From NCBI GenBank assembly GCA_948144175.1, contig CANXME010000217.1, positions 59,318 to 123,317 of the forward strand: 64,000 nt of DNA. The letters are read 5' to 3'. Made by a program: the position numbers and the translations under genes. This DNA is from Closterium sp. NIES-65. Its lineage: Eukaryota; Streptophyta; Zygnematophyceae; Desmidiales; Closteriaceae. This document shows positions 1 to 64,000 of the stretch, in pieces (within the stretch, counting starts at the first letter, position 1; each line of letters starts with the position of its first letter). The notes below the pieces were generated by a model. That model was not told where the DNA came from and made no database searches. It worked only from the letters and a program-made list of their open reading frames with translations.

Positions 1-279
1 AAATAGCCACAGTCAGGGGCTGATCTCCAGGGAGCACCCCCCGTTGCATCTCACTTCCCATACTCCGCGTCGCTTCACCTCGCAGCCGTCATTCTCATTT
101 CCGCGTGTCGCTCGCTTTCACCGATTCATCTCAGCTCTCCACGTTTCAACTTGCGGACTTGACGCGCCTCGACAGCCCTTCCAGTGCTAAACTCGACCAG
201 CGCTGTGAATCCGACGCTGCTTCAGTGGCAGGAAGACTCACCCAAACGAGTCATTACAGATTCGAACATCACGAATCCA
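1..279 (+). other. Upstream/5' leader of OXA2-like gene
   Basis: No coding feature is supported. The reading frame of the downstream gene is open from an ATG at 184, but the ATG at 280 begins a better mitochondrial presequence, so this stretch is taken as promoter and 5' leader. A CCAAT-type pentamer is visible near 276, but no TATA box is convincing. Confidence 0.4.
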
Positions 280-3200
280 ATGCCGTCACCGCTTCTCCTG
301 CGCCGCCTCTCCGCCCTTCGCCGCCGTTCCTCTCCCCACTCCCGCCTCCTGCCAGCTTTAATCTCTCACTCACCCTCCTCCGCCTCATCCTCCTCCTCAT
401 CCTCCTCCCTTCGTGCTTCTCACTTCTCCTCTCCCTCCTCTCCCTCCTTTGCTCGACTCACCTCTCCCGAACCTTCCATTTCTCGGATTTCCTCAACCCA
501 ATCCCCCTCTCCCGTGTCTGTCTCTCATTGGCCCTCCGTCTTTCCCTCACCCAACCGGCCACTTGACACGTCAGCAGCAGCCCCGTTGGTCGATTCGCCA
601 ATCCCATCCTCCAGCCAATCAGTGACGTGTCAAAATGCCACTGGTGCTTCCCTGCCAAGCCCATCAGTCATCAGGCCATCGTCGCCGTTCATCGGATCTG
701 CTGAGAACCAATCACTGTCCAGCCGAACCATTTTCAACCAATCACCGTCTAGCCAACCCCTGTTAAGCCAAGCACACCTACGGTTACGCTTCAGCTGTCA
801 CCTCTTATACAACTCCCACTTTGTACGCAGCTATCCGCCACACCACTACCTTCTAAGCACACGAGGATTCGCAAGTGACACGCTCCTGCCACTCCAAATC
901 GAAGCATCTGATAACAGATCGTCCCATAGCGAGTCCTCCTATAACGCATCAGAAGCAGCTGGCAACCACAGTATCACCACTCTAAACACCTGGGACCGTG
1001 ACTCAGAACCCCAGGAGCGAGGGTCAGGATTTGAAAGGTCTCAAGACTGGGTTCAGTGGAGGGGTGACGAAGCACACGCAGGGTCGTCAGGATCAGATTC
1101 TGATGGTTTGATAGACGCTGCAGCAGCAGTAGGCGCAGGGAGGGGGGGAGACGCAACAGGAGCAGTGGGAGCAGCAGCGGGGGCAGCAGGGTGGTTGGGT
1201 GGCTGGGCGTGGCTGGGTGTGCCTGTAGACGCTGTGACTCAAATGGTGTCCTCGATACAAGCCACCACAGGAGCCCACTGGTGAGACTCGCATTGCCTGA
1301 CAGTGTTCGCTTCTGAGTTGGAAGTTTCAAAACTCACCTGATTGCCCGACAATGCTCGTTCTTTTCTACGAATGAATCGACCGTCTTTTCTTCAGTAATG
1401 CCATGTTTTGAGTCGACTTAAAACTCGACTCAGTAATGCCATGTTTTGAGTCGACTCAAAACTCGACTCAGTAATGCCATGGCTTTTTAACGTTGCAAAT
1501 TGTCCGTTATGTACTTGTATGCTTTCTTTTCTTCTTTGCTCATGCACACACCCGCCACAATTTCTCTCTGTCATGCCAGGTGGCTCACGCTGATTGGCTC
1601 CACCCTCGCTCTCCGCCTGGCGCTCTTCCCCCTCACGTGGCATCAGATGAGCATCAGCTCCCAGCTCGCTGCCCTGGGACCCAAACGTATGTCACGTTCC
1701 CCTTTTTATCCAAGTGCGACTTAGGCACACTCTCTATAACTATAATCACCTGCCTCACTCTCTCCGCCTCTCACTCTTCCCCCTCACGTGGGTGGCATCA
1801 AATGAGCTACATCAGCTTGTAGCTCGCCGCCCTGGGACCCAAATGTATGCCGATTCCTCCTTCTATCCAGAAGTTTCTTTGACACACGCTCTTTACTCGC
1901 CCCGATTTACGCTCTTCCCCCTCACGTGGCATGAGATGAGCATCCGCTCGCAGCTCGCCGCACTGGGGCATACATACATGTACGCCACCCCCTCTTTTGT
2001 TTTCTCTTCTTAAACTGCATAGACACACAACTCTGCATTCCCCCGCCCCTCACACTCTCCCCCTCGCGCTCTTCCCCCTCACACTCTCCCCCTCGCGCTC
2101 TTCCCCCTCACGCTCTCCCCCTCGCGCTCTTCCCCCTCACGTGGCATCAGATCAGATGAGCATCAGCTCGTGGCTCGATGCCCTGGGACCCAAATGTACG
2201 CCGCATCGCTTTGCTGAATCATGCTTAAGTGAGGAGGAGGCAGGCCATGGCAACAAGCATGAGGTCGTTTTTGAGGCGCCTCAAAAACGACCTCAAGGAG
2301 GCAGGACAAATTTTGAGTCGACTCAAAAATCGACTTACTACACATGGCAACAAGCATGAGGTCGTTTTTGAGGCGCCTTTTGAGGCTTTTGAGGCGCCTC
2401 AAAAACGACCTCAAGGAGGCAGGGCATGGCAACAAGCATGAGTGCTGAAGCAGAGGCGTGGCGTGGGAGGAGAAGTAGGGCGAGCGAGCCACGTACGAAA
2501 TTTGAGGCGCCTCAAAAATCGTCTTAGGAGAAGTAGAGCGAGCCATGTACGAAAAGCCACGGGCGAGCCACCTACAAAAATCTCCTTTTCACGCACTCAC
2601 GCTCCTATCCTCCTGCCCCTCTCCCCATCCCCACCACTCTTCACCGCCCCTTCCTCGCCCCAGTGCCCCGCCCTTCCGTCTCCCCGGCAGTAACATGACA
2701 TGGCAGCAGGCGTGGGCCATGAGGCAGAGGAGGAGGAGAGTAGGGCAAGCCACGTACGAAAAGCCACGTGTAGAGAGGGTATTTTTGAGACGTGGTATTT
2801 TTGACACGTACAAAAACACCCTCTCTACACGGAGAGTTGGGCGAGCCACGTACGAAAATTTCCTGCTCACGCACTCTCCCTCCTGTCCCCCTCCCCCTCT
2901 CCCCTTCCCCTCCAGTGCCCCCTCCCTTCCCACTCCCCGGCAGTGGCATGACATGGCAGCAGGCATGGTCGCTGAGGCAGAGGAGGAGAAGGCGGACGAG
3001 AGGGGCGGGCCATGTACTGATCCCAACTCGTGCTGTTTCCCTCCTGTCCTCCTCCCCACCTCCCCGTCTCTCCCAGTGCCCCCGCCCTTCCCTCTCCCTG
3101 GCAGTGGCATGACATGGCAGCAGGCATGGGCGCTGAGGCAGAGGAGGAGGAAACAGTTGAACGCGCCCTCTGCGCTCTGGCTGCTCGCTGCTCCTGCTGT

Positions 3201-6200
3201 GCAGGTAGGGTGGAAGAAGGGTGAAGTGAGGGGGAGTGAGAGAGTGTGAGTAACGGTTGGTTGGTCCGCAGTGTGTGTGAGGAGAGCATGAGCGCTGAAG
3301 CAGAGGAGGAGAACACAGTTGAATGCGCCCTCCGCACAGCAGGAGCCGCGAGCAGCCATTCAACTGTTTACTCCGCACTCTGGCTGCTCGCGGCTTCTGC
3401 TGTGCAGGTAGGGCGGAAAAGCTGGGGCTGTGCTTTCTGTGGGAAAAATGGGAATATTGGGACAAATGTTGCTTTGAGTCAGTTGCTTCACACCCACCCT
3501 GTATGTAATGCTCTAGAACTGACTCAGTTGTCATCTCTGACCGTTCACTGTAATGGTTTGGTTTGTTTTTTCTTCTTCTTTTTAGGCGTTCAGTTGTCAC
3601 TATCCTGAGCAATCATTGTCACTTTCCTACCATAGGTATGCCACAGGATAGCACTCTTTTTCGCCTGGGTCTTCAACATTTGAAGCGCCTTAAGCACTTC
3701 TCCACTCCTTTCCACCCTCCCACTCATACCGCATTCCACCATATCCCACTCTTCTTCACCTGGATCTTCACATGGTCTTCCCTACCCCTTTGGGAAAGTA
3801 TTCACCCGTTCCCTCCCTCACTCCCACTGCTACCCCATGCCATGCCATCCCACCGCATCCCACCAGATCCCACTCTTCTTCACCTGGATCTTCACCATGC
3901 GTCACATGGCGCTATCAGCGCACCCAGGATTCGATGTGGTGAGTGGCAGTCTTCCCCATGTGTGTGTTCAAGTAGTAGCTTCAGCCTTCATGTGGTGGGT
4001 GTTATTGTTTGGATCTTCACCATGCGTCACATGGCGCTATCAGCGCACCCAGGATTCGATGTGGTGAGTGGCAGTCTTCCCCATGTGTGTGTTCAAGTAG
4101 TAGCTTCAGCCTTCATGTGGTGGGTGTTATTGTTTGGATCTTCACCATGCGTCACATGGCGCTATCAGCGCACCCAGGATTCGATGTGGTGAGTGGCAGT
4201 CTTCCCCATGTGTGTGTTCAAGTAGTAGCTTCAGCCTTCATGTGGTGGGTGTTATTGTTTGGATCTTCACCATGCGTCACATGGCGCTATCAGCGCACCC
4301 GGGATTCGATGTGGTGAGTGGCAGTGACTCCCATGTGTACGTTCATAGTTATTCGACTAAAAAATGCACTAGCTTGAGCCTTCATGTGGTGGGTGTTGTT
4401 TGGATCATCACCGCGCCGCACATTCCCTCGTGAAGCGAGGTTGTTTTTGAGACGTCTCAAAAACACTAGCTTGAGCCTTCATGTGGTGGGTGTTGTTTGG
4501 ATCATCACCGCGCCGCACATTCCCTCGTGAAGCGAGGTTGTTTTTGAGACGTCTCAAAAACACTAGCTTCAGCCTTCATGTGGTGGGTGTAGTTTGGATC
4601 ATCACCGCGCGTCACATTCCCTACTCGACACACCCAGCACTAGCTGGTTCAATCATTATAGCTGTTCAGTTCTCACTGCGGGATTACTTGGCTCACATAA
4701 CGTATCATCATGGTGGCATCCCGTGTTTTGAGACGACTCAAAGCGTGCCTCGCATTACGTGCCATCACGACGGCGGCCCCCTCATTGCCTATTTGCCTTT
4801 CAGTCAGGGCGGGGTGTCTCATCTGTGGTACAAGGATATCACATCTCCTATTTGCTTGTTTTCCCTAACAAGGATATCGCATCTCCTATTTGCTTGTTTT
4901 CCCTAACAAGGATATCGCATCTCCTATTTGCTTGTTTTCCCTAACAAGGATATCGCATCTCCTATTTGCTTGTTTTCCCTAACAAGGATATCGCATCTCC
5001 TATTTGCTTGTTTTCCCTAACAAGGATATCGCATCTCCTATTTGTGGTACAGGGATCTCGGATTTTTAGGACTTCACATCTCCTAACCCCCACAATCATG
5101 TGCTCCCTTTGCCCCTACCAGGGCGGGTGTCTGTGGTTCGAGGACCTCACAGCGTTCCCTCAAGGCGTGCTGGGTTGGGTCTTTCCCCTCTTCATCGCTG
5201 GATCATTCTACTCCTCGCTGCAGGTGCATTTGCTCTCTCTGACTTTCTCTGCTCTCTCTGTCTCTGTGCAAGGGCGTGTAATTGATGATGCCAATGCACA
5301 GGATGGGAATTGCGAGAAAGCAACTACAGCCAATTCACAGCCACTTCACTGCTGCTGCTCCCGTTGCCCTCCCTCTACCCTCTTCGTCTCTTCTTGTGCA
5401 AGGGCGCGTAAGTTATGATGCCGCTGCACAAAATGGGTGTTGCGTGCACCCACAGCAACTTTGCCATCTCATTCCCTGCCCCTTCATCCCCCACCCCGCC
5501 TTACGTATCCCTCTCCTTCTGCTCTCCTTGTCTCTCTCTGAGAAAGGACGCGTAGGTGATGATGCCGTTGCACAAAATGGGTGTTGCGAGCACCCACAGC
5601 CCTGCCATCTAACTCCCTACTTCACACCCCCCACCTTCCCCCCCACCCTCGCACGTTTCTCTCTCCCTCTCCTCTCCTTGTCTCTCTCTGTGCAAGGGCG
5701 TGTAGGTGATGATGCCGCGGCACAAGATGGGTGCACTCACCACAGCATCACCATCTTACCTTCCCTTCCCCACCTCCGTCTGCGTGCCCTCTCCCTGCTT
5801 CCTGTTCCCTCCCTCTGCTCTCCCTCTCTCTCTCTGTGCAAGGGCGTATAGGTGATGATGCCGCTGCACAAGATGGGTGTGCACACTGCGTCTGACAAGG
5901 CCATGCTGGTGAGGGGTGCTGAGTTGTGCTGAGGAGAGCTGCAGGGTGCTAAGGGGTGCTGGGCTGGGGTGCTGGTGGTGAGTGCTGAGGGGTGCCGGTG
6001 GCAGCAGGTGCTTAAGAATGACTGAATTATTCTTGTCAATGCTCATGCGTGTATTCTTTTGTGTGTGCTGAGCTTCACTCTTCATCTCCTTCCCCTTCTC
6101 TCGATCCACCCCCTCTTTTCATTCCCCCCCTTCTCCTCTCCTTCCACTTCCGTGACTCCCACAAAGCCTTCTGAAGCCTTCTGTAACTCCTCCTCTCCTC

Positions 6201-9200
6201 CCCATCCACTCCACCCATCTCATTCCCCTCAGTCCCCTTCCCTCCTCTCTCCCTCCCCCACCGTCACTCGGCCCTGCCCACCCACACCAGGCCTACCGAA
6301 CCTTCCTCGAATTCCTCACTCTCCCGACTCTCTATGCTGCACTCAACGTTCCCCAGGTGATTTTAATTTTGAGACGTCTCAAAACTACTCTTTCTACACG
6401 TGGTTCCTCCTCTCTCTCCCAACTCTCTATGCTGCACTCAACGTTCCCCAGCCCAGGTGACTATAGTCTATACCAGGTGATGCCAGCAACAAGTAACTGC
6501 AGCTTTCAAACTAGTCTTGAGGCGCCTCTGAACTAGACTCCTCTTGAATTCCTCACTCTCCCAACTCTCTATGCTGCACTCAACGTTCCCCAGGTAGTTT
6601 AGGAAATGACTGTTGGAGGTGATTGTAGCAGGTGGTTTCAGCAGGCCACTGGTTTGGGATGGTATGTTAGCGCAGGGGCAGCAGGGGCAGTGCGTTGGAT
6701 TGGGTGTTGTCCAACGCGCCTGTTAAGCCCCCACTACTGCATTTCAACCGAGGTGACTTTTGAGTCGACTCAAAAGTCATGGCAGGGGCAGCGCCTTGGA
6801 TGTTTGTCCTGTCATCATTGCACCCTCTACTGCTGGGATGTTGGATGTTGGGATGTTGGATGTTGGGATGTTGGATGTTGAGATGTTGGAATGTTGGGAT
6901 GTTGGGATGTTGGGATGTTGGGATGTTGGGATGTTGGGATGTTTTTGAGTCGACTCAAAAGCAGACTGCTGGGATGTTGGATGTTGGATGTTGGGATGTT
7001 GGGATGTTGGATGTTGGGATGTTGGATGTTGGGATGTTGGGATGTTGGGATGTTGGATGTTGGGATGTTGGATGTTGGGATGTTGGGATGTTGGGATGTT
7101 TTTGAGTCGACTCAAAAGCAGACTGCTGGGATGTTGGATGTTGGGATGTTGGGATGTTGGGATGTTGGATGTTGGATGTTAAGCACCCTCTACTGCATTT
7201 CAGCCGCTTCAACCTGTTTCACCTCTCTCCACTCCCCCTTACCCACAAAACCCCAGGCAGTGCACGTGTACTGGCTCACCAACAACACCTTCACTCTCGC
7301 TCATCATCATACCTGTTTATCCACCTCCACCTCTTTCTACCCCTCTTTAACTCGTTTCACTGTTGTCCACTCCTCCTTCCCCACACCCCAGGCAGTGCAC
7401 GTGTACTGGCTTACCAACAACACCTTCACTCTCGCTCAGGTGCCCACCCTACCCCTCTGCATCCCTTCCCATCATTTCCTTCACTCCCCCTCCCTTCACT
7501 TCCCATCCCTTCACCTCCCATCCCTACCTCTCCTGCATCTTCCCTTCCCATCCTTCCCATTCCTTCCACCCTTTTCGTCCCTTGCCATCTCTTTCCATCC
7601 CTTCTTATCCCATCCAATTCTTTCACCTACCTCGCCTTCCCATGTCTTATCGTCCCTTCCTTCTCATCCCTTGCCATCTCCTCCCATCCCTTCTCATGCC
7701 ATGAGATTCCTTCTCCTACCTTCCCTCCCATCCCTTCTCCTCCCTTCCCGTCCAACTCCTTCATCCCTCTCCATGCCACTGCACGCCCCTGTATCTCTCC
7801 TCCGCATGAATCTGTTGTTAAGCCATATAACCACCACACTGCACTGTTTTAAACCCCCCCTTATCCCCTGCCGCACCTCTGTATCCCCCCTCGCCCCTTT
7901 GCCTTGGCACTCCAGTTCCCTCATCCATTGCCTTCGCCTTGCCTTGCCTTGCCTCTCAGCTTTTGAGACGTCTCAAAAGTCATCCATTGCCTTCGCCTTG
8001 CCTTGCCTCTCAGCCTGCCCCCCATCGCACACCTGCATGCCATGCAGCATGAAGCCAGAACACCATCGTAGTGCACCGCTTTGAACCACTCTGTCCACAC
8101 TTCCTTCACTCCACTCTCCGCAGGCCTTGGCACTCCGGTACCCCACCATCCATCAAGCCGTAGGCCTGCCTGCCCACCATGGCACAGCTACAGGCCATTC
8201 AGCATTCAGCCATAGCACCTCGATGATGCACCGCTCTGAACCACTGTGTCTGTCTCCTGTTTCTCCCTTTTTCTCCCCTTATCCGCAGGCATTGGCTCTG
8301 CGATCCCCCACCATCCGTCAAGCCGTAGGTCTGCCTGCCCACCATGGCACAGCTACAGGCCTTGCACCGCTTGAAACCATTATGTCCCCGCTCTCCCCCT
8401 TTTCTCTCTCCCCTGTCTCCCCAGGCATTGGCACTCAGATCCCCCACCATCCGTCAAGCCTTAGGTCTGCCCACCATGGCACAGCTACAAGCCTTGCAGC
8501 AGCAGTATCACGCTCGGGCTGCTGCATCCTCTAGCCCTGCTGCTGCTGCGAATGGTGCTGGGAATGGTGATGCCACCAGTTTTGGAGGCGCGGGGAGTGT
8601 GGGGGGGTTGATATCAGAGCAGGAGATTGCGCGGATGACAAACCCACATACTTTGCTTGTGGTGAGTCCCTTTTGTGATTGGTTTGTAGGGGTCTAGGAA
8701 AAACTGTCGGTTGTGGGGTTCCCTTTTCTGAGAATCCCTTTTGTGATTGGTTTCCCTTTTCTCAAAAAACAGTTGTGGGGTTCCCTTTTCTGCACAACTG
8801 ACAGATCCCCATGGCTGATAGACGTTCCGAATGCACCTTTGCTTGTATAAGTCTGAAATTTTGAAACGCCAGGCATGAGACTGTAAGTATTATGGGACTG
8901 TATGGCCAAGAGGCCCTTTTAATTCCACTGATACTAATTTAGTCTTGAGAGACGTCTCAAAGTGACTTATAAGTCGACTCAGAAGTCGCCTAGATTATTA
9001 ATCATGCGGATGTTTTGTCTTTTAGTTGACTCAAAAGAGGTCGCCTATATTATTAATCTCGCGGATGTTTTCTTTTAGACGTCTCAGAACCATAGACATC
9101 GTGAGACACGAAACGCAATGCTTGCGACTGTACGGCCACAGTATACCTTACTAATTCTCTGCAAGATCTGGACTCCTGGTTGTAATTTGTGGAGCACCGC

Positions 9201-11998
9201 TCCTCCTGGCTGCTCACTTCACTGTTGAGGCGCCTCAAAAGTTATTAAGGGTATCGGGTCTTTTGCCAGTAAAGGGCCGTTTATTGTGCTCTTCTGCCGC
9301 CGTACTTAGTAACTTTGACTGTCAAATTCTTAACTGCCAGGATATCTTCTCTGTCATCCCCTTTATAACAGGCTGCAGCACAACTCAAGGCGGCAGGCAG
9401 CGTGGATCTAGCTGCTTGCGCTCTGAGGTGTGAAAGTTGGGGAAAATCTTGTCTGGTTTCCTCCGCTGGTATTATGTTTCCGCTAAAATCGAGGTGGTTT
9501 TTGAGATTATATTCCCTCAAAAACCACCTCCGCTGGTATCATGTTTCCGCTAAAATCTTGAGTGTGCATCCGTTGTTGCTGACAGCAACTTGCTGTCACA
9601 TGCCCACCTCACCTCACCCATGCCCTTCTTTAGCTGCTTGACGAATGTGTTTTGCAAGAATTCTCAAAAGACGCATTCAGCTTGTTGCCGCCACATGCCT
9701 ACCTGTCTCGTGTCATCCTTAGGCCACTTGTTTCTTTCTCTTGATGGCGTCGAAAGTACTTTCTTCCTGGCTTTTTTATCAGTGCAAACACGCTTCTATA
9801 TTTACATATTTTTTATGCCTGACTGACTCCGCTAAAAAATCTGGAGCACCAAAGTCTTTAAGCAACAAGTGTTTAGTGTCACGCTTTGCCTTTCTACATC
9901 TTCCAACCTCCTCCTTCCCGCCAGGCGTGTTCTGGAGATTGACCAATCAGCATCCTCTGCATGGCTGGGATTGGGTCAGATGCACAGCGGTGCAGGGCGG
10001 TGGGTGGAGGCAGCTGAATGCTTCTCCCAGGCAATAAACCACTCTAAGGTACTTGAATCCTTCAGAGGTGTTAGCTATCAAGGTTACATGCAATTGGGTC
10101 AGACAGACAGCGGTGCAGCGCGGTGGGTGGAGGCAGCTGAATGCTTCTCCCAGGCGATTAACCACTCCAAGGTACTTGCTTACTTACCCTCACCAGGCTC
10201 AGTGCTGAGGTCTATCATCCTCCTCCTCATCCTCATCCTCCTCATCCTCCTGCTCCATTCCTTTTTTGTGAAGGCCTTCCGCACTGCTTCGCACTTACAC
10301 CGTTTTCTTCTACCACATTCCCTGCAGGAGCGTCCTGACGTGGCAGTACAGCTGGCAGCTCACCTGGGCGCGGGTGTGGCATTGGCACAGCAGGTGGGTT
10401 GAGGTGAGGTAGGGGCATTGGTGCTGCAGTGCAGGTGGGGTAGGTTGTGGGTGCATTGGCACAGAATGTGGATTCCAGTGCTGGCACGTTGATTACATCC
10501 GGTCCTGTCTGTATGCACATGCACATGCACATGCACATGCACATGCAGATGCACATGCACATGCACATGCAGATGCACATGCACATGCACATGCAGATGC
10601 ACATGCACATGCACATGCAGATGCACATGCACATGCACATGCAGATGCACATGCACATGCACATGCAGATGCACATGCACATGCACATGCACATGCACAT
10701 GCACATGCACATGCACATGCACATGCAGATGCACATGCACATGCACATGCACATGCACATGCACATGCACATGCACATGCACATGCAGATGCACATGCAC
10801 ATGCACATGCACATGCACATGCACGTGAGAATCACAATTAGATTGATGGGAAGCCCATGAGGCATTCAAAAGTCACTTGGCTTCATTGCTAAGTGAAGAG
10901 AGGCCCAAGAGTTAGTGTTTCCATTGAGCAGAGCAGTCCTGCATTACACTGTCAACCCTCGCTCTCCTGCTCCATCCCTTCACCCCACCCCTCTCTCACA
11001 CAAAAGCCGTCCGTCAGAGGCCAAGGCACTGCTCCAGGTGGCAGCAGAGGCGGTGCTGGAGGGGGAGCAGAGGAGAGACCCTCTTAAACGCCACTCTTCT
11101 CTCTCCTCTTCACCTCCTCCCTTGCTTCGCTTCATCCCTCTTCATCCAGAGCTGTCCTTTGGAGGCAAAGGCGTTGCTGCAAGTGGCAGCAGAGGCGGTG
11201 CTGGAGGGGGAGCAGACGAGAGACCCTCCATCCACCCCCTCACCTCTTCCCTCGTTTTGTCGTGACTCCCTTCCCCTCTCCCCCAGAGCCGCCCTTTAGA
11301 GGCAAAGGCACTGCTGCAAGTGGCAGCAGAAACGGTGCTGGAGGGGGAGCAGAGGCGAGACCCTCTGAACCGCCGGCGACACGCACAGGCCATGCTGGCC
11401 CTCGCAAGGTAGTGTGGTAGCAGCTGATAAGAACGTGGAATGGGCTGTTTCTTGGCATAGTGTGACCCGCGGCCATGCTGGCCGTCGCAAGGTAGTGCTG
11501 TTGAATTTAATCTTTACAATCATTGCAATCCCGTGTGATGGATTATTTTTGCGGTAAGTTGTACCGAAATGTTTTTTATGCTCACAGGTCATGCTGAACC
11601 TTTCTCTCCTCCCCCTGCCTCTGACTTCCCCCTTTCCCATCCCATGCCCCTGCTCTCTCCTTTTTCCATCCCCTCCCTCCCCTGCTCCCCCGCCTCATTC
11701 CCTGTTCTTCCCCAGCCTTTTGAGCACAGAGGGAAACCGCAGGGAGGCGAGAAAGTGGGTGGGAGCAGCTGCAGACCATGATCCTTCTGTGCTTTTGTGT
11801 TGACTCAAAACACTTCTACCCCGTTCTCCCTTCTCCCTCAGCCTCTTGAGTGCAGAGGGAAACCGCAGGGAGGCGAGGAAGTGGGTGGTAGCAGCAGCAG
11901 ACTACGACCCTTCTGTGCTGGATACATTCGGACAGGAGCTTGAGGGAGAGGGGGAGGAGGAGAAGGGCGTGGTGCAAGGGAAAGGGGGGGTGGTGTAA
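280..11998 (+). CDS. OXA2-like mitochondrial membrane insertase with C-terminal TPR region (multi-exon)
   Basis: Oxa1/YidC/Alb3-family insertase, expected in the mitochondrial inner membrane. Plant OXA2-type proteins, which carry C-terminal TPRs, are linked to cytochrome oxidase assembly. Exons read: 280-1280 (Arg/Ser-rich presequence starting MPSPLLLRRLSALRRR, ending in a family-like TGAHW), 1580-1686 (first membrane helix, LIGSTLALRLALFPLTW), an exon ending at 3204 or 3407 (ALWLLAAPAVQ), 3867-3938 (MRHMALSAHPGFDV), 5122-5223 (GCLWFEDLTAFPQGVLGW), 5852-5908, 6291-6356 (FLEFLTLPTLYAALNVPQ), 7392-7439 (VYWLTNNTFTLAQ), 8425-8661, 9372-9427, 9925-10048 (TPR, AWLGLGQMHSGAGRWVEAAE), 10328-10393, 11287-11408, 11842-11998 (stop). 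Phases agree from 3867 onward and between exons 1 and 2; the exon 2/3 junction is unresolved. An in-frame ATG at 184 is an alternative start. Nearly every exon has decayed tandem copies beside it. Confidence 0.82.
1396..1482. repeat. Tandem pair of palindromic elements (GTCGAC centre)
   Basis: Two copies of a unit containing TTTTGAGTCGACTCAAAA (perfect at 1444-1461, one base changed at 1406-1423). Both are followed by ctcgactcagtaatgccatg, so the palindrome and its flank were duplicated together. It lies in the intron after OXA2 exon 1. Confidence 0.85.
1580..2205 (+). repeat. OXA2 exon 2 and three decayed tandem copies
   Basis: The intact exon (1580-1686) is followed by copies near 1768-1843, 1905-1975 and 2115-2200. 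All keep the stretch encoding FPLTWHQMS and most keep a CCCTGGGACCCAAA end before a gt-like donor. The later copies have indels and lack a good acceptor. The last is preceded by three copies of a short tctccccctcgcgctcttcc unit. They look like decaying exon duplicates, not alternative exons. Confidence 0.8.
2255..2530. repeat. Cluster of GGCGCC/GTCGAC palindromes with direct repeats
   Basis: A perfect 34-base palindrome lies at 2261-2294 (left half gaggtcgtttttgaggc). A GTCGAC-type copy follows near 2311-2330. A second copy of the first palindrome near 2361-2410 contains an internal duplication. A shorter GGCGCC one lies near 2500-2520. The sequence ggcaacaagcatgaggtcg is directly repeated before the two large palindromes and again, shortened, after the second. 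Confidence 0.85.
2690..3410 (+). repeat. Tandem copies of OXA2 exon 3
   Basis: Blocks near 2690-2760, 2937-3000 and 3100-3204 share ggcagtggcatgacatggca followed by gctgaggcagaggaggag; the block at 3287-3407 shares only the later part. Only the last two finish with the ALWLLA segment and a gtaggg donor. Aligned to the family, RQRRRKQLNAPSALW in the 3100-3204 copy is the most OXA2-like, so that copy is my preferred functional exon. Confidence 0.65.
2767..2831. mobile_element. Long-armed foldback element, candidate full-length member of the palindrome family
   Basis: Left arm 2767-2787 and right arm 2811-2831 are inverted copies with one mismatch in 21. Each arm joins CGTGTAGAGAGGGT to a TTTTTG tract. 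The loop holds gacgtggtatttttgacacg. Other palindromes in the window keep only one outer arm, for example tctttctacacgtgg at 6391-6405, 22337-22350 and 38093-38107. This copy therefore probably approximates an intact element. No protein is encoded. Confidence 0.6.
3743..4330 (+). repeat. 125-bp tandem array containing OXA2 exon MRHMALSAHPGFDV
   Basis: ggatcttcaccatgcgtcac recurs at 3886, 4011, 4136 and 4261, an exact 125-bp period with very few differences. Only the first copy has the upstream acceptor (exon 3867-3938). Each later unit repeats the exon body and its gtgagt donor. A partial copy without the exon body lies at 3743-3785. High identity suggests recent expansion. Confidence 0.9.
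4366..4660. repeat. 97-bp units separated by GACGTC palindromes
   Basis: cactagcttgagcc (third copy cttcagcc) starts at 4367, 4464 and 4561. The junctions between units are the palindromes at 4444-4463 and 4541-4560 (tttttgagacgtctcaaaaa). Each unit also holds a weak copy of the preceding exon (atcaccgcgccgcacattcc). The palindrome marks the unit boundary exactly. Confidence 0.9.
4832..5059. repeat. 38-bp minisatellite, six copies
   Basis: aaggatatcgcatctcctat recurs at 4832, 4870, 4908, 4946, 4984 and 5022, a strict 38-bp period. It is intronic, just before OXA2 exon 5122-5223. The repeats are contiguous with no variable spacers. Confidence 0.9.
5260..5908 (+). repeat. Five tandem copies of OXA2 exon 5852-5908
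   Basis: gatgatgccgctgcacaaaatggg-like blocks, each preceded by a pyrimidine tract and a gtgcaagggcgt-like lead-in, occur near 5262, 5390, 5545, 5696 and 5840. Only the last continues into HTASDKAML and a gtgagg donor in phase 0 with its neighbours, so it is taken as functional. Confidence 0.7.
6291..6600 (+). repeat. OXA2 exon 6291-6356 and two copies with palindromes between
   Basis: The exon encoding FLEFLTLPTLYAALNVPQ is repeated near 6412-6452 and 6543-6592. Between copies one and two is a GACGTC palindrome (6367-6385) followed by the outer arm tctttctacacgtgg. Between two and three is a GGCGCC-type imperfect palindrome (about 6508-6537, cttgaggcgcctctg). Each copy is followed by caggtg- or caggtag-like donors. 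Confidence 0.85.
6750..7185. repeat. GGGATGTTGGAT minisatellite interrupted by two palindromes, with a third before it
   Basis: About 300 bases of ggatgttg units, alternately 8 and 9 bases long. The array is cut twice by the same tttttgagtcgactcaaaag cassette (6944-6963 and 7098-7117), each followed by cagactgctgggatgttgga, so cassette and flank were copied as a block. A 26-base palindrome (6754-6779) precedes the array. Repetitive peptides read here are spurious. Confidence 0.9.
7248..7439 (+). repeat. OXA2 exon VYWLTNNTFTLAQ in two copies
   Basis: The first copy (about 7256-7303) has the acceptor but its donor has become gctcatcat. The second (7392-7439) keeps both cag acceptor and caggtg donor and is the likely functional exon. 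The intervening intron is also duplicated. Confidence 0.8.
7922..8014. repeat. Direct duplication with a palindrome exactly at the junction
   Basis: catccattgccttcgccttg...tctcagc is present at 7922-7960 and again at 7981-8014. The only sequence between the copies is ttttgagacgtctcaaaagt (palindrome 7961-7978). This is the cleanest single example of duplication plus palindrome. Confidence 0.9.
8116..8661 (+). repeat. Three tandem copies of OXA2 exon 8425-8661
   Basis: RSPTIRQA-encoding starts lie near 8124, 8290 and 8425, each after a cag acceptor. The first two have an extra 4 bases (tgcctgcccacc for tgcccacc) that throw the frame and they lack donors. The third is open to a gtgagt donor and encodes a polar, Ala/Gly-rich linker after the last membrane helix. 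Confidence 0.8.
8940..9240. repeat. Decayed palindromes and a 60-bp direct duplication
   Basis: gtcgcctagattattaatca...gcggatgtttt (about 8985-9020) recurs near 9041-9078 with ttgactcaaaagag between. GACGTC-, GTCGAC- and GGCGCC-type remnants lie near 8945-8960, 8970-8985, 9073-9090 and 9224-9240. Intronic in the OXA2-like gene. Confidence 0.65.
9460..9557. repeat. 31-bp direct repeat flanking a perfect 15-bp-arm hairpin
   Basis: cctccgctggtattatgttt... is at 9460-9490 and again, with one difference, at 9527-9557. Between them gaggtggtttttgag (9491-9505) pairs with ctcaaaaaccacctc (9516-9530) around a 10-base AT-rich loop. The end of the right arm is itself the start of the second direct repeat, so stem and duplication are linked. 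Confidence 0.9.
9925..10172 (+). repeat. OXA2 TPR exon and partial copy
   Basis: Exon 9925-10048 is followed by a copy of its second half at 10096-10172 (RWVEAAECFSQAINHSK repeated, same gtactt donor). The copy lacks the first helix and an acceptor. Confidence 0.8.
10512..10825. repeat. ATGCAC/ATGCAG hexamer satellite
   Basis: About 50 hexamers of atgcac with a phased atgcag every third to eighth unit. Intronic. The higher-order 24-bp period (three atgcac plus one atgcag) in the left part shows expansion of a compound unit. Peptides of repeated His-Met or Cys-Met are artefacts. Confidence 0.95.
11005..11408 (+). repeat. Three tandem copies of OXA2 exon 11287-11408
   Basis: EAKALLQVAAEAVLEGEQRR-type blocks begin near 11008, 11150 and 11287. 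The first two are cut after GACCCTC and lack the RRHAQAMLALAR end and donor. The third is complete and phased with its neighbours. Confidence 0.8.
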
Positions 11999-12410
11999 GG
12001 AAGGTGTGTTTGGCTCGACTACAAAGCTGGGCAAGGAGGCAGGGAGGCGAGAAAGTGGGTGGTAGCAGCAGCAGACTATGACCCTTCTGTGCTGGACACG
12101 TTTGGTCAGGAGATTGAGAGAGAGGGGGAGGAGGAGGGGAAGGGCGTGGTGCAAGGGAAGGGGGGAGTGGTGTAAGGAAGATGCATTTGGCTCGACTTAG
12201 GTAAGAGAGTGGGTGGCAGCCGGTGCAGACTACGGCCCTTCTGTGCTGTACACGTTCACAGGGGAGCTTGAAGGCGAGGAGGAGGAGGGGGCGTGGTGCA
12301 ATGGAAAGGAGGGGGTGTGTGAGGGCAACACCCTGGCTCTGAAGTGGGTGGCAGCCGGTGCAGACTACGGCCCTTCTGTGCTGTACACGTTTACAGGGGA
12401 GCTTGAAGGC

Positions 12411-12487
12411 GAGGAGGAGGAGGAGGAGGAGGAGGAGGAGGAGGAGGAGGAGGAGGAGGAGGAGGAGGAGGAGGAGGAGGAGGAGGG
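12411..12487. repeat. (GGA)n microsatellite
   Basis: About 25 uninterrupted gag/gga triplets inside a duplicated terminal exon; in the exon frame they extend a natural Glu run to poly-Glu. Confidence 0.95.
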
Positions 12488-12636
12488 GTGTGCGGTGCAA
12501 GGAAAGAGGGGAGTGGTGTAAGGAAGCTGCTTTCAGCTCGACTATAAACTTGGCGAGGCAAGGAGGCCAGAAAGTGGGTGGCAGCAGCAGCAGATTACCA
12601 TGACCCTCTTGTGCTGGACATGTTTTGGTCCGGAGC

Positions 12637-12662
12637 TGTATTTTGAGGTGCCTCAAAATACA
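12637..12662. repeat. Near-perfect palindrome between duplicated terminal exon copies
   Basis: tgtattttgaggtgcctcaaaataca carries one central mismatch (GGTGCC). It lies between two copies of accatgaccctcttg...catgttttggtccggagct (about 12598-12636 and 12697-12736). The outer TGTA/TACA bases differ from stems elsewhere. Confidence 0.85.
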
Positions 12663-12789
12663 CCTCGATGCTCGCGGGTGGCAGCAGCAGCATGTTACCA
12701 TGACCCTCTTGGGCTGAACATGTTTTGGTCCGGAGCTTGTGGGAGCGGAGACAGGGGGGCTGGTGCAAGGGAAGTGGGGAGGTCCTCCC

Positions 12790-15213
12790 CACACTGAACA
12801 AATGCCACTCTCACCACTCCTATCCAAGCAAGCGTTGCTGTCTCTTTAGGCAACTAATCAAATAAAGGACTTTATTTGGCCTTCTCTTTTGGAGTGAACC
12901 AGGTTGTAAAGAATTTCACAGGAAGCAACTGTCAGTTATTTTGCGACTCCCTCCCTATAAGAATCTACGGTGCAAACGTGCTGTTTCTCCCACCACTTCC
13001 GCACGGCCCGTTCCCCTGCCACTCCCTCCCTCCACTCCACTTCTCACAATATCCCCCTGTCAGAATGAGAACTACAGCGGAATGCGTTGTGTTGACAGAA
13101 TTGGGGTACATCACCTAACCCTAACTAGTTGAACCCCAGATAGCCCAACCCACTACAGGCTATAATATTTGACACCCCCCCACCCCCAAGATTGATTTCT
13201 CTTGCCGCGTCACACTCATCCACACTAAGTCCCCAAGCCTCACCTCTATGCCCCACCCCCCCCCCCGTCCCAAGTCCAAATGTTTCTTTGCAACCCCTTC
13301 CAGCCCATATTTTTCTACTCCCTTCATCTCGCTACCCCCCACCCAATGCTCGCCTGTCCCTCCAAAACAAGCCAGTGATTAACACAGTAACGCAGGAGAA
13401 AAAGCAACCTGTCACTGAGTAATCACAACAAGATTGCTACACCATGGACCACATACAAAGTTATTGAGTGTTTTGATTGCACGGGAGGCCGACAGATGTC
13501 ACTTCAAATAGTCGATCAAAAAGCGCACATGAAAAGAAGAATTGGAGACTGTTTGCATCATCTCAATTAACGTTGATCGATTCAGAGAGTTCAAGTGTAC
13601 TATTATGCAGCGGAGTTTCACATCCTGACTTGCCAACGCAAAACGCTGTTTGCGATTGACAGCTGTCGATTGGGTCTGCAGATTTCATTTGTGGGCTCGG
13701 TGTGCACCAACGGAAATCATACAGGATGGGATGGGATGCAATGCAACGGTGGGATGGGATGGGATTCCCCCTGTCACAAGACGGATTCTCACATACTTGT
13801 CCTACATTGCTTGAGCAGTCCTTTTGTTTTTTGTTTTGAAGCCACCCTGTCAGGCAGGTGAAATAATCTTTGATGGGGCAGGGTCTTTTGGGAATTCATT
13901 CGAAAGATGCTAGGTAGGGTTCCAGCCCAGGGGAGTCCCAAATCCTATATCATTTGTTGTTTCTAGCCAAATGTTCTACAACGAGCAACAACATCCCAAG
14001 CACCCCCGGTGCTCCTTCCACTGCAAATAAAATGGGTGACGCTCGACTGGTCAGAACCCAGGACATCAGTGTCCCCGCCGGGTGATAGCTAGAATGCTCT
14101 TCCACTGCCGAAGTACAAAATACCCCCCAGATCCGATTGCGCATAAGGAGATTATTCCGACAGTGGCAGGGTCGGAATTAAACACTTTCAATATCACTCG
14201 GCAAATAATGATTGAACCACCATATTATCGAATGGTGGGTATATAGTTCTGAAGAGAGGCAAAGTTTGTTGCTCCACATCGCCGCCAGTTGCACGGATGC
14301 AGGGGTTCGATGATTTGGTCATTTGACGAGGTTTCCCATGATTCTTCGCACCTGCTTCTCACGGTTGGTCCCGCCAATGGGATTCGAATTGAATGCTAGG
14401 CTGCGAACAGCTGTTGCCTGAACACTAATCTCTCACAATCTTGGCCCACCAGCATGCTTCTTGGCAGGAAAGGAATGCATGGTCAAGGTTGCTGTCATAA
14501 GGCTGGGATGGATAGGACTGATGCTCTACAGTTTACTGTGACCAAGTGCACAACAGCCTTCTCCTGATGTACTACCAGCTTGACCTCAGGCGGGAGGCTG
14601 TTCTCATATTTCCCATGAACCTCGGACACGTAAACGGATCCCACAAGGGGTCTGCTGCACTCAGTTTCGGGTCGTTGACCCCCATTTCGGTGCAGAAAAT
14701 GTGACTGAGAGTGTTGAATACATACTGAGATCCGTTCAAGTAACTACGCCCAATTGAATGGCGCGCAGCAATGCCATTCGTGTTCTCTCAGTGGAGATTG
14801 GCGGGCAGCCCTGCCACTGCATCAAATCGGTTCCCTGATTTTCTCGAACCCAAGCCGATTTTACCAGCCGTTTTCCAGCCATGACGGAACGGTGGTGGTG
14901 GAAGTTCCCCCAGTTGTCGTTGCTCTTGCGTGGCCCCACGCTCAGCTCAAGCCAGAGTCCCTCTCCCTCCTTCCCCCGTTATTTCTCCAGCTTGCCGTTC
15001 CAGCCTCTCTCTACCTTTCTCACATTCACCCCCACTCGTACCAGTTCAAGCACACACGCTTCAAACCTACAGTATCCCTTCTCAGCCCTCACTCCTCGCA
15101 CTGGTTTCCTCTTCTTACCTGCAGTCTCACTCAAGTAACTTCTCTTCCCCTTCATTCTAGCCCTCGGTTACCTCTCTAAAGCGTGATAAGCGCAGATTTA
15201 ACAGAAAGCCATC
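12790..15213. other. Intergenic region, OXA2-like to bZIP
   Basis: No supported gene. It should hold the 3' end of the OXA2-like transcript and the bZIP promoter and 5' leader. 13180-13340 is C-rich, and 14930-15180 is pyrimidine-rich just before the bZIP ATG. On the minus strand around 14040-14112 an A-box-like string (cagtggaagagcat) and a weak B box (gggttctgacc) could be a decayed tRNA or tRNA-derived SINE, too degraded to call. Confidence 0.4.
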
Positions 15214-16578
15214 ATGTGTTTCCCTCCAGAGATCAAGCGTCTGCCCCTCTCGTCCCCGGTCGCGCCCTCCGCGAACTCGAAATCTCGATCCGATGGGCCC
15301 CCTTGCCGTCCTCGTGTCTCGGAAGATTTCGATCGAGCAGTTTCACAGTTCATGGCCGGTTTTCAAGCGCAGCAGCCGGTGCAAACACAGCAGAACATCT
15401 CAGTCTCTCCACTCGTTGCAGGTCGTCAAACTCTCCAGTCAGCGAAGCAGAACTGGACCGCGTTTCAGAAGCAGGCGGCGAAGCAGGCTGTGAGTCAAGT
15501 CGACCTTCTGGCTCAGCTCCAGAGGCGTGCTGATCTAACGGTCACCCGTCAGCAGCCGCTGGCAGCCGTAGGATTTCCGTCTGCTGGCATCAATGGAACA
15601 TCCTTGACTTTCTCTTCCACTGGCCTAACTGAAACTTCTGCTTTGTTATCTGCTGCCCCCCTCCGATCTTCCGCCCCTATTCACCATACGCCTGTTTCCT
15701 CCATTCCTGGGATACCCGCGGTTTCACCGCCGTCCGTAGGAATACCCGCATCCTTTACATTGAGCTGTTTACTGAGCAGCGGACCAGGTGTGACTATACC
15801 GGGTGTAAATCCTCTCGATAGCAGCATCATCTCGGCAGTATCCCCTCTCAGCAACATGATGATATCAGCTGCAAGCCCTCTAAGCGCTCCTGGGATCAAC
15901 TTCGCCTCGAGAAGCGCGAAACTGGATTCCGACGAAGACGAGGAGAAGAAAGTCCGCCGGATCATGTCAAACCGGCAGTCGGCGAAGCGGTCGCGGCAGC
16001 GGAAGCGCGAGCGACTCGACGAGCTGGAGGAAGAGGTCGCGGCTCTGACGCAAGCGCGCGAGGAGGCGAATCGGAAGCTGAAAGAGTCTGAGACGAGCGT
16101 GGAAGGCCTTCGCGCTGCGAATGAGCGGATGGAGGAGGAGGCAGAGCGTTTGCGAAGGGAGATAAGCTTGCGCGGAAGGCAGTCGCAGGTCTCTTCGCAG
16201 CTTCCCTCGCAAGTGATTTCGCCTGCCGTTCCCGCAGCGGAATTCTTCGAAGCCGTTCCGGCGTGCGACGAGGCATCGCCTGCGAAGAAGTTGCGAGGGA
16301 TTGAATACAACGGGGGCGCGGCTGAAGTTATCGTGAACAAGGTTAACAACCCGAGCTCGCCGACTAGTGACGTCACGCGGACTTATTATACTTGTTCTGA
16401 AGCAAGTCTTAAGGAAGAAGCTGTCGTTGGGGATGGGTTAGGCTTCTTCGGGGGTGGATTGGGGGCCATGGATGACATGGGATGCTTGCTGGGAGAGGCT
16501 CCTCAGGGCTTGAATTTTTTGGATGATGCTCTGGTGAGAGCCATGCTGGAGTGCATGGGTGGAGGCGAGTTGCTGTAG
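15214..16578 (+). CDS. bZIP transcription factor (intronless)
   Basis: 454 aa with no intron. The basic region begins at about residue 245: NRQSAKRSR gives the invariant N-x7-R (N253, R261). A leucine/hydrophobic zipper follows (L264, then LEEEVAAL and on to about residue 310), extended by a long Glu/Arg coiled coil. It should dimerise and bind ACGT-core or similar DNA in the nucleus. The N-terminal 230 residues are Ser/Pro/Gln-rich, probably disordered and regulatory; SAVSPLS and SAASPL are candidate phosphosites. An acidic DSDEDEEKK run precedes the basic region. The C-terminus is Gly-rich and acidic (GFFGGGLGAMDDMG), possibly activating. Start: first ATG of the frame, with a stop upstream. 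The exact plant bZIP group cannot be assigned by eye. Confidence 0.88.
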   Translation: MCFPPEIKRLPLSSPVAPSANSKSRSDGPPCRPRVSEDFDRAVSQFMAGFQAQQPVQTQQNISVSPLVAGRQTLQSAKQNWTAFQKQAAKQAVSQVDLLAQLQRRADLTVTRQQPLAAVGFPSAGINGTSLTFSSTGLTETSALLSAAPLRSSAPIHHTPVSSIPGIPAVSPPSVGIPASFTLSCLLSSGPGVTIPGVNPLDSSIISAVSPLSNMMISAASPLSAPGINFASRSAKLDSDEDEEKKVRRIMSNRQSAKRSRQRKRERLDELEEEVAALTQAREEANRKLKESETSVEGLRAANERMEEEAERLRREISLRGRQSQVSSQLPSQVISPAVPAAEFFEAVPACDEASPAKKLRGIEYNGGAAEVIVNKVNNPSSPTSDVTRTYYTCSEASLKEEAVVGDGLGFFGGGLGAMDDMGCLLGEAPQGLNFLDDALVRAMLECMGGGELL

Positions 16579-16639
16579 TACACGAGTGTTGCATGGAAGC
16601 GGGGCACTCAGCTGATTGCTAACCAATTGTGCTTGTGAT

Positions 16640-17024
16640 CTTAAAGCCCGCAGCCCAAGTTGTTCAACCTTACTAAGGTTGACCATTGGGTGGTGGGGGA
16701 GGTGGAGAAAGAATAGTCGAGGTGTTGGGGGGGTGGGTGTAGTTGGTTTCGCCCAGATTTTCGCCACGCTTTGTTTTTCTTGCTGACACAGCAAACACCA
16801 GGGGCCAGCTCGTGTTCAGTTGCGAGAGTCCCATGTTGCACAGAATAATATTGAAAGTTTCCCCCTGCTCACGTTTCGCGAACTCAGTGGAAGTGCGCTG
16901 GCCAATCAGATTTCTTCTCACAATCCGTAACCCTAGTTCGTGCAAGAAAGAAACCCAAAGCAACCCTCGATCAAGAATAGTAAGGTTGACCAGCGCGACC
17001 CGCAACTTGGGCCGCGGGCTTTAA
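16640..17024. mobile_element. piggyBac-type MITE: TTAA target site and inverted repeats
   Basis: 385 bp bounded by TTAA at both ends (16640-16643, 17021-17024). The terminal inverted repeats are agcccgcagcccaagttg on the left and its complement with one change (cAGc to cGGc) on the right. A second inverted match, caaccttacta, lies inside each end. There is no transposase; the interior is unique. The TTAA duplication and TIRs fit a non-autonomous piggyBac-like element inserted just 3' of the bZIP gene. Confidence 0.7.
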
Positions 17025-17600
17025 ATGACGATTTCACTTGCGAAGTGATCAACTAGCGGTGCTCATTGATTTAATCCTCGTTGTCCATTATCGGAGCGGG
17101 GGTGATGGGCTTTCTAGTGGTAAATATAAGTTCCCAGCCTTTCATTTGAAGCATAGTTGAAAAATTACCGCGAGCAGAAATGTTGAGCTGAACTTTCCTA
17201 ATTAGTTTCTACCGAAACAGTGTAGTTATGTGTTCGATTTTGTTTGTGTAAACTTGGGTGAAGGAGGCGAAACGGCGCATTTCCCACCACACACGGCGAA
17301 TTTGATCTCCTTGAAACGCGACTCGGCGTTTCACAACAAGCGGCGCGTAAATCTGCGAAGACGAAACGGCACAAAATTTCCACCCAACCTTGGTCGCACA
17401 GCTCCTGCCTCCACCTCAATGCCACAGAACAGAACCCTCTACTACGCCTGTGATTCAAATAATCCCCTCTTCATCTTCAGAGTCTAGAGCGTCTGACTGA
17501 GAGCGCATAGGAATTTGCGGCATCAATCACTTGCATCGAAGCAGCAATACAGAATTATTTCTCCGAATTTAGTCAATTTTCCTGTGATTAGTAGTTCAAT
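17025..17600. other. Intergenic/promoter and 5' leader of AGC kinase gene
   Basis: No ORF with family similarity. Moderately AT-rich, as expected for a promoter. The mRNA leader must end at the ATG at 17601. No named element is recognisable. Confidence 0.35.
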
Positions 17601-27147
<9,547 letters not shown>

Positions 27148-27741
27148 ATACCAAGTTAGCAACTCACAGCAGAGAGGACTTTTGAGTCGACTCAAAAGTC
27201 ACCTCTGTTTGAAGGGTTTGTGTTCAGCCCGACCAAGAAGAGCACTGCAACAAGCCCTTCTGTGGTGTAGACAACAGAACCTAGCAGCATCAGGGATGGA
27301 TCCGCTGGACAACTCTCTGAAGGGTTTGTTGTGTTCAGCCGGACCAAGAAGCACGGTGCAACCGGTCCTGCGTTGTAGACAGCAACTCACAGCAGAGAGG
27401 ACTAACAACATCAGGAGATTTTCCATACCGTATTGTATTTAGTTTGTAGTGAGTAGAATACTAGGTACGTCAAACTGTTATGCTATGCATGCTTGATTAA
27501 TTTTTTCATGAATGGCAATAATGTACATACAACAGCTGCCATTGTGATACATCGCACTGTACATGTGAAAAACAAACTTTATTATGCACCTGCCGCACTA
27601 CTGGCACCCTGGGGTAGCTGGCAGCTAGCCAGGTCTTTAGGGATCTTCCTAGCAGGCAAATAGGCAAAAGATACGCTTGCAGAAGGAAGACCAAGTCATG
27701 TGTATGACTGGTATAGGAAGCAGAAAAGAAGGAAGCAAGAA

Positions 27742-27742
<1 letters not shown>

Positions 27743-27786
<44 letters not shown>
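27743..27786. repeat. (CAG)n microsatellite
   Basis: About 14 triplets between the convergent kinase and transporter genes. Confidence 0.95.
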
Positions 27787-27790
<4 letters not shown>

Positions 27791-27845
27791 CTTGTGTCAG
27801 CAGCTCTTTGCCAGAGAAAAGTCCCCCAACAAACTGTTCTAAAGC

Positions 27846-30800
27846 TTAGAGCTCCTTGCTCTTCTTAGTCGCAGCAGCAGGAGAGGGAGCAGCGGAGGAG
27901 GAGTAGAGGTAGGTGCTAAGGACGGTGAGGGGGAGGGCCAGCCACACAAAGAGGGAGGGAGGTGTGCCGTCGAGAGCATACTGCACTATGGCGGTTACCA
28001 CCAGACCGGCTATCACTGTGAACCCCTGCGAGAGGGAAGGAGCAAGGAGGAAGGAGGGTTGTGGGAGTGAGAAAGGGAGAAGTTTCAAGGTGTTTTGGAG
28101 AGAGAGCAGCAATGGGTGGAAGTGCCATCCAGATGAAGAGAGAGGGAGGCGTGCCGTCGAGAGCATACTGCACTAGAGGTTACCAGCAGATCCGCTATCA
28201 CTGTGAAACCCTGTGAGGGAAGGAGTGTGGGTTGAGAGAAGGGACGAGCAGCATGGGGAGAGGAGGGGGTGGGGGGGGGGGGAGAGCAGCATGGGGAGAA
28301 GAGGGGGTGGGGGGGGGGAGAGCAGCATGGGGAGAAGAGGGGGTGGGGGGGGGGGAGAGCAGCATGGGGAGAAGAGGGGGTGGGGGGGGGAGAGCAGCAT
28401 GGGGAGAAGAGGGGGTGGGGGGGGGGAGAGCAGCATGGGGAGAAGAGGGGGTGGGGGGGAGAGAGCAGCATGGGGAGAAGAGGGGGTGGGGGGGGGGGAG
28501 AGCAGCATGGGGAGAAGAGGGGGAGGGGGGGGAAGAGCAGCATGGGGAGAGCGGCATGGGGAGAGCGGCATGGGGAGAGCGGCATGGGGAGAGCGGCATG
28601 GGGAGAGCGGCATGGGGAGAGCGGCATGGGGAGAGCGGCATGGGGAGAGGCGTGCCGGTTACCAGCAGACCGGCGGTTACCAGCAGACCGCCATGCCGTA
28701 GAGTCGAGAGCATACTGCAGTATGGCGGTTACCAGCAGACCGCCATGCCGTAGAGTCGAGAGCATACTGCAGTATGCTGGTTACCAGCAGACCGTCTGGA
28801 TGGGCTGGTTCTATGGCTTTGAATGAAAGATCCTAGACTATTATGGTGGCATGAATACAGTAGGAAAGAAATCCCCACAACCCAGTGAACCCTCTTATGA
28901 CACCCGCCCCGCCTCCACCACCTATCCCCTCCCCCAGCATACCTTCTTAACGCCCCCTGCATATTTGGTCACAAGCCCCACAAGAATGCCTCCTATGGCG
29001 TTTGATAGAGCTGGAATCTGGGGGGTGGGGTGGGGCGTGGGGTTGGGGTTGTGGGGGGGGAGAAGGGGGTGTGTGTGGGGGTTGGGGTAGGGGTGAGAAG
29101 TAGAAGGCATATTTGGTCACAAGCCCCACGAGGATGCCCCCTATGGCGTTTGACTGAGCTGGAATCTGGCGGGTGGCGATGAGGTGGGATAGGGATGGGG
29201 TTAGAGCGGAAGCGAGGATAAGGGTAGGGGTGGGCAGGAAAAGGCATGCTTGTGCACAAGGCCTACGAGGGTGCCCTCTATGGCATTTGACCGAGCTGGA
29301 ATCTGGGGGGTTGGGGGTATAGCGATATTGAGAATGGGCAGGGTTCAGCTCCCATGCGATCGAAGTTTGAGTTTTGAGGCGCCTCAACAGTTGAAAGTGG
29401 GAATGGGTGGGAATCCACTCGCATGCGAGAGAAGTCCTGGGAGGAGAGGAGGGAGACGGGGAGCAGTGATAGCACCGCACGGCGCACAGTAGTGAGTCAG
29501 AGTCGCGATTGGCATGGCAGGATGAATGCATTGAGGTGTATTTTGAGGCGCCTCAAACTACACAGCGCACGGTAGTGAGTCAGAGTCGCGATTGGCAGGA
29601 TGAATGCATGCTGACTCATTATGGCGAGGGGCGTCCAGGCGTGGAAGAAGCCGGGGCGCAACATGCGAGCAGCAGCGTCTTGGAAGGAGAGGATAGGAAC
29701 AGTGATGTGCATGCATGATGGTGCACGCACAGTGGCAAGAAAGGGGAGCAAGCACGACTTGATGCTTCTTACGATGGTGAGTGGCGTCCATGCGTGGAAG
29801 AAGCCGAGTTGCAACATGCGGGCGCCGTCTTGGGAAGTGAAGAGAGAGACGAGCAGGACGAGGGACGTGAGGGAACACATCTCGATGGTGAATAGATGTG
29901 GGCTGCGCCTCTTGACCTGCACCGAGACAAGACCAGACGAGACAAGGGGAAAGAGCTGAATGATGAGACGCCAGGACAAGACAATACCACCACCCCCCAC
30001 GCACACATGTAATGAGTCGAGTTTTGAGACGGCTCAAAACTCGACTCATTACACACGAGTCGGCTCAAAACTCGACTCATTACACACGATTCGACTCGAA
30101 ACTCGACTCATTACACACGAGTCGGCTCAAAACTCGACTCATTACACACGATTCGACTCGAAACTCGACTCATTACACACGAGTCGACTAAAAACTCGAC
30201 TCATTACACGCAGACGCCAGGACAGGACAATACCACCACCCCCCACGCACACACCTGCACTTGCCACTGGTTGTGCGTTGATCCCAGCCCAGAGGTCACA
30301 GACGCCACCAGCACCGGCACCACTCCCAGCGCCACTCTCTCCCAGGCCACGCCTGCTGCTACAATAGCCGCCGCCGCAGCAGCAGTGGCAGCCGCGCCAG
30401 CAGCCATAGATGGCGGCGCCTCCCCTGCTGCACTCGCTCCGTGAGTCTGGCCAGGTTTAGGCCCCGGACCAGAAGCAGGGCCTGGGCTGAGGGTGAGTAG
30501 CGTGGCGGCGACGAGCAGCATGCAGAGGGCGACGATCTGCACCCGGGTCTGGCGGATTCTGTGATGAGAAGTGAGACAAGACAGGAGGGGAAAAGGTTCA
30601 GAGGAATAGGTTGAGAGGGTGGGAAGGAACAACGGTCGTTCGTTTGCTCTCACTCCGTTTCTTCCCTCGCAGCGACGAGCAGCAGGCAGAGAGCGATGCT
30701 TTGCAGTCGGGTCTGGCGGATTATCACCTCTTTCCCACCTTCACTCATTCCTTCTTACCCGAGAAAGAAGTAGTTGGACAGGTCCGAGAAAAGAAGCTTC

Positions 30801-33347
30801 GTCTGGTTCAGCAGGTTGAAGGTCAGGTGGTCCAGATGGCTTAATCTCTCTCTTCTCACCTCTTCTCACATCTTCTCACCTCTTCCCACCTCTTCTCACC
30901 TCTTCCCACCCTTCTTCGTTCCCTCTTACCTGAGTAACAGGTAGTTGAAGAGGGCTGTGAACAGAAGGTTTCTCTGGTTCAGCAGGTCGAACGTGAGATA
31001 GTCCAGATGGCCTATTTCACCTCATTTCCTCCCACCTAAGGAGCAGGTAGTTGGAGAGGGCGGTGAAGAGCAGCTTCGTCTGGTTCAGCAGGTTGAACGT
31101 CAGGTAGTCCAGGTGGTGCAGGGCTACTTGGATGAGCGTGTTCTGAATGAAGTGACTCCCTTTCCACCTCTTTCCCACTGTACTGCATCCTCACTCTTAC
31201 CTTAGAAACAGATAGTTGGAGAGAGCGGTGAAGAGGAGTTTCGTCTGGTTCAGCAGGTTGAACGTCAGGTAGTCCAGGTGGCGCAGGGCCACCTGAATGA
31301 GCGTGTTCTGGGCGGCGTACAGCAGGCCTGGTACCGCAGCAGCTTCTAACGAGTCCAGCAGGTGCCAGTTGCGCCAGACGGTGAAGAGAGAGCCGTCCAG
31401 GAACATGGCTGTGAGGGCTATGAGAACCTGCGTGTGGCGTGGTGGAAGGGTAGTGGGGGACGGGTGATGTCAATGCACGGGTGACTTGTGGTGCCAGTTG
31501 CGCCAAACGGTGAAGAGAGAGAGCCGTCTAGGAAGAAATCGCGGCTATGAGCAGACGTCTGTTGGGGCTATGAGGAGACGTCTGTTGGGGCTATGAGCAG
31601 ATGTCTGTTGGGGCTATGAGCAGACGTCTGTTAGGGCTATGAGCAGACGTCTGTTAGGGCTATGAGCAGACGTCTGTGAGGGCTATGAGGACCTGCGTGT
31701 GGTGTGGATGGGAGAGGAAGAAATCGGGGGGAAGGGAAAAGAGGACAGCAGAATGTATGCAGAGGCAATGGGAGCATGTGCGAGCATAAAAAGGTGCACC
31801 AGTGGCGTCAAACGGTGAAGAGAGAGCCGCCGAGAAACATGGCTGGAAAGGGGTGGGTGGGGAAGGGGGAGGCAGGAGGGGGTGGTGGGAGAGGGATGAT
31901 GATGGCATTTCACGGGTGGAAAATACAATGATGAACGCCAGGAGGAACTTTAGTACAGTAAATGACCTGTAGGAACTGGGGGGGGGGGTTATGGAAAGAG
32001 TCTGGCGGTGCGGAGTGAGGGTGGGTGGCAATGATTGGTCAAGGAGAACGAGGGAATTCAGAATGCGAGGAAGCGAAAGAGTGGCTGTGTGGGGGTGGTA
32101 CGGGGAAGAGGTGGGAAAATGTTTTATCGAGTGGGAGAGGGGAAGCCCTTTGAGGAGTGACGGGGGCTCTAGAGGCGGGGGCTCTAGAGGCGGGGGTGCT
32201 CACCTTGAGGACTTCGCAGGTGATGACCTGACTCGATATCAGCACGTCACGACTGTTGGTTTCGGAACGAGGGATGGGAGTTGCACAGCGGGAGGGATGG
32301 GGAGGGAGGGAGAGAGGGATTGAGGGAGAGAGGGAGGGAGAGAGGGAGGGAGGGAGGGAGGGAGGGAGGGAGGGAGAGAGGGAGGGAGGGAGAGAGGGAG
32401 GGAGGGAGGGAGGGAGAGAGGGATTGAGGGAGAGAGGGAGGGAGGGAGAGAGGGAGGGAGGGAGGGAGGGAGGGAGGGAGGGAGGGAGGGAGGGAGGGAG
32501 GGAGGGAGGGAGGGAGGGAGGGAGGGAGGGAGGGAGGGAGGGAGGGAGAGAGGGAGGGAGGGAGGGAGAGAGGGAGGGAGGGAGGGAGGGAGGGAGGGAG
32601 GGAGGGAGGGAGGGAGGGAGGGAGGAGGGAGGAGGGAGGGAGGGAGGGAGGGAGGGAGGGAGGGAGGGAGGGAGGGAGGGAGGGAGGGAGGGAGGGAGGA
32701 GGGAGGAGGGAGGGAAGAGGGAGGGAGGAGGGAGGGAGGGAGGAGGGAGGGAGGGAGGGAGGGAGGGAGGGAGGGAGGGAGGGAGGGAGGGAGGGAGGGA
32801 GGGAGGGAGGGAGGGAGGGAGGGAGGGAGGGAGGGAGGGAGGGAGAGAGGGAGGGAGGGAGGGAGGGAGGGAGAGAGGGAGGGAGGGAGGGAGAGAGGGA
32901 GGGAGGGAGGGAGAGAGGGAGGGAGGGAGGGAGAGAGGGAGGGAGGGAGGGAGGGAGGGAGGGAGGGAGGGAGGGAGGGAGGGAGGGAGGGAGGGAGGGA
33001 GGGAGGGAGGAGGGAGGGAGGGAGGAGGGAGGGAGGGAGGGAGGGAGGGAGGGAGGGAGGGAGGGAGGGAGGAGGGAGGGAGGGAGGGAGGAGGGAGGGA
33101 GGAGGGAGGGAGGGAGGGAGGGAGGGAGGGAGGGAGGGAGGGAGGGAGGGGGGGGGGGATTCAGTTGAGGATAGAACGGACAGAAGAGTTGGGAGGAAAG
33201 GCAAGGAGATTCGGGGCAGGACCAAGCAACAGACAACGCCGCCTGACGGGGATAAGGAAGGCGGTCCGCATTTGCACGCATCCATCACCTTAGCAGCTTT
33301 CTCGTGAGAATCGGCTGCAGGCCATACTGCAGAGCCAGTAGCGCCAT
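27846..33347 (-). CDS. ROCK1-like nucleotide-sugar transporter (SLC35A/CMP-sialic-acid-transporter-like family)
   Basis: Eight exons on the minus strand: 33347-33289, 32252-32204, 31947-31914, 31408-31201, 30558-30255, 29916-29773, 29017-28943, 28025-27846. They sum to 1053 nt (350 aa) and every phase matches. Family landmarks in order: MALLALQYGLQPILTRKLL, SSQVITCEVLK, GLLYAAQNTLIQVALRHLDY with LTFNLLNQTK, LLTLSPG, IEMCSLTSLVLLVSLF, GFFHAWTPLTI, NAIGGILVGLVTKYAGGVKK, GFTVIAGLVVTAI. Eight to ten membrane helices are expected. A land-plant relative moves UDP-GlcNAc/UDP-GalNAc in the ER and affects cytokinin responses; this protein's substrate is not proven. The Ala/Gly-rich loop in exon 5 is an insertion relative to the family. 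A Lys-rich end (TKKSKEL) resembles ER/Golgi retention tails. Confidence 0.88.
28120..28255 (-). repeat. Decayed copy of transporter exon 8
   Basis: The minus strand reads GFTVIADLLVTS and then CSRRHASLSL out of frame. It is a degenerate copy of exon 28025-27846 with its own gcag-like acceptor region. Two further pieces (gagagcatactgcagtatgg) lie at 28700-28725 and 28755-28785 with ggttaccagcagaccg units. Confidence 0.75.
28255..28650. repeat. G-rich minisatellite, quadruplex-prone
   Basis: About eight units of gagcagcatggggagaagag followed by GGGGGTGGGGGGGGGG runs, then about nine short gagagcggcatgggg units. It is intronic on the minus strand, so the transporter pre-mRNA would be C-rich and the coding-strand complement G-rich. 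Ser/Pro/Leu-rich translations are artefacts. Confidence 0.9.
28660..28800. repeat. 48-bp units of ggttaccagcagaccg / gagagcatactgcagtatg
   Basis: Derived from transporter exon 8 (gtgcagtatgctctcgac on the minus strand). Short partial copies repeat in tandem at the far end of the G-rich array. Confidence 0.75.
29100..29320 (-). repeat. Two decayed copies of transporter exon 7
   Basis: The functional exon (29017-28943, IGGILVGLVTKYA) is followed upstream on the minus strand by copies near 29164-29105 and 29305-29240. They keep tggaatctgg...catttg but have lost the GGVKK end and donor. Confidence 0.8.
29355..29710 (-). repeat. Decayed exon 6 copy and two palindrome-joined duplications
   Basis: GFFHAWTPLAI on the minus strand near 29680-29610 is a copy of exon 29916-29773. 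GGCGCC palindromes at about 29370-29387 and 29538-29561 each sit between direct repeats. For the second, gcgcacagtagtgagtcaga...gaatgca flanks it on both sides (about 29481-29531 and 29566-29609). Confidence 0.85.
30010..30208. repeat. Tandem palindrome array, about 40-bp units
   Basis: One complete palindrome (gagtcgagttttgagacggc then ctcaaaactcgactc, about 30016-30050) is followed by four or five right halves of the form cattacacacgagtcggctc...aaaactcgactc. Alternate units differ (gagtcggctc / gattcgactc / gagtcgacta), giving a two-unit higher-order pattern. The ends carry the same accaccaccccccacgcaca repeat (near 29989 and 30232), so the array sits at a duplication junction. Confidence 0.85.
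30750..31140 (-). repeat. Three decayed copies of the transporter exon 4 3' half
   Basis: The functional exon 31408-31201 encodes LDYLTFNLLNQTKLLFTALS. Similar 3' halves ending in a gtaag donor lie near 31135-31038, 31010-30932 and 30840-30762, with LDHLTF and LDYLTFD variants. None has a complete 5' half. Confidence 0.8.
31480..31850. repeat. Exon 4 5'-end copies and a GACGTC minisatellite
   Basis: Copies of the exon start (SLFTV, minus strand) lie near 31540-31490 and 31845-31790 with frame breaks. Between them (31545-31690), gagcagacgtctgttggggctat-type units repeat about six times, each containing the palindrome cagacgtctg. Confidence 0.8.
32290..33158. repeat. (GGGA)n microsatellite, about 870 bp
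   Basis: Near-pure ggga tetramers with scattered gaga and gggagga variants fill intron 1 of the transporter (32253-33288). On the minus strand it reads tccc, a very long polypyrimidine tract. It is highly unstable DNA and could form triplex. Long Ser-Leu-Pro or Gly-Arg-Glu translations are artefacts. Confidence 0.97.
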
Positions 33348-33427
33348 GATGCAAACCATTGAATACACCGGAGAAACACTGTTACATTGTTACCCTATCA
33401 CGCCATTCATCACCTCACTCGCATCGC

Positions 33428-33512
33428 AAGCATCCATCACCTGAGCAGCTTCCTCGTGAGAATCGGCTGCAAGCCGTACTGCAGAGCCAGCAGCGCCATG
33501 CAAATCAACGCC
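33428..33512 (-). repeat. Duplicate of transporter exon 1
   Basis: The minus strand again encodes MALLALQYGLQPILTRKLL from an ATG at 33500, with a different codon for three residues and a caggtgatgg donor. It lies about 150 bases upstream of the exon used in the model, so either ATG copy could start the mRNA. The intervening piece (catccatcacc...catcaccttagcagctttct) is duplicated too. Confidence 0.85.
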
Positions 33513-34773
33513 TTGCTATTAGAAGCACCTCCCGTCCCTCCCCCTCGTCCGTGGATCCCGCTACGATCCGTGAATCGCGCTTTCTCCTTCCATCGGTTCC
33601 ACGTTTCGTCCCCTCCTTTCCATTCGCAAATCCGTTTTGAGAATTCTCGAAAGACGATTTCCCCTCCGCATTGACGAATTTCACTCTTTCTCTTCCTTCC
33701 TCCGCCGTGCTTCGCGGCTCGTCAAAATCTGGCTCTTGCCGCTCGAGCCGCGGTCGACTTCTGGACGTCGCCGTCACCAAAGCTGGCTCTCGCGCACCGC
33801 TAACGGCGCGATTTTTCCGTGACGGAATCCGTCTCATGTAATGTATCTTGTCGTGTCGCGCTGACAACCGCCGACTTCCTTGCTCGCATTTCCATGTCGG
33901 GTAATCTAACGACCATTTCTTTCGGTCTAGGTTCCACGTCACCCTACCGAATTTCACAGGTATCTCGAATCAGTGCAAACCTTACGGAATTAGTACCGAT
34001 TCCGCTTTGCAGTGATGGATGCGAGTAGATTACAGTCAGTACGTTCATATATTAGTATCAACTGAGTACAGCAGGGTCAGAGGTTACGGTTGGTAGCTCA
34101 CAGCCGCTCTTGAAATGCGCCTGGGCGAGCCAGAGCATCAAAGTCGACATCCCAAAACTGCACTGCGATGTCATGCTGTACCAAAGTCTCGTCGTTCATT
34201 TCATCTCCCTTGTTCCCATCCCAGGCTAGCATGTGGAATCGTGGATGCTCCACAACCACAACCACAACACCAACAGGCCTCTCTTGTCATGCCTCACGCC
34301 GGTTCCCTGGGGCCTTCGTGTCCCTTCCCTTCATCTCCTCTTCACAGCCACATCCAGTCTCCCTCCTGTCTGTCACCTCCCATCAGGCGTGTCATACGAG
34401 TTCGTTTCAGCTCATGAATCACTGTTCAGACTGGTGGGTGACGGTTAAACGCGGTGGAGCAAATCACCGCTCTAGAAAGCACATAACCTTTCTTCACCGC
34501 AGTTACTGAACCGAAAGTGAAGAAGTCTGACGCGCCCTTAGACCCTCGGGCCACAGCCACGATACGGCCCTCCGTCGTTGGTGCTGAACCAACCAACAAC
34601 CGTTTTGGGAAATGATCAAAGAGGGGCCGCACAAGTGATCGACCAGGGGCCGAGAGGCCCGAAACTGACCAAACCGCTGGGACAGGGGGGATTAACAGAG
34701 AGGTTCGTCACGGCGTGCATTTTCGCTCACACCTCAATATTCTTAGGATATCGTAAATGAATAATTTTTTCAT

Positions 34774-34829
34774 CCGGTAGCGTCGTTTAGCAAGCCAGGT
34801 AGCGCTACCGGCGGTATCGACGCTACCGG
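34774..34829. repeat. Inverted repeat ccggtagcgtcg ... cgacgctaccgg
   Basis: 12-base perfect arms separated by about 32 bases that include a nested ggtagcgctacc palindrome, so two alternative hairpins are possible. Possibly the remains of a small foldback element. Confidence 0.7.
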
Positions 34830-34891
34830 GAAATGTTAGGGCATCCTAAAACAAACTAGAACCAATAGGGAACCTGGACGCATTTCCAGGA

Positions 34892-34935
34892 TGGATCAAC
34901 CCTAAACACGGGAACCCGCCTGGTGTTTAGGGTTG
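34892..34935. repeat. Inverted repeat with telomere-like CCCTAAAC arms
   Basis: atcaaccctaaacac and gtgtttagggttgat are perfect 15-base arms around a 14-base loop. The arms contain one plant-type telomere unit (TTTAGGG), which may be chance. Confidence 0.75.
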
Positions 34936-36356
34936 ATGCCTCCCGAGTCGCATCCATTTCCGAACGGGTGTTATTATTTATGTCAGCTAAAGTGATGTTT
35001 TTTTTAACGATTACGCATTTCATTTCCAAAAAAACAAACATGACGAAACCTACTTCCAGAGGAATGTGACGCAAGCTTCGTATTAGGCGGCGATCATAAC
35101 CATGAAAACATTATTGAACCAAGAAAGTTGAGCAAAAAGCAATTTCCTTTTTATCTTGGCTCGGATTCTTGGCCCAACCACTTTGGCAGCCCCAAGGGGT
35201 ATATCTGACGGTTGGGATCAACCTGGCCCTAATTCGGTCACCTCCCTGCTATTGTTCGGCCCCTATTTGATATTTTCCCAACCGTTTTTGCCAAGAGATG
35301 GACGGACGGGTGGATCTCTCTCTAAGTCCACGAGGTTCACGAACTTCTGGAAGTTCCACAGCGATTGGGTGCGACGGTAGGGAAGAACTCTCTACAGTAA
35401 CCGTTACGCGCCCCGGCACTGCGATTTGGGCCAAGCGCTTCTCTGCCAATGAGAGAGGGCCGCCGCAATTTCGCATAATAAAACAGAAATACGATTTCCG
35501 TGCTGCAAAGGCGTTGCCATAACGCCGCATACAAAACCGGGGATACGGGCCTCAAGCAGGCTGCACTTCCCAGCTTTCCAGGGCGTATATGAAGCATGAG
35601 AAATGTGCACGGTTCTCTAATTATTTTATGTAAGCACTAAACAACAACAGCTTGACACAGCTGCAGCGACACAATCGTGTCACGCGGTCCACATAATCGA
35701 CACTCTGCATGAACTTGCTGTGCTTGATTGCCTGTCGCCATCTCATTTCAGTGGAGTTTTGCCTTTGAAAATCGCGTCCTGATCAAATTTGACTTCAAAT
35801 CAGCCACATATCAAGGCCGTGGAAATTCAAAAGCACGAAACACGGGAGATAGGGACCCTTGGGATTACGGAACTGAAAGAGGACATATGCTCCATCGCAC
35901 AGGACCCGCAACCAATTCGCTCGTATTTGTAGAGAAATCGTTCTCGTCAATTGAGATGCTGATCGAGCGCGTCTTGGACTGAACGACGTGAATTTAGTTT
36001 TAATTGAGGCCCAGACTGACTCGCTCCATTCGTTTTTCCCGCTACAAACACTCCTTCACTGTACCTCCTCGAGCCGCGTGCTATTCTCCTGTTCAGTCCA
36101 CGAAATTGCCTGAGATTCTAGGAATCGTCGCCAAGCTCAGTTGTTTAAATATGGACTACCATAACCAGCGGATAGGCCACTTGAGATTGCGTCATCTCGC
36201 GGGTTTGAGGATTCGATCGTTCAACGAATCTGACGTTCAGTGGAAACGCCTCTGCGCACCATTTATTACCATCTCTCGCCGCGTTTTACCTCGTATCACC
36301 ACTCTTTACCCCGTCACACCAATTGTCACCACTTCTCACTACCCCTTACCGTCAAC

Positions 36357-37093
36357 ATGAAGCGCATGGCCTCCTCGTCTGAGCAAGCTATGAAACGGTA
36401 CGTTTGTCACTCCATACTTCAAGCCCGTTCCTCGTTTTTCATGGCAGTTTGCAACAGTCTGCTTGCTGAAGGCAATGGTGACGAAATCCCCCTTCCTTGC
36501 TTGCTTCCTTGCTTCCGTCCTTCAATTGTCAGTATGAAACTCGCTTCTGCTTTTGAGACGCTTCAAACCTCACTTCTGCTTCTGAGACGCTTCAAAACTC
36601 GCTTCTGCTTTTGAGACGCTTCAAAACTCGCTTCTGCTTTTGAGACGCTTCAAAACTCGCCTCTATGCGAGTGGAAAGAATCGTTGGCGATTCCTTGTTC
36701 TTCTCTATTTATTTAATTCATGTATAGAAACAAAGTGTATTTCTTTGTTTCTTTCCTTTTTCTGTGTGTCTTGCATTGTCTTTCCCTGAGCAGCTGCCTC
36801 GAGCTGGTCCTCCTGGTGCTGCTCATTCTGCCAGTAATCGCTTCTCTCGCCGATGCAGCGGACACGAATGCGACCTCAAGCCGACCTAGAGCCGCTGGTC
36901 CTGACGACACTCCCCCCGGCACCACCACTCCCCCCGGCACCACCACTCCCCCCACCACCACTCCTCCCAGCACCACCACTCCTCCCAGCACCACCACTCC
37001 ACCCGGCACCACCACTGATGAAGATGATACCACTGATGGCGGAAGTTTCACCATAAACAGCGGCAACAACAGCAGCAGCCCAGGTGGCAACAG

Positions 37094-37130
<37 letters not shown>

Positions 37131-40100
37131 GGCAGCAGGGCAAGGGCAAGCCCGGTGCCACCGCCCCCACCAGCGATTCCGTCCTACGGCTGTAACGTGG
37201 ACTTCAGTGCCCTCGCCAACGGGAACATCACCTGTACGTTGTCCATCCCCTTTCTGTATGCTCGTAGGATTTTTTTCCAGCCCTGTTAGCCCTGGCAGCG
37301 GCAGCAGCAACAGCAGCGGTGGCAGCAGGGCAAGGGCAAGCCCGGTACCAGCTCCCCTACCAACGATTCCAACCTACGGCTGTAACGTGGACTTCACCTG
37401 CCTCTCCAACCGGAACATCACATATATGCTTTTAGATTTCTTTGCACCCACAGTTCAAGCATTATCCACGGTGCTGTTACAATCGGTGCGTGTGACGCCA
37501 GTATATTCATTCTTGCACCATTTTAGATGTGAAAAAGACGCATGCATCCACGGGCTGTTCAAGTCGGTGTCTGAGAATTCTCAAAAAAGTTGTCTATTCC
37601 AGCCGTCCCCCATTTCTTTTCTCTTTCCCTTTCGGTTTTCTCGTCTGCACATGCTCCGCCCATATCGGTCTGCTCTGGCACCTACTCGGCTTAAACATGT
37701 CTCACCTCTGTTTCTCACCTCACCGCCTCGCCTGCCTCTTCATTTCCCCCGTGCCTTTTATCACCTCCAGCTCTCTCGGCCTGCTCTGGCCCGTCTCCAT
37801 CCCCAGACGCATGCTGCGGGCCGCTGTTGGCGTTTCAGAGGAGCTTCGCTGTGAGGGAGCCCATGTTCTTCCTCGCCATCACCACACAGCCCGAGCTCAA
37901 CACCCCTTGCAGGAAGGTACTGCGAAGCTGGTGCAGGCTAGACATCTCAGAAATCAAGGGCAAACCTCCCAACGACCTGCCAGGCTCACCTGTAGCCATC
38001 CCTTGTTCCTCCTCACGTCACTGTCGACAAGCCCAACTTTGACTCGTAAGGCTCGTGTAAAAGGTGAAGTTTTGATCCGTCTCAAAACTTCACTTTCTAC
38101 ACGTGGCTGTTCCTCCTCACGTCACTGTCGACAAGCCCAATTCTGACTCATGAAGCCCACTGACTTCTCCCGTTTTTTGTGGTATTTCTGCCCCTCTCCC
38201 TCTCTCATCCGCTCCCCAGTCCCTCCAGGTGCATCTGCAGGCATCACCTGCTCGGCCTCGCATCACTGCCAATGCCCTGATCCCCAACTCTGACAAATAA
38301 CATGTTGCACTCGTGTGTCTCTCTGCTCCTCAACTCCCACCCTTTTCTGCTCCCAAGTCCCTCCAGGTGCATCTGCAGGCATCACCTGTCCGCCCGCGCA
38401 TCACTGCCCATTGACCTGATTCCCAGCTCTGATTTAAAAGGCTTCGACTCTGAGCCTTCCTCCGTTTCGTGTGGTCTCTCTCCTCTCTCTCTGCCCATCT
38501 CCCTCCCCTCATCCGCTACCAGTCCCTCCAGGCGCATCTGCAGGCGTCCCCTGTGCGCCCCGCGCATCACTGCCAATGTCTTCTCCCTCTGCAACCCTCC
38601 CACCAACGCCTCCTCCTCCTCCTCCTCCTCCTCCTCTTCAGCCTCATCTCGTCGCAGTCTGCTCCCTCTGGTGGCGGTTGGATCCGCCAAGCAACAAGTG
38701 CCCTGTGGTGTGGGTGCAGGACGTGGATCGACTGTAAGTGTATAAGGCATGTCTGATGAGAACAGCCATGTCTGCAGAATAAGTGCCTTGTCCTCATGCA
38801 GGGCATATTCTCTCAACGACAAGGTATTCTCCTTCTCTCACGTTGCAGTCTGCTGCCTTTGGTGACAGTGGATCCGCCAAGTTGAAGTGCCCAGTATTGT
38901 GGGTCCACGACTTTGATCTGACTTTGTCATCTCCTATTCTCCTCCTTCATACCTGCAACTCAGCCCAGCTTCCTGCAGGTCATGTGCCTTTCACATGCAT
39001 GTGCCTCGCAACAGACAGATACAACCAGCTCCAGATGCGCCTCCCCTCTGTCTGCTCCTATTCATCCCTTCCCTGTCTGCTCCTGTGTCCCTCCGAACTT
39101 CTCCCCTCTTTCCGCTCTCCCTCCCGCCTTCCCGCCCTCCCCTCCTGCTCCCTGCAGTCAGAACGTCACTCGCCTGGCCAAGGCATGCGCCTCTGCAGAT
39201 ACAGCCTGCTCTAGATGCGCCTCCACGCTTTCTGCCGCAGCTGCCGCCCTGGCCCGCTACAGCCCGGCTGTAGCGGCTCGCACTGCGGCAAGGGGAAGCG
39301 CGGGTAATGCGAGCATGGCTGCTGGTGAACCCACCACTGCACCATCCGAAGCAGTCATGGATGATTGTGCCCGAGTAACATTCGTGAGGGTGGCTCAGGC
39401 TCAGGTACGACTCTCTCGTCGTGTGCCCTCCTTCCTGTCCTTGTGTGCTTACCGTGTGGCTTGTAAAACCACCACTGCACCGTCTGAAGCGGTCATGGAT
39501 GACTGTGGGCGAGTGACATTCGTGAGGGTGACTCAGGCTCAGGTACGACTCTATCTCGTCGTCTGCCCCCCTTTGGCCGTGTATGTTCTACCACTGTGCG
39601 CGAGTGCCATTCGTGAGGGTGGCCCAGGCCCAAGTACGTTCCTTCACCTTTATTCGTCCTCCTTTTGTCCGCCCTTTTCTCGGTGCAGCCCGGCCGTAGA
39701 GGCACGCATTTCAGCGAGGGGAAGCAGCGGTACGGTAATAATGCGACAAACACCCTCCTGCCTGACAATTTGCCCCTACTGCCCTTGTGCTTGCTGTTTG
39801 TCTCCAGAGCTGGCGAGCGGCACCAGGGCTTGTAACCCTGCAGCTAGACTGCCCCATTGTCTAGCCCTGCCCCCCCGAGGATCGACTCACCTCACCTGCA
39901 TCATTGGCAAATCTTTGAGTCGCCTACTGTATGTGGAGCAGACTCTGCAGCAGCCAGACGTTAGAGAGTGTGGGGACGATGGGCTTTTACGATTAGCTAG
40001 GACCGCTGCTGGCGTGCAGCCAGTGAACCTAGGTGTGTGCGGCTGTACATTATGTAGAGAGTGCTGTACATGCTTGTGTTATGTGTGCGCATGTCATTAA
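36357..40100 (+). CDS. Secreted Thr/Pro- and Ser-rich protein with SPARK-like cysteine pattern (partial model)
   Basis: Exon 1 36357-36397 joins exon 2 (36794-37233) to give a clear ER signal peptide: MKRMASSSEQAMKR, then CLELVLLVLLILPVIAS and a cleavage region near ADAAD. Next comes a TPPGTTTPP-type stalk, likely O-glycosylated, and a Ser tract. Exon 3 from 37807 is in phase and gives CNVDFSALANGNITYACCG and LLAFQRSF, with a later CRKVLRSWCRLD. Downstream, 39157-39405 encodes ACASADTACSRCAS and DCARVTFVRVAQAQ, the spacing expected late in a SPARK domain of plant cell-surface proteins. A final open piece (39810-40100) ends in a Cys-rich tail. Middle exon borders (38000-39150) are not resolved and no kinase domain or clear GPI signal is seen. 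Confidence 0.5.
36540..36665. repeat. 29-bp tandem repeat with imperfect palindrome
   Basis: cttctgcttttgagacgctt followed by caaaactcg occurs four times. The core ttttgagacgcttcaaaa is a one-base-off version of the window-wide palindrome. It is intron 1 of the secreted-protein gene. Confidence 0.85.
37290..37440 (+). repeat. Copy of secreted-protein exon 2 end
   Basis: GSRARASPVPAPLPTIPTYG and CNVDFTCLSNRNIT repeat the end of exon 2 (37140-37233). The donor has mutated (cacatatatg for cacctgtacg), so the first copy is taken as functional. Confidence 0.8.
38040..38155. repeat. Palindrome with CACGTGTAGA-type outer arm and flanking duplication
   Basis: aagttttgatccgtctcaaaactt (about 38069-38092, arms interrupted at the centre) is followed by cactttctacacgtggctg. 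ttcctcctcacgtcactgtc...gacaagccca flanks it on both sides (38008-38040 and 38110-38142). Confidence 0.8.
38215..38910 (+). repeat. Secreted-protein exon copies
   Basis: ccctccaggtgcatctgcag and (t/c)cgcatcactgccaa blocks occur near 38220, 38357 and 38523. The last is the most open (PRITANVFSLCNPPTNA then poly-Ser). A second exon, gtctgct(c/g)cc...ggatccgccaag, occurs near 38657-38735 and 38846-38925. Confidence 0.6.
39157..39640 (+). repeat. Secreted-protein exon DCARVTFVRVAQAQ with two partial copies
   Basis: The longest copy ends caggctcag|gtacga at 39402. Copies of TTAPSEAVMDDC and the same gtacga donor lie at 39468-39543, and a shorter one near 39596-39634. Only the first carries the Cys/Ala-rich 5' part. 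Confidence 0.75.
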
Positions 40101-41179
40101 TATGTGATTTTGTTTCACCATGTACACCGATATACAAACTGTTACCGGAACAATATAATATCTGTACAAAGGATAGCTTAGCAAGCCCCTTGCCGGCTCA
40201 ATGTACACATGCTCGGTACACGTAGCAGGCGAACAGCCCTTGCTCTCACAAACAGCGCTGGAAATGACAGCGACTCGCCCTGCACGGTGGGACGGGGAGG
40301 GTATAGATGGGAGGGTAATAGTTAGGACAGCAGGGTAACCCCCACTCCCAGGTTCATCGTCAAGGGTAGAGCTAATGCATGCATGCCTTATCATGTACAA
40401 CATATTATGCACGGCCTACCATCATCCCATGCATAGCCCATAATCCCATGCATAGCCCATCATCCCATGCATAGCCCATAATCCCATGCATAGCCCATCA
40501 TCTCATGCATGGCCCTTCATCGCATGCATAGCCCATCACCCCAAGCATAGCCGTTCATCCCATGCATGGCTCATCCCATGCATAGCCCGTCATCCCATGC
40601 ATGGCCCTTCGTACCATGCATAGCCCATCATAGAGCTTAGCAGATGTAGAAGAAGGAAACGAGGGGAGGTAGGGGAGAATGACGAAGAGGAGGGGGAGGT
40701 GCGGGGGGGGAAGGGGGAGAGGAGGAGGGGAAGAGGGAGGATTGGACGTAAGGAGAGGGAGAGGGAAGTGGCTGATGAAACGTACCATTGCTGTTTCAGT
40801 GGAAGCTGCGGTGACAGTGCAACTGCAGTTTCAGTGAAACAACGGCAACAGGGGACGCGGGGGGAGTCGTGAGCTTGACTGCAACGGATATAAGAACCAA
40901 GCAGGGAAATACGAATTTGGCGGAACAGTAAAATCTGACATGGAACAAAGTGAGGACGGCAGAATTCACGCACTGATGCCTGAACAGGAACGATCGGATC
41001 CCATTCAAAGGGAAAACTCGGCAAAACCTGTCTCCCTCGTAGTGCTTTCTCAGGGATTAGGGATTTCAAGCAGTGCAATGTGAAACCAGAGCAAAATCTG
41101 ACTGTATCGCAAGTGCAAGTGTTTTTATGGTCAATAATAAATAATGCAACGCACTTGAGCCTGTGATCGCAGTCTGAAA
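40101..41179. other. Mostly non-coding region with a 19-bp minisatellite
   Basis: Contains the 3' end of the secreted-protein gene. From 40425 to 40630, catcccatgcatagcccat-type units repeat about ten times, centred on ATGCAT. A purine-rich tract follows at 40640-40770. Open minus-strand frames here lack family features, though an unknown minus-strand gene starting at 41411 could extend into it. Confidence 0.5.
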
Positions 41180-41411
41180 GCACGCCTTTAATCCGCAAGT
41201 CGTTTAAGAGCTCCAACTCCACCGCGCGCCCGATCGCAGATCGCGCCGCCTCGACCGCGCGAGAAAGCCCTAATCCACCCTCTGAGTTCCCCCTCTCTAC
41301 TGCCTCTGCTGCTCCGGAAAACCTTAATCTATCTGGAGTTGAAGGCGCAGGGGCGGAAGCGCCGTCAAGATGCGCGGGTTTCGTGCACGCGTCGGCCGCC
41401 ATTGTGGACAA
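41180..41411 (-). CDS. Possible first exon of an unknown minus-strand gene
   Basis: An ATG at 41411 opens MSTMAADACTKPAHLDG, then a balanced stretch containing AVERGNSEGGLGLSRAVEAA and IGRAVELELLNDLRIK before composition turns non-protein-like near 41180. It is amphipathic and Ala/Glu/Leu-rich. I do not recognise the family and no continuing exon is defined, so this may be a chance frame. Confidence 0.25.
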
Positions 41412-41797
41412 GTTATCCAGTTAGCGAAGGTTCTTCAGCAGCTCGAACCAACTACTAAACCCCTGTAGGCTGTGCTGACCCTGACAACTGTGAGGGTTTT
41501 TGTGTGGCGTACGCTCCCACTAGCGAGGCTAATTGTTTGTGGATGCTAGGTTAGCAGATAATCAGGAATAGCGAAACACCCTCTTTATACATGGAGCAGC
41601 ATTACGAAGTCATTTATAAACGGAAACGGATCTTTTTTCCTAAGGCATCCAAAAAAATGGGTAAACCGAAATTTACGCTCATCACCTGCCTCGACACGCT
41701 CTCAAACGCAAAGCACTTCGGCGGCCATGTCAAACCTAACTCGCCGCAAATTATTTCCGGATACAGGCTTATTATGTAGCTTGCTAGAGCTCGAGGA

Positions 41798-43450
41798 AGG
41801 AGAGCTGTAGGGTTTCACGACGCCATTGCTGCTGAACTTGGTGGTATCCTCTTCCAAAAACGATGGACTTTCAGTGAAAACCGCAGAAAAAACTTCATGC
41901 TGATCAAAGAACTCCGCAGTTGCTGTAGTAGGCGACGATAATGGGGCAGCTGAAGACGAGGATGGAGATGAGGAATGAGGCCACCTCCTGCACGCGGGAG
42001 CCGTCACACACGATCTGCAGGGGGACAGAAGCGCCTGTTCCAACCGCGACTCGCACTGTTCCTCGACCTCACATCCCCCGCACCTCCTGACTGGATGACG
42101 CGAACCAGCAGCGCGCCGAGTCCGCTCCATGTGATTGTCGCTATTGCACCGCTGAATGCAGCGGTCTCCGCCACCCGCGGACGGGCGGAAGCACGGTCGC
42201 CGCTGGCCCGACCTGAAGCCAGTGCGCGGCGCCGAGGCTGGCGGAGAAGGCGCAAAAAACACATCTCCGTCACCAAGAGTCGTATTCGGAGCGTCGGGGG
42301 AAAGCGGCGGGCTCGGTGGTGATTGCCGAAAATGTGGAAATGCTCGCGGCGCGGAAGCATGGCGCGACGGCGGAGTTGGCGAAGAGATCGGCGGAGAGCG
42401 ACGTTGAGTGGCATGGGGAGGCGGAGTCGGCTGGTTCGGAAGGCGGAGCTTTTCGTGCGGAACTTGCCCTTTTTGGTTCGGCAAGGGCGGGCGCTGATTT
42501 GGTGAGACAAGCCGCTTGGGAACAGGCGAAAACGACAGCGATGGCTTGGGAGGAGCAAAAGGCGGAGATGAATGGGGAGGAGGCGTCGCGAACGACGGAG
42601 AGGATGATATCGATGGTGGCGGCGGCGTAAGCCGCGGCCCCGACGCGCGCGGGTGGCGCAACTGGCCGCGAAGTGGCTTGAGGCGATTCGCGCTGGCGTA
42701 ACGGCCTAACTTGCCTCAAACGCCGCTGTTGGGGCGGTGTCTTTGCAGCCGAAACTTGCGGCGTCTTCGCCGTCGTAACTTGCGGCGGCGCCATAAGCGA
42801 CGACTGACACGGCGTGGAAGGATGCGGCACGAGCTTGCCTCCACGAACGAGCAGACGTCCGGCTGCAGGCGGCGGTTTGCAGACCGCGTCACTACCGCCG
42901 CCGGCGCGACCGTGAGCAGACTGAGACGCCGTCACGAAATGATAGACCCGTTGACGACGCGAAGATTCGGGGCTTGCAGGAGCCGATGCCGACAACTGAT
43001 GACTCATCAGATGCGCACGCTCGTGCTCCGAACAGAAACTCAGATGATCCTCACCGAACTCATTCTGATGCCGATACTGCTTATCATCGCCATGATGGCG
43101 CTGATTGTGGTAGTAATCGTCCGACGAGACGTGTTGGAGGTAGTCTTCGTCGTGAGGTGTTTGCCGCCAGTGGTTGGCGTTTTGTGTCGTGCTCGAGAGG
43201 AGGGCGGGACTGGCGAAGCGGACGCGACGGCGGATGACACATATTGAATCTTTGTTAGGAAGCAGCAGGGTAGATACGTGCGAATAATGGACGTAAAAGC
43301 GAGCGGCGAGGTGGACGGATATACTCGGTGCGGTATGCGATAAGTGCTGTAGAGGAGAAACCGACGGTGGTGAGAGGTAAAATGGCTGCTGTTGATCCGG
43401 CGAAGCAGCTCTATTTGTTTGGGAGGGCGAGACGGCGAATGAAAGGATGT
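41798..43450 (-). CDS. Possible unknown minus-strand gene, terminal exon with a membrane helix
   Basis: One minus-strand frame is open from about 43450 to 42270 and includes a His/Asp/Gln-rich stretch (near 43170-43030, DDYYHNQRHHGDDKQYRH) and Pro/Ala-rich sequence; its first ATG is at 43007. Farther on, a frame encoding AAFSGAIATITWSGLGALL could splice across about 110 bases (gttcgc...cccctgcag) in phase to VQEVASFLISILVFSCP and a stop near 41910. That would give a protein ending in one or two membrane helices. The opposite strand and other frames are also open because of high GC, so coding status is unproven and the limits are approximate. Confidence 0.25.
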
Positions 43451-44931
43451 TTTAGGCGGATGCAGAATGAGCAGAATGCAATGCGGAGATGTCTGACGAA
43501 AAACTTCTTGATGGCTGCACACCTTGAGTGGAAGCCAGTCTGTGTGATGTGAAGTGCAACGATTTGAGGCACCAAAGCTTGGCAATGAGAGATAGTGCAA
43601 CGCTGTCACAGACAACTGATGGAGTGACGATTTGGTGAAAAGTGGCATTGCTGTCGAATTGCTGCTGCGTGGGCTGCCCAGCCTGGCTTTCCACTGGTCT
43701 GTCCTGCCCTGCCCTGCTCTAGCCAACCTCGCGTTGCCATGCCAGGCATATGGTCTGATCTGGACTTCGGGCATCTTCTTCAGGCCTCCACTGCACTGTT
43801 CGCTTTCCCGCCTTGATGGGGCTAGGGCAGCACTGGCAGGAAATAAATAATAACCTGGGCTGAGCGTGCACTGTACCGCTTTGAACAATCAAGCACCAGT
43901 TAGATTCAACCATTCCCATGGTAAGAAAATGGGCAGGGATTCGGCAATCAATGCGTACGTCACCCTCACAAGCAAATTGTTTACCTGGGCAGCATAAAAC
44001 AAGGCGGCGGATCGTTTCCACGAGACGGTCAAGTTTGGATACGCGCCTCGCTTTTGCGGTGCGACTCCCAGACGATATCTGCTGCAAACTGCACCGGATC
44101 AGGTTCCTTCGTTGCTCAGGATTGAAGAACAAAAAGAGCTGGAAAATACACGATAATGGGGCCCTTTTTCCTACTTACCGCATAGTTTTCAAATCCTAGA
44201 AGCAGAAATCCGACATCGTCAGCTTATTATATCAAACTGAAAAAGTGATGTGTGCTGTTGAGGTAAGCCCCGATCTATACGGGGTGCCCGCAGGATGCTT
44301 GTCCGAAGCGGAAGCAGTAGCCGACCCAAAATCTGTCCGAAAAAAGACACGTGAGACATCGTCATCCTTCTTTCTCTCTTCTCCACACAGACCCTGTCCT
44401 CTTCCCTGTCCCCACCACTCATAACCGAAAAAACTGTAGGAAGTCATTTAAGTCAGTTTCCATCTTTGTGAAAATCAACACTCAACCCCCAACAATTGGG
44501 CTGATTGTCAATTTTTATTACAATACGTATTTCTACTACAACACGTAGAAACTTTCGGATGGTTCGGGGATAAATGGATTTGAATAGACAAAATATCTGT
44601 CATTCAAGACCACAGCAGGCTCCTTCCTTGCATTCCCTGACGTCCAAACACTGTAGCCCGTGCTTCCGCCGGTGAGAGAGGTGAGAAAGAGGGTGTACCA
44701 TGACACACACGGGCGACATGAATGCACATTTGGCGCTACCAACGATCACAAAAACGACAACTGAACCACGACGTATTTTATGGTGCACAAGGTTCCGTCC
44801 CCACTATGCTCCGTTTCCCAATGTTAGTCTTTGTTTTGAAAAATACCTAATTTTGTACAGTCTACTTGTGGCCGGGTATTCAAGAAGTGAACGGGCTCAT
44901 CCTGGGATACCAGAGCAAGGGTCCTGCAACC
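43451..44931. other. Intergenic flank of the Gypsy element
   Basis: No supported gene or RNA. Short open frames on both strands look random. The stretch ends with CAACC (44927-44931), the left copy of the Gypsy target-site duplication. Confidence 0.4.
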
Positions 44932-45271
44932 TGTAAGGAAAATCCCTTTTCCTTACTTCGCATCCCTGCTCAACGCGTACATCACTGTAGCACCTCAGTC
45001 AGCACCGTTACCACTCGCGATCATCGCATCGACAACCATTCCGCCATTTTCGCACATCGCATCCCGGCCTCACGGCTCGGCGGGTAACCCGCGCCCCGGG
45101 CCTACGCTTCGACATTTTCCCAACCTCAGTCCCAGGCTCGTCGCGCGACAACCACAGTCCATTACCGTTACCACTGTAGTTTCGCTATATATTCTTCGCT
45201 CATGCCTTCGCTCATGTATTCTTTCTTCGATAGTGCAATTCTCGTTCGTTCACTCAATTGCACTCGTAACA
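44932..45271 (+). repeat. Gypsy 5' LTR
   Basis: 340 bp from tgtaaggaaaatccc to cactcgtaaca. A TATA-like ctatatattc lies at 45184-45193, a plausible promoter for element transcription. Confidence 0.93.
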
Positions 45272-45288
45272 CTTGGTATTCAGAGCCT
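45272..45288 (+). other. Gypsy primer-binding site (initiator tRNA-Met type)
   Basis: cttggtattcagagcct begins right after the LTR. It matches the usual TGGTATCAGAGC complement of the initiator tRNA-Met 3' end, with one base inserted. Confidence 0.7.
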
Positions 45289-45455
45289 ACGATCTCATCT
45301 CGGACCGCATCCACACCTTCGCTTCCCCACTATCTCAATTTTTTGGGGGGGGGTAGACGTCCCTCAGCGATACAGCACCGCCGCTCGTAGTGCTCTCTCG
45401 TAAGCATGCACGGCCACGACCGAGGCTCTCGCTGAGCTTGCCCGACACCCCCGCC

Positions 45456-46636
45456 ATGGCCGATTTCACGCTCGCCACATTGAGGCAGGAACAACTTGAT
45501 CGTCTCGTGCGTCAGCTGGAAGAATCGGCGCTCGAAATCGTGACACTCACGGCGGAACGTGACTCCGCCCGTCAACAGTCCACGGTGAACATTCCGGCGA
45601 CATCACACGCACCAACGAATGCATCTGCACAATCGGACGAGCCGATCATCATCTCGTCCGGCACACCAACACAACACGACAGCATGGGACAACGCTCAGG
45701 CGCAGCCAGTGACGACGCCGCCCAGCCGATGCCTGGCATGGGAGGAGGCAGGATCGCACCAAGCCCGCGGGAGCCCCGGGAAAACCCGTCGGCACGTGGA
45801 ATTTGCGGCGACAAGTGGCGAACAGGCCATCATGGCACCAATGCCGCTCAAGCCGCAACGCCCGCCCTGCTTCGACCCAAGCCAACGCGGAGGTCCGACG
45901 GTTCAATCGTGGGTCTTCACGATGAACGTCTTCTTCGACGCAAACTACGTCGAGTCGGACGCCGCAAAGATCCGGTATGCAGTTTCGCTGCTAAGGGGCC
46001 CCGCCATGGACTGGTGGCGAGTCATTGTGACGTCGCCACGCGCCTACGAGCCACCGTCGCATGAGGAAGGGCCCACGGGCCCAGCTGTCACCTGGAGTTC
46101 GTTATGCGAGACCGCCCCAATACAGCACGTGGGATGCGTGGTGCGCAGGGCTTCAGGCGCGCTTCGAGCCAATCGCGGCTTCGATTTCGGCGCGTCAGAG
46201 ATTGCGCACTTGGCGCCAGCTCGGGTCCGTTCAGGGACTACACAAGCGGTTTTCTCGCACTTGTGAGCAGGTCGGCTACATGCACGAAGCAGAGCGGGTG
46301 GACCGTTACGTCGGAGGGCTGAAGCCGGATATCTCGCACGAAATAATGCTGCGCGGACTCTCTAACTTCAACGAGATTCTCGCGCTCGCCGAGAAAATCG
46401 ACATCCTACGCCGACCGAGACCGGGGTCCTACTACGGACATCGCCCTCGGGGACCGACCGAGCACGCCACTGTACACGCCATTGCGACGAATGCAGCTGC
46501 CGCACCGTTTAAGGGGCACTGCTTTGCTTGCAACAGGCCAGGCCACCGCAAGAGCGAGTGCCCAGAGGAGCTGAGGCGCCGCGGAGCAGAGCAGGGGAGG
46601 GAGTCTCAGAGGCAGGGAAACGCCAGCAGTCAGTAG
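45456..46636 (+). pseudogene. Gypsy gag, frameshifted
   Basis: Begins MADFTLATLRQEQLDRLV with a coiled-coil-like start. The frame shifts near 45830-45880 and again near 46060-46140. The capsid region is visible as SWVFTMNVFFDANYVESDA and GPAMDWWR, then RTWRQLGSVQGLHKRF. The last frame ends with a CCHC zinc knuckle CFACNRPGHRKSECP at about 46521-46565. Confidence 0.85.
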
Positions 46637-46794
46637 AAGTTGGGCCAACTACTGACGAGACCGCCTGCTCGCCCAACCGCACCGACCCTCACCGAGTCAC
46701 AGTACCGATTCACGCCATCGATCGGGCTCGGATGAATAAGGAGGGTATACAGCGACGGATTGCCCAGTACTGATCTACGGGAAAATACAGGGAG

Positions 46795-48660
46795 CAGCAG
46801 TGAAGATTTTTATTGACGGAGGAGCAAGTCATAGTTAGTAAATACCGCGACCGCACGGAAACTGCAGTTAACACTTAACCGTTGCTTACATGAGATAGAC
46901 ACACGCTTAGTCGACGGCACGCCACTGGCCATACGGGAAAAGGTGGAGCGAGTAAAAGTCCGCTGCGGGGGGAACTTCGGATTTACACAGGAAATTGCTC
47001 GCAACGACACTGGATGGCACGACATTTTATTGGGACGTGATTGGCTGCGACGGTATAACCCGCGAATCGACTGGACGACGGGTAGCTGCACCGTGCGAAG
47101 TAAGGGTAACTGGGTCGAATAACCTCGCTGGCAGTCGCCCGAGTCTTCAACGGTCCACGTCAACGCCATCACGATGAAACCGGTTGTCGCCGCGGGAGCT
47201 GACGTGTACGCAGTAGATATAGCATTAGTAGGAAAAGAGGAGCAGCCGAGCGATTTTCAGAAACAGCTGGCAGCAGTACCGCCCCAAACTTCAGGAACTG
47301 TTCAAACGGTACTCGGGGATTTTTCCCGATGACTTACCGCAAGGGCTGCCACCTCAGCGGGCACATGACCATAGGATCGAGTTAGAGCCTGGGGCACAGC
47401 CAACTGTACAGCGCCAATTCAGACTGACACAGCCCGAGCTCGAGGAACTAAGGAAGCAGTTAGATTATCTGTTAGAGAAGCAGTTTATCCGACGAGCTTG
47501 TCACCGTTCGCCGCACCGATACTGTTTCACACCAAAAAAAGACGGAGGATTTCGCATGTGCATTGATTACCGAGCGCTCAACCGTGGTAACAGTCAAATC
47601 GCGGTTACCCCATCCCCCGCGCCGACGAACTGATCGACCAGCTGCGAACTGCCCGGGTATTTTCGAAATAGACTTACGGGGGGTTACCATCAGATTCGGG
47701 TCGAACCAATCGGACTGCGCCAAGACAGCATTTAGAACTAGGTACGGGTCAATCGAGTACACGGTGATGCCTTTTGGGCTGACCAACGCACCCGCAACAT
47801 TTCACATGACCATGAACGAGGTGTTTAGGCCACTTTTAGATAAATGCGTGATAGTTTTACCTCGACGACATCCTCGTTTACAGTCGCGACCAGGTAGCAG
47901 CACTTAGTCGATCTCGAAGCAGTTTTTAAAATTTTAGCGGAACATCGCTTACTCACAAAGGGCTCCAAGTGCGAGTTTTTTCGGGACGGACTAGGAATTT
48001 TTTAGGACACGTTATTCGGAGCTGGAGTTGAAATCGACCCCAAGAAGCTGGATACGGTCTCAAAGCGTGGCGCCCCCGACGAACATCACGGAACTGCAGA
48101 GTTTTTAGGGTTCGTTAATTATGTCCGTTGGTTCGTCCCCGACATGGCACGCTTAACAGCCCCGCTCACAGATTTACTGTCGTAAGGGGGTTCACTTTTA
48201 CGTGGGGGGAGAAAGAGCATGCTGCCCTCTCTGCCCTGAAAACTGTTCTCTGTCACACCCGTCCTACGCATCGCTGACCCACATGCCCCTTCGAGGTTGT
48301 TACAGACGCGAGAGACATCGCCATTGGAGCCGTGCTACTACAGGACTTCGGCAACGGCCTCCAACCCATCGCCTACGAATCACGTAAAACTGCATCCGCC
48401 TGAGCGAAATTACCCGATACACGACCGCGAAATGCTCGCGATCGTGCATGCATTCAAAGTGTGGCGCTACTACTTGACCGGCGCAGACGTGACAGTACGG
48501 ACAGATCATCGATCCCTATAGTACCTCCGGGCACAGCCCCCACCTCAACCACGACAGATTCGGTGGCTCGACTTCCTTGAGTCAAATTTCATTACACAGT
48601 CACCTATAAAAAGGGAGCATCGAATATCGCCGACGCACTGACCCGCCCCCACTGCCCAGA
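46795..48660 (+). pseudogene. Gypsy protease-reverse transcriptase-RNase H, degenerate
   Basis: The protease start IDGGASHS (about 46811-46834, active-site Asp present) runs straight into TAG. RT landmarks across several frames: QFRLTQPELEELRKQLD (47416), KKDGGFRMCIDYRALNRG (47530), MPFGLTNAPATFHMTMNEVF (47768), then the region expected to hold the catalytic YLDD box near 47860, shifted. RNase H: VVTDARDIAIGAVLLQDFG (48293), ERNYPIHDREMLAIVHAFK, TDHRSL. It ends near IADALTRPH just before the Copia insertion. Confidence 0.85.
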
Positions 48661-48676
48661 TCCATGCGATACTACT

Positions 48677-48803
48677 TGTTGAACAAGAATGAATGAACTA
48701 ACAGTGAAATGAGTACAAGTAGGAAACCCTAGAAATGTGTACCCCCTATAGGCTAACCCACTGTAGCCTAAATAACTACAACAACATCTATATAATGTTG
48801 ACA
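48677..48803 (-). repeat. Copia 3' LTR (nested element)
   Basis: 127 bp; on the plus strand it runs from tgttgaacaagaatg to tataatgttgaca. The adjoining cacccccgtaggcgaagtgg is the complement of a polypurine tract, as at the other Copia copies (58309 and 61174). Confidence 0.85.
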
Positions 48804-48984
48804 CACCCCCGTAGGCGAAGTGGGGGAGAACTAGGGGTCACAAGACCAGTCAAGTAAAGCAAAGCAAAGCAAGCTCAGGGTGGATCACAACGTCACCACA
48901 CATTCCGAGCACAAGTTCAAGGCCACAAGGCCAGTTCACATGCAGGAGTACATATATATATATATAAGGCTAAACAAGCAAGAG

Positions 48985-50466
48985 CAGCAATATATATATG
49001 TAACAGTACAAAGAGGGTCAAGAGGAGAGCAAGTGAGGCAAGACAGGCACAAGACCCAACTGGGTACAGAAGCGCTGATGATCACAAGGCGGAAGTGCCT
49101 TGGTGAAGACATCAGCAGTGTTGGCCTCAGAGGCCACGTACGCAAGTCGCAACTGACCACGCTGCTGTAGCTCACGAGCAAGGAAGTAGCGGAGAGCAAT
49201 GTGCTTTGTTCTGTGCTCCAGTCTCTGCTCTCGACACAAGGCCAGCATGGCCTTGTTGTTCGACGACAGGACTGGAGGAGAACGAGGCGGCTCTCCAAGG
49301 TCGGTCAGCAGGTAGGTGAGCCAGCGAAGCTCCTAAGCAGCCATGGCCCCTGCGTAGATCTCAGCCTCACAACTGGAGCCCGAGAACAGAAGATGAGCGA
49401 GTAGCCCGCCACGAAACAGAGCCGGAACCAAGGCTGAAGGTGTAACCTTGTGACGACCGCTGCGTAGCTTGGTCGTCAGCCCAAGAAGCGTCTGCGTGTC
49501 CAGTGAGGACCACTGGACTCCGCCCTCCAAGCACTAGCCCCATGCCCGACGTACTGCACAGGTAGCGCAACACCCTCTTCGCTGCAGCCATGTGCTCTGG
49601 TCAGTGTCTCCCAGGAGCAACATAGCGTGCAAGAATGCTAAGAGGGTATGCAAGGTCAGGTCGTGTGCAGGTGATCAGGTACATGAGACAGCCAACAAGC
49701 TCTGGGTACGGGCCACTCGACTCTACGGACTCATCCGAAGGCAGAGCTGAGAGCGAGTGGCGAGTAAACAGAGGAGTGGCCTGAGGCGAGGAGTACGTGA
49801 AGCCGAAGCGCTGAAGGACCTGATGCACCATGTGTGACTGAGTCAGGGTAATGGTGCGGCGTGCTCTGTCCCGGTGATCTGCAAGCCAAGGTAGCTGCGC
49901 AGTTCACCCAGGTCAGTGCACGTGTGTCTCTCTGCAGCTCGGACTTCACGTAGGCGAGTCCAGTAGTGTCAGCTGTGGCAAAGACCAACTCGTCGACGTA
50001 CACGAGGATGTAGAACGGCGGCAGAGAGGTGTCGGTGCGCAGAAACAGCGACGGGTCGGCAGTAGAAGGAGCGAACCCAAGAGCCGCAAGCGTAGTCCTC
50101 AGTGTGTCGTGCCACTCACGTGGCGCCTGGCGGGAGACCGTAGACTGGACGCTGGAGACTCCACTGGTGCCAGGAGGGAAAGACCCAGTGAAGCCAGGTG
50201 GGCGGCGCAGCCAGATCTCCTCGTGCGGGCTGCCCTGCAAGAAAGCTGTGCTGAAGTCGAGAGAGTGCAGCTCATAGTCCCGGTGAGCAGCAACGTTGCA
50301 GCAGTAACCCGAAGAGTGGTCATCCTTCGGGGTGGGAGAGAAGGTCTGAAAGTAGTCAACTCCCTGCCGCTGACTGAAGCCACGAGCCACGTAACGCGCC
50401 TTGAAGACAGGCGGAGAACCCGGCGGCCGCTTCACCCTGAAGATCCACATGCCACTAAGTTCGCCC
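48985..50466 (-). pseudogene. Copia reverse transcriptase/RNase H, disrupted (nested element)
   Basis: The minus strand encodes MWIFRVKRPPGSPPVFKARY (50450), DFSTAFLQG, FYILVYVDELVFA, then SLSALPSDESVESSGPYPEL, ARYVAPGRH, KRVLRYLCSTSG, ASWADDQ, HRTKHIALRY and EANTADVFTKAL near 49060. The catalytic YVDD is YVDE here. Frameshifts or stops near 50330, 49870, 49600 and 49340 make it non-functional. Confidence 0.9.
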
Positions 50467-51738
50467 CAGGAGGCGGGACAGCATCAACGTAGGTGGCCTG
50501 TGGACTTCCAGGAAGCCATCTCTGCATCCATAGCTGCCTGGCACTGAGAGGAGTAGGGACCCTCTATCGCCTCCGCGTAAGAGCGCGGAGTCGGGATGTC
50601 AAGTGCATCCGGGTCTCCCTCAGGGGTAAGCAGTACGGACACGAGATGAGGTGAAGCAGCGGCCAAGCACTGGAACTCCTCCTGCTTGTCCTCAAGGACG
50701 TCCGTGCCAAGGGCACATGCACCCCCGACGGACGGAGGACAGACAGACGCAGACTCAGCGACAAGACTCGCAGCGAAGTCTAGGCGACAGTGAGCAGCAA
50801 AGTCGACGAGCTCAGCAACTAGGGCAGGCGCAGCAGAAGACTCGAAAGACGGGTCAGTGACGGCAGTAGTAGCAAGGAGACGCGTGACAGTAGGACTGCA
50901 GCACGAAGAGAGTCCGACGCAGGGTCGGCGAGAGCAGGAAGAGAGGACGCAGGAGGAGAAGGCAAAGGGGCACGCAGAGGAGCAGTAGACGGACGGAGAG
51001 ACATCCGGTGCGTGCCAGGGGCAGGAGGAGGACGCTGACGCGAACTACGAGCACTAGCGCTAGCAGGACGGACAGGCGACGCAGGACGAGACGCAGACTC
51101 ACGACGCTCAGTAAGACCGCCAGTAGGACCAGTGTAAGGAGAAGGAGCAAGTAGTGGGAGGCCGGCTGCAACTGTAACTGTGACGGGACAGGCTGTGAAC
51201 ACGCTAAGGGAGGAGGACCAGGAGGAGGCGAGAGACCAAGAGCCTGCTGAAGGAGCGGAACGAAGTACGGCTGAGGGCCGCGCGGCGACTCCAGACACAG
51301 CAGGGACAGCACCAGTACCCCCCAGCTGGCCGAGTACCAGAACCAGCAGCAGCTCCAACACCCAGGTCCTCAGTACTAGCCTCAGCACCAACGCCCGAGT
51401 CCTCAGCACCAGCAGGGACTCCAACACCAGGGTCCACAGCGCCAGCCGCAGCGCCAACGCCCGGGTCCTCAGCACCAGCAGGGACTCCAACACCAGGGTC
51501 CACAGCACCAGCCGCAGCTCCAACGCCCGGGTCCTCAGCACCAGTAGCACCTCCAACTCCCGGGTCCGCAGCACCAGCAGCAGCTCCAACGCCAGGGTTC
51601 GCAGCACCAGCCGCACCTCCAACTCCCGGGTCCGTAGCACCAGAAGCAGCCGGGTCCGTGAGACGAGGCGCACCACTCCGAAGTGTGCAACGGCGCTCGT
51701 ACCACTCACGGATCCGCTCACGAGAGGGGAGCTCCCGA
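50467..51738 (-). pseudogene. Copia integrase-RT linker, Ala/Gly/Val-rich repeats
   Basis: The minus strand reads DPGVGAAAGA-type 10-15-residue repeats (51330-51650), then Ser/Pro/Leu-rich sequence and the start of the RT region (DIPTPRSYAEAIEGPYSSQ, about 50600). Low complexity here is ordinary for Copia linkers but unusually long. The frame is broken at several points. Confidence 0.75.
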
Positions 51739-53361
51739 CTAGGAGGAGAAGTACCCGGTACCAGTCCCTGTAGTGCGCCTGGTCCCAGATGTACCTCTCT
51801 GGAGGCTGCAGTACTGTAAGTACCACTCACGCAACTGCTCCGAGGAGAGGTCTCGTCCAGGTGTAGTACCCTCAGGACCAGCACCGCCAGAGTCAGAACC
51901 CCCAGACCCAGCACCCCCAGGCTCAGCACCCCCAGTCTCCGCACCCCCAGGGTCAGCACCCCCACTCACCGCACCCCCAGGCTCAGCAACCCCAGGCTCA
52001 ATACCCCCAGTGTCCGCACCCCCAGGCTCAGCACCCTCAGAGTCCGCACCCCCAGGCTCAGCACCCCCAGGAGGACGAGAGTCGACAGCAACCTCAACAG
52101 GCTCGACAGGGTCTACCTGAGACACACCTGAGGGAGCGGCACCCTGAGGGGGGAGGGGGTCTACGACAGCAGCACCTGGCGCGAGGAAGAGAGGCGGGGG
52201 TGGGAGCGGGGCAGTGCGGTAGGGGAAGAGGCGGTAGTAGGGGACAGACTCGTCAAAAGTGACGTCCTGAGAGGGCAAGACCCGGCGCGAGGTGGCGTGG
52301 TAAAACTGCCAACCAGGCGCGTCCGGAACAAAGCCGAGGAAGACGCAGGGAACAGCACGAGAGGAGAGCTTGTCCGCAGACGAATCGCGGACAAAAGCTC
52401 GAGATCCCCAGACCCGGAAACGCGACGCATCGCCAACCTCCCCCGTCCACAGCAGTGTGGGCGAGGTCTCCGGCAAGGAGACACGGGGCCAGAGGTTGAG
52501 CTGATGCGCAGCGTACCGGACCGCAAACGGCCACAGAAAGTGGGGGGCAACCGCATGGATCAAGGAGGTACGAGCGACCTCCATGACCAGGCCAATGCGG
52601 CGCTCCGCAACCCCATTCTGCTGTGGAGAGGCCGGAAGCGTGAACGACTGCTCAATGCCGTGCTCAGCACAGTAGGCTGCCAAGAGGTCGGAGGAGAACT
52701 CACCACCTCTGTCAGAGTGCAAGCGCAGGACAGGAAAGTCCGAGCGGAAACGCTCGCTGAGCTGGAGACGAGCTCTGCGGATCCAGGGGATCAAAACATC
52801 AGGGACCTCACCCTTGGTGTGCAAGGGGAAGACCGTGGTGTAGCGCAAGTAGTCGTCAACAACGATCAGGAAGTACCTCTCCTGACCCTGACCACGGACG
52901 CGGGCTGGGCCCCACACGTCCATGTGGAGCGTCTGCAAAGGAGCAGTCATCGGGGGAAACGAGGAGGAGTGAGGAGCGGCGCGCTGCCGCCCCTCGACAC
53001 AGGGAAGGCAGGGAGGAGCAGGCGAGGGGGGAGGGGAGGGAGGACCCTGGGAAGACCAGAGACAAGGTACCGGGAGTGCATGGCACGAAGACGCTGCATA
53101 GACGGGTGGCCTAGTCGGTGGTGCCAGAGGACAGTCTCGTGCGCTAGAGAGCGACACGAGCAGGGGGCGAACAGCTGACCTGACGCTGACGCTGACGCAG
53201 ACGCAGCGACCTGAGGGGGGGCAGTAGTCAGTGTGTACAGGTCCGACCCAGGCTGCCGGGTGAAGGTAGCCAAGTGGCGGCCTGTACGAGCACACGTGCA
53301 GTGTGTGACATGCTCGTAGGCAGGGGTGAACTGGTGAACACCCGCGTCCTGGAGTGCACAA
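51739..53361 (-). pseudogene. Copia integrase
   Basis: A 540-codon open frame. Catalytic-core landmarks: HMDVWGPARV, HSDRGGEFSSDLL and SPQQNGVAERR give the D-D-E triad, then PCVFLGFVPDAPGWQFYHA. The C-terminal part is low-complexity Gly/Ala/Glu-rich repeats (ggctcagcacccccag on the plus strand, 51880-52080). The N-terminal part of this frame is out of phase with the protease frame, so the polyprotein is shifted near 53000. Confidence 0.88.
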
Positions 53362-54341
53362 CCTGCCACCAAGTTCGTAGAGAACGAGGGGAGGTGGAGA
53401 CCTGACAGTGTGCTCGACGGGACCGCAGGACAGGGAAGGACAGTGGAGGAGGTCGCAATGACCGGACCCCCAGAGGGGTCAGCGAGGGAGACAGCTACTG
53501 GCCGAGCAAGGGGCTCAAGGGCAGTGCGGTCACGAAAGAAACAGCGAGAGGCACCTGAATCCAACGTGAAGGTGTGCAGTGCTGCAGTCGACACAATACT
53601 AGGGGGGGCAGACGTACAAGCACCTAGAGCAGCAGCCTCACCAGCACCTGGGGTAGCAGACACGCGAGTACCTGGAGCGGCAGACGCACTAGTCCTAATG
53701 CCCGGGTCGGGCGGGACACTCAGGTACTCAGAACCCTCTCCACTAGTAGACATCACATACATGGCAGTGAGAATAGCATCAAAGTCTAGAGCATAGATAT
53801 CAACCCCCTTCTTCAGGAGATCAACCCAGCGGGGCAGCTCAGTGGCCTGAGGGAACTGAACACGCCAAGAGTCGTTCAGACGAGCGAAGCAACGCTGTGT
53901 GGCGTGCGGTCCCCCACACGGCTGGCCAGTGCGGTCACCAGTGCGAATGACGTACGTGCAGCTAAGGCCACCCCCCCCCCCCCCCGTGCTGAGAGTACCA
54001 CTCACGGACTTCCTGGGGCGACGGAGTGTGCTGCTGGCCCTGGCCACCGCCAGTGCCTCCACGACCTCCACCGCCGCTACCACCTCCTCGACCACCCCAA
54101 CCCCGGCCGCTGCCTCGTCCACTGCCACCCCCACCACCTCCTCCGCCACGGCCACCTCCCCCGCCGCTGCCGCCACTCCCCCCACTGCTGCCATCTCCTC
54201 CACCCGCGCCACCCCCCCGCCACCACCACCTCCCCCCACCACCGCCACCCCCGCTGTCACCACCACCGCCCTTGCCCCCCTTGCCCTTGCCGCTGCGGCG
54301 CCCGCCCGAAGCAGACGGAGTCCCGACCTTCTCAGCACCAA
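52947..54341 (-). pseudogene. Copia gag C-terminus/protease/pre-integrase
   Basis: The minus-strand frame has a Gly/Ala/Val-rich N-terminus (54330-54010), CTYVIRTGDRTGQPCGGPHA with TQRCF (a possible zinc-binding Cys/His cluster), the protease motif FTLDSGASRCFFRD near 53580, and the GAG-pre-integrase motif ETVLWHHRLGHPSMQRLRAM near 53110. Protease DSGA is intact. Confidence 0.88.
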
Positions 54342-54562
54342 GGAGGCGACAGCAGCAGCAGAGGCGACAGAGGGAAGAAGGGGGGAGGGAGAACACCCCT
54401 CAAAGAACGGGGTACGGGGGTCGCCACGAGAGGCACCTACAGCGACTATGCTAGCCTCAGCTGCAAGGAGTTCCTTCTTGAGGAGGGCAATGGTGAGCTC
54501 GGTGGGGCAGCGAGCTAAGAAGTGGTCCCTGACTGAGCGCAGAGTGTCAGGGAGGCGCGTGA

Positions 54563-55093
54563 CTAGGTGGTAGAGAGTGAGCCAGAGCGGGGGTGGGTCT
54601 TGGCAAGGAACTCATCAGGCATAGCGGCGCGGAAGCGAGCCTCACTAGTGCGGAGGTGGGTAATGAGATCAGCGACAGTGTGGAAGGAAGCTAAGTCGGG
54701 GAACAAGTAGGGAAGAGAGAGACGGCCTAGAGCGGCAGAGGCCGGTGAGGAGTAGCGGGCAACGACAGCAGTGTACAGTGCCTGCGCAGTCTTGTGCTGC
54801 CCAAAGTGCTCGCGCTCATCTATCGGCAGAGAGTTGCGAATAGCGAAGCGAGCTTGGGCGTCACGAGTCTGCCACTGTGAGCAGGCAGTGCTGTCAGCAG
54901 TAGCAGCAGGAGCAGTAGCGTGGCCTAAGGCGTGATCGTACAGTGAGATGTCTTCCTTGGCAGTGAGCTGTAGGAAGAGGTGTAGGTCATCAAGCCAGGT
55001 GTTGAACTTCACTGGGCGGCCCTCAGCATCGAAGGCTAGCACAGGAGGGCTAGCCATGGTAGCAGTAGTAGAAAAAGCAGTAGGAGCAGTCAA
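54563..55093 (-). pseudogene. Copia gag N-terminal part
   Basis: 176 codons from an ATG at 55093: FDAEGRPVKFNTWLDDLHLF, HALGHATAP, QWQTRDAQARFAI and LIPYLFPDLASFH-like helices, typical of Copia gag (UBN2/retrotran_gag type). It ends at a stop where the family normally continues, with the next gag segment in another frame. Confidence 0.85.
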
Positions 55094-55659
55094 AGGGTAG
55101 GTAGGGCGGCGCGGCTCGGTAGAGGTAGGGCGGCGCGGCTCGGTACAGGTAGGGCGGCGCGGCTCGGTATAGGTAGGGCGGCGCGGCTCGGGTCGGGCGG
55201 CGCGGCTCGGTGAGGGCTGGGCGGCTCACGTCGGGCGGCTCGGCTCGGTTAGGGCTGGGCGGCTCGGTTCGGGCGGCTCGGTTCCGTTAGGGCTGGGTGG
55301 CTCGGGTCGGCTCGGTTCCGGCTGCTCGGTTCGGGCAGCTCGTTCTGGGTGGGGCCGTTCGGGGCCGCTAAGGGCGAGCGCGGGGAGCGGGTGGGGCCAT
55401 TAGGGACGAGCGCGGGGCCGACGTGGGCCTCTAAGGGCGAGCGCGGGGCCTATCGGGGCCGTAAGGGACGAGCGCGGGGCCGATCGGGGCCGTAAGAGAC
55501 GAGCGCGGGGCCTATCGCGGCCTCTAGGTGCGAGAGCGCGGGGCCGACGGGGCCTCTAGGGGCGTGAAAGCCGAAGCGCCCTAGGGCGTAGGTAGTTAGG
55601 TAGGTAGGTAGTGGTGGGCCCTAAAAAAATCGGTCCTAGGAAGGACCTGCTCTATACCA
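55094..55659 (-). repeat. Copia 5' untranslated leader with tandem repeats and PBS
   Basis: gtagggcggcgcggctcggta units (about 26 bp, four copies from 55107) grade into gggcggctcggttcgg-type and gcggggccgatcgggg-type repeats. On the minus strand the 5' LTR is followed by tggtatagagcagg (55659-55646), an initiator tRNA-Met-type primer-binding site. Confidence 0.8.
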
Positions 55660-55757
55660 TGTTGAACAAGAATGAATGAACTAACAGTGAAATGAGTACA
55701 AGTAGGAAACCCTAGAAATGTGTACCCCCTATAGGCTAACCCACTGTAGGCTAACCC
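55660..55757 (-). repeat. Copia 5' LTR (nested element), truncated
   Basis: Plus-strand tgttgaacaag... from 55660 matches the 3' LTR exactly to cccactgtag at 55750, then diverges. The missing outer end marks a deletion or rearrangement after insertion. Confidence 0.85.
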
Positions 55758-55769
55758 ACTGCATCAAGG

Positions 55770-57081
55770 TACCAGGGTACACACTACTACGGGAATTACT
55801 GTTACAGGAGGCACACGACGGAGTTACCTCGGGACATTTCGGAGTAGAGAAAACACGGCAGCAGCTACAGCGGTATTATTACTGGCCCGAAATGTTGACC
55901 GACGTGCAACGACACGTGGCGTCGTGTCCCACTTGCCAGATCATGAATTCAACCAGGAAGCGGCCGGGGGGACAATTGCAGCCAATCCCACCTCCAGAGC
56001 GTGCTTGGCAGCAAGTGACGATGGACTTCGTCACGGGGTTACCGCCGGGGCGAGTGGGAATGACGCGATCCTGGTCGTCGTCGATCGACTGACGAAAATG
56101 GCACACTTCGCAGCCTGCAAGAAATCAATCACAGTCGAGAAAACAGCCCGCCTCTTCATCTCTACCGTCGTTCGACTGCACGGGATACCAGCATCGATCA
56201 TCAGCGACAGGGACACGAAGTTTACCAGCAATTTCTGGCGGAACCTGTGGCAGCAGTTCGGCACGCGACTACAGTTCAGTTCATCGTATCACCCCGAAAC
56301 CGACAGACAAACTGAATGGACAAACCAGACCATGGAGCAGCTCATTAGGGCCACGTGCGACGACCCAAACACGTGGGAACAGCAGCTGCCACTTATCGAA
56401 TTCGCATATAACAACGCGCCATCCGCCACGACCCAACAGTCACCGTTTTACCTGAATTACGGACAAGACCCAACAGTACCCATGACCCCAAATCCCGACA
56501 ACCCCGTTCCACGTGCACAACAATTCGCTGAGATTTTGCAAGCAGTAAGCACCAGGGCAGCAGAAGCAATAAAAAAATCGAACATCATCGCTAAACGCAA
56601 CGCCGACCGCCACCGCAGACCTGTCACTTATCAGCCCGACGACCTCGTTTTACTCGACACCCAAAACCTCCGCCTGCCCGTCACTCCAAAACTCCGCCCC
56701 CGATACTGTGGGCCATTTCGAATTAGCCACATGATCACACCGGTCAGTGCACACCTCCTCCTCCCTGCTGACTGGTACGTCAGCCCCTCGTTCCACGTCA
56801 GCTTGCTTCGCCCCTACGTACCGTCCGCCGGCCAACTCCCACGACATCGACCATCCAGCATGACACGACCACCATCCGAACCTATCATCACCCCCGACAA
56901 AATCCTGAGTCACAGAGTTCGCGACCCCCGAGGAGCTCGAAAGATCGAGTTCCTGATCCGCTGGAAAGACCGAACACCTACCGAGGATAACTGGGTTCCC
57001 CTGGACAGAATTGAAAACCACCCTGTCCTCACCGAATATCTGCGCAGCCGAAACCTCGAAGACGTCCACGCACTTTCGTAA
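55770..57081 (+). pseudogene. Gypsy integrase with C-terminal chromodomain
   Basis: Resumes the Gypsy pol after the nested Copia: zinc-binding HHCC region (HDGVTSGHFGVEKTRQQLQ, ASCPTCQIM), then a frameshift near 56030-56050 and ILVVVDRLTKMAHFAACKK, IISDRDTKFTSNFW and HPETDRQTEWTNQ (core Asp and Glu present; the first Asp, in TMDFVTGLPPG, is in the preceding frame). A GPY/F-like motif RPRYCGPFRI is at about 56700, and a chromodomain closes the protein (KIEFLIRWKDRTPTEDNWVP, 56940-57000). Chromodomains in chromoviruses target insertion to heterochromatin. No protein is likely from this broken copy. Confidence 0.9.
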
Positions 57082-57108
57082 GAGGGACCTCCTTAGGAGG
57101 GGGGGTAG

Positions 57109-57450
57109 TGTAAGGAAAATCCCTTTTCCTTACTTCGCATCCCTGCTCAACGCGTACATCACTGTAGCACCTCAGTCAGCACTGTTACCACTCGCGATCA
57201 TCGCATCGACAATCATCCCGCCATTTTCGCACATCGCATCCCGACCTCACGGCTCGGCGGGTAACCCGCGCCCGGGCCTACGCTTCGACATTTTCCCAAC
57301 CTCAGTCCCAGGCTCTCGTCGCGCGACAACCACAGTCCATTACCGTTACCACTGTAGTTTCGCTATATATTCTTCGCTCATGCCTTCGCTCATTGTATTC
57401 TTGCTTCGATAGTGCAATTCTCGTTCGTTCACTCAATTGCACTCGTAACA
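57109..57450 (+). repeat. Gypsy 3' LTR
   Basis: 342 bp, preceded by a polypurine tract (ggagggggggtag, 57096-57108). It is followed by CAACC, the right target-site copy. Confidence 0.93.
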
Positions 57451-57455
57451 CAACC

Positions 57456-58185
57456 AATCAAATGAATCACTCTTATCACACTAGCTGAAATGGTTGTGAT
57501 GATTGGAAATTTTTTTTTATAGATCTACGAATACAAGTCAGTACGGTATCTGGTCTTGATTAACTTACATAGTGCGTGCAAAGTACATGAATCTAAAGAA
57601 TGTGATTACAACTTGTTGGAAACAATCGATCTTAAGCGCCTCTGTCGTGTCCAAACACTAAGGCACAAACGAAGCGAAGCATATCGAATCACCGGCGAGT
57701 CAACCCTCGGAGGTTGAAAGTAACTATTGGAGGTTACGTGAAAGTCAAAGGTCAGCGACCTTTGACCTGACAAGTACAGCGCGACAGCAAGTACACACAA
57801 CTGACTCGCTACAGAGCAGTTGCCCGAGTCGTCACTGTATCGAATCGCAACAGCAACAGTAAAGTAGTTACAACCGCATCTCTTCGTATTCCTTGTACTC
57901 TTAAATAATCTTGTATCTCTCTTTTTTAATCAATCTACTTTGCCCTCACATACTAGCGCAAGGTGGTTCATTATACTTCATTAAACGCTTCCGCAATTAC
58001 ATCAGTCTTACCCAGAGTTCACCCCTGCAAAGATCCTAAGGGTTTTCTCAACCCAACACAACTAAGTCCGACGATACAATGAAAGTAACGGGGTTAAACG
58101 GGGAGATTCCTACCTAGTTGGAGACGTTGGGCAAAGATGGGTCGGAAGGGTTGCGATTGGTGCGGGGTGACTCAGGTGAGAAGAA
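57456..58185. other. Flank between Gypsy and a Copia fragment
   Basis: No gene. AT-richer than its surroundings. A small perfect hairpin, gtcaaaggtcagcgacctttgac (57745-57767), lies beside two ggaggtt repeats. Confidence 0.5.
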
Positions 58186-59160
58186 TTGAACGAGAATGAA
58201 TGAACTATGAATGAAGTGAGTACAAATAGGAAACCCTAATTGAGTTGTACCCCCTATGGGATACCCCACTATAGCCTACACAAATGAGTAAGCTATAATG
58301 TTCTGACACACCCCCATAGGCAAAGTGGGGGAGAACAAGGGGTCACAAGACCAGTCAAGCAAAGCAAAGCAAAGCTCAGGGTGGATCACAAAGTCACCAC
58401 ACATTCCGAGCACAAGTTCAAGGGCCACAAGGCCAGTTCACATGCAAGATCATATATAGAGATATACAAGAGTCAAGCAAGCAAGAGCAAGAGTATATAT
58501 AGGTCAAGGTACAAGCAAGGTCAAGAAGTGAGCAAGTGAGGCAAGCACAAGACCCAGCTGCGTGCAGCAACGCTGATGATCACAAGGCGCAAGTGCCTTG
58601 GTGAAGACATCAGCAGTGTTGGCCTCAGAGGCCACGTACGCAAGTCGCAACTGTCCACGCTGCTGTAGCTCACGAGCAAGAAAGTAGCCGAGAGCAATGT
58701 GCTTTGTCCTGTGCTCCAGTCGCTGCTCTCGACACAAGGCCAGCATGGCCTTGTTGTCTACGTACAGCACTGGAGGAGAACGAGGCGGCTCTCCAAGGTC
58801 GGTCAGCAGGTAGGTGAGCCAGCGAAGCTCCTGAGCAGCCATAGCCCCGGCGTAGATCTCAGCCTCATAACTGGAGCCGAGAACAGAAGACGAGCGGGTA
58901 GCCCGCCACGAAACAGAGCCGGAACCAAGGCTGAAGGTGTAACCCTGTGACGACCGCTGCGTAGCCTGGTCGTCAGCCCAAGAAGCGTCCGCGTGCCCAG
59001 TGAGGACCACTGGACTGCGCCCTCCAAGCACTAGCCCCATGCCCGACGTACTGCACAAGTAGCGCAACACCCTCTTCGCGGCAGCCATGTGCTCTGGTCG
59101 GTGTCTCCTAGGAGCAACATAGCGTGCGAGAATGCTAAGAGGGTATGCAAGGTCAGGTCG
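58186..59160 (-). mobile_element. Truncated Copia fragment (3' LTR and RNase H end)
   Basis: An LTR-like block (about 58186-58308, ending ttctgaca) and polypurine complement are followed on the minus strand by an open RT/RNase H tail from 59088 to 58504: KRVLRYLCSTSGMGLVLGGR, HADASWADDQ, SSYEAEIYAGAMAAQELRW, VDNKAMLALC, HRTKHIALGY, EANTADVFTKAL. It breaks off at 59160 in the middle of RT. It is close to the nested Copia but lacks its frame breaks, so it is a separate copy. Confidence 0.88.
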
Positions 59161-60177
59161 TGTGTGCGGAGATAACTACAGCAACGAGAGCTAGGCTACG
59201 GGCTAGGCACGTGTGCTCGTGTGATCTTTGCGTTCTCTGTTCCTTAGTCGTTTTCCTTGTGCGCACACTACTTGCTAGTTCACGGGGAAAATTGGCAAGA
59301 GTTTCACTAGGAAAAGTTCAGAACAATTGGTACAATGAAGTTGGCATAGCAAGACTACATCAGAGCAAGCATTCAGGTCGGCCAACTGCCAGCGCAACTT
59401 GGTCGACCGCGTTCCAGCACGACTTGGTTGGCCGCACTCCAGCAAGGCAAGGTCGATGGCGTGCCAACGTTGCAGGACAGCAGTGCACCTGCTTCACAGG
59501 TGCGCACAGATGATTGGCGTGCAGAGTCCTGTCACCTCTGATCCGCCACGACGACCTCGGGATACCACTACCGAGGTCGGTCTCGCCAACTTCGCCTGGG
59601 AGACCGTCGCACTCCCAGGTAACCTAGTCGACGGGCAACCATGTCGACCAGCAGCTCCCGTACGTGCCCGTCGACCTCCCAAGTCGACGACCACCTCCAC
59701 GTCGACCCCCTCCAGGTCGATGTCCCCTCCGGTTGACCAACTCCATGTCGACCAGTACTCCTGGTCGACCTGCTCCTCGTCGACCAGCATAGTCGTCGGC
59801 CGACCACCCACGTCGGCCACCCGAAGTCGACGTCACCAAGTTGACGTCCTCTGCAGGTCGACTCCCAAGTCGACCTCCCTGAAGTCGGCGCCACCCTAAA
59901 GTCGGCGCCCGTGCAGTGGTCCCCCGTGCAGGTCGACCTCCTCGTCGACCAGCTCACCCACTGCTGCAGGTCGGCTGCTCCCCTCACACCCGACCACGAA
60001 GTCAGCTCCGCCCAAGTGAGGACGGGGCCAATACCCTACTCCCGTTGACACTCCCCTGCCGCGTTCACGCTTGGGCACCCAGCCCACACGGCAGTACAGC
60101 TCGGAGACTAGCTCGTCGACGTGCACCCAACACATAGCACGTCGTCCACCGCACCAGCCATGCAAAAGGGCATGGCA
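59161..60177. other. GTCGAC-dense low-complexity region
   Basis: No recognised gene. From about 59620 to 59960 the motif gtcgac or gtcgacc recurs every 10-30 bases (cgtcgacctcccaagtcgac-like strings), a degenerate short repeat. It may be the 3' UTR/LTR of the adjacent Copia fragment, whose coding end is at 60178. Confidence 0.5.
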
Positions 60178-61038
60178 CCTACTGCTGCACGTCGTTGTCG
60201 CCGTCGCCCACGTCGGCCAAGCGCACTTGGCCGATTGCGACGGAACACCGGTTGAAGGCCGGATAGTGCAGCGCCTTCGTCAGGAAGTCGGCCGGCTGCT
60301 CAGCGGTCGGGATGTACTACAACGAGAACTTCCCGCGCCTCACCATGTGCTGCAGCCAGGCCTGTCGCCGTTCCATGTGCTTGAGGTTGCCCGTCAACCC
60401 CATGCCCTCGGCGACTGTGATGGCCGACTTGTTGTCCACGCGCAGGACAGTCGGCTTCCCGGCATCCAGCTGCAGGAACTCTGCGAGGAGGAAGCGAAGG
60501 CGGCGTCCCTCCTTGCCAGCTTCAGTGGCCGCCACGTACTCCGACTCGGTCGATGACGGTGTCGCGCACTTGATGCGCTGGCTCGACCAGGAGACTGCAG
60601 CCCCTCCGTAGACGAACACGTAGCCGCTCGTGCTCGTCCGGTTCTGCTTGTCACCGGCGTCGTCGGCGTCCACGTAGCCGACCAGCTCCAGCGACTCAGG
60701 TCCACCGCCTAACTGCAGGGCGGTGTCACGTGTGTTGGCGAGGTAGGCTAGGCAGCGGTCGACCTTGCGCCAGTGCTGGTCGCTCCTCACCGTGAGGCCG
60801 CCCCAGCTTGCTGCAGGCGAAGGCGACATCCGGTCTCGTCGTCGTCGCCGCGAACTGCAGCAGCGAGCCGACCTTCTGCCGGTACTCCTCCTCCTGCCGT
60901 TCCTGCGCCTCCTCGTCATCGAAGGTAAGCTCTGCGTAGGCACCGACCGAGACCGGTGTCTTCGGGGTGCGCCCGGTCTGCTCCTCGTCGAGGAAGCGCC
61001 TACGCAGCTTGTCGGCGTAGCCCTGCTGATGCAGCCAC
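60178..61038 (-). mobile_element. Copia fragment of a second lineage (RNase H end)
   Basis: The minus strand encodes VDRCLAYLANTRDTALQLGG, ELVGYVDADDAGDKQNRTS, SGYVFVYGGAAVSWSSQ, STESEYVAATEAGKEGRRLR, LRVDNKSAITVAEG, then a stop and TAEQPADFLTKALHYPAF. This is clearly Copia RNase H but a different lineage from its neighbours. One in-frame stop lies near 60312. Its upstream (5') side is cut off by the LTR at 61039, into which the next Copia inserted. Confidence 0.85.
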
Positions 61039-61173
61039 TGTCAGAATGAGAAACGAGAATGAGGAGTGACTAGCAGGAACAACAGTACAAAAATGTCAAA
61101 CCCTAATCTGGTGTACCCCTTATGGTGTGACCCACTACAGCCTAGAACCACACAAACATATAAATGTTTGACA
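61039..61173 (-). repeat. Copia 3' LTR (third element)
   Basis: 135 bp with TGTCA...TGACA ends; a polypurine complement (cacccccataggcaaagtgg) adjoins at 61174. Confidence 0.85.
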
Positions 61174-61443
61174 CACCCCCATAGGCAAAGTGGGGGAGAC
61201 CTAGGGGTCACAAGACCAGTCAAGGCAAAACCAAGGCAAACAAGCTCAGGGTGGATCTCGAGGATTCCACACAAATTCCGAGCACAAGCAAGCGGTCACA
61301 AGACCAGTTCACATGCAGTTTTATAATAGAGCAAGAGGTACAATGATCACAACCTAACAAGGCAAACATGCAGGTATATATATAATGATCACAGTACAGG
61401 TAAAGTCAAGAAGTAAGTAAGTGAGAAACAGTCGGCACAAGGC

Positions 61444-63095
61444 CTAGAAGAGTGCAAAAACGGGCGGAAGCGCCTTGGTGAACACATCAGCAGTGTTGGC
61501 CTCAGTGGCCACGTAACGCAGAAGAAGCTGACCACGCTGCTGTAGCTCTCGAGCTAGAAAGTAACGCAGAGCAATGTGCTTCGTCCTGTGCTCCAGTCTG
61601 TGCTCCTGGCACAAGGCAATGGTTGCCTTGTTGTCGACGTACAACACTGGAGGAGAACGAGGCTGCTCTCCAAGGTCAGTCAGCAGGTAGGTGAGCCAGC
61701 GAAGCTCCTGGGCAGCCATGGCCGTGGCGTAGATCTCAGCCTCACAGCTGGAGCTGAGAACAGAAGAAGAACGAGTAGAACGCCAAGAGACAGAGCCAGA
61801 GCCAAGACTGAAGGTGTAACCCTGAGACGACCGCTGAGTAGCCTGGTCGTCTGCCCAAGAAGCGTCTGAGTGCCCAGTGAGAACAGGCCGGTCTCGCCCT
61901 CCAAGCACTAGCCCCATGCCCGACGTACTGCACAAGTAGCGCAACACCCTCTTAGCTGCATCCATGTGCTCCTTCCGGTGACGGCCGGGAGCAACATAGC
62001 GTGCTAAGATGCTGAGAGGGTATGCTAGGTCAGGTCGAGTGCAGGTCATCAGGTACATGAGGCAGCCCACAAGCTCTGGATACGGACCACTCGACTCTAC
62101 GGACTCATCCGAAGGCAGAGCTGAGAGCGAGTGACCCGTAGGCAGAGGAGTGGACTGAGGCGAGGAGTACGTGAAGCCGAAGCGCTGAAGGACCTGCTGC
62201 ACCATGTGTGACTGAGTCAGGGTAATGGTGCGGCGTGCTCTGTCCCGGGTGATCCGCAAGCCAAGATAGCTTGTCAGTTCACCCAGGTCTGTGCACGTGT
62301 GTCTCTTCTGCAGCTCGGACTTCACGTGGGCGAGTGCGGCAGTGTCCGCAGTGGCAAAGACCAAGTCGTCGACGTACACGAGGATGTAGAACGGCGGCAG
62401 CGAGGTGTCGGTGCGCAGAAACAGCGACGGGAGTCAGCAGTAGAAGGAGCAAACCCAAGAGCCGCAAGTGTAGTCCTCAGTGTGTCGTGCCACTCACGCG
62501 GCGCCTGGCGGAGACCGTAGACTGGCCGCCGGAGGCTCCACTGGGTGCCAGGAGGGAACGACCCAGTGAAGCCAGGTGGGCGGCGCAGCCAGATCTCCTC
62601 GTGCAGGCTGCCCTGCAAGAAAGCTGTGCTGAAGTCAAGAGAGTGGAGCTCGTAGTCACGCTGAGCGGCGACGTGTAGCAGAACCCGAAGAGTGGTCATC
62701 TTCGAGGTCGGGGAGAAGGTCTGGAAGAAGTCAACTCCCTCTCGCTGACTGAAGCCTCGTGCAACGTAACGCGCCTTGAAGACAGGCGGAGAGCCTGGCG
62801 GCCGCTTCACCCTGAAAATCCACATGCCACTGACGATGTTCGCCCCAGGTGAGGGAACGTCGTCGACGTAGGTGCCTGTGGACTTCCAGGAAGCCATCTC
62901 TGTGTCCATGGCTGACTGCCACTGAGAGGAGTAGGGACCGGCCATCGCCTCTGCGTAAGAGCGTGGGGTCGGGATGTCTGGTGCATCCGGGTCTCCCTCA
63001 GGGGCAAAAAGCATGGACACGAGATGGGGCAAAGCAGCGGCAAGGCAACCAAAACTCCTCCTGCCTGTCCTCAAGGACGTCCGTGCCAAGAGCAC
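61444..63095 (-). pseudogene. Copia reverse transcriptase/RNase H (one frameshift)
   Basis: Two long frames meet near 62430. The 5' part (63095-62322) has RSYAEAMAGPYSSQWQSAMD, MWIFRVKRPPGSPPVFKARY, ARGFSQREGVDFFQTFSP and DFSTAFLQGSLHEEIWLRRP. The 3' part (62379-61444) has MYVDDLVFATADT with intact catalytic YVDD, DLGELTSYLGLRI, SDASWADDQ and EANTADVFTKALP. The extra base near 62430 is the only break, so this copy was active recently or has a sequencing error. Confidence 0.9.
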
Positions 63096-64000
63096 ACTCC
63101 ACCCGACGGACGGAGGACAGGCAGACTCAGACTCAGCAACAAGACTCGCTGCGTAGTCTAGACGACACGCAGCTGCAAAGTCGACAAGCTCAGTGACTAG
63201 GGCAGACGCAGCAGCGGACTCAAAGGAAGGGTCAGTGACAACCGTAGCTAGGAGACGTGTGACAGTAGGACTGGCAGCGCGAAGGGAGTCTGACTCCGGG
63301 TCAGCAAGAGCAGGAAGAGAGGAGCAGGAGGCAACGTGAGAGCAACACGCTGCGGAGCAGTGGACTGACGAAGCGCCATCCGGTGCGTGCCTGGGACAGC
63401 AGGAGGACGCTCACGCGGGACACGACTACCAGTGGTAGCAGCTCAAACAGGCGACGCTCGACGAGACGCAGGTGACACAGGACGTGACGCAGGCTCACGT
63501 CTCTCAGCAAGACCGTCAGTCGGACCAGTGTAAGGAGCAGGCACAGGGGAGTGGTGAGGCAGGCGGTAACTGTGGCTGTGACTGGACAGACGGCGGACAC
63601 TCTAAGGCGAGAGGAGAACAAGGAGGAGGAGGCTGACCAAGAACCTAATGAAGGAGCGGAACGAAGTACGGTCGTGGCCGTGCAGCAGCTCTCGAACCAG
63701 CAGAGACACCAGCGGCAGCAGCAGCACTCCAGAAGCAGCAGCACCTCCAGCACCAGGGTCCGCAGCACTCCAGCAGCACCTCCAGCAGCACCGCCAGCAG
63801 CAGCAGTACCTCAGCAGCACCGCACCGCCAGTAGCAGTTGCACCTCCAGCACCAGGGTCCTTAGCACCCAAGCAGCTCCAACGCCCGGGTCCTCAGTACT
63901 AGCAGCACCTCCAGCAGCACCGCCAGCAGCAGCAGCAGCACCTCCAGCAGCACCGCCAGCAGCAGCAGCACCTCCAGCACCAGGGTCCGTAGTACTCGCC
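63096..64000 (-). pseudogene. Copia integrase-RT linker, partial
   Basis: Gln/Ser/Pro- or Ala/Gly-rich depending on frame. Triplet-rich cagcagcagcacctccagca repeats occur from 63710 to the end. No conserved motif; it is the counterpart of the linker at 50467-51738. Confidence 0.65.

Follow-up and report, generated by a model that had tools for sequence, protein, structure and literature searches.

Why should short palindromes sit between direct copies of the DNA that surrounds them? The question is raised by a 64,000-nt stretch of the Closterium sp. NIES-65 genome (hereafter the ‘window’; assembly GCA_948144175.1, CANXME010000217.1:59,318–123,317, forward strand), in which a first-pass annotation had picked out nine such loci; we re-measured all nine, and at each find direct copies with a palindrome between them, always from one and the same family. 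Below, ‘X’ is a direct copy of local DNA, ‘P’ a palindrome and ‘X-P-X’ a palindrome flanked by two copies.

Reading the window from its start, we see a pair of palindromes within 1406–1481 (at 1406 and 1444, the latter being flanked by a 20-bp direct copy), and no clean X-P-X at about 2255–2404, where the annotated range had begun. The first array, at 4367–4622, is an X-P-X-P-X of copies 4367–4444, 4464–4541 and 4560–4622, the first two 100% identical, whose cores (4445–4462 and 4542–4559) keep a full left arm, one mismatch allowed, and a right arm cut to 4 nt. Simple X-P-X arrangements follow at 7921–8014 (X1 7921–7960, P 7961–7979, X2 7980–8014; 88% with a gap), 9460–9557 (X1 9460–9490, P 9491–9526 with its centre substituted by other bases, X2 9527–9557; 97%), 12576–12737 (X1 12576–12637, insert 12638–12675, X2 12676–12737; 94%) and 29478–29609 (X1 29478–29531, P 29532–29560, X2 29561–29609; 87%). 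The palindrome at 7961–7979 is trimmed on both arms and, by reading, its right junction has TCA in common with the family-C arm. Two further cases lie beyond the annotated list: 6313–6451 (X1 6313–6356, core 6367–6384 with a long right arm, X2 6408–6451) and, outside the annotated range altogether, 38004–38149 (X1 38004–38045, a long-armed P around 38070–38087, X2 38108–38149).

The locus at 27083–27271 (X1 27083–27148, core 27180–27197, X2 27203–27271; 82%) is less exact, because its left copy stops 31 bp before the core; the right arm of this core is the common family-C arm, and is not copied from the left flank. The remaining loci are arrays. At 25931–26910, 112-bp units carry eight palindromes, with cores from 26015 to 26816 and some mismatches; at 29967–30253 the two copies (X1 29967–30007, X2 30213–30253; 98%) enclose not one single palindrome but a series of 31-bp element units arranged head to tail (30008–30212), which starts with a 46-bp palindrome at 30008–30053 whose 4-base centre, ACGG, is asymmetric. 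Four X units and three palindromes (20579–20596, 20654–20671 and 20729–20746) make up 20531–20800, an array that has expanded later: its second genomic copy, on contig C38, consists of two units with a single palindrome, for which reason we take the extra units at 20540 to be secondary. The annotation had put the palindromes ‘exactly’ at the duplication junctions, and this stands to within 0–17 bp per side at most of the named loci, the departures being the offset at 27083 and, within the 20531 array, one of 78 bp at its third core.

What, then, is the palindrome? Twenty-four of the window's 29 perfect palindromes with arms of at least 7 belong to one family with the core TTTTGAG-NCGN-CTCAAAA, and 45 window sites lie within 3 mismatches of it, by a finder whose mismatch counts are unreliable across centre types (an exact TCGA core scores 2) and carry none of our conclusions. 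In 204 kb, 4 kb of which is N, TTTTGAG and CTCAAAA are spaced by exactly 4 bases at 72 sites and by all other spacings of 0–15 bases 3 times; at 66 of the 72 the 4-base centre is self-complementary (ACGT, TCGA, GCGC or AATT), where chance would give 1 in 16. Across the 874-Mb genome that we searched, the core variant TTTTGAGTCGACTCAAAA occurs at 13,080 exact places, and a reversed control at 0. Outer arms differ between families, and many of the loci read have arms in common. As judged from these sequences, the palindrome is best described as a dispersed, mobile, hairpin-forming sequence of up to about 52 bp that is not built from local DNA. Too short for any gene, it has often been trimmed to about 20 bp, and an Rfam search of the sequence returned nothing but a tRNA.

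Among the options given in the annotation is a local one, in which a template switch or fold-back at the joint of the duplication builds the palindrome out of the DNA beside it. Palindrome and duplication do seem to come together, and Pol theta is described as extending stem-loops from two base pairs (PMC11292364); a local origin is nonetheless scarcely credible for a core found at so many places with shared arms. Spill-over of organelle palindromic repeats, as proposed for nuclear copies in Volvox, would account for a similar size and form, yet there are thousands of copies with flanking duplications here, whereas those in Volvox nuclei are called rare and inert (PMC2670323), and we consider this source highly improbable.

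For counts beyond the window we drew on 20 genomic loci (L016–L035), which are enriched for family A because they were picked by similarity to window 4300–4700; leaving out near-duplicates (L017, L024, L028, L030, L031 and L034), the window plus 14 of them give 15 loci. Family A has sharp ends, ACGTG/CACGT, with flanking DNA that differs between copies beyond ACGTG. Of 19 family A elements, 11 are truncated on one side only; more generally, trimming affects either end or both and the centre is nearly always retained, the exceptions in the 15 loci being lone halves without a centre, seen only inside head-to-tail arrays, and two altered centres. The arms co-vary: among 17 elements selected for pairing, both partners have changed in 12 of 21 arm pairs (mean 9.0 after shuffling; 13 of 500 shuffles reached 12), with a covariation score of 0.508 against 0.139 when shuffled (reached in 0 of 500). 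In 107 unselected elements, the five positions adjoining the core pair in 40–64% of cases against 28–34% expected, with pairing at arm positions 6–12 little above expectation. The computed hairpin stability of the element we also count in support of a hairpin.

Turning to the flanks, 74 of the 121 cores in the 15 loci are closely flanked (‘hugged’) by direct repeats, as against 227 of 2040 random spots; for isolated cores the count is 27 of 46, and 46 of the 121 have no hugging repeat scoring at least 30. The first nine isolated exact-core sites in the genome match list (L036–L044), chosen by core alone, come from only two contigs, both other than the window's, and so are not a random genome sample; all nine lie between direct copies, as judged by alignment or eye, and seven pass a strict rule passed by 152 of 1506 controls. 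The two that fail are L038, which is repeat-rich, and L043, a three-core array between 54-bp copies, whilst L042 passes solely through a gapped alignment of 65% identity, its exact 11-bp copy being seen by eye. Duplicated lengths run from about 11 to 124 bp (20–124 bp over 37 anatomies, 11 bp by eye in L042), bearing out the annotated view that they vary, unlike the fixed duplications of transposons. In 40 sites no border motif appears (chi-square at most 12.2 in any of 40 columns), microhomology blurring the borders; the few joints read by eye have 0–5 bp of it. Copy age and palindrome decay are only weakly correlated (rho 0.35, p 0.095, n 24).

These flanks bear on two conventional sources. 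The remnant of a DNA transposon with terminal inverted repeats (TIRs), as a minimal MITE or an excision footprint, would explain the inverted repeats and the sharp end of family A, but not copies of such varied length, nor would we expect to find no copy with internal sequence in the 15 loci: there, all 131 of 131 inverted pairs of core half-sites lying 159–9000 bp apart prove to be two separate complete palindromes, so that no such long copy was found there. The chance that the element is such a remnant is accordingly slim. Searches for other sources gave no long parental element in the 15 loci; no core inside a 13-kb extra stretch in C38; and, in viral contigs, 0 matches for a 24-mer and 4 for the 18-mer, near chance by rough estimate. 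The 13-kb stretch itself resembles an LTR retrotransposon in its long reading frames and its direct repeats of 429 bp, and we rejected it as the source. A tiny non-autonomous retroelement that relies on target-primed reverse transcription by a LINE- or Penelope-like enzyme, a mechanism that yields target duplications of variable length, fits rather better with sharp element ends, variable target duplications and the one-sided truncation of family A; against it, the inserts listed carry no tail, the 40 sites no border motif that can be made out, and truncation at either or both ends hardly ever loses the centre, as 5′ truncation should often do. We regard such retro-insertion as unlikely.

Do the palindrome and the duplication arrive together? 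Two sites have relatives with one X and no palindrome. One case is the comparison of L028 with L021:5189–5343 (X of 66 bp), backed by other repeats of that gene (L021 4780–4926 plus three in L028); because its one-copy form combines parts of both variants, loss by slippage keeps some probability for this pair. Within the window, 11973–12167 is a one-copy, palindrome-free relative of 12576–12737. A third, weaker case (67% identity) sets 125-bp units at 3912–4282 against 4367–4622, and a possible presence/absence difference between L020:7894 and L031 was set aside for its messy repeat borders. The 124 X-P-X sites that we tested for relatives of this kind, a good many of which are redundant or belong to arrays, gave no other distinct loci. 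On the strength of the two sites, a joint arrival of palindrome and duplication is most likely, and the annotated idea of one process yielding both would then hold. Palindromes that came first and, once old, caused adjacent tandem duplications by stalling replication or by being cleaved as cruciforms, would suit the palindrome-containing units, which do vary in number; isolated X-P-X sites, however, have one palindrome between two copies, and with the two relatives also against it this order of events is very unlikely. Between window and C38 (segments 1–13275, 13384–20460 and 21069–54695) no palindrome site is gained or lost and unit counts alone differ; the two are probably duplicated segments rather than alleles, since Closterium vegetative cells are reported to be haploid (PMC10407611).

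Duplications need not carry the palindrome. Among 64 young direct repeats, 46 lack a recognised one, although at least seven of these hold family members missed by our pattern and many of the fillers consist of additional X copies. This abundance fits a general duplication process and, because such duplications outnumber those with a palindrome, the palindrome may be incidental to it.

Overall, the annotation's joint origin and variable length stand and its local fold-back falls away, the best fit among its options being an element with variable-length target duplication. The reading that we favour, as the probable one, is that a discrete hairpin is captured in long-staggered breaks, which are then filled in and end-joined. 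We infer a hairpin molecule of single-stranded DNA, or of RNA copied into DNA, which would be caught between two break ends whose opposite-strand nicks lie some 10–120 bases apart; nucleases would trim its open ends, the loop (centre) surviving; the hairpin would be joined to the break ends, presumably by end joining, with 0–5 bp of microhomology; and fill-in of the overhangs would copy the DNA between the nicks, giving X-P-X. So recurrent a filler speaks against capture in that it would need a large pool of hairpin molecules. Also counting against it are the loose correlation between copy age and palindrome decay, the cores that no repeat hugs and the faint pairing at arm positions 6–12. More tentatively, the hairpin might be a coding-free, selfish nuclear DNA of at most 52 nt that uses break repair for transposition, with long filled-in duplications, its symmetry kept by halves re-copying each other (through snap-back, or half-to-half priming at the self-complementary CG or AT centre) as it moves. 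If so, its movement may give rise to partial copies of exons and to arrays of repeats, and so swell the introns of this lineage.

Most work on short tandem duplications and templated insertions treats them as scars of repair at cut sites; with thousands of natural sites holding the same molecule, one could survey across the genome how breaks are spaced, trimmed and joined. Were the idea confirmed, a hairpin without coding capacity would be seen to spread through a nuclear genome while making target duplications that are long and of variable length; insertions of this sort would then be linked to the growth of introns in algae closely related to land plants.

Amongst known systems, MITEs and SINEs each have a defining feature that the element lacks. 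Short, noncoding, abundant and bounded by inverted repeats, the Closterium element is in all these respects like MITEs and other TIR DNA transposons, but their target duplications are short and fixed, whilst its copies span 11–124 bp. SINEs and other LINE-mobilised sequences have variable-length target duplications and truncation, as here, together with a 3′ tail and an intact 3′ end with 5′ truncation; our element is palindromic, is trimmed at both ends with its centre kept, and has no tail in the inserts listed. Small tandem duplications are reportedly the product of staggered-break or paired-nick repair in work by Schiml et al. in 2016. In such repair the overhang sets the duplication, at tens of bp (PMC8355091); the Closterium copies share this size, the tandem form and variable borders, and add a recurrent mobile palindrome at the joint, of which the account consulted makes no mention. 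The symmetrical stwintrons of Hypoxylaceae are likewise spreading symmetrical sequences with inverted halves, but are introns described without flanking duplications (PMC8469720), and bacterial REP palindromes (20–40 bp, dispersed, tagged GTAG or CGTC) are prokaryotic, with flanking duplications unmentioned in the account consulted (PMC3733652), whereas our element is eukaryotic and flanked. Titles and abstract openings, with subscription journals mostly uncovered, yielded no published description of such elements. The nearest published kin are the organelle repeats of Volvox carteri: palindromes of about 50 nt in many related classes, found in introns and intergenic DNA and thought selfish, with hairpin loops of 3–5 nt such as TTTA/TAAA and nuclear copies called inert (PMC2670323; the word stem ‘duplicat’ is absent from its text). 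The Closterium repeats resemble them in size (10–100 nt for the type) and in having related classes, and seem, on reading the window, to lie in noncoding positions; they differ in being nuclear (the genome is of 874 Mb and, by reading, its genes are of nuclear type), in their NCGN centre and in their long flanking duplications.

The window palindromes are one family: 24 of the 29 perfect palindromes with arms of at least 7 bases share the core TTTTGAG-NCGN-CTCAAAA. Local fold-back, which the first-pass annotation had put forward as one possible source, is disfavoured by this sequence being common to many dispersed sites. The window holds 45 sites at three or fewer mismatches from the core (15, 7, 5, 12, 6, 0, 0 and 0 per successive 8-kb bin), with no family palindrome found at that threshold in the last 24 kb (40000–64000), a region in which several stretches are 74–90% similar to other loci. 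One core variant, TTTTGAGTCGACTCAAAA, has 13,080 exact places in the genome (874 Mb, 2400 contigs) and its reversed control none. In 204 kb of non-redundant sequence (including 4 kb of N), the half-sites are separated by 4 bases in 72 cases and by all other distances from 0 to 15 together in only 3; the 4-base centre is self-complementary in 66 of the 72 (ACGT 32, TCGA 28, GCGC 4, AATT 2), and the core family makes up 74 of the 82 perfect palindromes with arms of at least 8. A subfamily near TTTTTAGGCGCCTAAAAA carries TAG/CTA for GAG/CTC on one or both sides (L016:7160, L026:2832, L032:2488; L-numbers denote other loci of the same genome).

Outside the core, the arms sort into families that are largely complementary left versus right: A (ACGTGAAGCGAGGTTGT), C (GAGGTGAC), D ((CGTG)TGTAATGAGTCGAG) and others besides. 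When complete, family A elements are palindromes of 52 bp, the L018 copy folding as DNA at -28.9 kcal/mol (z -12); they stop at ACGTG, and the DNA outside differs from place to place. Among 17 long-armed elements, themselves selected for pairing, both sides change in 12 of 21 pairs, a value reached in 13 of 500 shuffles (mean 9.0), with an arm covariation score of 0.508 versus 0.139 (0 of 500 shuffles). In an unselected set of 107 elements, the five core-adjacent positions pair in 40–64% versus 28–34% expected, and positions 6–12 pair near expectation.

Where family A elements have at least one full arm (n = 19, two belonging to one locus), the opposite arm is full or nearly full in 8 and cut to 1–9 nt in 11. 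A search of five families for centre-less halves found them in head-to-tail arrays (L016, L032 and window 30064–30210) and at altered centres (L018 5195, window 2765), with no lone half lacking a centre elsewhere; a third palindrome, at 9491–9526, has a replaced centre. Longer-spaced inverted pairs in the window and 14 other loci are, in 131 of 131 cases, explained by two separate complete palindromes. Given the scarcity of centre-less halves, the cut family A arms and the full accounting of these pairs, the centre is nearly always retained and the open ends are trimmed. Target-primed reverse transcription should, through random truncation, often lose the centre, a loss hardly seen here. In L032 (3676–3945) the array is built from a half-element of 17 bp (GAGGTGACTTTTGAGTC or variants close to it) and lacks mirrored halves, with slippage or a rolling mode of copying offered as the array's origin; the repeating unit in L016 (5077–5400) is 31 bp long and comprises a left arm together with the centre.

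The claim that palindromes sit between direct copies (X) of local DNA is borne out: at 15 loci, direct repeats (score at least 40, within 35 bp of the core on each side) hug 74 of 121 cores versus 227 of 2040 random spots and, counted separately because arrays weigh in that figure, 27 of 46 isolated cores. As these loci are non-random, we also examined the nine isolated exact cores that come first in the genome-wide list (L036–L044; 4.5 kb of sequence from two further contigs): by alignment or eye all nine lie between direct copies, and seven pass a strict rule, versus 152 of 1506 control spots. L038, which is repeat-rich, and L043, a three-core array flanked by 54-bp copies, fail it; L042 passes solely via a weak alignment, and an exact copy of 11 bp is visible by eye. 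Across 37 anatomies the copies measure 20–124 bp, the inserts 18–78 bp and identity runs from 100% down to 76%, upholding the earlier contrast with fixed transposon target duplication; ordinary TIR transposition is disfavoured because the duplicated length is not fixed. Comparison of 40 sites found no border motif, and microhomology at the joints, judged by eye at a few sites, is 3 bp (L044), 1 bp (L039, L040), 0 on one side (L041) and 5 bp (L020:5609).

Young direct-repeat pairs (n = 64) enclose a recognised palindrome in 18 cases and none in 46, although in at least seven of the latter the pattern overlooked a family member; many of the 46 are filled by further X copies, some by unrelated DNA. 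Duplication thus looks common here without a palindrome, and the hairpin may be its frequent passenger. By reading, introns carry decayed copies of nearby exon pieces (8105–8500, 11000–12300, 20820–21420, 25080–25380), and gene DNA seems to be tandemly duplicated generally in this region, with or without palindromes.

One-copy, palindrome-free empty sites, which the first-pass annotation had proposed seeking, were found at few sites: 124 palindrome-bearing duplications, many redundant, yielded relatives without the insertion at three distinct loci. In L021 two copies of X (66 bp) flank an insert of 23 bp; at the corresponding site its relative L028 has a single X and no palindrome (99% identity over the joined site); both carry another palindrome just upstream. 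Further repeats of the same gene in both loci likewise carry X once and lack the palindrome, an argument for the single X being ancestral; slippage loss is nonetheless an alternative for this pair taken alone, since the single X of L028 is a hybrid of the two L021 variants. For 12576–12737, the adjoining paralogous unit 11973–12167 contains X once and lacks the palindrome (77.9% identity); for 4367–4622, units 3912–4282 are a weaker relative (67%). The array at 20531–20800 (four X, three palindromes) is secondary, because C38, a second contig with most of the window's DNA, has two X and one palindrome.

Window and C38 are 98–99.8% identical in their four largest aligned pieces, with no palindrome gained or lost within the aligned segments (1–13275, 13384–20460, 21069–54695). 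Between 13275 and 13384, C38 carries an additional ~13 kb that contains direct repeats of 429 bp as well as long reading frames and resembles an LTR retrotransposon insertion; C38 also has more units of the 38-bp tandem repeat at 4830–5044, and the long GGGA-rich repeat tract at 32270–33160 differs slightly in length between the two. A bZIP gene (15214–16575) best matches Closterium sp. NIES-54 (77% identity, 74% of query) and NIES-68 (57%), which places the organism in Closterium, a zygnematophyte alga; a plus-strand tRNA gene (RF00005, 23940–24013) lies between exon-like stretches of what reads as a kinase-like gene.

We propose that a free hairpin, its open ends trimmed and its centre kept, would be joined into a long-staggered break; this would explain the variable copies, trimmed ends, retained centre and absent motif. 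By analogy, published enzymology fits such capture: part of PMC8355091 describes small tandem duplications from CST-Pol alpha fill-in and end joining at overhanging breaks, and part of PMC11292364 the extension of stem-loops by Pol theta from two terminal pairs.

A title/abstract-level literature search found no published account of such an element, and ‘palindrom-’, ‘inverted repeat’ and ‘hairpin’ each occur zero times in the main text of the Closterium peracerosum complex genome paper (PMC10407611). The nearest likeness is in Volvox carteri, whose organelle DNA, according to part of PMC2670323, carries ~50-nt palindromes in related classes, with nuclear copies there called inert; fungal symmetrical stwintrons, as described in part of PMC8469720, spread without flanking duplications, unlike the Closterium palindromes.
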